Below are positions 1 through 64,000 of a DNA stretch of 64,000 nt, in pieces. Source of the stretch: Ilex aquifolium (Eukaryota; Streptophyta; Magnoliopsida; Aquifoliales; Aquifoliaceae). The stretch is taken from contig OX637405.1 of NCBI GenBank assembly GCA_951799425.1, positions 17,581,089 to 17,645,088 of the forward strand. Reading direction: 5' to 3'. A program made the position numbers and the translations under genes. The notes under the pieces are model-generated. The model was given only the letters and a program-made list of their open reading frames with translations. It was not told the DNA's origin and did not search any database. How positions within the stretch are numbered: position 1 is the first letter of the stretch; each line of letters begins with the position of its first letter.

Positions 1-756
1 GGCACCCAAGGATCTTGAATCTAACTAAGATTATGGAGATTGAGAAGGCTATGAGGTTTGTGGAGAGGAAGATATTGCTTTGTTCCAAGTGAGCAAGAAC
101 TCTCCCTACTCTATGCTAGATTCACCATCGGAAATTGAAGAGCTCCTCCAAAGTTCTTCAACTCTCTTCCAAACCTAAAGAAATCGGTGCATGCAAAAAA
201 TGTTCTCCACTCCCACTCTCACTCCACCGATAGTGCTAGGCTAACACTCCAAGTGTTTTGATAACTCATCTCACATTTTGCTATTTACTATTTTGACCCC
301 TCTTATTTTCTTTTATCAGATAATTCTCATTTAACTTTTTGACACAAAATAAATCACACCCAAACTTTTTGTCATCCTATAATTCGATCCCATAATTTAC
401 CATCAAAATTACTACTCAACTTCCCATAATTTCAATAGCGACAATCCAACCCCATAGCTAATATTAACAAACTACATTTTTAACCCCAACACTAAATGAA
501 ATGTCATGTAATGCATGTTCATTTCTCATATCCCAAGCTAAGATTAGATGGATGGATGATTTTCCAGAAAAGTACCACCGTCCGGACGCAAGATTGACGA
601 CGTTCCAAGAATGTGATGTAATGATACAAAGTAGCAAATTCCAGAAAGTTAAAACCATCCGGACGCATGAGGCTTTCCCATTCCAGAAATTTAGAATCAT
701 CCAGATGCACCTGACACCATCTGGATGCACATGGATATTCCATTCCAGTGAGTTCC
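1..756. other. Unassigned repeat-like sequence with TCCGGACG words
   Basis: No coding region can be supported here. The part from about 575 to 735 holds repeated short words of the form CRTCCGGACGCA and decayed variants such as CATCCAGATGCAC and CATCTGGATGCAC, separated by a repeated AATTCCAGAAA-like phrase. This is the same kind of CG-centred palindromic array found in the LTRs of the window, so the stretch is probably the end of an LTR element cut off by the window edge. It ends where the LTR of element A begins. Confidence 0.4.
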
Positions 757-2946
757 TATAACGCCCCAAAATCCACCCTGGAAGGCATTACTATCTACAA
801 ACCATCCAATCATGAGAGCAACTAAAAATAACCATTAAGTAATAAACCATTCATCCATTTTACAAGAAATAAATACTAAAGCCAATAAAACATTGTAACT
901 TCTCCAACCTACAATTCAAAACCAAAGAATATCTAACAGCAGAATAATAAAAACTAGCTAAAATATTGTTTCATAAAAATCTCTGAAACTCTAAAACAAA
1001 AATAGAACAACTCTATTCCTCTAAGGCAGGATCCACATCTTGATCCTCCAACGGCTCGTAATCAATCTGCTAATCCATATTGACATCATCTTTTATGCCA
1101 AAATCTATCAGTGGGTTGTAGGGGGTGAGCAAAAGCCCGTAGGAAATCCCTCTCAAATCCCAAAAAAGTTTTTAAAACAATAAAAAAACGACAAGTCTCT
1201 TTTGGAAAATAGCATATATAAATATTTGAGAGTAAACCATGACAATTGTAATGATCTCAAATGTACGGAATATAGTAAATCAATGATAGGAATAAACATG
1301 CAAGATATTAAGGTAATTAATAAGTAAATCAGTAGCATCATCCCATATTCTCATATATGTTGGTTCATCCCAATTCTCATGTATGTTGGTTGCGTCTCAG
1401 GAATCTACACAATGATTCTACCTCGTTGACCCATCACAACCACACAATCTCAATCATTCCCCGCAGGGCCCAATCAAAACCATTTTAGGAAGGGCGTATA
1501 CCATCTCCCACGACATTGACGAATCCTTTCCAAGAAAGGTATACCATCACTCAGCCTTGAACCTACGTGAACAATAGTGGTTGCTCTCATAAATAACAAT
1601 CCACTACAAGTGTTAGACAGCCATTTCACCCCCACTGGGATAGACTAACCTCTAACACTCTACGACAGCTCTTGAAGGCAATTCAAGTCTGTCACACCCA
1701 AATAATACAAGAGGTGAAACCACAATTTTCTCCACAACCACAATCTTAACCAATCACAACTTCCATTAACAATTCAAGTATCACAATTGCAAAATTCTTA
1801 ATATACTATAGTATTAAAGGAATCAAAATATGCAAGAGATCATATGAATAAAAACATCACAATTTCGATATCAAAATTCTAGGTTTTTGCCAAAAATCAT
1901 GATTTCTTGGAACAAGAACAAATATTAGATGAAAACATAATCTAATCAAGAATCCATATGAACTTCACAATCGAACATGTATTTTGGAAAAACTAGGGTT
2001 TTGAAAATTCAAGAACAATTATTCTTTGAACACAAACAGGTATTTTGTTCAAAACTATGTTTCAATGATAAAGAAACCAAGAACTCACAAGTATTTATCA
2101 TATAACTATCAAGAAGATTGAAAACATATATATATATATATAATACCCTAAGTCTCAATGAAAGAATTGAAGAAGAATCTCCTACCTCGATTCTGTAGTT
2201 TTTGTGTGAAAACCTAGCGTATTTGATCCGTTCCAACGTGAAAATCCCCCTTAATCTCGTGTTTCTCCTCTTCTCTCTTGCTCTCCAAGTCTCTCTAGGG
2301 TTAGAACTGATGAAATAGGGCTAGGGAAGATGTCATTGGGTATTTATAGTATGAGAAAATAGTCCAATTAGTGTAAATTTGATACTCAGAATCGCGACCT
2401 CATGTTCAGACTAGAGGCTTGACGTTCGAACTATCAACCTGACATTTGAACGTCATTTTGGATTTCGAACATTGCTTGCTCCTAGTTTTTTGCTTTTCCA
2501 TCAGAGTTCTGTCAGACAAAAAAGTACTGGGACTAAATGTCATTCGAACGGATCCATTCACGTTCGAATAGACTCCCATTTTTAGCTGAACTTCCAATGA
2601 AATTTTGGCCTATTTAGAGGTTGATTTGGAAAATTTTCGTGAAATACTCTTTTGTAGCCCTGGAAGATTAGTATCTACTCTAAAAATTTCAGATCAAACG
2701 AACATCAAGGTAAAAGGTTATGGTCCAAATACTAAGGCAGTGAAAAATTCCTTCGTACCCAAATTCTATCTAAAATGTACTTTAACTCGGGAATACTTCC
2801 TAACTTCTACTACACACCCTATTACCTCGCCTAACATTTTTATTTCTACTCTTACAATCTATATAGTTCATGCTTACATTATTACATATATGAGCATTTC
2901 AAAATAATTACGTTACTATATAAAGATAAGCATGCGGGGGTTTACA
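757..2946 (-). repeat. LTR of element A (3' LTR)
   Basis: About 2.19 kb, bounded by a GTAACGCCCC-like left end and a GGGTTTACA-like right end on the plus strand, and preceded on the minus strand by a polypurine tract. Reading in the LTR sense (minus), it holds a shared ~120-bp block (2722-2600), then TTCGAA words (about 2571-2402), then a TATA box reading ACTATAAATACCC (about 2352-2340). That order is typical of a U3 promoter. No good open frame is present. Confidence 0.85.
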
Positions 2947-2964
2947 ATCCTCCCCCCTTAAAGA
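2947..2964 (-). promoter_or_regulatory. Polypurine tract of element A
   Basis: On the minus strand the bases next to the LTR read TAAGGGGGGAGGAT, a standard plus-strand primer for Ty3/Gypsy reverse transcription. The equivalent tract of N1 lies beside its left LTR at 17816-17830. Confidence 0.85.
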
Positions 2965-3447
2965 AATTTTCGTCCTCAAAACTTACCTTAAGTAGAGAAC
3001 AAATGAGGGTACTTCTCTTGCATCTCCAGCTTTGATTCCTAGGTAGCTTCCTCTATCCTATGATGTTTCCACAAGACCTTCACCAATTGGATTACTTTAT
3101 TGCGAAACACCTTTTCCTTGGTATCGAGAATCTTCACCGATTGTTCTTCATAAGTTACTCCGTCTTGAATTTCAATTCCTTCCAAATTCATGACATGCGT
3201 TGTATCAGATTTTCACTTTCTTAACATTGACACATGGAGCACATCATATACCCCTGACAACTGGGCTGGTAACCTAAGTTGATACGCAACTTTGCCCACA
3301 ACTTTGATCACTTTAAATCATCCGATGTACATTGGGGCTAACTTCCCCCTCTTGCCAAATCAAAACACTCCCTTTTTGGGTGACACCTTGAGGAACACAT
3401 AGTCCCCCTCTTGGAATTCCAAGGGTCTTCTTCTTCTATCCGCATAG
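2965..3447 (-). pseudogene. End of pol of element A: integrase C-terminus and chromodomain
   Basis: This minus-strand stretch aligns base for base, with many differences, to the chromodomain end of N1 pol (17830-18146) and extends further upstream into the integrase C-terminal region. In the family this part of integrase tethers the pre-integration complex to chromatin. The frame is broken and the copy cannot be functional. Upstream pol is replaced by element B at about 3448. Confidence 0.7.
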
Positions 3448-3503
3448 TTTTTTTGAACAAGGTAAGAGAAGCTAAAGAAAATAAAGTAGCTGGAAAGAAG
3501 GAG

Positions 3504-3725
3504 CCAGCGCTGTTCCAGCGCCTACCCAGTGCCCAGGCGCTTGTCCACTGCCCAACCAGCGTTGTTCCAGCGCCCCAGCGCGCAAACACTGCCAAACCAG
3601 CGCTATTCCAGCACAGTTCCAGCGCCCAGGCGCCCAAACACTGCTTACCCAGCGCTGTCCCAGCGCCCAGGCGCGCCCCAGCTGTCCAAACAGCTTCCAA
3701 ACACATAAATTCAGCCTTATAAATG
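3504..3725 (+). promoter_or_regulatory. AGCGCT word array and TATA box upstream of the env-like gene of B
   Basis: From 3504 to about 3690 there are at least eight words of the form CCAGCGCT/CCAGCGCC joined by short links such as GTTCCAG and CCCAGG. A TATA-like CTTATAAATG follows at 3716-3725, about 500 bp before the env-like start codon. The 20-mer at 3504-3523 is identical to the one at 6818-6837 in the LTR of the same element, where a TATA box also follows. An internal promoter for the env-like gene is inferred. Confidence 0.5.
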
Positions 3726-4221
3726 CCCCAAATACCCCCAAACTCAGAATTTCAACCTTCTAAACACCCCACACTGCTCCAAACTCAGAATTTCAGCATC
3801 ATAAACAACAAAAAAAACAAAAAAAAAAATTTGCTCTACATAGACGAACAACAAGCCATCCAAATCAACTCCTACCACTCCCAAAAATGTCAAACTTCTA
3901 AAAAAAATGCATACACCCCAATTCTTTACACCCCAACTCTCAACTAGCACCAAGGATTTCTTCATTCTCCATGGGCAACATAAAGTATCAAGTTCACTCA
4001 TTCTTTATGGGTAAAGTTTAAAATTATTTGGATAATGCTTGTGGGAGATGATTTTGTGATTTATTTGGGAGATATTACATTCTTGGGATGGTGTAGTAGT
4101 GCAAAGTTGGGCATTGCACAGAAGGTGTTTGTTAAATTGCCAAAGTGAAAAAAAAGCTTAGTTAGCTAGTTTTTTTTACTTGGTTTTTGGTGTTGGGGAG
4201 CTTCTGAACTAAGTATTCATC

Positions 4222-5436
4222 ATGTCTTCTAAACGCCAAAGAGGGGAAAGCTCTAGATCTTCCAAGCCATACGACAAAAAGAGATTTGTTAGTGAAGCGG
4301 CGTCGGAGAGATTTCATACATGGTTGGCAAAAAAGGTATTGATTCCCGAACGCAGCCTTCACCCAGATAAGACGTATGATGGGTGTGTACATGACATGAT
4401 TGTGGAGCGTGGGTGGTTAGATTTCACAGCACAGCCGGAGGCAGCCGTAATCCCCATTGTAAAAGAATTTTATGCCAATGCCAAGGAGGTCGACAACCCT
4501 GTGGTTCAAATCCGGGGTAAAACAGTGTCGTTTGACAAGGCAAGCATCAATGCTTATTACAATATAGTAGATATGTCAGACGACGATGAGTATATGACAT
4601 ACAGAACCGAAGAACTCAACTTGGACGAGGTGATCAAGTGTCTATGTAAGCCAGGTGCTAAGTGGACATTAAAGGAGGCAGAGAAGGTTCACTTTTCACA
4701 TAGCGAGCTGAGCAAGTTTGGGAAGGCGTGGTACTACTTTTTATGTGCTAAGCTAATGCCCACCACACACTTTACTGAATTACTCCGTGACAGGGCGGTT
4801 TTGCTCTATTGCATAGTTACAGGAAAAAGCATTAATGTGGGTCAAGTTATTCAAGACTCAATCACAAAGGTTATCAAGGGAGGTTTAACTAGCGGATTGC
4901 CTCACCCATCATTAATTTGCGGACTCTGTAAGAAGGCCAAAGTCACATGGAGTGCCGATGAATTGGTTCAACAACTGCAAGTGCCAATTGATCATCAAAT
5001 CATTAGCCGTTTTAAGTTATGGAAGGGTGGTTTCTCTGATCATAAGGGTGTCGGGTATGTTATGGTGGACATGCCTCAGGATTCTGGGGGACCATCGGAG
5101 CCTCCTCAACCTGCCGCTGCTACATCCCAGTCACCTATGGAGAGTCTAGTTGATGAGATGTGTGGATTGCGTCGAGAAACACAGGAGTTACACAGAGACA
5201 CACAAGAGTTACATAGGGAATCTCGACGAAAGTCTAGACGCAATGATCAACTTGCTCATCGTTTGGACTCATTCATGGAGTACTCAACGGACTTCAATTC
5301 CGCACTAGTACAGATGTTTACCAACTGTGGTTTCAATTCGAGCACATCTCCAGTACAGTTTCCTAGTCCACCTATGTTTCCCGAATACACTCCCGACTCA
5401 GCGGACGACGAGGACGCTGACGATGATGCGAACTAG
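4222..5436 (+). CDS. Env-like/putative plant transposon protein (Athila-like element B)
   Basis: An uninterrupted 404-residue frame starts MSSKRQRGESS and ends in an acidic ADDEDADDDAN tail. It belongs to the group annotated as 'putative plant transposon protein', which sits between pol and the 3' LTR of Athila/Calypso-type elements, the position of env in retroviruses. Visible parts: a basic N-terminus (residues 1-22), a conserved globular region (about 30-285) with the LNLDEVIKCLC and GKAWYYFLCAKLMPTTH motifs, then a heptad-like stretch (about 305-345) with repeated QELHRD/ES units that looks coiled-coil. I see no signal peptide or clear membrane segment, so 'envelope' rests on position only. 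D carries a homologue at 38022-39235 that is over 80% identical by eye. The start is the first Met of the frame and is shared with D. Function is unknown. Confidence 0.8.
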   Translation: MSSKRQRGESSRSSKPYDKKRFVSEAASERFHTWLAKKVLIPERSLHPDKTYDGCVHDMIVERGWLDFTAQPEAAVIPIVKEFYANAKEVDNPVVQIRGKTVSFDKASINAYYNIVDMSDDDEYMTYRTEELNLDEVIKCLCKPGAKWTLKEAEKVHFSHSELSKFGKAWYYFLCAKLMPTTHFTELLRDRAVLLYCIVTGKSINVGQVIQDSITKVIKGGLTSGLPHPSLICGLCKKAKVTWSADELVQQLQVPIDHQIISRFKLWKGGFSDHKGVGYVMVDMPQDSGGPSEPPQPAAATSQSPMESLVDEMCGLRRETQELHRDTQELHRESRRKSRRNDQLAHRLDSFMEYSTDFNSALVQMFTNCGFNSSTSPVQFPSPPMFPEYTPDSADDEDADDDAN

Positions 5437-6585
5437 CAAAGTCTCAGGGAAGTCCTCTGTCTTTAATTTTTCCTACTTTATACATTGAGGACAATGTTTC
5501 GTTTAAGTTTGGAGGTGTTTTCTTGTTTGCATTTTCATTATTAGGTTTGCATTTAGATTGCATGCTTTAGTACAACTTGAGCAATGGGTTGATTGAATTT
5601 GATCATGGCCAATGATGAATGTGATTAATTGTTAATTCAAGGGAAATTGATGAACATGTTGAGTTTGAAGTCCGACATACTAGTGGTTTTACACTATTTA
5701 TGATCTTTTCATTCATGAGCACATATCAATCTATTTGGTTAGTTATCATTTAGAGAATTTATTTGGCTAAGTGCTTGTGGGAGATATCAGTGAAACTCTA
5801 GAAAACTTATTTAAGCATCATTCAAAGCAAGTTTAGGCATTCATATAAGTTTGGGGGAAATATTGGTTATGATGGGTTAGTATAAAAATAAAAATTAAAA
5901 AAAAATTAAAAAAAGAAAAAGGAGTTTTTGAAAAATTATTTTGATTTGATCCTTCATGAGTTAGAAAAAAAAATTAGGAAGACAAGAAACAAGAAAGGGG
6001 CATGTGGTGAGTAGAGATGGAGCGTAAAACGCACTCACTCATAAACACATGTTGAGAACGAGATGGAGCGTAAAACGCACTCGTTCAAGAAAAGGCGAGA
6101 TGGAGCGTAAAACGCACTCGCTCAATAGGATGTGAGATGGAGCATAAAATGCACTCACCAAATGAACGAAAAATAAGAAAAGAGATAGAGAGAGAGAAAA
6201 AAAATTCTTTGTACCTTCTAATTATATGTTTTGCCTTTATTAGCAGAGGTTGATGTGAAACGTAAGTTCATAGAGTTGATATTGAGTATCTCTTATGGAG
6301 CGCTTGACTTCGTAAATTTACCTGGGTGATGGCTAGTTTAAACAGTTAGAATATGCACATGTATTTAAAGGGTCATGAGCGGAGGTAAAATTAAGGAGTA
6401 TGTTGAATTGTTAGACTTCGCACCGTTTTAAAGTTTCCCGTGAATTATTATTTGCAGTAACTTTTGGGGCCATTATTCATATTCATATTGATCCATTGTT
6501 TGAGTAGTTGGTAGAATTAATTTTTAAAGTTTTTGTTCTTAGTATTTTGCTTGAGGACAAGCAAAGATTCAAGTTTTGCGGTATT
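5437..6585 (+). other. 3' noncoding region of element B with repeated polypurine-like motifs
   Basis: No ORF of note. Three related motifs occur: ATTGAGGACAATGTTTCG followed by TTTAAGTTTGGAGGTG (5485-5520), TAAGTTTGGGGGAAAT (5847-5862), and CTTGAGGACAAGC followed by AAGTTTTGCGGTATT directly before the LTR (6550-6585). The last is the working polypurine position; the first two look like internal copies. D keeps the first two on the minus strand (about 37935-37980 and 37590-37605). Confidence 0.6.
6014..6160 (+). repeat. Tandem hairpin repeat GAGATGGAGCGTAAAACGCACTC
   Basis: Four units of about 37-46 bp each begin with GAGATGGAGCGTAAAACGC. Inside each unit GCGT and ACGC can pair around a three-base loop. 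The last unit has lost the CG pairs. Element D has three units of the same repeat on the other strand at about 35456-35560. Between units the links vary, so this is not a CRISPR array. Confidence 0.85.
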
Positions 6586-7935
6586 TGATGAGTGGGTTTT
6601 ATAACTACGAATTGAGTACTTTCGGCTTGAGGAATTTGCAATTTTTCAATTATTTTATGTTATTTTTTTTATTTTTTTTGTGTGTTTTGATGTTATTTGA
6701 TATGAATCATCATTTGGAAATAAACAAGATCATTTGGAAGGAAACAAAGTCAAATTGGAGCCTAAATGTTGGGTTTTTGAAGGCAAAATAACAAGGGAGC
6801 TAAAGGCTTAAAAGAGACCAGCGCTGTTCCAGCGCCTTTTCAGCGCAGGGATGCCCACTTACTGCCCATTCAGCACTGATCTAGCACCTTTCCAGCGCAG
6901 CTGCGCTTGTGTTGGAAGTTGGACGCGAATTATGACTTGTTTTGACCCGAAATTGGACTCTAATGCCTCATATATGCTAGGGTTTGAGGGGGATATATAT
7001 AAACTGACTTTGGGGGCTGAAAACAAAAGAAGAAGACCAAAGATTGATAGAAAATTGAAGGCAATAATCGAAGGAACCGACACGAAGAAAATCAGACTTG
7101 AAGGCTAGAGAGGAATTGAAGATTGCAACTAAGTTTTCATTCTTTTCTCTTACTTTTACTTCTTGATTTTCTGAGATGTTGTTTAATTTGAGAAGGATGT
7201 TTTTCAATTACATTATGAACTAAATTTTTATGAAGATTGCAACGGAACCTAATGTTTAGTTAAATTGATCTACTCTCGTTTCTAGTTCTTGTTGATCATA
7301 TATGAGTTGTTTATCATATTTTGTGCTTAATCTATAATTGTTTGGCCATTAATTAAATTGATAACCTAGATGAAATTGGGAGATGAATTCTAGGTTTAGA
7401 TCTGAATATGATGACATGCGTCTAGTTGATTCTTCTTCGGATTGAATAGTTGGGTTTGTGTATAGGATAGGAATATACCTATATGACGTGTGTAACTTGT
7501 ATGAGAGTTTGAACTTAATGAATCTATTCCAACTTATTTTGCATAGGAATATAACAATTTAATTGGGAGAGATATGTTTATCTTACTATCGGAAGAGGTT
7601 TGATAAATAATTTTGAAATCTAAGTTAACAACTCATTTTGATCAATTAACTGGAAAGAGAGTGGAAAGATTTATACGAAGCATTAGGGGAAGTTGTAATC
7701 TTAAATTCTTTAATCCGTTAAATTCAATCCTTGGTTATTAATTTTAGATTTAGTTTTAAACTAGTTATTTCATAGTTCAATTCCAATTGTTTAAATAAAA
7801 TTGAATTGATATAAAGTTAGTACTTGGAAATTATTGGTAATAATTCTCTGTGGGAACGATACTCTACTTATCACTTTATTACTTGTTGATCGTGTATACT
7901 TGCACGTAAATTGTCAATACCAAATTCGGACAACA
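6586..7935 (+). repeat. 3' LTR of element B
   Basis: 1350 bp from TGATGAGTGG to TCGGACAACA. The left end directly follows the polypurine tract. The right part (7240-7935) aligns with the 5' LTR fragment of D (48086-48779, opposite strand). In LTR sense it has AGCGCT words (6818-6908), a TATA box TATATATAAA (6994-7003) and a transcribed part. The final GGGAACGATACTCTACTTATC phrase is typical of Athila-like LTR ends. Confidence 0.88.
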
Positions 7936-7987
7936 GTCTTCATCATCTTCATTCTCACAATCTACAAAAGAATCATTTGAATTAAGT

Positions 7988-9224
7988 ATGGCTCAAAATG
8001 TACTTAGGGAGGAAGAAGCTAGAGAACAAGAAGTAGTTCAAAATATTCGACCATTAAGAGAATATCTGCATCCTACAAGAACTAATGCCCCGTCATGTTT
8101 TGCTTTTCCAACAGACGCTTCAAATATTAATATTAAGCCAGGCACAATACAGTTACTACCACAGTTCCATGGTTTAGAAGATGAAAATTCTTATGTTCAT
8201 ATGAAAAAATTTGAAGAAGTCTGTGGAACTTTGCAAGATAGTTCTGAAATGGTCAGAATAAAACTTTTTCCTTTCACGTTAAAGATAAATCTAAACTATG
8301 GCTTAACTCCTTAAGAGCAAATTCTATCACAAATTGGCAAGCTTTACAAACTGAGTTCTTTAAAAAGTTTTTCCTGTGCATCGTACTAATGCATTAAGAC
8401 GTAAAATAATGAATTTTTCTCTAAAAGAAGGTGAAACTTTTTATCAATGTTGGGAAAGATTTAAGGATCTTCTCCAAGCTTGTCCACATCATGCATTTGA
8501 AAACTGGACTTTAGTTGGTTTCTTTTATGATGCTCTTCCATCCGCAATGCGACAATTTGTCGAAATGATGGCTCAAGGAGAATTTATGAATAAAAATCCT
8601 GAAGAAGCATTTCAATTTTTTGATACTATTTTAGAGAGTTCTCAAATGTGGGACTCGACTTCTTCAAATACTGTGAAAAATAAGCCATCTACATCTAAAA
8701 GAGGAAAATATGTTTTGAAAGACGATGATGATTTAAGAGCTAAAATGGCTAATCTATCTCGAAAATTAGAAGCCCTGGAAATGAAAAAAGTTAAACAAGT
8801 AGCTATTGTTTCTTCTACTGATCAAGTATGTGAAATTTGCATGTTGTCAAGACATCCTGCTGGGGAATGTCCAACTATACCTGCATTTAAAGAAGTCTTA
8901 ATTGAACAATCTAATGTTGTTCCAACTTATACTAAACCATATTCAAATCTATATTCTGAGACTTATAATCCAGGATGGAGAAATCATCCAAATTTTAGTT
9001 GGAGAAATACACAACCTACAAATCAAACACAAAGTCCACCACAGCTACAAAATTAACAACAATATCAACCGTATCAACCTCCTCAAAAAAGAACTCTGGA
9101 AGATAATATGAATCAATTCATTCAAAGTCAAATGAATTTTAATACTCAAACAACTCAAGCTTTTAATGATTTTAAAGCTCAAACTTCTCAAAGTATTGAA
9201 GACATTAAGAGTCATCTAGCTAAG
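7988..9224 (+). pseudogene. gag of element C, N-terminal and middle part
   Basis: Starts MAQNVLREEE and soon shows the Athila-type gag signature KPGTIQLLPQFHGLEDENSYVHMKKFEEVCG (8130-8240), followed by the RxKIMNFSLKEGETFYQCWERFKDLLQACPHH region (about 8400-8500) and a zinc knuckle CEICMLSRHPAGEC (about 8829-8870). The product would be the capsid-nucleocapsid precursor. The copy is degenerate and is split by solo LTR E1, which inserted at its Gln/Lys-rich end; gag resumes at 11085. Confidence 0.85.
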
Positions 9225-11084
9225 TGATGAGCGCATAATATTGCATATTTGAAGGACTCATTACATGCATTTTAACTCAATTTTTGCATTTAAGTACTTA
9301 AAGTTAGCCGAAATTATGAATAATGTTGATATTTTGATGTTGCAAGTTTTTATTGCTTAAATCATGTATTTTAGGACATTGCAACTTTGTTGGATGTGTG
9401 GTGAAGGCATGGACACAATACATGAAGAATTGGAGGCTTAAAAGTGAAGAAATCAAGAAGGCATTGGTGCTTGGGAACAAGGGCACCAGCTGCAGCAACA
9501 ATTGGAAGAACTGCCTCGTAATTCCTCCATTTTGACCATGATCTACTCATAATTTGGAAAAGTTCAAAACATGAAAGTTGTATATATGGGTGTCTTCTGT
9601 TTGGTGTCAAAATTTCAGCCCAATCCAACGGTTATATCAAGAGTTATTCCGATTCTACCGAAGGTGGTCCAGTGCAGAAAAACAGTACCGGTACCCAGTA
9701 CCGGTACCCAGTACCGGTACTCCGGACCTTCTGGTCGCGAAAACAGCCTGTAACTCAACTTTGAGGCTTGGGGGTCCCACCTACACTTCTCCCACGCCTA
9801 TCCCAACATTTCCTTACACATTTACAGGCCTCCTACACTCAAGTGGAAGACTAAAAAGGCCAATGCATTAAAGGAGGAATGGGGGGAAGTGGGCTGCCCA
9901 GGCTATGATCTCCTAGCCTGTCAAAGCCATCCATTCAGCCCTCTCTTGATGGGAGCTGGTTCACACAGCTAGGGGGGAGCCTCTTGGACGTTTTGGCAAG
10001 TCTCCACACTCAATATATTCAACATTCAACACACAATGTAAGGGGTTGGCTACCTAAGCTTAGGAGTAGAGATAGAAAGCTCCAAGGAGGAAGATGATGA
10101 ATAGTATTTTCGTTTTTGCATTTTCTTCTCCGTTTTTGTTGTAGTAAGCTTTCATACTCTTGTAATTCTTAATCATTGCACTTTAATCTCATCTATTTCA
10201 TGTTCATTTCAAGTTTAGCCTTGCACTTTACTTTTCACCATTGTTATGCTTTCAAGTTCTTCATTTTTAGCTTAAAATGGGTTTTTGAATATTTCTCTTC
10301 ATAGCTTTAGATTTCTTGTTGTAAGTTAATTTTCATGCTTCATGTCTTCATTATATGTCTTTACATTATGCTTGTCTTTCTTTTATGCTTGTCTTTCTTT
10401 TATGCATGAGTAGCTAGCTTTTAAGTTGGTTAGTCCAAGGGTGAATTCCATTTGGGGATTCCATTCCAACTCTCTTTCATTCCTTCTCTCGGTGTATGTT
10501 GGCTCGGTTTGATTGGGTTGAGGGTGGATAAATTGATGAGTCTTTGATATTCCGTAGGCCTAGTCACGGTTTATGCTTGGATACTCACCATTTTATCCCT
10601 AGCTTCCCATGAATCAATCGTACTTCTAGGCACCATTGGAGGAAGGCTTTGAGTTTGCTTGACATTCCCATTAGAGTGAACCTTTGTGATTAGCCAACAC
10701 TTGTTTTATTTGCATTTTCATTTACAAACACAACCACAAAACACAAAGACAATATTTTACACCTTCTTTTCTCTTTTGCAAAATCACTTTCACAAAACTC
10801 CATTTCCTTCCTTGAGGAGACGACCTTGGAATATTTTCCAAGTAAAACACACGACCACAAAAGACTACTTTCGATTAGGGAGCATTTTTGTGCACACCGC
10901 ATCTCATTCCATCTATTTTGTTCATCACATTTCCATTCACATCCATTTTGTTATTGTTTCCTATCTTCTTGCATCATCCGGAGGGAGAGTGACACTCCCC
11001 CATCACTATAAGCCACATACACACATTGAGGGTGAGGGTGATGTTTAGAGGTTAGGAAACAACGACGTAATTACCAATCAATCA
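9225..11084 (+). mobile_element. E1: solo LTR in gag of element C
   Basis: 1860 bp from TGATGAGCGC to CAATCAATCA with a perfect 5-bp target duplication CTAAG (9220-9224 and 11085-11089). No internal region, primer site or second LTR is present, so this is a solo LTR. Family members E2 (35683-37567) and E3 (58345-60072) lie in the same window. Near the centre-left there are three perfect GTACCGGTAC palindromes at an exact 13-bp spacing (9685, 9698, 9711). The TGATGAG start suggests an Athila-like owner, but no internal sequence confirms it. Confidence 0.9.
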
Positions 11085-12280
11085 CTAAGTTGACCCAATC
11101 TTTAAGTACGTCAGAGAAAGGAAAGTTTCCATCTCAACCTAAACCTCCAAAAAGTCAGGGTCAAGCTAATTCTGTGACATCTGAAGCCTCGCCAAGTTAA
11201 GTACAAGCAATTACAACACTAAGAAGTGGTAAGGTAATTGATAAAACTATTAAACCCAAGATTCCAAAAAAAATCCGTAAGTCAATTCCTGTAAACGAAC
11301 CACTTGAACTCGAACCTTTAGTTAAAAAGCAAGAAGAAGTACAAAGTGAAAAAGATTCTCCATGTCCTATTCCTTTACCTTTTCCTCAAAGGGTCAAGAA
11401 ACTCTCATCTGAAAAAGATCAGTCTGATATTCTCGAATTATTTAAACAAGTAAAAATTAATATTCCTTTGTTGGATGCAATAAAACGAGTTCCTGTTTAT
11501 GCTAAATTTTTAAAAGATCTTTGCACCATAAAAAGAAGAACTAATGTACCAAAGAAAGCATTTTCAACTGAACAAGTTAATACTATAATACAGCATGATA
11601 CGCTTCTTAAGTACAAAGATCCAGGTAGTCCTACAGTCACATGCCTCATTGGAAATTTTCAAATTAAACGAGCCCTACTAGATCTTGGATCCAATTGTAA
11701 TTTAATGTCATATTCAATATACACACAATTAGGATTAAGTGAATTAAAACCTTCTAGTATTAAATTACAATTAGCAGACCGATCAGTAAAAACTCCACGA
11801 GGAGTTGTGGAAGATGTTATTGTCCAAGTTGATCAATTCTATTTTCCAGCAGATTTTATTGTTATAGACACAGAATCATGTTGTCAGGCATGTGCATCTG
11901 AATACATACCTCTAATTTTAGGTCGACCATTCCTAACTACATCAAATGCGTTAATTAATTGTAGGAATGGAGTCATGAAACTTTCATTCGGAAATATGAC
12001 TTTGGGATTAAATGTTTTTAAAAGTGCAAAACGGCCTAGAGAACAAGAAGAAGAAATACAATAAGTAAATTATGTGGAGACATTAACTCAAAGTTTTTTT
12101 GAAAAAAAATTTCTGGAAAAGAAATTATTTGCATTGGAATCAATACCTGATACTGAATCTGAAGTCAAATCTGAAAAAACATTCACAAAGAATCTTCAAT
12201 ATAAAGAATTGTTACCAAAACTTGTAGAATCTAATGTCAAAGTTTTTAAGCCAGGATTAAAACCTCTTCCAACCAATATA
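11085..12280 (+). pseudogene. gag end and protease of element C
   Basis: After the E1 duplication site the frame continues through a Ser/Pro/Gln-rich part and the IPLPFPQR-type gag end (about 11367-11400), then an aspartic protease. The active-site segment ALLDLGSNCNLM lies at about 11670-11706, followed by LGLSELKPSSIKLQLADRS and the LILGRPFLTTSNALINC flap/second motif (about 11914-11962). In this lineage the protease is joined to gag and cuts the polyprotein. Confidence 0.85.
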
Positions 12281-13910
12281 AAATATGTTTTTTCTTGGAG
12301 AAAATGAAATCAATCTAGTAATAATATCATCAAAATTATCTGAAATTCAGGAAAAAGAACTGATAAAAGTCTTGAAAAATCACCAAACTGTTATTGGATG
12401 GACAATAGCAGATATAAAAGGTATAAGTCCACTTCTATGTACTCATTGTATTTACTTAGAAGAAAATGCTAAACCATCTCGTCAAATGCAAAGAAGACTG
12501 AATTCATACTTAAAAGAAGTAGTTCGTGCAGAAGTACTTAAATTACTAGATGCTAAAATTATTTATTCTATATCTGATAGTAAATGGGTCAGTCCTACAC
12601 AAGTAGTTCCAAAGAAGTCTGGTGTTACTGTAATAAAAAATCAAGAAAATGAATTAATCCCAATGCGTACAGTCACAGGTTGGCGTGTATGTATTGATTA
12701 TCGAAAGCTAAATTCTCTCACCAGAAATGATCACTTTCCATTACCATTCCTAGATCAAGTACTTGAAAGAATAGCTGGTCATGCATATTATTGTTTTCTA
12801 GATGGATATTCTAGTTATAATCAGATTGAAATTGCAATAGATGATCAAGAAAAAATTACATTTACATGTCCATTTGGAACTTTTGCTTATAAAAGAATGT
12901 CTTTTGGGTTATGTAATGCTCCAGCTACTTTTCAGCGTTGCATGTTAAGTATATTCAGTGATATGGTAAAACGACACCTATAAATTTTTATGGACGACTT
13001 TTCAGTATATGGTGATTCATTTCACTTATATGTAGAAAATCTGGAAAAAGTATTAATTAGATGTAAAGAAACAAACTTTGTCTTAAATTGGAAAAAATGT
13101 CATTTCATGGTTACACAAGGTATTGTTTTAGCTCACATAGTCTCTGAAAAAGGAATTGAAGTTGATAAATCCAAAATTGACTTAATAGCTAATCTTCCTT
13201 CACCTAAAACTATAAAAGATGTTAGATCTTTTTTAGGTCACGCTGGTTTTTATAGAAGATTCATTAAAAATTTTAGTTCAATATCTAGACCAATATGTAA
13301 TCTTCTATGTCAGGATATAATATTTGAATGGAATAATGCATGTCAATTAGCATTTGATAAATTAAAAAACATGTTTATTTCTGCACCTATCATGCAACCT
13401 CCTGACTGGTCTTTACCTTTTGAATTAATGTGTGATGCAAGTGATTATGCAGTAGGAGCTGTATTAGGTCAAAGAAAAGATAAAAAATCATGTTATTTAC
13501 TATGCAAGCAAAACTCTAAATGATGCACAAATGAACTATTCAACCACAGAAAAAGAATTACTTGATGTTGTATTTGCATTAGATAAATTTCGATCATATT
13601 TGGTTGGATCGTCAATTGTTGTATTTACAGATCATGCAGCTTTAAAATATTTACTTACTAAAAAAGATGTGAAGCCACGTCTCCTGCGTTGGATTTTGTT
13701 ACTTCAAGAATTTGATCTTATAATTAAAGATAAGAAGGGAGTAGAAAATGTGATAGCAGATCACTTGTCAATGTTAAATTATAAGGAGGAACCAACTCTA
13801 ATTAGAGAAACCTTTCCAGATGAACAACTATTTGCAATAACCGAAGTACCATGGTATGCTGATATAGCCAATTATTTAGCTACTGGTACTATTCCTTCTA
13901 ATTATACCTA
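12281..13910 (+). pseudogene. Reverse transcriptase and RNase H of element C
   Basis: RT motifs in order: WVSPTQVVPKKSGVTV (about 12586), GWRVCIDYRKLNSLTRNDHFPLPF (about 12678), LDGYSSYNQI (about 12800), SFGLCNAPATFQRCM (about 12900) and the catalytic FMDDFSVYGDS (about 12987). The tether [15 protein letters not shown] follows at about 13233, and RNase H shows [19 protein letters not shown] (about 13420), [22 protein letters not shown] (about 13534) and [11 protein letters not shown]. The order and FMDDF box fit Athila. The copy has several breaks and is inactive. Confidence 0.9.
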
Positions 13911-15170
13911 GACTGATAAAAATAAGTTCCTAAGTGAGGTACGTAATTTTTTCTGGGAAGATCCTTATGTGTTTAAATACTGTAAAGATCAAATAATAAG
14001 ACGGTGTGTACCTAATCATGAAATTAGTCAGGTTATTCAGTTTTGTCACTCTGAAGCTTGCGGAGGTCATTTTGCTTCAAAGAAAACCGCTGCTAAAATT
14101 TTTGCAGTGTGGATTTTATTGGCCAACTCTTTTTAAAGATGTTCATATCTTTTGTTTAAATTGTGACAGATGTTAAAGAATGGGGAATATTTCAAAAAGA
14201 AATATTATGTCTTTAAACCCTATTTTAATTATTAAAATTTTTGATTGTTGGGGCATCGATTTTATGGGACCATTTCCCCCATCCTTTGGATATCTGTATA
14301 TTTTGGTTGCAGTTGACTATGTTTCTAAATGGGTAGAGACAATTTCATGTAGAAATAATGATCACAGAACAGTGATTAAGTTTTTAAAAGAAAATATTTT
14401 ATCCAGATTTGGGATTCCTCGAACAATCATCAGTGATGGTGGATTACATTTTTGTAATAAAGTTTTTGAAAACTTGATGAAAAAATATTTGATTTCTCAT
14501 AAAATATCCACTCCATATCATCCGCAGACAAGTGGACAAGCTGAATTAGCTAATAGAGAGATAAAATACATTTTAGAAAAAACAGTAAATCCAGATCGTA
14601 AAGATTGGTCTTTAAGATTAACGGATGCACAGTGGGCTTACCGTACTGCGTATAAGACTATTCTAGGAATGTCTCCTTATCGGTTAGTTAATGGTAAACC
14701 GTGTCATTTGCCTGTAGAATTAGAACATAAAGCATATTGGGCAATCAAAATGATGAAACTTGATATAAATGAAGCTGGAATATCACGTAAATTGCAAATA
14801 AATGAATTAGAAGAATTAAGAAATGAAGTCTATGAAAACGCAAAGATTGCTAAATCAAGAACAAAAGTTTTTCATGATAAAAATATCATGAGGAAATCTT
14901 TTGAACCATCTCAAAAAGTTCTACTTTACAATGCTAAACTTCATTTATTCCCTGGAAAATTAAGATCTAGATAGACAGGACCCTATATAGTTAAGCAAGT
15001 TTTTGACTATGGGGCAATTGAAATTGAAAATCCATTAACTGGAAATGTTTTCAAAGTAAACGGGCAAATGCTTAAACCTTATTATAATGGATTTACTCAA
15101 GATGTAACTTATGTGCAACTTTTTGATCCAGTCTATGTGTGTTAATTGTTATTTAATTATAAATAATATA
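13911..15170 (+). pseudogene. Integrase of element C
   Basis: An HHCC zinc region lies at about 14030-14175. The catalytic core starts near [30 protein letters not shown] (about 14250) and includes [12 protein letters not shown] (about 14410) and the [16 protein letters not shown] segment (about 14520). The GPYIVKQVFDYGAIEIENP C-terminal segment lies near 14980-15050. There is no chromodomain, as expected for Athila. Pol ends near 15145, about 90 bp before N1 inserted. Broken copy. Confidence 0.88.
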
Positions 15171-15233
15171 ACTAATTACTTGTAATTTGTTTGACTGATT
15201 AAATCTCCTGAGTGAAATCCAGATATCCTAATC

Positions 15234-17815
15234 TGTAACGCCCCAAAAACCACCCTGGAAGGCATTACCTTTTAAAACCATTCATACCATGGGAACAACT
15301 AATAAAATCCATAAATAACCGGGGATCCTTAATTTAATAAAATACGGGCAGAGTCTCCTTTGTTCGAGGAGCTCTACCCAAAACACAACCTGTGCAATTA
15401 TACTACATTGACCACACCGGGTCCATTTATCCATAAAATATTTACAACATTATCCAAAAGAATAAGCCCAAGTCATGGCTATTACATCTCAAAAATTAAT
15501 TAAAGTAGCGCAGCAGAATAAACAAAAGAAGCTAGACTACACAATATTCCAAAAGAATGTCCTAGTCTAGTACAAAAGGAAGGGAGGTCGCTCTATGCGT
15601 CCACCTCGGGATCCACACTCCCGTCAAGTGGAGTCTCCCAAGTAGCGGGATCCTCGACCCTTACGTCCTCCTCAAGCAGGTAATCTGAAAAATGTTAGCG
15701 GTAGGGGGTGAGCACGAAGCTCTGTAGAGAAATTCTCCCAAACCCATACAAGGTTTAGAAAAAAAAACATTTAAAACGGTCGGTCTCATTTTTAACATAA
15801 CATAGATACATAATTTGAATTAAAGCAGTGACATTTAAAAATGATCTCAAGTTTATGTAAAAACATTACTTAAATGAATAAACGAGCACCACATACAAAT
15901 AATAACCATCAATGGCCATAAACAATTCCCAACAATTCTTTCGGTAGGTGGCATACTTTGTGGTAACCTCCACCCCCTTTTAGGTCACCTTTGATTCTCA
16001 AGCATCCTTACCTGGAACCTCTTGAGAATGGATGAGCATCCTTATATGGAACCTCTCACCAATCACTACATTGTTTCCCAAACATCCTTACCGGGAACCT
16101 CTTGGGAAGGGGTGAGCATCCTTACAAGGAATCTCTCGCTCATGTGCATCACAAATAACCCAACCAAGCATACCATTCCAACATTTATCTCAATTTACAA
16201 GCATCTATCCAAAATCCTCAAAATATATCATGTAACCATTCCACAACCAACCAAGAAAAATACATGAGATCACAATAACATCATTTTTCTACCCAACACA
16301 AAGCACTAAGGTTTCGAAATTCATAATAAAGCAAGCATTTAAGAAGGAAATACATCACTCTCCCAAAAATTAGGGTTTTAAAACTAGAAAGAGATTTCAT
16401 GGGTATTAAACCCTAACTTTATTCAAAACATGTAATCTTTGCAAAAAGCCTAAGAGAGGTTGATTCCATAGCATATATATATCATTGATAGCCAAAACAT
16501 ATATATATATATACCCTAACCTCAATGTAAGTGAATGAGAGAAAACCTCTACCTTGAATCCTTAGCTTTGGTGTGAAGAACAAGAATATTTGATCTTGAA
16601 TCACCCTTGAATCTCTTGTTTTTTCCCTTCCTTTCTTCCTCTCTAATGCTCTCTAGGGTTCCAAGAGGTGTGGGGGTGTGAGGGGAGTGAAAGAAATGAG
16701 GGCAAATGAGATGAAAATGATTTTAAACATAGCAGCCCCAAAAACACTGTTCACAGGCTGTTTTGGGTTTCTCCAAATTTACAGTTTTGCCACTAAGAAT
16801 CTCCAATTTGATCCATATGACTACCCTAAGGTTTTTCGACGTTCCGGATTCATTTTTAATTTTATTTTAACCTAAAAACATTTATTTTTATGATTTATCT
16901 CAAAACCAAAGTCAACGTACACCCGAAACACTAAAGTTTCTATTTTTACCCATCCGAACCGGCTATTAATGAAGTTTTGCGATGTTTGTAAATAAAAGGT
17001 GATAAATGGTGCTTCTTAAAGCCTTTTATACTTATTTGAAGCCTAAAAGTACTCATTATTCTTATATTTTGATTTAGGATGCAAATGGAGACATTAAATG
17101 CAAAACGAAGCTAATTGGACTCTTTCGACATCGTTTCGTTATCTGAGCATAACTCTCTCATCCGAGCTCCGATTGAGATGATTCAAGATGATATGGAATT
17201 ATAAGAAAGAGCTCTAAAAATTTCATGTTTTGAGTTTTGAGATATATTGATTGCATCAAGGTCTAAATCGAGCTTGAAGTTGCAGCCAATGCACTGTTCA
17301 CGTGCACTGTTCAAGCTAAATGGACTGTTTTGACATCGCTTCGTTATCTGGACATAACTCTCTCATCCGAGCTCCGATTGAGATGATTCAAGATGCTATG
17401 GAATGCTAAGAAATATCTATACAACTTTCATGATTTGAGTTTTGAGAGATATTGACTGCATCACGGTCGAAATCGAGCTTGAATTTGCAGCCAGTGCACT
17501 GTTCACGTGCACTGTTCACAGCTGTTTCATCCCTTTTTCCATTTCCAATCCATTCCTAAGCCAACTAAATCCATCTAAAATCTCTCCAACACATATTTCT
17601 ACACCAAACCTATTTAATACAAGTTCTAGGACCTAAAATTTCATATTTTCACTTATTAAAACTAAATTTCAACTATTATTTCCACTAACATTTTAAATCT
17701 TTACTTTTCCAATCTATCAAATTCAAACACACATCACTACACATATCCACATTTTTACAACAAATATTTACTATATATCTATATACATATATAAAAGAAA
17801 ATGCGGGGTGTTATA
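15234..17815 (-). repeat. 3' LTR of N1
   Basis: Plus-strand ends TGTAACGCCCC and GCGGGGTGTTATA. It holds a degenerate tandem phrase around AGCATCCTTACCTGGAACCTCT (about 15995-16140) and two copies of a ~190-bp unit (about 17130-17319 and 17320-17515). Each unit pairs the shared TTTCATG block with CACGTG words (GTGCACTGTTCACGTGCACT). All are also present in the other LTR, so they predate this insertion. Confidence 0.92.
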
Positions 17816-18146
17816 ATCCACCCTCCTTAAAGAAAGTTTCGTCCTCGAAACTTACCTCAAGTAGCGAACAAATATGGATACTTCTCCCGCATTTCTTGCT
17901 CCGGTTCCCATGTAGCTTCCTCCACTCCATGATGTTGCCACAAAACCTTCACCAATCTAATAACTTTGTTGCGAAGCACTTTTTTCTTGGCGTCGAGAAT
18001 TTCTACCGGTTGCTCTTCGTAGGTTGTTCCGTCTTGAATTTCAATCTCCTCCAAGTTCACGACTGGAGTTGCATCCGAGTGACACCTTCTCAACATGGAC
18101 ACGTGGAACACGTCATGTACTCCGGATAGCTGGGCTGGTAGTTGTT
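17816..18146 (-). pseudogene. Chromodomain end of N1 pol, with polypurine tract
   Basis: Minus-strand product includes AQLSGVHDVFHVSMLRR (the integrase C-terminal GPY/F-adjacent motif), YEEQPVEILDAKKKVLRNK and VKVLWQHHGVEEATWEPEQEMREKYPYLF. The last is a classical chromodomain (VKVLW...EEATWE) that targets integration to marked histones. The polypurine tract AAGGAGGGTGGAT (minus) lies between the pol end and the LTR. Sequence upstream of AQLSG is replaced by the Athila-like segment. Confidence 0.9.
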
Positions 18147-18148
18147 CT

Positions 18149-20077
18149 TGATCCGAAATGTGTACACCCAAGTGCAGGCGGTCAAGCTGTAGTAATAATC
18201 CGGTTTGAGTCCGGAGTCGAATCCACAGGGAACTTTTGTTGATATTTCTGAGGTAAGCAGTGGTACAGACCTATTGATTGTAACCCTTCAGATTTGCTGT
18301 GAGATATGAGTTTTCCTGGATAGAATATAAGATTCTTTCCAAGAGGATTTTCTTAACAAAACAAGAGATAAGTGCTAATTAAGAAGAGTCACTCTTTAGT
18401 ACAAGGATCTGGACATGTAGTTAGTTATCCGGTTTGTCATAATTGTGCTTGATAACTCAATTAACTCCCGTGTCAACAGCAAGTTAATCGGAAGATAAAG
18501 ATGGATTGTGAGAATTAAGAACATGATTCCGATGTCTTTCTAGAAGTTTACAAGAATTGCCTGTGCCGAGACTTAACCCGTCTACAAACAAGCAAGTGTT
18601 TCTACAAGACATCCAATCATGATATTAATATTCCGTTCTTTAAATGAAGTAAAATAAGGGGGAGGATTGAAGGGTAGTCATGAGGATCTAGCCGGGGTAC
18701 TTGCCTTGAACTGATGAGTCTTTCTATGCAAGAGTCATCCGTGTCATAGAAAGAGCCCACAGTTATACAAAGTACCTTAGCTTTGCTAGATGCAATCAAT
18801 CATCCAATAACAAGAAGAAATAAACGTTAAGCATAAAAACAATGCACAAATATGATTCCCGGATAACTTATACATGTCCTTCTCCTCTTACTAAAGAGTG
18901 AATGAGAAACTACTCACTCTTCATGGCTTGGGTAAAGCTAGAAAAGTGAGTGATTCTCATCCCTCCAAGTAGAGAACTTAAAAGATAAAGTAACAAAAAA
19001 CACGGAGCCAATCTTTAACAAAGAATGGGTGAATCACGTTCCACCCTTCACAGCTTTGGTAAAGCTCTAGAAAAGTGGAAGAGTTTCACTCTTCTAAGAA
19101 AGAAAGAAGCTCAAGCAATGGAAGTGAAATGCATGAACAATAAAAGTAGAAGAAAGCTAGTCACATTTGGAGGGTGGCTTCCTCAACCAAGAATTGGAGG
19201 GTTGCTTCCTCAACCAAAAGATGAACTATCTCTCTTCTATGCATGTAAAATGAAAGCATAAGCATAAAACTACTTTTATAACAAGCAATAGATGTTGGAC
19301 TAAAGCCAAACTAATCTCTAAGATAAAGACTTCATACAAGGAAAGTAAGCTAAATCTACAATGTGAGTGGGAGTCTAAGCCTCCATCAACTTTTCTACTT
19401 GACTCCTTTAGCTCTCCAACAAGAGGAGTATTTATAGGCAAGAGGAGGAGACTAGAGGAGGTGAAGGAATAGTGTTTGCTGCCCAAGTCCAAGTGAAAAG
19501 CCAACCACTCTGCTGCCAGTCTGTGGAGAACGTTCAAACGTGAGTTGGCGTTCGAACGTTGTTTCTGTTTTTGCACTAAGGGCGTTCGAACGTTGACTGC
19601 CGTTCGAACGTTTCTTCTATTTTTGCACTAAGGGCGTTCGAACGCCAGATGTGTTCTGACCCTTTCACTCGAGTGGTCTATTGGTCTTCTGTGAAGTTCA
19701 GTTCCAACTCTATGCAGTAGTCTGGTCTTCAATCAACTCAAGTGCACGTTCAAACGTGAGTTGGCGTTCGAACGTGACACTCAAGTGCTTCAGAGCTTCA
19801 GTCTTCTTTCCTAACTGCAACACACCTTATCTTAGCAGTTGAGTCTGCTACAGTGTAATGTGGACGTTCGAACGTGAGTTGGCGTTCGAACGTTCTGGTT
19901 GTGCTCCAAGCTTCTCCAATTTTGGGCTCTAATGTGCTGGTGTTGCATCCAAGTGTGGTACTTGTTGTTCTTGGGTCCTTGTTCAGTTTAGGGCCTGAAA
20001 TGACATCACTTAAACTCCATCAAAGTACAATTAGTCTTAAAACGGCATAGTAATATGCTAATTTTAAGTGCTAATCA
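18149..20077 (-). repeat. LTR of the Athila-like fragment in N1
   Basis: 1929 bp, minus-strand ends TGATTAGCACTT and TTTCGGATCA. In LTR sense: GTTCGAACG words (about 19880-19527), the TATA box GCCTATAAATACTC (about 19448-19435), then a long transcribed part ending in the TGGATTCGACTCC...ACTTGGGTGTACA phrase common to this group. Recurrent link TTGGCGTTCGAACG appears several times. Confidence 0.83.
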
Positions 20078-21555
20078 CACTCCCCAACCTAAATATTGCT
20101 AGTCTCTAGTAATATAAAAAAGAGAAGAATCTACTCCTAATGCCATTTTCGTAGGTCATCCGGTTGCATTTAGCTTATGCAACAAGCCGTTGAACCACTA
20201 GGTTTACCCTAGCGGACGAGTGTTGTCTCGTGAGGGTTTCCAGGGAAGCTACCCACAAACTTCAGTCGAACAGATGTGCATAGGAGAGTGCTGATTAAAG
20301 TAAATTAGCATTATGGTCGTTGGGACACCAGATTCTCAATTTTGACTTATATCTCACACGTCCTTATTTCACAGGTATTCATTCTATGCAAAAATTATCA
20401 TTTGTTACATTGGTATTTGAAATTCTCAATGCAGTAGGAATGATTATTCAAGCAACAGGAATTGTTATATAACAAATACTCCCTTTTACCACCTTCCATG
20501 GATAGTTTCGATTTCACAAACCTCACGTAGTATACCCTCAGCAAAAGTTCACTCTGATTTTAGTGACTTGTTTCTCACAGATCATGTGATCAGAAGATGG
20601 CCAATCGAAAGATCACATGTACAATTAGAAAGGGAGCGCTAGTTTAAGGAAGCAATAAATCATTTTTGGCATAATCTCATGAAAGGATATTGACGCAATA
20701 AACAGTAATACCATTTACCATACCCAGTTTTGTTTGACGACATATGCATGCAACAGGCTTGAGATCAATTAGGGCTTTTCATATGTTGTAATGAGGCCAG
20801 AGGTCAGTGGCTAACGAAATGACGTCAAAGGTATTCAAGAGCTATCCTCTATTTATGTAGTGTAGCACACCTATTTCTAGCTTTTTAATATTTTTGCCCC
20901 GAGATTATGTCTTTCTTTCATTTTTTTTTTCTCATTTTTCTTCTTTCTTGGCATTGTCTTGCCTTTCTGCCTCTATTTTGTTTCAATTGTTCTAATCAAC
21001 TCTTCTTGGATTATAATCTCGAATGCTTCTTTTTCTTTTCCTTTTTTCTGTATCATATTACAAAGAGGATGTAAGAAAATTAGATAGCCAAGGTATGTCA
21101 AGTATGTTTTCCTGTGGATTGGTAATCGTATAGGTTTATCAAAGAAAAATCCATACATTGATGGCTCAAACATGGCTAACAAGGGATAAAATTTGTCAAA
21201 GAAAGGTCTAAGGCTCAATATTATATCAAAGATGGCCTAAGATCATTTCTTAAGCATGTGCACATGTATGTGTCGTATGCGATGGTTCCTTGTGGGATAT
21301 GTCAATAGATCACTTTTAAGTGCGTCAACCAAAGCAAGGTTAATGAGATCATTCAAAAATTGAGAGTGAAAAGAATTTACTTGAGTAAACATCGATTGTC
21401 TCTCGAAAGCATCGTTAGGTTCGAAACTCACCCTGGTGTTCTTTGTTATCTCCACTGTGTATTTCGGGTTTTCCAGGGGGTATTGGTTATATACCAATTC
21501 CATTTTCGAGTCAGATCTTCCTGTACCTTTAAAATAACAAATATCGATGCACATA
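20078..21555 (-). other. 3' noncoding part of the Athila-like fragment in N1
   Basis: No supported ORF. The part nearest the right junction (about 21226-21550) aligns with 54815-55150 in element G, which identifies the fragment. The middle part (about 19690-21226 including the LTR start) is absent in G. Confidence 0.6.
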
Positions 21556-23816
21556 TGTTCCTCCTGAGTCTGTGAGTAAACCAATATGTCATCAATAAAC
21601 ACAATGAAAAATTGATCGAGGTAAGGCCGGAAGACTCTGTGCATCAAATCCATGAAGGCTGCGGGGGTATTAGTCAATCCGAACGGCATCACTGTATACT
21701 CGAAATGACCATACCGGGTACGGAAAGCAGTCTTAGGAATATCCTCCTCCTTAATCCGCAACTGATGATACCCCGTGCGAAGATCAATCTTGGAGTAATA
21801 CTTCGAACCCTTCAACTGATTAAATAAGTCATTAATTCTCGGCAACGGATACTTATTCTTCATGGTAACCCGATTCAACCTCCGGTAATCCGTGCACAAC
21901 CGTAGAGTCTCATCCGTTTTCTTCACAAAGAGGACCGGGGCTCCCCAGGGTGAAGTGCTTAGACGGATAAACCCAATCGCCAACAAATGATCAAACTGCT
22001 TCCTTAGCTCCTTCAACTCCAAAGGTGCCATCCGATAGGGAGCAATGGATATGGGTTCGGTTCCCGGATAGAGATCGATCTTGAACTCAATTTCCCTATG
22101 TGGCGGTAATCCGAGTAATTCCTCGGGAAAAACATCTGAAAACTCTGATACAATTAACACCACATCCGTATGGAGTTTATCCCTGTCATCTCCCATCAAG
22201 CTAGCTAAGAAACTCAATTGACTTCCCGCTTTCGCTTTTAAGAATCTACTACCCGTAGTAGGAAATGGATGGAAAGAATCTCGGTTATTCACAAAACTAA
22301 AAACGACTCCTCCCGGCAACTGAAATGTAATCCGCTTACGGAAACAATCCACTACCGCCCGGAAAGCGGACAACAAGTTCATCCCAAAAATCACATCATA
22401 CCCCTTCATCTCTAAAGCAATCAAATCCACAATCAATTCGTGCTCCCCAATGTGAAGCACGCAACCCTTGCAGACTCGGCTAGTATCTAACCGTTTTCCC
22501 GTGGGCAAGCTAATGTTCATAACATGCTCTAGCTTCGCGAAACTCAATCCCAAATCAAGTGCATATGTCGTGCGTACAAATGAGTGTGTTGCACCGGGGT
22601 CAAATAATATTCGGGCCCACGAATTATAAATAAGGACGATACCTTCCACAACGGCATTGGCAATGTCCTCCTCCGGCTGAGTCAAAACAAATACTCGCCC
22701 TTGGTTGGCGCCGCCGGGGGCTTGAGCTTGTATCGGTCGCTGCGGTGCAGGCCTCGGTGATGGTGGTTGGGCTGCTGGTACCTGTCTGGCGGTCTGGATA
22801 GGCCCCTGAGGTGGAAAAACTGGGCAATGCATCCGAATATGTCCCACACCTCCGCATGCAAAGCAGGATCGTGGGGTAATACCGGCTCTAGTCTGAGTGT
22901 CTCCCTCTCCTCGGGCTGTCAAAAGTCGCTGTCCACCTGTCGGGTCTGGGCGATGGTATGGTGTCGGTCTCTGTGCCCCACTAGTGCTAGCACCCGTCCG
23001 GATCGGACCTCCTCTCGAGAAGCCCTGTCGTCGCTGGCTATCCTCTATGTCTCTCTCTACCAGTGCAGCTCTGTCCACTAAGTCCCCAAACTCACGGATT
23101 CTGAGAGCCACCAACTTCTCCCTAATGATCGGCCTCAGACCCTGCTCGAAGCGCTTGGCCCTGTCGGCCTCAGTAGCTATAAATCTCGTAGCATAACGGG
23201 AGAGCTCGTCGAACCGCCTCTCATACTCAGCTACGGTCATACTACCCTGTCGTAGTGCAAGAAAATCCACCTTCATTCGGTCTCTGACCGATTCAGGGAA
23301 GTACTTATCTTGGAAAAGTTGATCGAACTCTTCCCAAGTGAGTGTGTCGGTGTCCCTTCTCCTCTTTATGGCATCCCACCAATAGTCGGCCTCCCCCTCA
23401 AACAGATAGGTCGCCAAACCAACTCTCAACTCCTCGACAACTCCCATGCCGTCACAAATCTTCTTCACTCGGCGGATCCATCTATCCGCCTCCAAAGGAT
23501 TGGAGCTCCCTTGGAAGTTAAGTGGTCGTTGTCTTAAGAATTCCCGAAGAGCTATCATCCTTCAGTCTCCGTTCCCATTGCCAGGTACTTGAGCGAGAGG
23601 ATGAGCTCCACCATTGTGGTTGTTGTTACCATTTTGGTTTTGTACCAAAGTGGTGAGTTCCCTCAAGCATTGGTAAATGCCTTGCATGGCATCTAGAGGT
23701 GGTGGTGGTGGTGGTGGATTCGCTTGACCTCCACGGCCACGCCCACGTCCACATCCCCGTCCTTGTTCGCCGTTCATCCTGCACATCAATTCACAACTTA
23801 GTTCATGGATGTACAA
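21556..23816 (-). pseudogene. gag, protease and RT of N1
   Basis: Mostly one long minus-strand frame. Gag N-terminal part has a Gly/Arg-rich and a proline run (about 23770-23690). The gag core [14 protein letters not shown] through [20 protein letters not shown] lies near 23490-23260, and a zinc knuckle [14 protein letters not shown] near 22870-22830. Protease shows [12 protein letters not shown] (near 22610-22575). RT shows [33 protein letters not shown] (near 21910-21840), [23 protein letters not shown] and the catalytic [11 protein letters not shown] (near 21605-21570). This is the Tekay/Del gag-pol order. It is nearly intact with about one break, but pol stops at the foreign segment, so the enzyme set is incomplete. 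Confidence 0.92.
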
Positions 23817-23951
23817 GACATCCTAAATATTAGGTTAAGCTAAGGCATAGAACGTGTATAAAATTTCACTCAAGGATTTGATTCACCCTAATCCTAAAGC
23901 TCTAGAGGTGATTCCATAACCTACAGCTCCCATGTAAGACCTAAAGCCTAA

Positions 23952-23963
23952 GCTCTGATACCA
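23952..23963 (-). promoter_or_regulatory. Primer binding site of N1 (initiator Met tRNA)
   Basis: The minus strand reads TGGTATCAGAGC four bases from the 5' LTR end. This matches the 3' end of plant initiator-Met tRNA, the usual primer of chromoviruses and many plant LTR elements. Confidence 0.95.
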
Positions 23964-23967
23964 ACTT

Positions 23968-26555
23968 TGTAACGCCCCAAAAACCACCCTGGAAGGCATT
24001 ACCTTTTAAAACCATTCATACCATGGGAACAACTAATAAAATCCATAAATAACCAGGGGTCCTTAATTTAATAAAATTCGGGCAGAGTCTCCTTTGTTCG
24101 AGGAGCTCTACCCAAAAAATAACATGTGCAATTATACTACATTGACCACACCGGGTCTATTTATCCATAAAATATTTACAACATTATCCAAAAGAATAAG
24201 CCCAAGTCATGGCTATTACATCTCAAAAATTAATTAAAGTAGCACAGCGGAATAAACAAAAGAAGCTAGACTACACAATGTTCCAAAAGAATGTCCTAGT
24301 CTAGTACAAAAGGAAGGGAGGTCGCTCTATGCGTCCACCTCGGGATCCACACTCCCGTCAAGTGGAGTCTCTCAAGTAGCGGGATCCTCGACCCTTACGT
24401 CCTCCTCAAGCAGGTAATCTGAAAAATGTTAGCGGTAGGGGGTGAGCACAAAGCTCTGTAGAGAAATTCTCCCAAACCCATACAAGGTTTAGAAAAAAAA
24501 ACATTTAAAACGGTCGGTCTCATTTTTAACATAACATAGATACATAATTTGAATTAAAGCAGTGACATTTAAAAATGATCTCAAGTTTATGTAAAAACAT
24601 TACTTAAATGAATAAACGAGCACCACATACAAATAATAACCATTAATGGCCATAAACAATTCCCAACAATTCTTTCAGTAGGTGGCATACTTTGTGGTAA
24701 CCTCCACCCCCTTTTAGGTCACCTTTGATTCTCAAGCATCCTTACCTGGAACCTCTTGAGAATGGATGAGCATCCTTACATGGAACCTCTCACCAATCAC
24801 TACATTGTTTCCCAAACATCCTTACCGGGAACCTCTTGGGAAGGGGTGAGCATCCTTACAAGGAACCTCTCGCTCATGTGCATCACAAACAACCCAACCA
24901 AGCATATCATTCCAACATTTATCTCAATTTACAAGCATCTATCCAAAATCCTCAAAATATATCATATAACCATTCCACAACCAACCAAGAAAAATACATG
25001 AGATCACAATAACATCATTTTCTACCCAACACAAAGCACTAAGGTTTCAAAATTCATAATAAAGCAAGCATTTAAGAAGGAAATACATCACTCTCCCAAA
25101 AATTAGGGTTTTAAAACTAGAAAGAAATTTCATGGGTATTAAACCCTAACTTTATTCAAAACATGTAATCTTTGCAAAAAACCTAAGAGAGGTTGATTCC
25201 ATAGCATATATATACCATTGATAGCCAAAACATATATATATATATATATACTCTAACCTCAATGCAAGTGAATGAGAGAAAACTCCTACCTTGAATCCTT
25301 AGCTTTGGTGTGAAGAACAAGAATATTTGATCTTGAATCACCCTTGAATCTCTTATTTTTTCCCTTCCTTTCTTCCTATCTAATGCTCTCTAGGGTTCCA
25401 AGAGGTGTGGGGGTGTGAGGGGAGTGAAATAAATGAGGGCAAGTGAGATGAAAATGAATTTAAACACAGCAGCCCCGAAAAACACTGTTCACAGGCTGTT
25501 TTGGGTTTCTCCAAATTTACGGTTTTGCCACTAAGAATCTCCAATTTGATGCATATGACTACCCTAAGGTTTTTCGACGTTCTGGATTCATTTTTAATGT
25601 TATTTTAACCTAAAAACATTTATTTTTATGATTTATCTCAAAATCAAAGTCAACGTACACCCGAAACACTAAAGTTTCTATTTTTACCCATCCGAACTAG
25701 CTATTAATGAAGTTTTGCGATGTTTGTAAATAAAAGGTGATAAATGGTGCTTCTTAAAGCCTTTTATACTTATTTGAAGCCTAAAAGTACTCATTATTCT
25801 TATATTTTGATTTATGATGCAAATGGAGACATTAAACGCAAAACGAAGCTAATTGGACTCTTTCGACATAATTTCGTTATCTGAGCATAACTCTCTCATC
25901 CGAGCTCCGATTGAGATGATTCAAGATGGTATGGAATTCTAAGAAAGAGCTCTACAAATTTCATTTTTTGATTTTTGAGATATATTGACTGCATCAAGGT
26001 CTAAATCGAGCTTGAAGTTGCAGCCAGTGCACTGTTCACGTGCACTGTTCAAGCTAAATGGACTGTTTTGACATCGCTTCGTTATCTGGGCATAATTCTC
26101 TTATCCGAACTTCGATTGAGATGATTGAAGATGATATGGAATGCTATGAAAGATCTCTACAACTTTCATGATTTGAGTTTTGAGAGATATTGATTGCATC
26201 AAGGTCGAAATCGAGCTTGAAGTTGCAGCCAGTGCACTGTTCACGTGCACTGTTCACAGCTGTTTCATCCCTTTTTCCATTTCCAATCCATTCCTAAGCC
26301 AACCAAATCCATCCCAAATCTCTCCAACACATATTTCTACACCAAACCTATTTAATACAAGTTCTAGGACCTAAAATTTCATATTTTCACTTATTAAAAC
26401 TAAATTTCAACTATTATTTCCACTAACATTTTAAATATTTACTTTTTCAATCTACCAAATTCAAACACACATCACTACACATATCCACATTTTTACAACA
26501 AATATTTACTATATATATATATATACATATATAAAAGAAAATGCGGGGTGTTACA
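23968..26555 (-). repeat. 5' LTR of N1
   Basis: 2588 bp, plus-strand ends TGTAACGCCCC and GCGGGGTGTTACA. It mirrors the left LTR throughout, including the AGCATCCTTAC phrase repeat (about 24735-24875) and the doubled ~190-bp unit with CACGTG words (about 25855-26260). It also has a short AT microsatellite near its right end. Confidence 0.93.
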
Positions 26556-26804
26556 TAATCGCTGAAAGACAACAAATTGCTGGTTTTTCTCAATGTTGTT
26601 TATTACTGTTTTAACATTACAAATAAAATTTAATTTAAGTTGGGGAGGTATGAGTGTGAATTTACTTTTTGTTTTTAGCATAATAATTTTTGATTTAAAA
26701 ATTATGTTCGTTTTTGTGACTGGCAGACGTTAAAGAACAGGATAGTGAGTCAACTTTCAATAATTTTTGAGTCATTTTTTCTTTTCTTTCTTAAAATTTG
26801 AAAA
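26556..26804 (+). promoter_or_regulatory. Internal polypurine-like tract and acceptor-like site before the accessory ORF of C
   Basis: Resumes element C after the N1 target duplication. TTTAATTTAAGTTGGGGAGG near 26630-26650 resembles the 3' polypurine tract of the same element (TTTAAGTTGGGGGGTG at 33507-33521). TTTTTGTGACTGGCAG ending at 26726 looks like a 3' splice site, about 80 bp before the ORF. Element G has the equivalent GTGACTGACAG followed by ACGTTAAAGAAC (minus, near 57883-57860). Conservation in two divergent elements suggests a role, but splicing is only inferred. Confidence 0.45.
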
Positions 26805-27209
26805 ATGGACGAAAAATTATTTTGGTTAAGTTTAATGCTATTACATCATTTTCCAAAAGATATACATATGTTGATCATGCAAAAAGCTAGATATGTTAGA
26901 AATTTAGAAATATTCGAAAGTCAGGCAAGACCCTTGTGTGGAAAAAGTACATATGCTAAACACCGACGAGCAAATCGTCTCTGTGCTTGTGTAAGATGTG
27001 GTCGTACAGAACATTTGAGACAATATAATAAGTGTGCAGAACCAATTTCAGGTCGAGCGTCAGATCGTTTACGGTGGACTAGGTATGGGCAGAGTAAGGA
27101 TTATCCTAAGGCGCCATCCTATTCTACCCCAATGTTAACAAGATACGTGAGAATTGAAGTTAACCGTGTCACTGGTGTTGTTGATCCAGATAGTTCTGAT
27201 ACTGACTAA
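26805..27209 (+). CDS. Uncharacterised accessory ORF between pol and env-like gene (element C)
   Basis: A 134-residue frame starting MDEKLFWLSLMLL. It has a hydrophobic start (residues 5-25), a basic middle (about 45-66), a Cys-rich segment RLCACVRCGRTEHLRQYNKC (about 64-83) that could bind zinc, and a C-terminal part with GQSKDYPKAPSYSTPML followed by RYVRIEVNRVTG. Element G has a homologue at the same place on the minus strand (57422-57860) whose end shares the SKDY...YS...L.R.VR.E..RVTG pattern. I do not recognise the family. Conservation between divergent elements argues that it is or was a real gene. It follows a conserved acceptor-like site and lies about 450 bp before the env-like gene. 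Confidence 0.6.
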   Translation: MDEKLFWLSLMLLHHFPKDIHMLIMQKARYVRNLEIFESQARPLCGKSTYAKHRRANRLCACVRCGRTEHLRQYNKCAEPISGRASDRLRWTRYGQSKDYPKAPSYSTPMLTRYVRIEVNRVTGVVDPDSSDTD

Positions 27210-27654
27210 ATATGATCAACAAGATGTAGAATTTTGGAAATAACTGTACATAGTTGTAAATAAATGTAAATAACTATCAAATAAATAAGGAAATTTGTAA
27301 ATAACAAATAACAAATAACAAATAAAAAATTAATAAAACCAATTCTTTGACAAGAAAAAGAGTGGTTAGCAAAGCTTTGTAGAATATATAAAGTAGTGTT
27401 TAATTTTGTAAACTGCAGGAATTTACAGGAAACAAAGAAGAGTCTGCAGTTGCGAACCAAAAACTAGTCAAATAGCACCATCCGAACGGTGAGATTAGCG
27501 TCCAGACGGCAGTGCCCCTATATATACCTTCTCCATGCAGAAAGATGATCAATTTAGTGTCTCTCACAATCCAAATACAAAAAAGCCGAAATTCTCCAAA
27601 GAATAGCCTTGAAATCAATTAAAACAAAGTGTTTGAAGAGAGATCAAGAAGAAC
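27210..27654 (+). promoter_or_regulatory. TCCGAACG/GTCCAGACGG words and TATA box before the env-like gene of C
   Basis: A noncoding stretch holds CATCCGAACGG and GCGTCCAGACGG (27479-27510), immediately followed by a TATA box CTATATATACC (27518-27528) about 130 bp before the env-like start. The words resemble those at 575-735. The left part (27240-27340) is AT-rich with a short AAATAAC repeat. Confidence 0.5.
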
Positions 27655-28749
27655 ATGGATTCAAGACGAAGAACAAGAAAATCTTCAAGCCAACCACAAA
27701 GAGATCAATCTCCACTACCTCAGGCACCTCCACAACAACCTCATCCAGGAAATATCTACGATGAGGTGATGTTTGAAAATCTTGAACAACAGGTCTGGTA
27801 TGATGCTAACTTTATCTCCAAAACTATTATTGTTGAACGGCCGGTTATTTATGAAGATTTTAAAAATATAGGAATACAACAAATTCTTGATGCAAGACGA
27901 TGGTTACATTATGTTAGAATATATGTTCCTGCCTATGACTGCCTAGTTCGAGAATTCTATAGTAATGCTGATATAATTGGAAAAAGACAATTACGTGTGT
28001 TCGTACGAAGTGTTGTTTTTCAAGTTACACCGGCTACTATAGCCGAATTTTTTCACCCCATGCAAAGACCACCCCACCCACAATATCCTTACACTGAACT
28101 ACCTGATTTGCATGAAGTAGGGAGAGAATTGACAGGGAATCCAAGATTTGTTTGGGGAAGCCCGAATAATTACATAAAACAAGGGGAACTGACAGACAAA
28201 TACAAAATTCTCAGTTTGATAACAGCATACAGTTTCCTACCCCGAGCTCAAAAGAATCAACTTTATACTGAGCAGGCCTATTTTCTATATGCATTTGGGA
28301 TGGGACACACCATCGACTGGCCGAACTTAATCATGGACCAAATGTTACTTACAGTCAATAAAAAGAAACTCTCACTCCCATATGATATGCTAGTTTCTCA
28401 GCTATGCAGGGACGAAGGTGTGATCATTAATCAGATATGGAAAACAGTGGAACCTCTTGGAGCATTGGATAAAACTTCATTAAAAAAAAGTCATGGAGGA
28501 CGAATGGAAAACCAACCTGAAGCATCACCTGAACCACAAGAAGAACCGTTCCAAGTACCTGAGGAATTCATACCACTGACACCACAAGAAAATCAACCAT
28601 ACATACCAATGGACAACAGAACTGATAGACAGATCTTACTGGAGATAGAGACCAATATTACTCAGATAAACAGACACCTGGAGGAATATGAGCAGAATCA
28701 AGTACAGTTCTTTAGAGAATGTTTCGAAGCAGGATCTTCTGCTTCTTAA
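27655..28749 (+). CDS. Env-like/putative plant transposon protein (element C)
   Basis: An uninterrupted 364-residue frame. The first 35 residues are basic, then Pro/Gln-rich (SSQPQRDQSPLPQAPPQQ). The conserved region (about 40-275) contains YDCLVREFYSNADIIG, VGRELTGNPRFVWGSPNNYIKQGELTDKYKILS and LYTEQAYFLYAFGMGHTIDWP. The last third is acidic and Pro/Gln-rich, ending in a heptad-like ILLEIETNITQINRHLEEYEQNQVQFF segment. It is distantly related to the B and D proteins and closer to that of G (shared ELTDKYK and RREFYSN motifs). No signal peptide is evident. Start chosen at MDSRRRTRKS, the first Met of the frame. Molecular role unknown. Confidence 0.78.
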   Translation: MDSRRRTRKSSSQPQRDQSPLPQAPPQQPHPGNIYDEVMFENLEQQVWYDANFISKTIIVERPVIYEDFKNIGIQQILDARRWLHYVRIYVPAYDCLVREFYSNADIIGKRQLRVFVRSVVFQVTPATIAEFFHPMQRPPHPQYPYTELPDLHEVGRELTGNPRFVWGSPNNYIKQGELTDKYKILSLITAYSFLPRAQKNQLYTEQAYFLYAFGMGHTIDWPNLIMDQMLLTVNKKKLSLPYDMLVSQLCRDEGVIINQIWKTVEPLGALDKTSLKKSHGGRMENQPEASPEPQEEPFQVPEEFIPLTPQENQPYIPMDNRTDRQILLEIETNITQINRHLEEYEQNQVQFFRECFEAGSSAS

Positions 28750-28972
28750 ACAGACTGGAGATTCTACAAAACAATTTGTTTTCTTTCACTCATCTTTTAC
28801 ATTATGCACTTTTATTTTATGCACTTAAATTATAAGTTACTTTATGTTTTAACCATGCTGTTTGTTTTGAACTTGTTTATGTTTAACTAGTTTTTGATAA
28901 TTAATATGGAACTCATGTTAATTCCGTTAGGAGGATTATTTTATATAATTTACAGTTGAATTAGGTTAATAT
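28750..28972 (+). other. 3' noncoding DNA of element C, before J
   Basis: AT-rich with no ORF or repeat. It continues at 31985 on the other side of solo LTR J. Confidence 0.6.
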
Positions 28973-29599
28973 TGTGACACCCCAAAATCCGGGGGTCCGT
29001 TGATTACCCATCAACCCGCGGAATACCTGTAGATACCTAGTATCTCGATATCACACTGTTATGCCCCATTTACCGGGGTCCATAACTAAACGAAATTTGG
29101 GCAGAGTCTCCTTTGTATGGGGAGCTCTACCCAATACCCAACCTGTGCAATACACAATTACCAGACCCATCCGAGGTCAAATATAAAGCAATGGCCGCAC
29201 CGGGTCCATGTATAAGTAAACATTGGCCACACTGGGTCCAATTAACCATACTTAAATCAAAACATGAAAGGCTAATCTAACAATAGTCTTTATAAGTTCT
29301 ATTACAATTATTTTACGCATTACATGCCCCAAAATATAGTTTCTAACATGTAATTACAAAAAACATTAAGTAAAGCCACATACGACTTTCTTCAAGCATG
29401 AGGGTCCAAAATGGAGCCATCCGCTGGTGTATCTCTCCCACCTGAAATGTGTTCCCGTATAGGGTGAGCCAACGCCCAGTAGAGTATTTCCTACAGAGGC
29501 TACTCCTCAACCTATATGCATATGAAATGTTCACATGCAACATCCATAAATCCGTAACCATTCCATCAAATAATATACAATTAAATGATGTAATGCTAT

Positions 29600-29930
29600 A
29601 ATGTCATGCCATGAATGAGGTGAGACCCACCCATGTGCACTCAACCCGAGTCCACTCTGACTCCCTTTACATGTCAATGTCATGTATGTTAAACCGGGCT
29701 ACCTAAGCCCCATGAATGAGATGAGACTCATGTACTCGACCCGAGCCTGCCCCGGCTCAACATGAAATGAGATGTGACTCATTTACACACTCACCCCGAG
29801 CCCTTCCCAGCTCGACAACACAATGCAAATGCCAATGTGTACAACATGCCATGAGTGAGATGAGACTCAATCATGTAACACACCCCGAGCCTCCCCGGCT
29901 CCCACACACACAATGAAATGTCAATGTGTC
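29600..29930. repeat. Degenerate tandem phrase in J: TGAGATGAGACTCA plus CCGAGCC
   Basis: Four or five loose copies of a ~60-80-bp phrase with CATGAATGAGATGAGACTCA followed by CACCCCGAGCCTSCCCCGGCTC. TGAG and CTCA, and GAGCC and GGCTC, could pair within each copy. Confidence 0.7.
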
Positions 29931-30289
29931 GTAAAATCCGCCGTTGATGTTATCCACTCAACGACCATTGATAAATCAAAACCCTTGTGTCTTTGTTGGG
30001 CAACGGATTTTGGTATCTCAACCGCCGGTTCCGTAAACCATGGCACTTTTCTGGAATTTCACCGCCGGACAAATGCCTGAACCATGTAATCGGGTCTTGC
30101 ACCCGAGGGGGGATCTATCCCTTCTTGCTATACCCTGACACAAGTTTTCCCTTTATGCATGTAACCGTGCAAATCAAATGAATATTCAATCCATCTTTCC
30201 CGAGCCCACCATCAAACACCAAGTATGGTGTTGATTAATGCAACCATACCACCACACTCATGAATGACTCCCATGAATGTGACACAACC

Positions 30290-30725
30290 TTATGCCCAAT
30301 ATGCTATGACCGCCAATGAGCAACTCTTTTCATGTCCACATGCATTTAATACCACATAGATTGTGGTACAATACCCATGCACAAACATGCCCACACCCAT
30401 GCTAACATCCCATGAATGTGATGCCCATGTCCACATACATTTAATACCACATAGATTGTGGTATAAACACCCATGCACAACATCCCTATGACACAATGTC
30501 CATGTATGTGATGTTCCCGTACATATGCAATGTAATGACCCATTGCTTCTCTCATGCAAGGTTCATATGTAATGAATGCCATATGAACTGTCTCTACCAC
30601 ATTCCAACATATGGTATTAACAACAACCATGCACACACACACACCACTCATGATGTGAATTTCCCGTGCATATGCAATGCGATGTATCATTGCAATAACA
30701 TTATGTCACATATGTAATGCATGCC
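30290..30725. repeat. Degenerate repeat in J: CCCATGTCCACAT...ACCACATAGATTGTGGTA
   Basis: Two near-identical ~90-bp copies (about 30330-30400 and 30420-30475) with the hairpin-prone TACCACATAGATTGTGGTA, followed by looser ATGTGATG/CATATGCAATG words. It creates long but meaningless frames on both strands. Confidence 0.7.
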
Positions 30726-31155
30726 ATATGGACTAAATTAACATAATCAATTTCATTCCATGGCAATTTACATTATAAACGTATAAATTCCATGCTTCAT
30801 CACAACAATTGATATATCAAAATATATATCTGACATTCACAATTTCAACATAAATCATATCGTACACATATGATTTTCATTTACCACATAAGGCATAACA
30901 TGTTATTTATCATATAACAATTTCAATCCATTAGGCATTTTGTTGAACACCTTCAAGGCAAACAACATGGTAACACATATCATGCCCAATTTCCACATAA
31001 TTCAAGAAATTCCAATAGGCAATTTCTACATACCCATTTAGGATAAAATTATTTTACCTAAATTCCACCAATAGGCAAGTGTAATTTTCTAACAACCTAC
31101 CCACCATCTTCATTATTCCATAACCATATACATATAAATATATGTATACATAGGT

Positions 31156-31157
<2 letters not shown>

Positions 31158-31229
<72 letters not shown>
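31158..31229. repeat. (AT)n microsatellite in J
   Basis: About 36 uninterrupted AT units. Likely variable in length and prone to slippage. Confidence 0.97.
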
Positions 31230-31231
<2 letters not shown>

Positions 31232-31984
31232 AGCCCATTTATCATAGGCATTTCTAGGTAAGAAATCAACCCAAGTAGGAGAACCCCTACCTCTTGTAGC
31301 GTGAGAATCCCGTAGGAAGCTCCCAAGACCCGAAAACCCAACTCGAAGCTTGATTTTCCCAACTCCCGAAATTTCACCTTCGGTGAAATTCGTTGTTTTT
31401 GGTACCCACGCGTAGCCTTCGTCGCGTAGATGAACTTTGCCTTTTGAATCGACGAATTCCGACGGACGGAACTCCCGGAATCGGAGCGGGAAGGCTAAAG
31501 AATTTTTTTTTTTGGCTTTGGTCTTGGGCGGCTGAAAAGGCTGAAGTTCAGCTGAAAAATTGTTCAAAAAGCTGATTTTTTTAGGATATTTATAGGCAAA
31601 AATGTGCGGTCCACATCGCACCACATATTTTCGACTTTCGGGTCCGTTTTTCGTCCCGAAACGATTTATTAAGTCCCGGATTAAGTCCAAATTAATTTTA
31701 TTGGAACTTTAATCCAATTATAAGGAAATTTTATAAAATCCATTATTGGGGACCTTTAAAATTACATTCGCCACACAGTCGCCTCGAACGACGTGTAAAA
31801 ATCCGACTATCTCGGAATTCGACGAAATTTCTGGTGATTACTAGATTTCGCGTTGCGAATCCAATGGTGCACTCCGTTTCCTCATCCGAGGTCTAGAACA
31901 TGATTATTTCAAATACGCATAAGGGTGGAGAATTACCATTTTGCCCTTTTTAAGAAAAAATTCAATTTTTTCCCGGGTTTTACA

Positions 31985-33521
31985 AATATTCCTATGTTTT
32001 GTGAAAATAACCTTAATCTGATCACATGGGATTTTCATATTTTAATTGTATATTATCTTAATATTTCCGTTTAAACTTATTCTGTTACAGCACGAATAGA
32101 TTTCTTTATTTCAGAAACCTTGTGAAATATTACACTCTTTACATATTTAGTGGAGATGTCTAACCAATTGAAGAATTTGAGCCAATCTTCCTTGGAGAGA
32201 TATTCTACATCTACTCGAATAAACATCTTCGATTCTACGGTAAACTTTCTTTCAATAATCTCATTAATTTTGTCTTGATTAACATTTGTTAGATTATGTT
32301 ATTAGCATTATCCTAAAAATTCTTTTGGATAGGATTCATACAGATAAATAATTTCTGGAAAATGATCTTAGGCCATTTTTCATTATCTTTGAATCTTGAC
32401 ATTTTCTTTTACAAAATTATATCCTTAGTCAACCATGATTGAGCCTAAAAGAGTATAAATTCTTTTCACGAAACCCGAAAAATACCAGAGCCACATGAAA
32501 ATAAATTAAATCTACCTTTTGCTATCTAATTTTCTTGCATCCTCTTTTAAATCAGTATGATACAGAAAAACAAAAGAAGAAGGAAACAAAACAGTGAAAA
32601 AAAAAAAGAAAAGAGTATTGGCTATTTAAAGAAAAGAAAAAACAGAAAGAAAATAGCCAAGAAAGTGAAAAATGGAAAAATAAAAAGGATAAATATGCAA
32701 AGTCTTAGAAAGCTAAGAAGAGGTATGCCACAATACAAAGAAATGATAGCCTTTGAATCCCATAGACGTCGTTTCTTACACCCTAAACCTATGGCCACGT
32801 TACAACCCAAAGAAAGTCCTTTTTTATTCTAGAAATTATGTATCTATATTAATCCTATCTATCTATCCATAACAGGAGAATGTTAATAATATGTCTAATA
32901 TAGTGTTCATATCTAGTCATGAGATTATGTCAAATTCAATTTTATTCAAATACCCGTTCTTCAGATATATTACATGTGATATTATTTGCTTTGTTAACAA
33001 TATTCCAAATCACATGTAACAATTGAGAGGATAGTCACTATAATGTATGTGTATTCTTTGCTGAGGGTATTTCAGGAAAGAATTGACATCAATACTACCA
33101 TGAAAGATAGTAATATTTCTTAAGTGATTTTTGAAACAAAAGAAATCAGTACACACATACACAAGTTTTTATAAAAATATATAGATAATGTTATAGCTAA
33201 CGTGTGTTACTCTTGTAGTGATCGGAAAAAGGAAATATTGTAACAATGCACAGGAATATTGATTTAATTTTAGTTGTGAAAACTATTCATTATAAACTCC
33301 TAACTATTGAAGTTTGTAAGTAGCTTCACTGAAAACCTTCACGAGACAAAACTTGTCCACTAGAGATCACCTAGGGGTTTAACGGCTTGTTGCATATGCT
33401 AAATGCAATCGTGAAAAAATCTACCAAAATGATTTTACCTCTGTTATGTTATTTTTATTTTGTGAAATAATTTCTATAATTTGTGTTTACTAGGGACTAG
33501 TAAAGTTTAAGTTGGGGGGTG
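31985..33521 (+). other. 3' noncoding region and polypurine tract of element C
   Basis: AT-rich, about 1.5 kb, with no supported gene; a short Lys/Arg-rich frame at 32557-32832 reflects an A-rich run. The region ends with the polypurine tract TTTAAGTTGGGGGGTG directly before the LTR start TGATTAACCC. Confidence 0.7.
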
Positions 33522-34668
33522 TGATTAACCCTAATTAGTGTATAAATTAAAATGATTAAGTAATCAATTTTGTGGATAAAACAATTAAATATTATGAATT
33601 ATAGTGTGTGCTTAAATTAAAGTTTTAAATACTTTATGTTCAAATTTCAGGGTCAAATGCAGAAATACTGGAGAATACAAGACAAATTTGCAAAGCTTGA
33701 AGTAACAAAGGACCAAAGTGTAATAAAGAAACATGGACCAACAAGAAGTTGACAAGTGGCAGCCCAAGAAGCCAACACCTAGCACCACTGCAAGGCACCA
33801 CCTTTGGGAAGGTGGTGGTAGGCGTTGGGATGGCCCCCCTTGGCCGAGAGGTCCCCCCCTCTATAAATAGGGGTGCTTTCTTCATTCTTGCTACCATTCC
33901 TTGCCAAGCCTTTCAATACTTCTCCGAGACCAATTCTCCCTTCATTTGGCCGGCCACCCTTGAGCCAAGCAAGCTTTCCAAAGATAGAAAGAAAGCGAGA
34001 AAGAAAAAGAAATAGAAAGTTCAATACATAGCCGGTCCGTGATACACTTTTACTGTTACTCTGTATTTCTACATTTCTATTATATCTTTCTATTCGGATA
34101 GTTGAACTACCGCCACTTTTGTGTCTTGAATGATAATAAAGGTGGTTGTGTTTCAATTGTTCCTTGTGAAAGAAGTTTTACAGTTTACCGTTTAATTTTA
34201 GTTGTAATGACGAATAACCACACTCCTTGTTTGTCTATAGCAATGGAGTGTGAGTAGTCGTTTATACCCTTCAAAATAGGGTAAACATATGTATAATATT
34301 GGTTAGATTATGGAAATGCTGATGTTTTATTTCTATGTTTATTTATATATGTATTATATGCTTAATGCATGATATAGTGATGTACGTAATTTCGGTGATG
34401 TGCCTGGAATTATGTCATCAGTGTATCATAAGACCAGCCAGTTAAAAATCCACGGTGTTCCTACCGGTATGGCTTGTCCTCCACTGGAACACTGAGGATT
34501 TTCTACTGATGTGTGGTTCAAAACCTAAATGATCCTCATGAATGGCTTGTCCTTCTGGGTTATTAGGGTTTCTTTACTTACTATATATAACTATATTGAC
34601 AGTCTAACAACCACGGTGTTCCTACCGGTATGGCTTGTTCTCCACCGGAATGCTGAGGATGTTTAACT

Positions 34669-34708
<40 letters not shown>

Positions 34709-35440
34709 AGATGACCTATTGGGTAATTCAAATATTCCTCATGAATGGCTTGTCCTTTTGGTTCACTTGAATTAGTTAATTGGTACGTCTATAACCAGCT
34801 TTCCTAAGAAGTTGTTGTGTTATGCTATATTACCACCAGTTAACCTAAGAAGTGGTTGTGTTATGGTTTAATATGTGTGTACTTGCTATCAAGAGAATCA
34901 ATTGAATAACTCAAGTATTCCTCATGAATGGCTTGTCCTTCTGGTTTGCTTGGGTTAATCAATTGACGTGGACATAACCAGCTTTCCTAAGAAGTTGCTG
35001 CGTTATGAGTTATTATCACCAGTTAGCCTAAGAAACGACTGTGTTATAGTTTATATACATTAGACCTGCCGATTGACTTTCCAGTAAAATGGAAGTTAAT
35101 TGTTGTGAGGTAGCATTTCCAGTAATAAGCCAATATAAAGCATATGGATCCTTAAATTGAAGGGTATCTTTTATATTTTTATCACTTATACGCTTTACTT
35201 ACGCATTTTATTATCTCCGCACTTTATTTCCGCATTTTATTTAAATTAGACTAGTTATCAATCTAAGCTCACATCACAAGCTATCAAACATCATACTACT
35301 CCAAACAAAAATTTTACTGTTTTTATTTATTTTACATACTAAATTACTAAACTCTTCGTGGGATCGATACTTGGACTTAAACCGAGAAAACTATAATTTG
35401 ACCACTTATACTTGGGTGTATAATAATATAATTCAGACCA
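33522..35440 (+). repeat. 3' LTR of element C
   Basis: 1919 bp from TGATTAACCC to AATTCAGACCA. A likely TATA box CTCTATAAATAGGGG lies at 33860-33874. The end carries the CGTGGGATCGATACTTGG...ACTTGGGTGTATA phrase shared (on the other strand) with the LTRs at 18149 and 53293. The right neighbour is D, cut within its hairpin repeat. Confidence 0.85.
34430..35060 (+). repeat. Degenerate tandem phrases in the C LTR
   Basis: Three intermixed phrases recur: CCACGGTGTTCCTACCGGTATGGCTTGT (twice), CCTCATGAATGGCTTGTCCTTYTGG (three times) and ATAACCAGCTTTCCTAAGAAGTTG (twice, plus looser copies). An AT microsatellite (34672-34705) interrupts them. ACCGGT is again present as the centre of one phrase. They lie downstream of the TATA box, in the transcribed part. 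Confidence 0.75.
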
Positions 35441-35455
35441 CTAAAAGTGTGAATC

Positions 35456-35560
35456 ATGTGTTTTACGCTCCATCTCGCCTTTTCTTGAACGAGTGCGTTT
35501 TACGCTCCATCTCGTTCTCAACATGTGTTTATGAGTGAGTGCGTTTTACGCTCCATCTCT
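35456..35560 (-). repeat. Hairpin tandem repeat of element D
   Basis: Three units of the GAGTGCGTTTTACGCTCCATCTC repeat, the reverse complement of that at 6014-6160 in B. The junction with C cuts through or just before the array. Confidence 0.85.
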
Positions 35561-35682
35561 ACTCACCACATGCCCTTTCTTGTTTCTTGTTTTCCTATAT
35601 TTTTTTTCTTTCTAACTCATGAAGGATCAAATCAAAATAATTTTCCAAAAACTCTCTCTCTTTTTTTTTTTTTTATACTAAC

Positions 35683-37567
35683 TGATGAGCACAAAATATT
35701 GTATATTTCAAGGCCTCATTAAATGCAATTTTACTCAACTTTTGCATCTAAGTACTTAGAGTTAGCCGATTTTATGAATAATGTTGAATTCTCGATGTTG
35801 CATGTTTTTATAGCTTAAATCATGTATTTTAGGACCTTGCAACTATGATGGATGTGTGGTGAGGGCATGGACACATTACATGAAGATTTGGAGGCTTAAA
35901 AGTGAAGAAATCAAGGAGGTATTGGTGTTTGGGAACAAAAGCACCAGCAGCCACACAATCTGGAAATAGAGCCTCGGTATTCCTCCATTTTGACCATGAT
36001 TTGATTCGAATCTGAAAAAGTTCAAAACATAAAAGTTGTAGATCTGGATGTCTTCTGTATTGTGTCAAAATTTAAGCTGGTTAGATCAAAATTTATTCCA
36101 ATTCTACGAAGACTGGTCCGGAGCAGAAAAACCGTACCGGTATTCAGTACCGGTACTGTACCGTACCGGTACTCAGTACCGGTACGCCGAAGCTGCTGGT
36201 GTACGAAGTACCGGTATGGTACAGTACCGGTACGCCGTGCCGAACAGCCCAAAAACGTCTGCAACTCATCTCCACTTGCTTGGGGGTCCCACCTACACTT
36301 CTCCCACTTGCCCCCCAACATTTCCTTACACATTTTCATGCCTCCCTTACACAATTTAAAGACTTTGGAGGCCATTTAATTAATGAGGATGGGAGAGAAG
36401 GGGTAGCCTGGGGGAGGCTTGTCCTAGCCTGTCAAGACACATCCATTCAGCCTCCCATTGATGGGAGGCCTGCACACACCTTGGGGGGACCACCATGCAC
36501 GAAATTTGAAGGCAAACACTCCATTATATTCAGCAATTGACAAGCATTTCAAGGGTGGTGGCTACCTAAGCTAGGAGTAGTTTTAGTGAAGAAGATGATG
36601 AATAGTAGAAAGCTTATGTTCTTGCATTTTCCTTTCCATTTTCGTTCCTGTAAGCTTTAATCTTCTTGTAATCTTTATTTCTTGCATTGTAATCTCCTCT
36701 ACTTCAAGTCTATTCCAAGTTTAATCACATGTTCTAGATTCCACCATTGTTGTTTTCAAGCTTTCTTCATTTTAAGTTTAAAATGGGTATTGAATATTTT
36801 TCTTCTTAGTTTAAGATTTCTTGCATTAATTTAAGTTTCATGCTCCATTTCAATTATGTCCATTTACATTATGCATTCCTTTCTTGCTTAGCATGAGTAG
36901 CTAGATTTTAAGTTGGTTAATCCAAGGGAGAATTCCTCTTGGGTGTGCCACTTCAACTCATTTTCATTCCTCCTCTCAGAGTACGATGGCTCGGTTTGAC
37001 TGGGTTGGGGTGAGGACATGGTTGTGAGTTCTTGATACACCGTAGGCATTGTCACGGGGTATGCTTGAATCCTCACCTCCATTTTAGTCCCGAGCTTCCC
37101 ACGAATCAATCGTACTTCTAGGCTCTATTGGAGGAAGGCTTGAGTTGATCTGGTATTCCCATTGGAATGACCATTTGGATTAGCCAACAATTGTTTTCTT
37201 GCATTTTCATTCACAAACTTTATTCACAAAACACAAACAAAAGATTTTTCACTTTCTTTACACTTTACCTTTTGCAAAATCACCTTCACACAACTTGAAC
37301 TTTCCTTCCCTGAGGAGACGACCTTGGAATACTTTTCCAAGTAAAACACCGACACACAAAAGACTCTTTGCGATTGGGGAGCACTTTTGTTCACACACCC
37401 ACATTTCATTTCACATTTTGTTCATTCCATTTTCCACCAATCCGTTGTTGCCTAATCTCTTGCATCACCCCGAGGGAGAGTGACACTCCCTTTCACACAT
37501 AAGCCATATACATATTGAGGGATGATGTTAAAAGGTTAGGAATAACAACGTTTTTTTTGCTCAATCA
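35683..37567 (+). mobile_element. E2: solo LTR in element D
   Basis: 1885 bp from TGATGAGCAC to GCTCAATCA with perfect target duplication CTAAC (35678-35682 and 37568-37572). Removing it restores the sequence seen uninterrupted in B near 5870-5900. It carries GTACCGGTAC-type words at 36133-36233, arranged differently from E1, and the shared TTTCATG-type block just before them (about 36022-36115). Confidence 0.93.
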
Positions 37568-38021
37568 CTAACCCATCATAACTAATATTTCCCCCAAACT
37601 TATATGAATGCCTAAACTTTGCTTTGAATGATGCTGAAATAAATTTTCTAGAGTTTCACTGATATCTCCCACAAGCACTTAGACAAATAAATTCTCTAAA
37701 TGATAACTAATCAAACAGATTGATATGTGCTCATGATGAAAAGATCATAAATAGTGTAAAACCAACTAGTATGTCGGACTTCAAACTCAACATGTTCATC
37801 AATTTCCCTTGAATTAACAATTAATCACATTCATCATTGGCCATGATCAAATTCAATCAACCCATTGCTCAAGTTGTACTAAAACATGCAAAAATATGCT
37901 ATCTAAATGCATACCTAATAATGCAAATGCAAACCAGAAAACACCCCCAAACTTAAACTAAACATTGTCCTCAATGTAAAAAGTAGAAAAAATCAAGATA
38001 GAGGACTTCCCTGAGACTTCG
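37568..38021 (-). other. 3' noncoding region of element D
   Basis: Homologous to B 5437-5890 on the other strand, including two polypurine-like motifs (CACCCCCAAACTTAAACT near 37945 and TTTCCCCCAAACTTAT near 37590). No ORF. Confidence 0.65.
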
Positions 38022-39235
38022 CTAGTGGGCATCATCGTCAGCATCCTCATCGTCCGCTGAGTCGAGAGTGTACGTGGGAAACATAGGTGGGCTAGGGAAC
38101 TATACTGGAGATGTACCCGAGTTGAAACCACAGTTGGTAAACATCTGGACTAGTGCGGAATTGAAGTCCATGGAGTACTCCATAAATAAGTCCAAACGAT
38201 GTGCAAGTTGATCATTGCGGCTAGACTTGCGTCGAGCTTCCCTATGTAACTCATATGTCTCTTTGTGTACCTCCTGTGTTTCTCAACGCAATCCACGCAT
38301 CTCATCAATTAGACTCTCCATAGGTGACTGGGATGAAGCAGCAGCAGGCTGAGGAAGCTCCGATGGTTCCCCAGAATCCTGAGGCATATCCACCATAACA
38401 TACCCGGCACCCCTACGATCAGAGAAACCACCCTTCCATACTTTAAAGCGGCTAATGATTTGATGATCAATTGGCACTTGCGGTTGTTGAACTACTTCAT
38501 CAGCACTCCATGTGACTTTTGCTTTCTTACATAGTCCGCAAATTAATGATGGGTGAGGCAACCCGGTATTTGAACCGCTCTTAATAGCCTTTGTGATTGA
38601 ATCTTCAATAACTTGTCCCACATTAATGGTTTTTCCTGTAACTATGCAATAGAGCAATACCGCCCTGTCACGGAGTAATTCAGTAAAGTGTGTGGTAGGC
38701 ATCAGCTTAGCACATAGAAAGTAGTACCATGCCTTCCCAAACCGGCTCAGCTCGCTATGTGAAAAGTGAACCTTCTCTGACCCCTTTAATGTCCACTTAG
38801 CACCTGGCTTACATAGACACTTGATCACTTCATCCAAGTCAAGTTCTTCAGTTCTATATTTCGTATACTCATCATCATCTGATATATTTTCTATGTTGTA
38901 ATAAGCGTTGATGTGTTCCTTGTCAAACGACACTGCTTTACCCTGGACTTGAACCACATGGTTGTCACCCTCCTTGGCATTGGCATAAAATTCTTTTACA
39001 ATGGGGATAACGGCGCCCTCCGGCTATTCTGTGAATCTAACCAATCACGCTCCATAATCATGTCATGTAGACATCCATCATACGTCTCATCTGGGTGAAG
39101 ACCGCGTTCAGGAATCAATACCTTTTTCACCAACCGCGTATGAAATCTCTCCGATGCCGCTTCGCTAACAAATCTCTTTTTGTTGTATGACTTGGAAGAT
39201 TTAGAGATTTTCCCTCTTTGGCGTTTTGAAGACAT
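38022..39235 (-). pseudogene. Env-like gene of element D
   Basis: Minus-strand homologue of the B protein, starting MSSKRQRGKISKSSK, with the LDLDEVIKCLCKPGAKWTLK and GKAWYYFLCAKLMPTTHFTELL motifs and the same acidic end. By eye more than 80% of residues match B. The frame is broken but the length matches. It differs from B mostly by substitutions and keeps the domain layout, so both derive from a recent common ancestor. Confidence 0.85.
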
Positions 39236-40368
39236 GTTGAATATGCAATCATAAAACCTCACAATAACTAAAATTAGGTCACAAAGTAGCTAACTAATCT
39301 TTGTTCCCTCTTGGGTAATTTAACAAACACCTTGTGTGCAATGCTCAACTCGTCAATAATAAGTCATCCCAAATCTTATGAGCACCACTAAAGAAGACAC
39401 CCAACAATCTCTCACAAGCATTTAAATAGACTTAAACATTACCCATGGAGAATGAACGAGAATTGTACCTTAAATTGCCAAGTTTGTTCTTTACCCATGG
39501 AGAATGGAATAACCCTTGTTGCAAGTTGATGCTCATGGATGCCACTTGAGAGGTGAGAATGTTGTGTAAAGGAGTTTGAGATATTCAAGATGATGGAGTG
39601 AAATTTTGGATGAATAAGAGTTGGTGTGTATGTATTTTTAGAGGTTTGAAATTTTGTGGTAGTGGTAGGAGTTGATTTGGGTTGATGTATGTAGAGCTGA
39701 TGGGTATTTGATATTGCTTAATATCTGAGTTGGGTGCTGGTTTGGATGTTTAGAATAGTAAAAATCTGAGTTGGTAGCTGTTTTTTATGTGTAGAATGCT
39801 GAAAATCTGAGTTGGGATCGGTTTTTTATGTGTAGAATGCTGAAAATCTGAACTGGGATCGGTTTTGGGTCAGCAGGAAGGCTGCCTGGGCGTGCTTGGG
39901 CGCTGGCTAGGGGCGCTGAGTCTGGCGCCTAGGCGCTACCTTTCTGGATTGGGGACTGGCTAGGCACGCTGGGGTGCTGGATCTGGCGCCTAGGCGTTGC
40001 CTTACTGGATTGGGGACTGGCTGGGCGCGTTGGGGTGCTGGATCTAGCGCCTAGGCGTTGCCTTACTGGATTGGGGACAACATTTCAGCGCTGGGGCGCT
40101 GGATCTAGCGCCTAGGCGCTGACTTTCTGGTCTTGCATCCTCCTTTTGCTTGTTCAAAAACTCCCTATTTTTTTCTTTCACTCTTTTATTTTATTTGGTG
40201 TTTCTTTTCGATCCTCGATATCTACAAGCAATTAACACACTAATTAACTTGTACTAATAATCTAATTACTAAATTGACATAAAAATTAAATAAATTTAAA
40301 AGCTAAATTGCGGGTTGCCTCCAAAATAGTGCTTGGTTTAAAGTCATCAGTCTGACTATTTCCTGTTG
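39236..40368 (-). promoter_or_regulatory. Pre-env region of D with AGCGCC/GGCGCT word array
   Basis: The plus strand at 39890-40130 has repeated GGCGCTGGATCTAGCGCCTAGGCGYTG-like phrases, on the minus strand AGCGCCTAGGCGCTAGATCCAGCGCC. This equals the B pre-env array in position but the links differ (GATC-containing rather than GTTCC). Left of it a GTAGAATGCTGAAAATCTGA phrase is repeated three times. A TATA box is less clear here than in B. Confidence 0.5.
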
Positions 40369-41640
40369 TCATTCCGGATCGGTGAGGGTTATTGAGGTCT
40401 TTTGACGATCAACGTCACCACCCCAATAGTGCTTCAATCTTTGCCCGTTCACCTTAAACGTTCTCTTCGAGTTGGGTTCTTCGACTTCAACTGCTCCATG
40501 CGGGAACACTTTAGTAACCATAAATGGCCCTGACCACCTTGATTTGAGTTTTCCCGGGAAGAGTTTTAACCGCGAATTGAACAGGAGTACAGCTTGTCCC
40601 GATTCAAACTTTTGCTCAATGATCTTCTTATCATGCCACCTTTTTATCTTCTCTTTATAAAGCTTGGCGTTCTCGTATGCTTGGAGATGGAAATCATCCA
40701 TCTCATTCAACTGCAATAGACGCTTCTCACCCACTGCATGCAAGTCAAAGTTAAGTTTTCGAATAGCCCAATATGCACTATGCTCTAATTCCACCGGCAG
40801 ATGACAAGTTTTGCCATACACAAGCCTATATGGCGACATCCCAATTGGCGTTTTGTACGCTGTTCGATAGGCCCACAAGGCATCATCAACTTCTTCGACC
40901 AGTCTTTTCGGTTGGGATTTACAATTTTCTCCAGAATCCGCTTCACCTCTCTATTCGAAACTTCGGCTTGACCACTAGTCTAGGGGTGATAAGTTGTGGC
41001 AATCTTATAGGTGACTCCATATTTAGCGAGAAGGATTGCAAAATATTTATTACAGAAATGTGTAGCTTCATCGCTAATGATCGCTCTCGGTGTACCAAAC
41101 CTCGTGAAGATGTTTTTCCAGAGGAAATTCAACACCACCTTTGCATCATTAGTGCACAAAGCAGCTGCTTCAACCCACTTCGAGACGTAATCCACCGCAA
41201 CTAATATGTAGAGATTATTGTAAGATGATGGAAACGGGCCCATAAAGTCTATACCCCAGACGTCAAAGATCTCAACCTCCAAAATACTGTTTAAGGGCAT
41301 TTCATGTCGCTTTGAAATATTTCCAGTCCGTTGACATCTGTCGCACTTTAATGCGAAAAAATGGGCATCCTTAAAGAGAGTTGGCCAATAGAAACCTGAT
41401 TGAAGGACTTTTGCCGCTGTTCTCTCACCCCCATAATGTCCTCCATAATCTGATGAGTGACAATGCTGCAAGATTCCTTCGATCTCTTCCCTGGGTACAC
41501 ATCTTCTTAACATTTGATCCGCACATTGTTTGAATAGGAATGGCTCATCCCAGATGTAATGCTTCACCTCGTGCAAGAACTTATTCCTTTGTTGGTTGCT
41601 CAATTCAGGAGGAAACACATGACTCACTATATAGTTCACA
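40369..41640 (-). pseudogene. Integrase of element D
   Basis: Minus strand: zinc-binding part with [21 protein letters not shown] and [17 protein letters not shown], catalytic core [48 protein letters not shown], then [22 protein letters not shown] and the C-terminal [23 protein letters not shown] (GPY/F module). No chromodomain. Broken. Confidence 0.9.
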
Positions 41641-44600
41641 TAATCTGCATACCATGGTGCTTCCCCTGCGACACAAAAGTCTGGAGAGATGATCCGCCAC
41701 TTGGTTCTCTGTCCCCTTTCTGTCCTGAATCTCTAGATCAAACTCTTGAAGCAAAAGGACCCATCGAATCAAGCGTGGCTTGGCGTCCTTTTTCGAAATT
41801 AAATACTTAATGGCAAAATGATCTGTGAACACTATCACCTTTGTACCAATGAGATAAGATCGGAATTTGTCGAAAGCAAAAACAACTGTTAATAATTCTT
41901 TCTCAGTGATTGTGTAGTTGAGTTGTGCGTCCGATATTGTCTTGCTAGCATAATAGATAGAATGAAACATTTTTTCTTTCCGTTGACCTAAAACTGCGCC
42001 AACTGCAAAGTCACTAGCATCACACATCAACTCAAACGGCAAATCCCAATTTGGTGCAACTATCACGGGGGCAGTTATGAGCTTATTTTTCAACACCTCG
42101 AAGGCCTCTAGGCAAGCCTTATCAAACTTGAAGGGCACATCTTTCTCTGAAAGGTTACACAGAGGCTTTATGATCTTGGAAAAATCCTTTATGAATCGCC
42201 TATAAAATCCTGCATGGCCCAAAAAACTCTAAATTCCCTTGACTGATGTTGGTGGTGGTAGTTTCGCAATAGTCTCTATTTTTGCCCTATGTCTATGCCA
42301 TTAGCAGAAAATTTGTGCCCCAAAATAATACCTTCTTGAACCATGAAGTGACACTTTTTCCAGTTTAACACCAAGTTTGTTTCCACACATCTTTTCAGCA
42401 CAAGAGTTAGGTTCTTTAAACATAGGTCAAAGCTATCTCCAAATACCGAAAAATCATCCATAAATACCTTAAGATTTTGCTCGACCATGTCGGAGAATAT
42501 TGCCATCATGCATCGTTGAAACGTTGCAGGTGCGTTGCATAATCCAAAAGGCACCCTCCGGAATGCAAAGGTTCCATAGGGGCAGGTAAACGTAGTCTTC
42601 TCCTAATCCTCGGGTGCTATTGTAACACCCCACATTTTTATTTTATATATGTATATAGATATATAGTAAATAATTGTGGTAAAAATATGGATATGTGTAG
42701 AAATATGTGTTGGAGAGGTTTGTGATGGTTTTGGTTGGCTTAGGAATGGATTGGAAAGTTTAAGTTTCGAAGGTGTGTAAACTTGAGAAGAGGGATTATG
42801 GAAGTTTCTAAATATTTTTAGGTCAAAATAAGTTCTCCATTGAATCCGGAAGGTCGAAAAACATTGGGAGAGGTAATATGGGGTGTATTGGAAGCTAGGA
42901 AGTATTCCGGAGTGAAAACACACTTAGAGAAAATTTGGGTAAAAAGGAGTTGGGATACCTTCTAGTATTTAAGTCATAACTTTTGATCCTAATGTCCAAT
43001 TGATCTGAAATTTTGAAATTAGATATTAGACATCTAGGGCTACAAAAGTGTATATCATGAAAATTTTCCAATTCGACCTATAAAATGGGTCAAAACTGCC
43101 CTGGAAGTCGAAGTAGCCGAAGTGTACCGGTACACAGTACCGGTACGCCCGAACCAGTAGCTAAACCGAACCGGTACAGCGTACCGGTACGCCCGATAAA
43201 AGTCAGGATTTTGGTGTTTTAAAACACCCTTTTAAGCCTCATTTGACCCATTCTTCCATCCCACTCTCACCCCAAACATCTTAGAGCCCTAAGAGAAGAG
43301 AAAAGGAGAGAAAAACACAAAGATCTTGAGAGAGTTAACCCTTATAGAGATCAAAACCGAAATTCCTCAAGAACACCATTCTTCTACTCTCTTCTTCTAC
43401 ACTTTCACTACACCCTTACCCACACCTCTTGGAATCCTAGAGAGAGTCTTAGAAAAGAATAAAGAAGGAGAAAACACAAGATCAAAAGGGAGAAACAAAG
43501 GATTTAAGAGTGATTCAAGATCAAACCCTAGATTTCAAGAACACCAAGTAGGGGATTTCTTCTCTTTCTCTTACATTGAGGTTAGGGCTGATGTATATAT
43601 GTATGTTTTGCTCTAAATGTTATATATATGATATGAAATCATCCTCTCTTAGTCTTTTGGGCAAAGATTACATGTTTTTAACAAAGTTAGGGTTGAATAC
43701 CCATGAAATCTCTTTTTGTGTTTCAAACCCTAGTTTTTGGAGAGTGATGGATTTTCTTCTTAAATTCTTCCTTTATTATTGATTTTGAAACCATAGTGCT
43801 TTGTGTTGAGTAATAAAATGATGTTGTGGTGATCTCTTGTATTTTTGTAATTGTTTATTGAAATTGTCATGTGATAAATTTGGGGGTTTTTAAGATATAC
43901 TTGTAAATTGTGAAATTGGGTTTGGTATTGTATCTCTTATGAGTGTGGGATGACCATGGGTGGCCTTTGACGAGATATCGTAGAGTGGGTAGACGTGTTG
44001 CTTGCTCCGTGTGGGTTGACATTTTTCCTACCACTCGTAGTGGGGTTAGTGCTTTGGTAAGACTAAACCGCTATTGCTCACGGGTGCCATGTCAGAGGGT
44101 TAGTATACTAATACCTGGGTTGGATACGTCACTACCATTGGTATGGCATACGCCCTTCCTAAAGGATGGATATCTTTGATAAGATTTGTGTGGGTGTGTG
44201 TGGGCTAGATATTACTCAATGTGTTGATTCATGGGGTTTGCCTCGCATCATGTTGGAGATACATATACATATGATTGTGGGATATTCAAGTTATGGATTA
44301 TTGGATTACTATGGAAAATGGTTACCTACAAGAACTTGTGGGAGTATGGGATTCCACAAGGTCTTGTGGGAAAATGGTTTATATTTTGGGAAATGGATAT
44401 GTGTTGGATCTTGGTTTCTTTTACTGTTCATTTAAATTACTGTTGCTACTTAAACTTGAGATCCATTCTAAAATGTCCCTGTTTGACTTCAAAGATTATA
44501 TATGTTATTTGTGAAATGAGACCGGTCATTTTATATGCTTTTATAAACCTTGTTCGATTTTGGGAGGAATGTTGCTACAGAGCTTAGTGCTCACCCCTTA

Positions 44601-45372
44601 CAAACAACATATTTCAGGTCTTTGTCTAGAGGAGGAGCTCGGAACTGACGAGCCGGGACATTGGGAAGCTCCCATAGAAGGGAACGTAGATCCCGAGATG
44701 GACCTGTAGAGACATAGCTTCTTTTGTAATAGACTTGAGAATTTATTTTGAAATCATGTGAAGTTTAGTTTTCTTTTGTTATTCCGCTGCTAAGTTACGT
44801 TTGATCCTTTGAGATGTAAATGCCATAGCTTGGCTTATTCTTTTGGGATGATATTGTAAATTCTATGGATGATGAATGGAAAAACTTTCTTATTGATGGA
44901 TTTTTATTAGTTGCTCTCATGATATGAATGTTTTAGAATGTAATGCCGTCCAGGATGTGTTTTGGGGCGTTACAGCTATTGCGATCTGATTATAGCCAGA
45001 ATAACCATCCAATAGACAATAGAATACATGCTCAGCCAATCTATCAAGCATCTGATCAATGAATGGTAGAGGGAAGTGATCTTTTCGAGTTGCTTTATTG
45101 AGTTTGTGATAATCCATACATACTCTCCACCCAGTCACTGTTCGTGTTGGGATTAACTCGTTGTTCTCATTGGACACTACCGTCATGCCTCCTTTATTCG
45201 GAACATATTGAACTGGACTAACCCATGAACTATTTGAGATAGGATATATGATTCCGGCATCCAACCATTTGATGATTTCTTTCTTGACTACCTCCTTCAT
45301 GATAGGATTTAATCGGCGTTGTTGCTCAATCACGAGCTTAGCATCATCTTCAAGCAGAATTTTGTGATACAA
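41641..45372 (-). pseudogene. Reverse transcriptase and RNase H of element D, split by solo LTR S
   Basis: The RT N-terminal half (45372-44975) has SSWVSPVQYVPNKGGMTV, GWRVCMDYHKLNKATRKDHFPLPFIDQML and LLDGYSGYNQIAI. After S it resumes with PFGLCNAPATFQRCMMAIFSDMVE and the catalytic FMDDFSVFGDS (about 42460). RNase H follows with [55 protein letters not shown] and VADHLSRL. Close to C pol in motif content. Broken, in addition to the insertion. Confidence 0.9.
42621..44974 (+). mobile_element. S: Tekay-like solo LTR in element D
   Basis: 2354 bp from TGTAACACCCC to GGGGCGTTACA with perfect target duplication GCTAT (42616-42620 and 44975-44979). The ends match those of N1, and the internal GTGCTCACCCCTTAC segment matches the counterpart in N1 and A, so it belongs to the Tekay-like group but to another family. 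The shared ~150-bp block (42963-43115) is followed by four GTACCGGTAC-type words (43124-43190). Confidence 0.93.
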
Positions 45373-47955
45373 ATTGAGGGACTAATGCCCTTAATATTTG
45401 CCATAGACCATCCTAAAGCCGTTTTGTACTCACGAAGGACTCACAGCAGCTTACTCTCCTGAAATTCATCAAGTGAAGCAGAAACAATAACAGGTAAAGT
45501 AAAAGAGTCACCCAAATACGCATACCGTAGATGATTTGGAAGAGGTTTAAGCTCCAATATAGGTGGTTCTTCCAAAGATGACTTTGCACGAGTAGAGCTT
45601 CCTGAGTGATCCAAAGTCTCAAAATGTTGCTTAAACTTGACAACGAGAAGCATTCAACCATTGTACATACTCTAGAGGAGCCGGGTAGTCCGAAGCAATG
45701 GGACTAACCAGTGATGTCTCAAGGGGATCTGAAATACAGCTTCCTACGAATATCTTAGTTATTGTATCTTCCACCAAATCAACCCGAAAACATTCTTCCG
45801 CCTCTTTAGGAAATTTTATATCTGAAAATACATTAAATGTCACCTCTTGATCTTGGACTCACATAGTTAGCTCACCTTTCTGTACATCGATAAGTGTTCT
45901 TCCCGTTGCTAAGAATGGTCGCCCAAGAATAATAGATATTTCCCTATCTTCCTCACAATCTAAGACTATGAAATCAGCTGAAAAAATAAACTTATCCACT
46001 TTAACTAGAACATCCTCAACTATGCCCATTGGATAAGTGAGGGATCTATCTGCTAGTTGCAATGTAACATTGGTAGGCTTTGCTTCATTCAAACCCAATT
46101 GCTGATAAATTGAGAGTGACATTAAGTTAATACTAGCTCCCAAGTCACACAATGCTTTCCCAAAAAACTGGCTGCCTATGGTGCATGAAATTATAAAACT
46201 ACCCGGATCTTTGAGCTTTGGGGGTAGCTTCTTTTGAAGGATAGCACTGCACTCCTCTGTAAGTGTCACAGTCTCAAAATCACCTAGTTTTCTCTTCCTT
46301 GACAAAATTTTCTTCATAAATTTCACATAGCTAGGCATCTGCTCCAATGCATCTGCGAAAGGGATATTAATTTGGAGCTTCTTGAATACTTCCAAAAATT
46401 TTGAGAACTGATTATCCAACTTCTTTTTCTGCAAACGTTGTGGAAACGGCACGGGAGGCACAATAGGACTTTGTTTGCCTTCATCAGAATCTACCACTGG
46501 ATCTTCTTCCTTCTTTTCATGTTCCACATTCTTACTATCTCTATCTTCATCCTTATTATCATCTCCAAGTGATTGTTTTGGAGTTCCACCAACAACTTCA
46601 GATAGCTCTTTTCCGCTTCGTAATGTAATAGCCTTGCAGTGCTCATTTCCTTCTCTCTTAGGATTGATCTCCGTATCACTAGGTAAAGTGCCTTGAGGTC
46701 GGTTGTTAATGGCATTAGCAAGATGACCCATTTGATTTTCTAGGTTTCGAATTGATACTTCCTGACTGTTCATCCTGGTCTCATTCTATGCTATATACCT
46801 GGAAAGCAACTCCTCCAAATTCGACTTCTTTTCCTATTGTGGTGGAGCTTGATTCTGAAAACCTGGTGGGTATGATTGTCTTGGAGCAGAGATTTGGGCT
46901 TGATTATTATTCCATGAAAAGCCCGGATGATTCCTCTAACCAGGGTTATAATTGTTGGAATTATTGTTATATTGTTGTCTGTTGTGGTTACCAATGTATT
47001 GTACCGACTCTAGATTAATTGCGCATTGATCACTCGGATGGTTCCCTGCACACAATTCACAAACAACTGCCACAGTTTGAATAGGCTGCACTCCTAAAGC
47101 ATCAATTTTTTTTGTCAATGTAGCCACCTGTGCAGCCAATGCAGTAACTGCATTAACTTCATAAATCCCTGCTACCTTTGGTTGATTGATCCTTGTAGAG
47201 GGCCATTGATAATTGTTGGTAGCCATCGTCTCCAATAACTCGTAGGCTTCATCGAAATTCTTCCCCATCAATGCCCCTCCTGCAGCTGCATCGATACTAG
47301 TTCGGGTAGCATTAAACAACCCGTTGTAGAACATTTGAACTTGTAACCAATTAGGAATACCATGGTGAGGGCATTTTCGGAGTCAGTCTTTGAATCGCTC
47401 CCAAGCTTCATAGAGAGTCTCAGAGTCATGTTGTGCGAATGAAGTGATGTCGTTCCTCAGCCTTGCAGTTTTAACCAGTGGAAAGAATTTAGCTAAGAAT
47501 TTTTGAGCTAAATCTGACCACGTAGTGATAGAATCCGGCGGCAATGAATGCAACCAACTCTTCGCCTTATCACGAAGTGAGAAAGGGAAAAGTCGGAGTC
47601 TAATCGCATCTTCAAAAACCCCATTGTATCTGAATGTGTCGCATATCTCTAGAAAACTCACCAAATGATTGTTTGGGTCATCGTTAGGCAAACCCCCAAA
47701 CTACACTGAATTCTGAATCATTTGAATGGTACCCGACTTGATCTCGAAATTGTTTGCTTGAATTGCGGGCCTTCGAATGCTCGATTGTATTTCTTTCACA
47801 AGAGGCATAGCATAATCCCTTAACAATTTCTATTCATATCCAGTCATAGCTTCTTGGTTGTTTACTTCTTGACACTGTTTTCGCAAGTTTCGGAGCCTTC
47901 TTTCGATTTCGTCTTCGTACGGCAGTAGCTCCTGACCTGTAGATCGTGTTTGCAT
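45373..47955 (-). pseudogene. gag and protease of element D
   Basis: Minus strand from MQTRSTGQELLPYEDEIERRLRNL near 47955. Gag shows FLEICDTFRYNGVFEDAIRLRLFPFSLRDKAKSWLHSLPP (about 47660-47540) and FLAKFFPLVKTARLRNDI; a zinc knuckle CELCAGNHPSDQC lies near 47053-47015. Then a charged linker with PPVPFPQRLQKKKLDNQFSKF, ALCDLGASINLMSLSIYQQLGL (protease active-site segment, about 46150-46090) and IILGRPFLATGRTLIDV (about 45930-45880). Typical Athila-type layout. Several breaks. Confidence 0.9.
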
Positions 47956-48061
47956 ACAAAATTCAAGAGTGTTTGCGAAAACAATTAAAACAGAAAATTA
48001 AATAAATTTAAAGTAAGATCAAATTGATTGAAATTAATATTGAAATAATTACTAGAATAAG

Positions 48062-48079
48062 TCTCCGGCAACAGCGCCA
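48062..48079 (-). promoter_or_regulatory. Primer binding site of element D
   Basis: The minus strand reads TGGCGCTGTTGCCGGAGA, six bases after the LTR end. This matches the TGGCGCCGTTGCCGGGGA-type site (Asp tRNA) usual for Athila elements, with a few differences. Confidence 0.9.
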
Positions 48080-48085
48080 AAAACT

Positions 48086-48779
48086 TGTTGTCCGAATTTG
48101 ATATTGACAATTTACGTGCAAGTATACACGATCAACAAGTAATAAAGTGATAAGTAGAGTATCGTTCCCACGGAGAATTATTACTAATAAATTTCAAATA
48201 CTAACTTTTTATCAATTCAATTTTATTTAAACAATTGGAATTAACTATGGAATGACTAAATTAAAACTAAATCTAATCTTAACAATCAAGGGTTGAATTT
48301 ACCGGATAAATGACGTTAAGATTACAACTACCCTAATACTTCGTATAAATCTCTCCACTCTCTTTCTAGCTAATTGATCAAAATAAGTTGTTAACTGAGA
48401 ACTCAAAACTATTTATCAAACCTCTTCCGATAGTTAGATAAAAATATGTCTCCCAATTAAATTACTATATTCCTATGAAAAATAAGTTGGAAAAGATTCA
48501 TTAAGTTCAAACTCTCATAAAAGTTACACACGGCATATAGGTATATTTATATCCTATACACAAACTCAGCTATTCAATCCGAATAAGAATCAACTAGGCG
48601 CATGTCATCATATTCAGATCTAAACCTAGAATTCATCTCCCAATTTCATCTAGGTTATCAAATTAATTGTTGGCCAAACAATCATATATTAAGCACAAAA
48701 TATGATAAACAACTCATATATGATCAATAAGAACTAGAAACGAGAGTAGATCAATTTATCTAAACATTAGGTTCCATTG
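48086..48779 (-). repeat. 5' LTR fragment of element D
   Basis: The LTR end TCGGACAACA (minus) and about 690 bp upstream of it, homologous to 7240-7935 of B. The rest, including the promoter, is replaced by F at 48780. Confidence 0.88.
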
Positions 48780-50025
48780 AAAGGGCCCAGGCGATGGACA
48801 AGGAGGTGGGAAAGTTGATAGAGAACGGGAAGGTCAGAGAAGTAGCATATCCTGACTGGCTCTCCAATGTGGTGATGGTGACTAAAGCTAATGGGAAGTG
48901 GCGCCTCTGTGTCGACTTTACTGAGCTGAACAAGGCGTGCCCAAAAGATAGCTACCCACTACCATGAATTGACCTCCTCATCGACGCCAACGCAAGACAT
49001 GAATTGCTCACTTTGCTGGATGCATATTTTGGGTATAACCAGATCAGCATGCACCCCCAGACTAGGAGAAGACGTCGTTCATCACTCCCAAGGGGACCTA
49101 CTGCTACAGGGTCATGCCCTTCGGGATAAAAAACATCGGAACAACTTATCAACGACTGGTGAACAAGATGTTCCAGTCACAGATCGGGAAAATAATGGAG
49201 GTGTATGTGGACGACATGCTGGTGAAAAGCCTCGCTGCAGCAGATCATATTGACCATCTTCATGAAACTTTCAACGTTCTCAGGTCATACCGCATGAAGC
49301 TGAATCCTGAAAAGTACGCATTTGGCGTAGGGTTAGGAAAATTCTTAAGCTTTATGGTCAACCAAAGATGAATTGAGGCGAACCCCGACAAAATCAAGGC
49401 CATCCTCGATATGAAGTCACCCTCCTCAACCAAAGAACTCCAGCGCCTCAATGGGAGAATTACAACACTTAACAGATTTGTCTCCAAGTCTGCAGACAAA
49501 TGCTTGCCTTTCTTCAAGATTCTCCGAAAGGCCTTCAAGTGGGAACCAGAGGCAGAGGAAGCCTTCCAGAGGCTCAAAGCCTACTTGGCTACACCTCCCC
49601 TCCTTTCACACGCTACACCAGGTGAAAGTTTATACTAATACCTTTCTGCTTCTCCATCAGTTGTAAGCTCAGTCCTCATCAGGAACAGTGATGGAGTGCA
49701 AAAGCTAATTTATTATGTGAGCAGAGCATACCGAGGAGCAGAGGTCAGATATTCGGGGCTAGAGAAGCTAGCACTCGCCCTCATCTCAACAGCAAGGCGT
49801 CTACGGCATTATTTCTAGGGTCACACCGTTGTTGTGATCACAGACCAGCCTCTAAAGAGATTCTTGGGAAAACCAGATGTATCCGGGAGACTTCTTAAGT
49901 GGGCAGTGGAACTACGCAAGTTCGATATCCAATACCAGCCAAGGGCGCCCATCAAAGCACAAGCCTTTGTAGATTTTATTACAGAGCTTACACCAGCAGA
50001 AGAGATCAATGAGCTTTCCACACTT
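48780..50025 (+). pseudogene. Reverse transcriptase and first RNase H of F
   Basis: RT begins with MDKEVGKLIENGKVREVAYPDWLSNVVMVTKANGKWRLCVDFTELNKACPKDSYPLP (48792-48963), then a region with DAYFGYNQI, PFGIKNIGTTYQRLVNKMF and the catalytic VYVDDMLVKS (about 49200-49232). The tether LNGRITTLNRFVSKSADKCLPFF and RNase H with SAVSKLAL-like and VVVITDQPLKRFLGKPDVSGRLLKWAVELRKFDIQYQPR follow up to about 49950. Confidence 0.88.
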
Positions 50026-50379
50026 CAGACATCAAGCCCAGACACCCAAAGCAAAGTGATACCCGACCAGGACACCCAAGCGCCCAGTCCAGACACCCAG
50101 GTGTTCCCAAGCGCCCAGACCCCTTCCTCAGGCGCCCAGGCACTCCCAAGTGCCCACACTGGCACCCAGACCACCTCCTCAGGCTCCCAGGCACTCCCAG
50201 GCGCCCAGACCTCCTCCTCAAGTGCCCATACCTCCTCCTCAGGCGGCCAGACCTCCTCCTCAAGTGCCCAGACACTCCCAAGCGCCCAGGCCCTTCCTGG
50301 CGCCCAGCCTAGAGCCCTGCCACCTCAACCTGGCTCCCTGGCTCCCGCAGTTCTCTCCGAACTCTCCTCTCCGCCACTC
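50026..50379 (+). repeat. Repeat-coded Ala/Ser/Pro/Gln/Thr linker in F pol
   Basis: About 290 bp of irregular repeats of GCCCAGACC/CTCCTCCTCAAG/GCACTCCCAAGCGCCCAG-like units encode a low-complexity linker (SSGAQALPSAHT-type) between the two RNase H domains. The frame stays open through the repeat. Tat elements usually have a variable linker here; this one is long and internally duplicated. Confidence 0.8.
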
Positions 50380-50890
50380 TGGAAGTTCTATGTAGATGGC
50401 TCCTCGACCAGTAAAGAAGGGGGAGCTGGCCTAATCCTGATTATCCCCGATGGCACTCCCATCAAATATGCCGTGAAGCTCCACTTCATCGCCTCCAACA
50501 ATGAGACAGAATAGAGGCCCTTCTCTCTAGCCTAAGGTTGGTAATCAAAATGGAAGCCCAACGCCTCATCACTCACAGTGACTCTCAGCTGATAGTCAAC
50601 CAAGTGAAGGGCGAGTTCGAAGCAAAGGAAACAAGAATGCAGGAGTACCTTGCCATGGTAAAAGCCTTGGTCGCGAAGTTCCAAAATTTCCAAATCAGCC
50701 ACATCCCGAGGGAGGAGAACATGGTTGTGGATGCACTAGCCAGGCTCGCCTTATCCTCAGAAGCCCCACCGGGACCGGCATTCATTGATCACCAGTTCGA
50801 ACCAAGCAAGTTAGACGTGGAAGCTACAAGCGTCAACTGTGCATCCGCCGAGTCAAACTGGATGACCCCAATAAGGGCATACCTCTAGGA
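50380..50890 (+). pseudogene. Archaeal-type second RNase H of F
   Basis: Shows WKFYVDGSSTSKEGGAGLILI (start of the fold with the first catalytic Asp), the HFIASNNETE segment, THSDSQLIVNQVKGEFEAKETRMQEYL and FQISHIPREENMVVDALARLA. This is the RNase H acquired by Tat-lineage elements and thought to work in replication beside the first domain. Broken. Confidence 0.88.
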
Positions 50891-50897
50891 AGGTGCG

Positions 50898-52093
50898 TTG
50901 CCTGATGACCCCCTGCAAGCCAGGAAGCTCAGGATGAGAGCCTCCAAGTTTACCATCTTACAAGACACCCTGTACAAGAAAGGCTACTCCTTGCCATTGC
51001 TAAGGTGCCTTTCACCCGAAGAAGCTCATTATGCCCTGCGGGAGATCCACGAAGGGATTTGTGGGAATCACTTCGGAGGACGCTCCCTCACGCACAAGGC
51101 GCTCAGACAAGGCTACTTCTAGCCTAGTATGGTGAGGGACGCCCAGGAATTCACCAAGAAATGTGACAAGTGTCAGCGCTTCGCCACTTACCTAGGCAAC
51201 CGCCAAAAGAGCTCACGGTCATCACAAGTCTGTGGCCCTTCTCCAAATGGGGCATCGACATCCTAGTCCTCCTACCTCTCAGTAGAGAATAGTGCAAGTT
51301 CGTGGTAGTAGCAGTCGACTACTTCACCAAGTGGGCGGAGGGCAAACTCTTAGCAAAGATAATAGACGCAAAGATCAAAGATTTTATCTAGAAGAACCTG
51401 GTCTACCGCTTCAGGATACGCCACACCATTGTCAGCGACAACGCCAAGCAGTTCTACAACAAGCTCCTAAACTCCTTCTGCTCCGACCTTCAGATAAAAT
51501 AGTCTCATTCCAGTCCAGCACACCCATAGGCAAACGGGCAAGCAGAAGTCATGGTGAGAACGGTGCTACGCAACCTAAAGACAAGGCTCGAAAGAGAGAA
51601 TGGTCTTTGGGTCGACGAACTCCCAGGTGTATTGTGGGCCTATCGAACCACGCCAAGAACTCCTACTGGGGAAACCCCTTTCTCCCTCGCCTTTGGAACT
51701 GAGGCAGTCATCTCCGTGGAGATCGGGGTACATTCTCTAAGGGTCCAACACCACGACCCCATCACCAACGAGGAAGGACTCTGCATCAACCTCGACTTGA
51801 TAGAGGATGCAAGGGAGATGATTGTGGTCTGCAACGCGAAATACAAGCACCGCATGGCGAAATACTACAACTCAAGGGCGAAGCCTCATTCCTTCCAACC
51901 AGGAGACTTGGTCCTCAAGAAAGTTATCCTCTCCACAAAGGACTCACGCGAAGGAAAACTAGGACCAAATTGGGAGGGACCCTACCTCATAGCAGTAGTG
52001 GTGAGGCCAGACACCTACAATATCCAGAATTCCAAGGGGAATGTTTTACCCCATCCATGGAATACTGAGCACTTGAAGAGGTACTACCAATGA
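50898..52093 (+). pseudogene. Integrase of F
   Basis: Zinc region with ALREIHEGICGNHFGGRSLTHKAL and KCDKCQRF (51030-51180), catalytic core with WGIDI (about 51250), VVVAVDYFTKWAEGK, IVSDNAKQFYN (about 51430) and ANGQAE (51530), then LWVDELPGVLWAYRTTPRTPTGETPFSLAFGTEAVI and the C-terminal LGPNWEGPYLIAVVVRPDTY (GPY/F module) up to LKRYYQ. Broken upstream; the last part is open for 180 residues. Confidence 0.88.
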
Positions 52094-52362
52094 CACCTTA
52101 GGAGAGAGTCAAAGTAGTAGAGTTGGGGAACTTGGTTTTATTTTTTGTACCTTTTTGGGGTTATTACCCATTGCTTGACATAAGCAATGAATGAATAAAA
52201 TTTTCTGCATTGTAATCCAAAAAAGATCTTTGCACTTTTATATTTAATTTCAAAGGAGTATCAGTGGCAAAAAAAAAATCACTTTCTACAAAAGTAAGGC
52301 TACAGACTGCCTTTCTAAAAAAATAAAATAAAATAAAAAATCAATCAAAAGTCCCCAGCACT
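52094..52362 (+). other. 3' noncoding part of F
   Basis: AT-rich after the integrase stop, with GAATGAATAAAATTTTC (about 52188) that could act as a polyadenylation signal. No ORF. Confidence 0.5.
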
Positions 52363-53292
52363 CTAACTACTCTCAGGGTCCTCCTCCTCCTCCTCATCAT
52401 CATCCTTAACATCATCAAAGCCTCCATCACCATCATCAGGCGCCTCAGTTGGCACGAAGCCTAAAAAGTCAATATCGGGGAAAGAAGTAGAAATCTTTCC
52501 CCGGAGCTCCTCATAACCATCAATGAAAGCATCTGCAAGGCCATTTTCCAGATCCACCTCAACCCGAGTAGCTCTCTCTTGAGCTGCCTTCACCTCTGCC
52601 AAGAAGGTAGCCTCTCTGAGCATGGCCCCCTCACGGGTCTCTGCAAGCTCAGCCTCCCTAAGCATGACCCTCTCACGGGTCTCTGCAAGCTTAGCCTCTT
52701 TGAGTGTGGCACTCTCACGAGCCTCCACAAGCTCAGTCTCTCTAAGCACGTCCCTCTCACGGGTCGCCACAAGCTCAGTATGAAAAGCCCTACCAGCAGC
52801 TTCAAGCTCGGTAATCCTCCCCTGAGCAGCAAGAAGCTTATTATGTACAACTTCATGGCTATGTTTCAACTGGTGATAAAGGATAGTCCTTGAAATTAAA
52901 CACAGAGATGCAGTTGAGGCTTGAAAAAAAAAAAAGGCAAAAGGATGTCAGACACTTATGGAAGAACGGGAGAAAGAGAGATAACAAACCCTTACCTGAG
53001 CCCAGCCTTCTAGAAAAGAGTTGAGGATTCCCTCGGTGCCCAAGGCACCAATCTCACTCACGTCATTGGGAAACATAAACCTCCCAAGTCGTTCTCTGAT
53101 GACCCGTGTGTTACCCAGCATGGAGCTAATCTGAGAAGGTGCCCCAGAAGAAGTTCCCACAGGAGGAGTGGATGAAGAGGGGGCAGAAGGTGCGGCCAAC
53201 GAGGGGAACTCTGGAGTAGGAAATGCAACTGAAGAAGTCTCCGACTGAGGAGGTACCACTGGAGTAACGGGTGCGGCTGAAGGAGCCGTTGG
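52363..53292 (-). CDS. Antisense coiled-coil ORF of F (partial)
   Basis: Reads against pol. The first part (53290-52990) is Pro/Ser/Thr-rich and then contains SSMLGNTRVIRERLGRFMFPNDVSEIGALG. The second part (52869-52363, 168 residues) is a strong coiled coil built from repeated ETELVEARESATLKEAKLAETRERVML-like units, then LADAFIDGYEELRGKISTSFPDIDFLGFVP and an acidic end (DDDEEEEEDPESS). Antisense ORFs between pol and the 3' LTR are known in Tat elements such as Grande and RIRE2. A donor-like CAG/GTAAGG lies at about 52995 (minus), so the two parts may be exons, as in spliced family members. Its start is lost at the junction with G. Role unknown. Confidence 0.6.
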
Positions 53293-54815
53293 CTTGATCC
53301 GAAATGTGTACACCCAAGTGCAGGCGGTCAAGCTGTAGTAATAATCCAGTTTGAGTCTGGAGTCGAATCCACAGGGAACTCTTCTTGGTGTTTTGGGGTA
53401 AGCAGTGATAGAGACCTATTGATTGTAACCCTTGAGATTTGAAGTTGTGTGAGGTGTGAGATTTCCTGGACAGAATATAAGATTCTTTCCAAGAGAATTT
53501 TCTAAACAAAATATGAGATAAGCTCTAATGTAAAAGAGTCACTCTTTAGTTCAAGGATCTGGACATGTAATTAATTATCTGGTTTATTACACTTGTGCTT
53601 GATAACTCAATTAACCCCCGTGTCAACAGCAGGTTAATCGGAAGATAAAGGTGGATTAAGAGAATTAAGAACATGATTCTGATGTCTTTCTAGAAGTTTA
53701 CAAGAATTGTTTGTGCCGAGACTTGACCCGTCTACAAACAAGCAAGTGTTTCTACAAGACATCCAATCATGACATTAATGTTCCATTTCCATTCTTTAAT
53801 TGAAGCACGATAATGGTGAAGATTGAAGGGTAGTCATGAAGATCTAGCCGAGGTACTTGCCTTGAACCAATGAGTCATTCTATACAAGAGTTATCTATGT
53901 TATAGAAAGAACTCCTAGTTATACAAAGTACCTTAACTTTGCTAGATGCAATCAATCATTCAATAAGCATGGGGAATATAAAGCATTAAGCATAATCAAA
54001 ATTGCACAAATAGAACGTCCGGATAATTTATACATGCCCTTCTCCTCTTACTAAAGAGTGAATGAGAAACTACTCACTCTTTATGGCTTTGGTAAAGCTA
54101 AAAAAGTGAGTGATACTCATTCCTCCAAGTAGAGGGATCTCAAAGCAAAACACACTAAACAGGGAGCCGATCTTCGACAAAGAATAAGTGAATCATGTTC
54201 CACCCTTCACGGCTTTGGCGAAGCTCTAGAAAAGTGGAAGAGTTTCACTCCTCTAAGGGAAGAAAGAAGCTCAAGCAATGGAAGTGAATGATGCACAAAT
54301 TAAAAGTAGAAGAAAGATAGTCACTTTTGGAGGGTGATCCACAACCAAAGGTAAGTTATCTCCTTATATGCATGTAAGTGAAAACATAAGCATAAAACTA
54401 CTTTTATAACAAGCTAAGAGATGTTGGACTAAAGCCAAACTAATCTCTAGAAAAACTACTTCATACAAGGAAATGTAAGCTAATTCTACAATATGAGTGG
54501 GAGTCTAAGCCTCCATCAACCTCTCTACTTGGTCCCCCCAAGCTCTCCAACAATGGGAGTATTTATAGGCAAGGGGGAGGAGACAAGAGGGGGTGAAGGA
54601 ATAGTGTATGCCGCCCAAGTCCAAGTGAAAAGTCAACTACTCAGCAGCCAGTCTGTGGAGATCGTTCGAACGTGAGTTGGAATTCGAACATTGTCTCTGT
54701 TTTTGTTTTATGGTCGTTCGAACGTTGTCTGGCGTTCGAACGTTTCTTCTGTCTTTGCTGTATGGGTGTTCGAACGCCAGATGTGGTCTAACCTTCTCAC
54801 TCAAGTGGCATGTGG
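53293..54815 (-). repeat. LTR part of element G
   Basis: Homologous to 18147-19690 with many differences. In LTR sense: GTTCGAACG words (about 54780-54660), TATA box GCCTATAAATACTCC (about 54570-54556), then the long transcribed part ending in ACTTGGGTGTACACATTTCGGATCAAG. The upstream start of the LTR is deleted. Its end abuts the antisense ORF of F. Confidence 0.85.
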
Positions 54816-55543
54816 TCGATGGCCTAAGATTCTTTCTCAAGTATGTGCACATGTATGTGTCGTATGAACAGATCTCTTGGGGGATATGTCAACAGATTGC
54901 CTTAGTTGCGTCAATCAAAGCAAATTTAATGAGATTATTCAAAAATTGAGAGTGAGAGACCTTACTTGAGTAAATGTTGATTGTCTCTCAAAAGTAAAGC
55001 AAGGCTCAAAACTTACCATGGTATTCTTTGTCATCTCCACTGGTTATGTCAGGTTTCTCATGGAATGTTGGTTATATATCAGTTCCTTTTTCGAGCTTGG
55101 TCATCTTGTACCTTAGAAATAGCAAATACCAATATACATTTGACAATTTAAGCATAGAAAGAATACCAATTTTTCAAGAAATGTGGTTTTAAGTCTAGGT
55201 TGCTAAGTTGGGGTGTCAAACCAATCATGTGATTAGTTACTTTAACAAGCAGTCTTAGCATTCACATTTGTTCCATCATTCATCAACAAATAGTAATATT
55301 ATACTAAATCTACATATATATTTACACAGATAAAATTGATAAACTGAATCATTCATTTCACAACATATGATTGTTCAATAAAAATACCAATGATTCAATT
55401 CATCCAACCAAAACAGTAATAACAAAAAAGCTTTAAACATCCATACTAACCCATAAAAGAAGAAATTCATCCACAAAAAACTTAAGCATCATACATGAAG
55501 AAATAAACAAACACACAAAACCAAGAACAGAAATCTCCCTCTC
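54816..55543 (-). other. 3' noncoding region of element G
   Basis: The left part (54816-55150) matches the right end of the fragment inside N1. A polypurine-related GACACCCCAACTTAGCAACC (minus, near 55220-55200) recalls the motif that follows env in B and D. No ORF. Confidence 0.6.
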
Positions 55544-56630
55544 TCACTCTCCACCAGCTCCACCCCTCAGGTAGCTAAGAATCTCCTCCTGCTGTCGGAG
55601 AATCTCAGCTTGCTTGGTCTCGATGCCAAGCATGATGTCTCTCAATGATCTCCGACTGTTGGTGCTGGGGCCTGTCTCCTGTGGCTGCTCTCTCTCTTCC
55701 TCCATCTCTCTCTCCTCCTCTGCATCAAGCTCCTCTTGCACCTCGTCCACTCCATGGGTAGGGGGCATCTCATGTCTAGCCGCTGGGCCGCCACTATGAC
55801 CTTGGCTCCTCTGGAAGGAAGCCTTGTTCAGTGGCCCCATTGGCTTTTGGATCTCCATTTCTGGCCTCACCCTAACCCCATGATCTTTGCATATTTCAGT
55901 CACTAGGGTGCCAAAGGGAAGTAAATTTCGCTTCACATCACACCCTTTCTTCATCTCTGCCAAAACTAGGGAGGGGAGGTCGATGCTTTGGCCTTTTCCA
56001 ATTGCATACAATAACAGGGCCATGTCGGGGAGGATTTCATTTTTTCTTCCTATCGGAGCAAAGTTGGCAACCGCAACCAAGTTCAACATCTTATATTTAT
56101 CAGTCAACTCTCCTTGTCTAAAGAATTTCTTTCCAGTCCAAGAAAAGTTGGACACACCCGTCAGCTCCTTCCCCGCCACATTCATCGCCACATTCTTTCT
56201 CGAGGGATAGGCGGGACTTGGTACCCGAGGCACCTCTTGCCTTATCCCCCAAATGTAATCTTCATCCATATCGATGTGGATTTCCCTCACATAGCTTTTC
56301 AACGCCCCATTGACGATCTCGGTGTTGGAGTAAAACTCCCGCACCAAGTCTACTACTTTGGCAAGTATAAAACCCAACCCCTCATCTCCATCTCCGCAAG
56401 CAAACCCAACTTAGCAAAATCAGTCAACACCACATCACGCTCACAAACCACAGCATGTTTTTGGTAAAAATTATCGTACCTGTCAACTTTTAGAGCCGTA
56501 GGAAATCTGGTTTTGTCGTATCTTAGCGTAAGGGGGGGTTTCCCCTCCCTCACCTCGACTACTTCTTCCACGAAATTGGGTTCCTAGGTTGGTGGAATGT
56601 GCCTGGCATGTAGCTTGACCCTTGGCATGG
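55544..56630 (-). pseudogene. Env-like gene of element G
   Basis: Minus strand from about MPRVKLHARHIPPT. It includes RYDKTRFPTALKVDRYDNFYQKHAVVCERDVVLTDF, VVDLVREFYSNTEIVNGALKSYVR, AGKELTGVSNFSWTGKKFFRQGELTDKYKMLNLVA, LPDMALLLYAIGKGQSIDLPSLV, an acidic Glu-rich tract (EELDAEEEREMEEEREQ) and a heptad-like end IETKQAEILRQQEEILSYLRG. Related to the C protein (same REFYSN, KELTG, GELTDKYK motifs). Broken. Downstream it ends 7-8 codons from the GGAGGE C-terminus. Confidence 0.83.
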
Positions 56631-57421
56631 TGTTTTTGGTTTTGAGTTTGTGAGGGTGTTGAAAGTTTTGATTTCTTGGTGAAAATGGAGATTCTTGATG
56701 TGGGAATGGTCTTGGGAGGGTCGATTTGAGGTAAAAATAAGGAATGAGGAGTGTTTTGTGGGCTGGGTAGTGAAAAGACAGTCTAGGGTTTGGGGGATTT
56801 TGAAGGGTTTTGGGGGTTTTGAAATGGGGAAGATGATCCAGGTATTTATAGTCTAAGACGTGACGTTCGAACGTTACTGACGTTCGAACGTGTGTAGAAG
56901 GATTTTTAAAAGACCGTTCGAACATGAGTGTCGTTCGAACGTGGCCAGCTATCAGTACTTTTGAGTTCTGTCAAAGACCAGAGTATTGCAAGGTCTTCTC
57001 GTTCGAACGATCTGTTGGCGTTCGAACGTTAACTCTCGTTAGAACATTCTATTGGCGTTCGAACGGGCTGAGCTCCCAGTGCTTTTGAGTTCCATCAGAA
57101 GCTTCATTAAAGGTTGAGTACTGCAAGCAGATGACGTTCGAACGTCACTTGGCGTTCGAACGTTGAATCGAAAATCAAAATTTTCTGCACTACACTATAC
57201 ACAATCAGAGAGGGCTAAACACACAATTTTAAATCAAAAACCTATGGCGTCTCAGGATAAGTCCCTACCCACGCTTCAGGTTGGTATTCTTGGACATTTC
57301 TTACTCAGCTCATATTTTCTATTTCAGTCAAAAGAGTTTGTACAAGAAGATTTTTACACAAAAAAATTCGGACCTTTGGCTTTCATTCCAACAAAAATAC
57401 AATTTTCTACAGAAAATAATC
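56631..57421 (-). promoter_or_regulatory. Pre-env region of G: GTTCGAACG array and TATA box
   Basis: Words lie at 56863-57155: about nine copies of GACGTTCGAACG/GGCGTTCGAACG or decayed forms such as CGTTAGAAC, often in close pairs 18-22 bp apart. A TATA box (minus GACTATAAATACC, near 56853-56841) lies about 15 bp from the nearest word and about 210 bp before the env-like start. The links TTGGCGTTCGAACG also occur in the LTR of the same family. An internal promoter is inferred. Confidence 0.5.
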
Positions 57422-57860
57422 TAATCTGAGTCTCCCTCTGTGTCTGTGTAGTTCGGACAACCAGTGACTCTCCCAATTTCCTCTCTCACAAACCGGTTAA
57501 GCAAAGTACTAGAATAGCATGGCGTATCAGAGTAATCCTTACTCAGCCCATTCACTATCCAGTCTAATCGATCGAGTGCGTGACCGAAAATTGGTTCAGA
57601 ACACTAGTTATATCTTTTTTCGTGAAAGACTCTGCCACACTGTTTACAAGCACCAAGTCTTTTGGCACGACGGCGTTTAGCAAAGGTGTTTCTGCCACAG
57701 AGGGGTTTCGCTTGTTTATCTTGGATTTCGGCCTTCATTACCAGTCTTGCTTTTCTCATGATCACAGTATGCACATCAGATGGAAAAGTGCGTAGAACTC
57801 CTAGACTAAACCAAAAAGTTTAACATCCATGCTTTCTAAGCTTTAAGACTCACTATCTAG
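57422..57860 (-). pseudogene. Accessory ORF homologue of element G
   Basis: Lies between the acceptor-like GTGACTGACAG and the pre-env array. The last part reads GLSKDYSDTPCYSSTLLNRFVREEIGRVTG and ends in an acidic EGDSD, like the C protein end (SSDTD). The copy is degenerate. I do not recognise the family; the match to C at the same place is the evidence that both descend from one gene. Confidence 0.6.
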
Positions 57861-58344
57861 TTCTTTAACGTCTGTCAGTCACAAAGATGATTGAAGCTGA
57901 CTCAAAGATATAATCATCAATTTATACATGGTAAGGTACATAATATGATCAGAACAACAACAACAGCAAAAACAACAACAAAAATGTTAAAAATTTACGG
58001 GCACATGGTGGCAAATATGAACTGTAGTTCTCACCCCCCAACCTAAACAGAACATTGTCGCTAGTGTTTCGAATTTACCAATTTACGGATCTTGGACTTG
58101 AGGTTGAATGGTGGAGATCTGTTCATCTGCCGAAACCTATAAATAAGAATACACAAATTACTCATCTTTTCGCAGATCTGGGTTTCGGGTAGGCTGAAAA
58201 TCCTTGTGTGTGAGTGTGAACAAGAGAAGAACACCCGTAAGCAAATATAAGATTAAAATGCAAAACATGAAGCAAAAGATTGTGTTTGTAGAATGTGTGG
58301 TCATGAGTTGTTTATCAGATAACAGAGAAAACGAAGAGATGGAT
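57861..58344 (-). other. Region upstream of the G accessory ORF
   Basis: Noncoding. The minus strand at about 58070-58033 reads CACTAGCGACAATGTTCTG followed by TTTAGGTTGGGGGGTG, a polypurine-like motif at the same relative place as 26630-26650 in C. A short CAACAACAACAGCAA-like run lies near 57957-57985. The right edge joins E3. Confidence 0.5.
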
Positions 58345-60072
58345 TTTGGAACCTTGAAACTATGTGTGGATGAGTAGTGAAGAGATGGACACATTACATG
58401 AGGATTTGGAGGCTTAAAAGTGAAAGAAATCAAAGAGGTAGCGGTGCTTGGTAACATAGGCACCAGCACCTGCACCATTTGGTTGTAGTACCTCGGTTTT
58501 CCTCCTTTTTGACCATGATCCACTTTGAATCTGAAAAAGTTTTTTTTTTTTGGTCAAAAAATCTAAAAAAGTGAAAAACATGAAAGTTGTAGATCTGAAT
58601 GTCCTATATATTGTGTCAAAATTTCAGCTCAATCGGACGGTTGGATCAAAAGTAATGACAATTCTACGAAACCTAGTCTGGAGCAGGCAACCTACCGGAA
58701 AGACCTACCAGTAGTTTTTACTCCAGTAGCCAAAACCTACCGGTAGAATGATGAAAACCTACCGGTAGGTTTTGCCTAGAGTGCCCAGAACGCCTGCAAC
58801 TCATGCTCCACTTGCTTGGGGATCCCACCATTGATTCTCCCACTTGTCCCCTGACATCCCTTACACATCTACATGCCTCCCAGCACCCATGCTTGGACTT
58901 TGGAGGCAATGACATTAATGAGGATGGGAGAGAAGGGGGTAGCCATGGTGGGTGCAGGCTAGGCTTGTCCTAGCCTGTCCAAAGCCATTAACTCACCTCC
59001 CATTGATGGGAAGCCTACACACACATGCTAGAGGACCCCTATGGACGAAAATGCAGAGCTCTTTCACCATATATTCAGCATTCCACAAGTTTTGAAGGAG
59101 AGAGGCTACCTAAGCTTAGAAAGTCCAAGGAAGAAGATGAATAGTTACATAGAGAAATTTATGTTTTTGCATTTTCTTCTCCATTTCAGTTGTAGTAAGC
59201 TTTAAATCTCTTGTAATCTTTAATTCTTGTACCTTAATGTCATTTATTTCAAGTACATTTCAAGTTTAGTCTTACATTTTGGATTTCACCATTAATGCAT
59301 TTAAGTTCTTCATTTTCAAGCTTTAAAATGGGTATTGCATATTGTTCTTCATAGTTTAAGATTTCTTGCATTAAGTTAAGTTCCATGCTTCATTTCTTCA
59401 TTATGTCTCTTTACATATTGAATGTCTTTCCTTTTACCATGAGTAGCTAAGCCTTTACGTTGGCTAATCCAAGGGAGACCTCCTTTCGGTTATGCCATTT
59501 CAACTCATTTTCCTTCCTCCTCTCGGTATACGATGGTTCGGTTTGACTGGGTTGGATGTGGACATGGTTGTGAGTCTTTGATATCCCGTAGACTTGTCAC
59601 GGGTTATGCTTGGATCCTCACCTCCATCTCGTCCCTAGCTTCCCACGAATCAATCGAGCATCTAGGCACCATTGGAGGAAGGTTTCAAGTTAACTTGACA
59701 TTCCCATTGGAGTGAACCTTTTGGATTAGCCAACACTTTTCCCATTTAAATTCCATCAAGATACAATCACTCACCAAACTTCAAATAACAAAAGATTTTA
59801 CACTTTTCATTTTTCACAAAATCATCTTCACACAACTTGACCTCCTTCCCTGAGGAGACGATCTTGAAATACTTTTCCAAGTAAAACACGACACTCGAAA
59901 GTCTCTCTGCGCTTGGGGAGCACTTTTGTTCACCACCCATATTTTACACTTCATTCATCTACTATTTTGTTGCCCTTTCTTTTGACATCATTCCGAGGGA
60001 GAGTGACACTCCCCTTTTTACATACACCATACATATATTGAGGGATGATGTTAGGAGATTAGGAACAACAAT
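58345..60072 (+). repeat. E3: truncated LTR of the E family
   Basis: Aligns with E1 from about 9370 and with E2 from about 35828 onward, so the LTR start is missing. It keeps the promoter-side block (58566-58672), CTACCGGTAG words (58690-58775) and the GAGGAGACGA...GGGAGCACTTTTG end part. The last ~30 bp before the expected CAATCA end are replaced. More diverged than E1 and E2 from each other. Confidence 0.85.
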
Positions 60073-61636
60073 GGAAACAAACAAGCAGCTTACCCAAGGC
60101 GCCCAAGGCAGCCCCACTGCTCGCCTGTGCTGCGCGCCTAGCGACCCCACATCCTCTGCCCGCCTGTGTTGCGCACCTAATGGTCCCACCTAGCTTGAGT
60201 GCTGCCTCCTCGCCAAAGCAAACCTACCCCACCGAGCAAGAATGCCGCCTGTTCGCTCAGGCTGTCCGCGTGCCAAGGCAGCTCGTCCAGGCAGTCCAAA
60301 TCAGCGTCTATAGGCGCCTGCGTAGCTCTCCTCCCTCTGATCTGCTCGCCTAGGCTGCATGAGTAGGCGCCCAAACTAGCCTGCTCGCTAACCTTGCCAA
60401 GCTGCGCGCCCCTTTGCTCCATTGCGTGGACAACGCACCCAGTCTGCACCAAACTAGCACGTTGGGCGCCCAGATTACCTCCATCATGGTCTCCAACCAG
60501 CGGAGCACCGGACAGCCCCATGGATGTGTAAGCAATAGCGGCGGCGGACGCCCCAAGCACCTCCACGCCAGCGCCTGCCTCCCTCTCTTCTCCTTCGATC
60601 ACTACAACCTCTTGATTATCTCATTCACTTGCCATTAGCACAACTCAAGAAGCTCCTTAAAGGATTTTGGGGAATAGAGCTCTCTTCCTCTCTCAAGATT
60701 GAATATAATGGGTAAAATGAAGGAGAAATTTTCTATTTATAGTCCAAGGTTTCTTGGAATCAAGGAAAAAGCAAAAAGGCCCAATTCAAAATCAAGGGCT
60801 CTTCTAGAATTCAAAAAGGGGAATAAAATGAAGAGTTTATGTAGCTGGAGACGTCCTACAGAGCTAAAATATATATCAGGAAAAAGGGAGGATCCTTGGT
60901 ATGTGGAACCCCGCGACCTATCCGGGCAGGTCGATCCCCGAGTCATAAAGCAACATGGACGTAGCGGGAGTGGAGTCTTCTTGGGTCAGAATTCAAATTC
61001 AATTGAATGCCCTCTTCTCCAAGTTTCATTGGACATGGAGCATTGGGGGGGCAAATGATGGGCCAGGCCCAAATGGCCCAATCCATGTGGGAAGCCCAAA
61101 CTTAATTAAGAGCCCAAGCTTATAGAAGACCTAGCAGGCCCTATGAGGTTCAAAGCCAGTACGCCACCAAGGGAGCATCCAGGAGCCTCACCCTCATCCG
61201 CTTGGAGAGAGTCAATCTTCCCTCATCCTTTGACCAAGTCCTTTGGAGAGCACCGTAACTTCCTTGCCCGTTGAGGAGATGAGAGGTCGCCATGATATTT
61301 AGTCACTATTAAAGTCGCCCCAACCCATTATGACTGTTTGATTAGCTATTTAATTAATATTCATTATGAGGCGACTACTATAAAATGTAAGCCCTGCCAA
61401 CACTTGGGGGGCATCACACTCATTCTGGCATCATTCTCTCCTCACCCTCTCAAAGCTTGTAATTATTTGCTCCACACTTGAGTTAATAAAATACCCGGCG
61501 ACCCCTGCCATTCAAAGTGGAAGTAGGTCACCTTGGCCGAACCACTATAAACCTTGTCTCCTCTCTCCCTCTGCTTATTTTACTGCATTTTATACTACTT
61601 ACTTGACAGGTGGTGTGCAAACCAATTTGTGCATCA
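60073..61636 (+). repeat. H: LTR-like block with GC-rich word array
   Basis: No ORF or match in the window. 60083-60560 is GC-rich with repeated GGCGCCCAAG, GCGCGCCTAG, CTGCTCGCCTG and similar words. A TATA-like TTCTATTTATAGTCC follows at 60731-60745. A CTTGAGTTAATAAAATACCC polyadenylation-like site lies near 61482, and the block ends near TTTGTGCATCA (61636). This promoter-to-end order is that of an LTR. The owner is unknown; a Tat-like owner is possible because F uses similar GCGCCCAG words. Confidence 0.4.
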
Positions 61637-62029
61637 TTAACAACGAAGAAGGATTAGGATGTACTTGGGGGTTTTGCTCTCAGATCTTGAATTGAAGGGG
61701 GCATACGGGATGAGTGAGTAATAAAAGGAGTTATTGAGAAATTTTTGTATGTGTACTATACATCATGTGGCTTGACCATATGGTGTGTACAACCAATAGA
61801 CAACTGCCATGTCATTAATTTGTTGGTAAAATTTTGTGGAGAACCAACTCAGCAAGTGAGCTGTATTTTTTGATAGAGTATAATTTCAGAGTTAACTGAG
61901 CAAACTCCAAGACAAAAATAGCACAAAACCCGAGGTTCTCATGCCAAATTTTCTAAAATTTCAAAACCCATTTGGTCTCTCTATTAGTATTTCCCTCTCT
62001 ATCTCTGTTCACTCGCCACATCTCGTTTA

Positions 62030-62700
62030 AAATGTGTTTCTCCCTTACTCCCCTCTCTCTCTCTCTTCACACCATAGCTCTAGGCCATCACTATTGATTT
62101 CTCCAAACCTCTTCTTTCTCTTCGCACATTACCGGAGTCTCCGATCATATCCAAGTTATATTGGTGGAGAAACAAGTGAGAAATCCACTTTCTCTCTCTA
62201 AAATGATCCTAAATATATACTTTGTTTGTTGGTAAGTCAATTGTATATGTATTTAACGAGTGCCTTAATTGACTTGTGTCTTTTTTTCTTTTTTGTTTCC
62301 TTGCACACAAAGATTGCATGCTGCGCGGTTGGAGTTTTTACTTCTCAGCCTCATAGAGGAGAAAGGGATCCAACCTCTACAAATGGCTTCTTGTGAACTA
62401 AATACCATAAAATGTTATGTGATGAATGGGTGCAAAATTTTGGAATTTGGGTCTAGTTTTTCTTCTTTTATCATTTATGTAATGAGAAGTTCTCATAAAT
62501 GGGACAATGCTGATTTGGTGTGAGTGGGTGCAGTTGATTTATTAGAAAAAAAGTTTTGAACATATATATACATGCTAAAAAAATCTATACATCAACTTGT
62601 CTTGCTCATTGTTTTTAGAGGGTTGGGCTTTAGTGCTATTCTTTTCCCTATTCTGAAAAATGAGTAGTCCTATAGCATTCTAAGTAATTTTGAAGGCTTA
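62030..62700 (+). pseudogene. Gene-like exon-intron segment inside the inverted-repeat element
   Basis: A CT-rich leader-like stretch (61980-62200) is followed by TTTGTTTGTTG/GTAAGTCAATTG, a consensus-like donor at 62231, and TTTCCTTGCACACAAAG, an acceptor-like site at about 62311. An 84-codon frame (62269-62523, overlapping the acceptor) reads LHAARLEFLLLSLIEEKGIQPLQMASCELNTIKCYVMNG and has no recognisable domain. It could be a captured host gene end, as in Pack-MULEs, or chance. Confidence 0.25.
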
Positions 62701-62829
62701 AAAATATAATTGATGAGCATCGGTCCTAATTGATTTCCTGTATTCCTCAAAGAATTTTAACTCAGCACCTGTTTTTAGATCCAACACACAAATTTAATCG
62801 ATATTGATGATACCAAAAATTGGCTAAGG

Positions 62830-63290
62830 TTGAATTCAAACCTACTAGTTCGGGCATCTAAGCTCAGACCATGCAGCTCATGATAAGTAGTACGGCTTGC
62901 GCAAGTCTATAATCTCCAGAAACGACATCCTTGTGGGCATGATGACAACGACAATTGGCACCTTCGAGAAGTTCGCGTGTAACTTATAACGGCCCAACAT
63001 TCTGGTAGATGAATCGTAACCGCCTCAACACTAGTAACGTTGATTACGCAAAGAGAGCGTCGATGACGAGAAGGTGACAAAGATCACGCAAGGCAATCAC
63101 ACAAGGTATCTGAAGACTATAAAAAAGGGGTCAAATCACTCACAATGTATTCAAACAATTTATCTGTACTATTATCCTGTGTAATCTTCTCCCTTAAATA
63201 ATAGAAAACTCTCCAAGAGTAAGAGACTTCATTAAAGTGGATTAGCTGAACTCCCAAACTAGTGAACTACTATAATTCTTTTGATTATTG
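62830..63290 (+). repeat. Possible LTR remnant inside the inverted-repeat element
   Basis: GAAGACTATAAAAAAGGGG (about 63112-63130) looks like an LTR TATA box, followed by a CTGTACTATTATCCTGTGTAATC and AAATAATAGAAAAC polyadenylation-like part. GC-richer than its surroundings. Ends cannot be set. Confidence 0.3.
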
Positions 63291-63496
63291 TTCCTCAAAT
63301 TACGTTACCTAAACACCAAGACATGGCAGTTATCCATTAGATGTACACACCACATGGATCAATCCATGTGGTGGGTTGTACAAATACAAAAAATTCTCGT
63401 TAGTTAGAGTTATGGTAATGTGAGCGGGTTAGTTTGCAGAGTTAAAGAGGTGGGGGAGTTAAAGTAGTTGTGTCGCACTTTACATGTGGCATCATC

Positions 63497-64000
63497 TGTA
63501 AAACCCGGGTAAATTTGAACTTTTTCTTTAAAAGGGCAAAACGGTAATTTGCCACTATAATGCGTATTTAAAATACTCATGTTTCTAGAGTTCAGATGAC
63601 ACAACGGACTTCGACGTTAGATTCGTATCGCGAAATCTAGTTACCCTGTCAAATTTCATCGAAATCCGAGATAGTCGAATTTGGCACGTATTTCGAGGCG
63701 ACTGGGTGGCGGCTGACCTCACAAAGGTCTCCACAAATAAATTTTATAAAATTTCCTTATAATTGAATTAAAGTTCAAATAAAATTAATTATAACTTAAA
63801 CCGGGATGAAATTAATCGTTTCGGGGTGAAAACAGACCCGGACAAGGGGGGCGTATGGGCGACGTGGACCAAGCTTTAAAATTATAAATAGGGCATAAAT
63901 ATCTAATTTTGGGCAGAATGTCTTCACAATTCTGCTGGTTTTAACGTGTGGGAGAAAGAGAGAGAGAAAAGAGAGAAAACAAATTTTCTTTCGGCGATTC
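63497..64000 (+). repeat. K: second J-type LTR, cut by the window end
   Basis: Starts TGTAAAACCCGGG and aligns with the reverse complement of the J right end (31984 leftward), including the GAAATCTAGT...CGAATT and AATTAATTTTATTTGAAC-like segments. A TATA box AATTATAAATAGGGC at about 63880 on the plus strand fits the J sense. It may be a solo LTR or the start of a full element beyond the window. Confidence 0.85.

Follow-up and report, generated by a model that had tools for sequence, protein, structure and literature searches.

Arrays of CG-centred dyad words as candidate promoter-proximal cassettes of Ty3/gypsy retrotransposons in Ilex aquifolium

Palindromic words with a CG centre form real arrays in the 64-kb stretch of Ilex aquifolium DNA analysed here (the window), and the strongest of these words are 10-bp dyads. 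We consider it reasonably probable that these arrays serve Ty3/gypsy retrotransposons as promoter-proximal enhancer cassettes, made up of putative sites for homodimeric DNA-binding proteins. An earlier reading of the sequence alone had listed such arrays, and its list of loci needs pruning.

Enrichment and symmetry of the words

We counted pairs of the same CG-centred hexamer within 200 bp, and the expectation for the window was taken from 100 block dinucleotide shuffles. The window contains 108 such pairs versus 3.5 expected (sd 1.9, maximum 10). Most are pairs of TTCGAA (58 observed, 1.02 expected) and ACCGGT (26 observed, 0.14 expected), followed by AACGTT (9 observed, 0.32 expected, many overlapping TTCGAACGTT) and GGCGCC (8 observed, 0.09 expected). 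Two words cluster only weakly in the window, although clearly in some relatives elsewhere in this genome: AGCGCT (3 observed, 0.10 expected, at most 3 copies per 200 bp) and TCCGGA (3 observed, 0.34 expected, at most 2 copies per 200 bp). The sample beyond the window was 20 random 10-kb stretches (200 kb) of the same genome, from 100 drawn. There, 105 CG-centred pairs were observed against 8.1 expected, a ratio of 12.9; the ratios for the other centres were 5.7 (GC), 1.6 (AT) and 1.8 (TA). TTCGAA (42 pairs) and ACCGGT (32 pairs) were the top words of these 200 kb, in which AGCGCT (0), GGCGCC (0), TCCGGA (2) and CACGTG (2) did not stand out. The enrichment over dinucleotide shuffles, which the sequence-only reading had named as the test of its claim, is thus present in the window and in the unselected sample, and the latter shows that arrays also occur beyond the copies listed there.

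We defined a short-word array region as 300 bp that hold any one non-trivial 8-mer four times or more; window and sample together have 42 such regions, of which 11 contain a CG palindrome at least three times, and this speaks against a special status of these words. In 12 of 21 regions, CpG density was higher than in 94% of the background windows. Four of 5 comparisons (p<0.005) showed CpGs within the words to be shared by copies more frequently than the remaining CpGs; the word columns were chosen by word match, a choice that somewhat favours them.

Positions +/-4 were complementary in 90 of 125 clustered and 92 of 328 isolated sites, positions +/-5 in 85 of 125 and 96 of 328, and positions +/-6 in 37 of 125 and 85 of 328; the clustered sites in these counts are non-independent, and 20 fetched loci upstream of PF20167 ORFs and locus L049 are included. 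The symmetry of the strongest words therefore reaches +/-5 and then ends. This agrees with the earlier suggestion of a design suited to dimeric proteins, the main words being symmetric out to 10 bp. Clustered sites of the AGCGCT class were symmetric at +/-4 in 8 of 14 cases and at +/-5 in 1 of 14. Separately, CGAACGTTCG is a palindrome of the same composition as CGTTCGAACG.

Arrays, carrier elements and TATA boxes

The arrays and their carriers are collected in Table 1.

Table 1. Array loci and carrier elements in the window
Feature	Position	Strand	Words, neighbours and basis
TCCGGA-type words	576-740	.	2 exact, several one-off; word positions
T1 LTR, Tekay-like	757-2946	-	3' LTR of minus-strand element; alignment, termini; ends by eye
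T1 array in U3	2425-2568	-	TTCGAA x4, no perfect 10-mer; TATAAATA 76 bp beyond
X internal array	3506-3690	+	CAGCGCTG / CAGCGCC words; TATA at ~3717; upstream of PF20167 ORF
X PF20167 (Transposase_32) ORF	4213-5433	+	Pfam 2.4e-45
X LTR array	6820-6905	+	CAGCGC word as in X internal array; TATATATAAA 88 bp beyond
E1 solo LTR	9218-11085	+ as drawn; orientation not independently shown	TG..CA; repeat CTAAG
E1 array	9687-9718	+ as drawn	GTACCGGTAC x3, in E1 solo LTR
T2/T3 element, Tekay-like	15237-26555	-	repeat TAATC; LTRs 97% identical
G2 LTR array	19527-19890	-	CGTTCGAACG type; TATAAATA 90 bp beyond
134-aa ORF like carlavirus nucleic-acid-binding protein	26805-27206	+	Pfam PF05515 4.5e-9, PF01623 2.7e-6
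D internal word pair	27483-27513	+	two one-off words; TATATATA 5 bp beyond
D PF20167 ORF	27637-28746	+	Pfam 8.6e-26
E2 solo LTR	35678-37566	+ (as array)	repeat CTAAC
E2 array	36136-36231	+	ACCGGT x6, 4 as GTACCGGTAC
C PF20167 ORF	38286-39023	-	Pfam 3.7e-43
C internal array	39890-40130	-	AGCGCCTAGGCGCT / CAGCGCC; upstream of PF20167; no TATAWA within 300 bp
T4 solo LTR, Tekay-like	42620-44973	+ (as array)	repeat GCTAT
T4 array	43126-43188	+	ACCGGT x4, 3 as GTACCGGTAC; no TATAWA within 300 bp downstream
G1 LTR array	54665-54774	-	TTCGAA x5; TATAAATA 97 bp beyond
G1 PF20167 ORF	55547-56410	-	Pfam 6.2e-19
G1 internal array	56866-57160	-	TTCGAA x9, 8 in palindromes of at least 10 bp; TATAAATA 15 bp beyond
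E3 array	58690-58780	+ as drawn; orientation not independently shown	CTACCGGTAG x2, one-off words; 20-bp palindrome AAAACCTACCGGTAGGTTTT

The TTCGAA and ACCGGT coordinates were correct as first given. The two loci assigned to AGCGCT (3504-3690 and 6818-6908) do contain arrays, for which CAGCGC/AGCGCC is the better description. GGCGCC has one pair at 39890-40130, where the earlier list had AGCGCC/GGCGCT, and the other 7 of its 8 window pairs lie at 49944-50304 and 60313-60470, two loci not classed as promoter arrays. The GGCGCC words at 50080-50330 are inside an ORF (49819-50511) beside an RVT_3 ORF; these and the words at 60080-60480 were left out. A weaker TCCGGA array had been placed at 27479, where we found two one-off words and zero TCCGGA. 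The CACGTG class fell, because five copies in the window form zero pairs within 200 bp; its loci (17275-17515 and 26025-26260) lie in the two LTRs of the T2/T3 element, each of which has a segmental 205-bp tandem duplication ending in a 13-bp doublet (GTGCACTGTTCAC doublets), and this duplication is no palindrome array. An ACCGGT cluster in L019 (no LTR array membership seen, +/-4 symmetry in 0 of 3) and three copies of ATCGAT in AT-rich DNA of L013 were also left out. All arrays had been assigned to LTRs; those at 3504-3690, 27479, 39890-40130 and 56863-57155 are instead outside LTRs, upstream of an ORF for PF20167, an Athila accessory domain, and the internal arrays have their place between this ORF and integrase. 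That one word can occur in carriers of different kinds proved correct.

Integrase after reverse transcriptase is the Ty3/gypsy domain order. The T and PF20167 elements have this order and gypsy-type domains; the E family is known from LTRs alone. Tekay/Del chromoviruses have an iMet-type PBS, the order gag-pro-RT-RH-INT and a C-terminal chromodomain. In the T elements, such a PBS without mismatch was found at 23952 (minus strand), together with gypsy-type domains; the tail was judged by eye, Pfam giving only SH3_Tf2-1. PF20167 is present in all four Athila-like elements (X, C, B/D and G), and a tRNA-Asp-type PBS pattern, which we take as an Athila mark, has a single occurrence, in C, where it shows 2 mismatches. 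A structure model of the PF20167 product (mean pLDDT 50) was too poor to judge. The carlavirus-CRP-like ORF is placed between the integrase and PF20167 of element B/D.

Of 14 LTR and internal arrays, several of which are homologous to one another, 10 are followed by a TATAWA within 150 bp, as are 17.3% of random points, and 4 are preceded by one on the same strand. YTATAAA was downstream in 8 of the 14 (4.6% of random points) and upstream in 1. The arrays with no TATAWA within 150 bp downstream were C_int, T4, L010 and L016_LTR. At the T1 array site, every one of 20 fetched related copies has at least one TTCGAA; 14 of the 20 have TATAAATA after their last TTCGAA, 13 of them at a distance of 54-76 bp. 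Element D has no palindrome array before its LTR TATA box and only a degenerate internal word pair, at the site of which the relative L070 carries CCGTCCGGACGG.

Word sharing, word turnover and the proposed function

In three families, with three different words, the LTR and the internal array before the PF20167 ORF carry the same word. The CAGCGC word of X is at both places; of 7 relatives fetched, 5 have it in the LTR region too (it is missing from the expected LTR place in L050 and L053). In G1 and the L016 element, the internal and LTR arrays share their word. In the third family, TCCGGA (mostly as CGTCCGGACG) occurs eight times in L045, and the LTR at this locus, L049, has four copies. 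Element D does not have one word at two places. Among 20 PF20167 loci taken systematically, 15 have a CG-word array upstream of the ORF that none of 100 shuffles equalled in one of two statistics; in a second, hand-picked set of lower-scoring loci, only 1 of 10 has an array. Duplication of a whole array was rejected as the source of the two-place word, since the masked linkers are unlike in G1_int/G1_LTR and L016_int/L016_LTR (32 and 196 of 200 shuffles as high). The linkers of G1_int and the G2 LTR array score above all 200 shuffles, and 8 of 200 random genomic stretches score as high; some shared origin of these two arrays is possible.

Homologous LTR slots carry different words, and the word changes in the E slot preserve the dyad. 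The half-sites are GTACC, CTACC and CTTCC in the E LTR family, and GTACC, CTACC and CGTTC in the Tekay-like family. Each of 13 copies of the T4 subfamily, whose upstream flanks are 95-96% identical to the query, has between 1 and 5 exact words; arrays of one family are not independent observations. One Tekay-like LTR array and one Athila-like internal array have linkers in common, which suggests that the cassette has probably moved between these lineages. An exchange of the ACCGGT cassette between T and E found no support, the linkers being short and the scores at shuffle level.

We propose that each repeated dyad word (10 bp in the main types) is a probable homodimer site and that the cassette would mostly act from a position not far upstream of the TATA box in the LTR promoter. 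PF20167 elements would have a second cassette upstream of a second TATA box before the accessory ORF. With the same word at both promoters, one factor could drive the genomic and accessory transcripts together. The enrichment, the +/-5 symmetry, the position, the sharing between two promoters, the word differences in slots, the gain and loss of units and the shared linkers are observed, whereas it is inferred that the words are bound by a dimeric, activating protein encoded by the host and that the TATA boxes are used. The CG centre may act through putative methylation-sensitive binding. A wider version, in which Ty3/gypsy elements have a transferable promoter code, is tentative: 10-bp dyad cassettes would cross lineages, half-sites would switch symmetrically to follow related dimeric factors and one word would serve both promoters.

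The arrays might instead be anti-silencing operators, each word being bound by the element's own VANC-like protein, perhaps the PF20167 or CRP-like product, which would guard the promoters from methylation; we regard this as unlikely. It fits the three families in which an element has its word at two non-coding sites, and PF20167 follows the internal arrays or word pair in all four window copies. Furthermore, the words differ between families and units are gained and lost, as for VANC targets (PMC5735166, excerpt). However, Tekay-like LTRs also carry arrays, and a factor encoded by the element is less likely because the array-bearing Tekay-like L023 spans gag to integrase with no further sense ORF of at least 110 aa in the part seen; T4, being a solo LTR, tells nothing about the coding content of its element. 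In the TCCGGA family, the carlavirus-CRP-like ORF was not found in the 951 bp taken upstream of PF20167 (L045/L046), and it was rejected as a universal binder.

We also give little weight to neutral growth of the arrays by slippage and recombination, with CG palindromes as one sort among many. This reading accommodates the 31 of 42 short-word array regions in which no CG palindrome occurs three times and the 1 to 5 exact copies among T4-subfamily members with near-identical flanks, but it does not predict the +/-5 symmetry, the position before TATA, the dyad-preserving changes in the E slot or the excess of CG centres. It is very unlikely that an RNA or DNA structure is selected or recognised by the host, with transcribed arrays folding and feeding small-RNA silencing: small RNAs are in excess over the palindromic clusters of maize Sirevirus LTRs, for which a silencing role was proposed (PMC10760457, excerpt, summarising Bousios 2016), and the seven arrays folded here as RNA beat shuffles on average (z -1.7 to -8.5), but this excess does not discriminate in favour of hairpins because any array of self-complementary words is forced to fold. 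A spacerless palindrome alone is by established geometry a poor hairpin, 2 of 13 T4-subfamily copies have a single exact word, and arrays upstream of TATA should fall outside the transcript.

Comparison with known systems and meaning

The sequence-only reading knew of no named system that fits. In fact, the palindromic RM boxes of Sireviruses are laid out alike: the word is repeated ahead of the LTR TATA box and, with one consensus for each element, recurs ahead of the env gene (Bousios et al. 2010, PMC2829016, excerpt). According to the same excerpt, RM words differ between elements, and elements of distant hosts can have nearly identical words. The arrays described here resemble RM boxes in the repeated dyad word (most AGCGCT sites being symmetric to +/-4 at best), in the position upstream of TATA (10 of 14 arrays; 14 of 20 T1 copies) and in the same word upstream of an env-type or PF20167 ORF (three families, not D). 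In contrast, Sireviruses are Ty1/copia elements with a CGG-CCG signature in 12 of 13 RMs and at least 8 copies per element (PMC2829016, excerpt), whereas our carriers with coding parts are Ty3/gypsy and their words are CCGG-centred or of the CGTTCGAACG/TTCGAA or CAGCGC/AGCGC types. Copy numbers are 9 + 5 (TTCGAA) in G1 and 8 + 4 (TCCGGA) in L045/L049, which reach the Sirevirus figure, and 4 in the T4 LTR (1 to 5 in 13 relatives); many arrays are shorter than those of Sireviruses. Sirevirus arrays define a CpG island; here, 5 of 21 regions pass the CpG-island rule (GC >0.5, o/e >0.6, central 200 bp).

According to Cruz et al. 2014 (PMC4029996, excerpt), Del (Tekay) LTRs have a plastic 5' CpG island, which is absent from eudicot Del and monocot group II. 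This island, like the arrays, is CpG-rich and variable and lies in the 5' half of the Tekay/Del LTR; palindromic words are not mentioned for it, 'palindrom' occurring 0 times in that paper. The VANC targets of VANDAL elements are single-orientation word arrays bound by a known TE protein, with loss of methylation (Hosaka et al. 2017, PMC5735166, excerpt). They too are short tandem words in non-coding TE parts that vary between related TEs, but 'palindrom' occurs 0 times in PMC5735166 and an element-encoded binder is represented here by candidate ORFs only. Retand has an extra ORF after pol (PMC11963269, excerpt), PF20167 is in sense orientation in sunflower Athila (PMC11728184, excerpt), as it is here, and the Grande accessory gene has its own promoter according to a reference title in PMC11963269; unlike our elements, the excerpted accounts of Retand and sunflower Athila give no dyad arrays before the ORF. 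No relative was confirmed among viral contigs, three pattern matches having failed tblastn. No report of dyad arrays in Ty3/gypsy elements was recognised by title or abstract start, which is no proof of absence.

The arrangement is very similar to the Sirevirus layout, but here the words differ between families, may be present at two promoters of one element and in one case lie in a stretch common to two lineages. What had been described, by comparison with other Ty1/copia elements, as specific to Sireviruses is extended to Ty3/gypsy lineages, and a cassette common to two of them is indicated. With their naturally occurring half-site variants, the words offer concrete 10-bp baits for identifying the protein that would drive these elements. 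Should the factors be encoded by the host, its regulatory conflict with TEs could be read from the switching of words. If the transferable code is true, retrotransposon lineages would compete for, or escape through, a limited set of host DNA-binding proteins.

Clustering and symmetry of the CG-centred words

Over its 64 kb, the window consists of nested LTR retrotransposons, and the sequence-only reading had described arrays of CG-centred palindromic hexamers in unrelated LTR families. These hexamers are clustered: we counted 108 same-word pairs within 200 bp, as compared with 3.5 in 100 block dinucleotide shuffles. The signal is due to TTCGAA and ACCGGT; AGCGCT and TCCGGA, which had also been listed, are weak within the window. 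The remaining word, CACGTG, was ruled out as a palindrome array, its copies being explained by the duplication of a 205-bp stretch. A further 8 pairs come from GGCGCC; 7 of these lie at 49.9-50.3 and 60.3-60.5 kb, two loci that were excluded from the arrays considered. At 50080-50330, 39-42-bp repeats with GGCGCC lie within an ORF adjoining an RVT_3 (RNase H-like) ORF.

The 800-Mb host genome was partly searched. Of 100 random 10-kb stretches drawn, we analysed the first 20, on contigs C1-C18; here, CG-centred words formed 105 pairs against 8.1 expected. This ratio of 12.9 compares with 5.7 for GC, 1.6 for AT and 1.8 for TA centres. Five CG-word arrays of the LTR-element kind were found, within three of the 20 stretches, with an ACCGGT cluster (L019) and an ATCGAT cluster (L013) excluded. 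A repeated CG palindrome was present in 11 of 42 short-word array regions, the majority of such arrays being of other sorts. The arrays are real and occur well outside the window too. At L019:6860-7030, ACCGGT and CCGGTTCGAACCGG-like words are clustered outside any LTR identified here, possibly as another repeat class. In the random stretch L009 (5360-6021), an array of AAGCTTAT, whose centre is not CG, reaches up to 12 copies per 300 bp.

The first position beyond the hexamer (±4) was complementary at 90 of 125 clustered sites, as compared with 92 of 328 isolated sites, and the second (±5) at 85/125 and 96/328; the third added no symmetry (37/125 and 85/328). Because symmetry covers two further positions on each side and not the third, the main unit is a 10-bp dyad: CGTTCGAACG, GTACCGGTAC, CTACCGGTAG or CGTCCGGACG. 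Thus, the words are palindromic as proposed, but the main unit is longer than a hexamer. Counter to the 10-bp dyad are sites of AGCGCT (symmetric at ±4 in 8/14 and at ±5 in 1/14), AACGTT (4/13 and 2/13) and ATCGAT (2/6 at both), and words exceeding 10 bp exist, for example AAAACCTACCGGTAGGTTTT at 58754.

Carrier elements and position of the arrays

Elements X, C, B/D and G are probably Athila-like, judging by PF20167 (Transposase_32) ORFs in all four and an Asp-type PBS in C. B and D were taken as a single element split by the Tekay-like T element, as the insertion suggests. In X, C and G, the internal array lies upstream of PF20167, as does a word pair in D.

LTR elements and LTR copies in the window
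Feature	Kind	Position	Strand	Repeat	PBS
T element	Tekay-like	15237-26555	minus	TAATC	iMet-type
T1	Tekay-like	757-2946
T4	Tekay-like solo LTR	42620-44973		GCTAT
E1	E-family solo LTR			CTAAG
E2	E-family solo LTR			CTAAC

Between integrase and PF20167 in an Athila-like family, an intact 134-aa ORF (26805-27206, plus strand) resembles a carlavirus cysteine-rich nucleic-acid-binding protein (CRP; PF05515, PF01623). Among the loci retrieved, its relatives are at 57816-57436 (minus strand) and in L044, L028 and L016, three of the four having a stop within the aligned part. A tandem unit of 37 bp (CGAGATGGAGCGTAAAACGCACTCG...), whose inverted halves bear CG, lies 3′ of the X PF20167 ORF (6059-6156). 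The D LTR holds a 183-bp tandem repeat (34724-35053), preceded by ACCGGT at 34463 and 34624 (region 34463-35053).

L016, a G-family copy elsewhere in the genome, holds in a single stretch a CRP-like region, an array, TATA, sequence sharing 74% identity with the PF20167 region of G1, and an array-bearing LTR. Both sites carry TTCGAA words in L016 and G1, and CAGCGC words in X; CAGCGC words also occupied the LTR place in five of seven relatives fetched. In a third family, TCCGGA, mostly as CGTCCGGACG, is present eight times upstream of PF20167 in L045, where a TATA box follows the last copy after 14 bp, and four times in the LTR of that locus (L049), where the distance to a TATA box is 66 bp. 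Word positions in L046, probably a close copy, are those of L045. Element D is a counter-example to one word at two promoters. No linker likeness was found between two arrays of one element; when compared with the LTR array of another copy, G2, the linkers of the G1 internal array outscored every shuffle.

A CG-word array that no shuffle reached on one of two statistics was found in 15 of 20 PF20167 loci. These were sampled systematically, one row in seven from row 1 to row 134 of the 150 scored among 6,661 candidates, so that the best-scoring families are favoured. These 15 upstream arrays comprise AGCGC-type (11), TCCGGA (2) and ATCGAT (2) words. Among ten hand-picked lower-scoring loci, one had such an array. 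L047, L048 and L078 have a tandem-like stretch 5′ of PF20167 with ATCGAT words, some as TGATCGATCA.

We scored TATA in the 14 arrays oriented by homology or coding, leaving out the E arrays, the 580 locus, the Tekay-like T2/T3 and the GGCGCC loci, whose orientation or class is unclear. TATAWA lay within 150 bp downstream in 10 of 14 arrays (17.3% of random points) and YTATAAA in 8 (4.6%), as compared with 4 and 1 upstream on the same strand; because several of these arrays are homologous, the p-values overstate the significance. Among 2,590 candidates, 40 were scored, and taking alternate ones gave 20 T1-family copies; TTCGAA was in the slot of all 20, with one to five exact copies in the 210 bp counted, and TATAAATA followed the last TTCGAA in 14, at 54-76 bp in 13 and 142 bp in one.

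Word change, CpG retention and a proposed shared cassette

The same Tekay-like LTR slot holds CGTTCGAACG-type words in T1 and 20 relatives, GTACCGGTAC in T4 and L010 and CTACCGGTAG in L023, with flanks still recognisable. E-family LTRs, whose aligned flanks are 69-75% alike, carry GTACCGGTAC in E1 and E2 and CTACCGGTAG in E3 and L006 (the latter assigned from 170 bp, array included); L043 has two copies of AAAACCTTCyrGAAGGTTTT, with a CA or TG centre and the CG gone. Both dyad halves are altered in every E-family word change. Exact word copies vary from one to five among 13 T4-subfamily copies (13 of 40 scored matches, with 95-96% identity to the query in the upstream flank).

In five pairs of copies, 21/24, 12/26, 18/29, 19/26 and 18/27 word CpGs were shared, as compared with 27/52, 9/29, 17/61, 9/51 and 27/101 other CpGs (Fisher p = 0.0043, 0.28, 0.0026, 3e-6 and 2e-4), with copies reused across pairs and word columns picked by likeness to the word. 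In the second pair, the words diverge more than the remainder (0.300 vs 0.201).

With words masked, linkers of the 20 T1-family copies, one family counted as one event, were compared with Athila-like arrays. Against the L016 internal array, 20/20 exceeded the random-genomic 99th percentile and 16/20 all 600 shuffles; against that of G1, 11/20 and 15/20 did so; against three G-family LTR arrays, 0, 0 and 1 of 20 did by either measure. The top single random-genomic scores (53 and 54), from a pool that included L016 and L023 (G-family arrays), exceeded every T1-family copy. In a first test of 17 pairs, T1 itself was matched by 1/200 and 2/200 shuffles and by 5/200 and 1/200 random stretches. On the best reading of these likenesses, the Tekay-like LTR and the Athila-like internal promoter would share one cassette by descent, in either direction.

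Relation to known systems

The RM boxes of Sireviruses, which are Ty1/copia elements, show the same array layout; 12 of 13 elements have a CGG-CCG core, and the authors term the motif Sirevirus-specific relative to other Ty1/copia elements (PMC2829016). By analogy, the arrays here may work alike; however, they differ in two defining respects, core and host group, and therefore we do not class them as RM boxes. Further comparators were Del LTR CpG islands (PMC4029996), VANC targets (PMC5735166) and accessory ORFs (PMC11963269; PMC11728184). Among the matches listed by our literature searches, we recognised no paper describing dyad arrays in Ty3/gypsy retrotransposons. Judging from sequence, the arrays are best explained as promoter-proximal cassettes for putative dimeric DNA-binding proteins.
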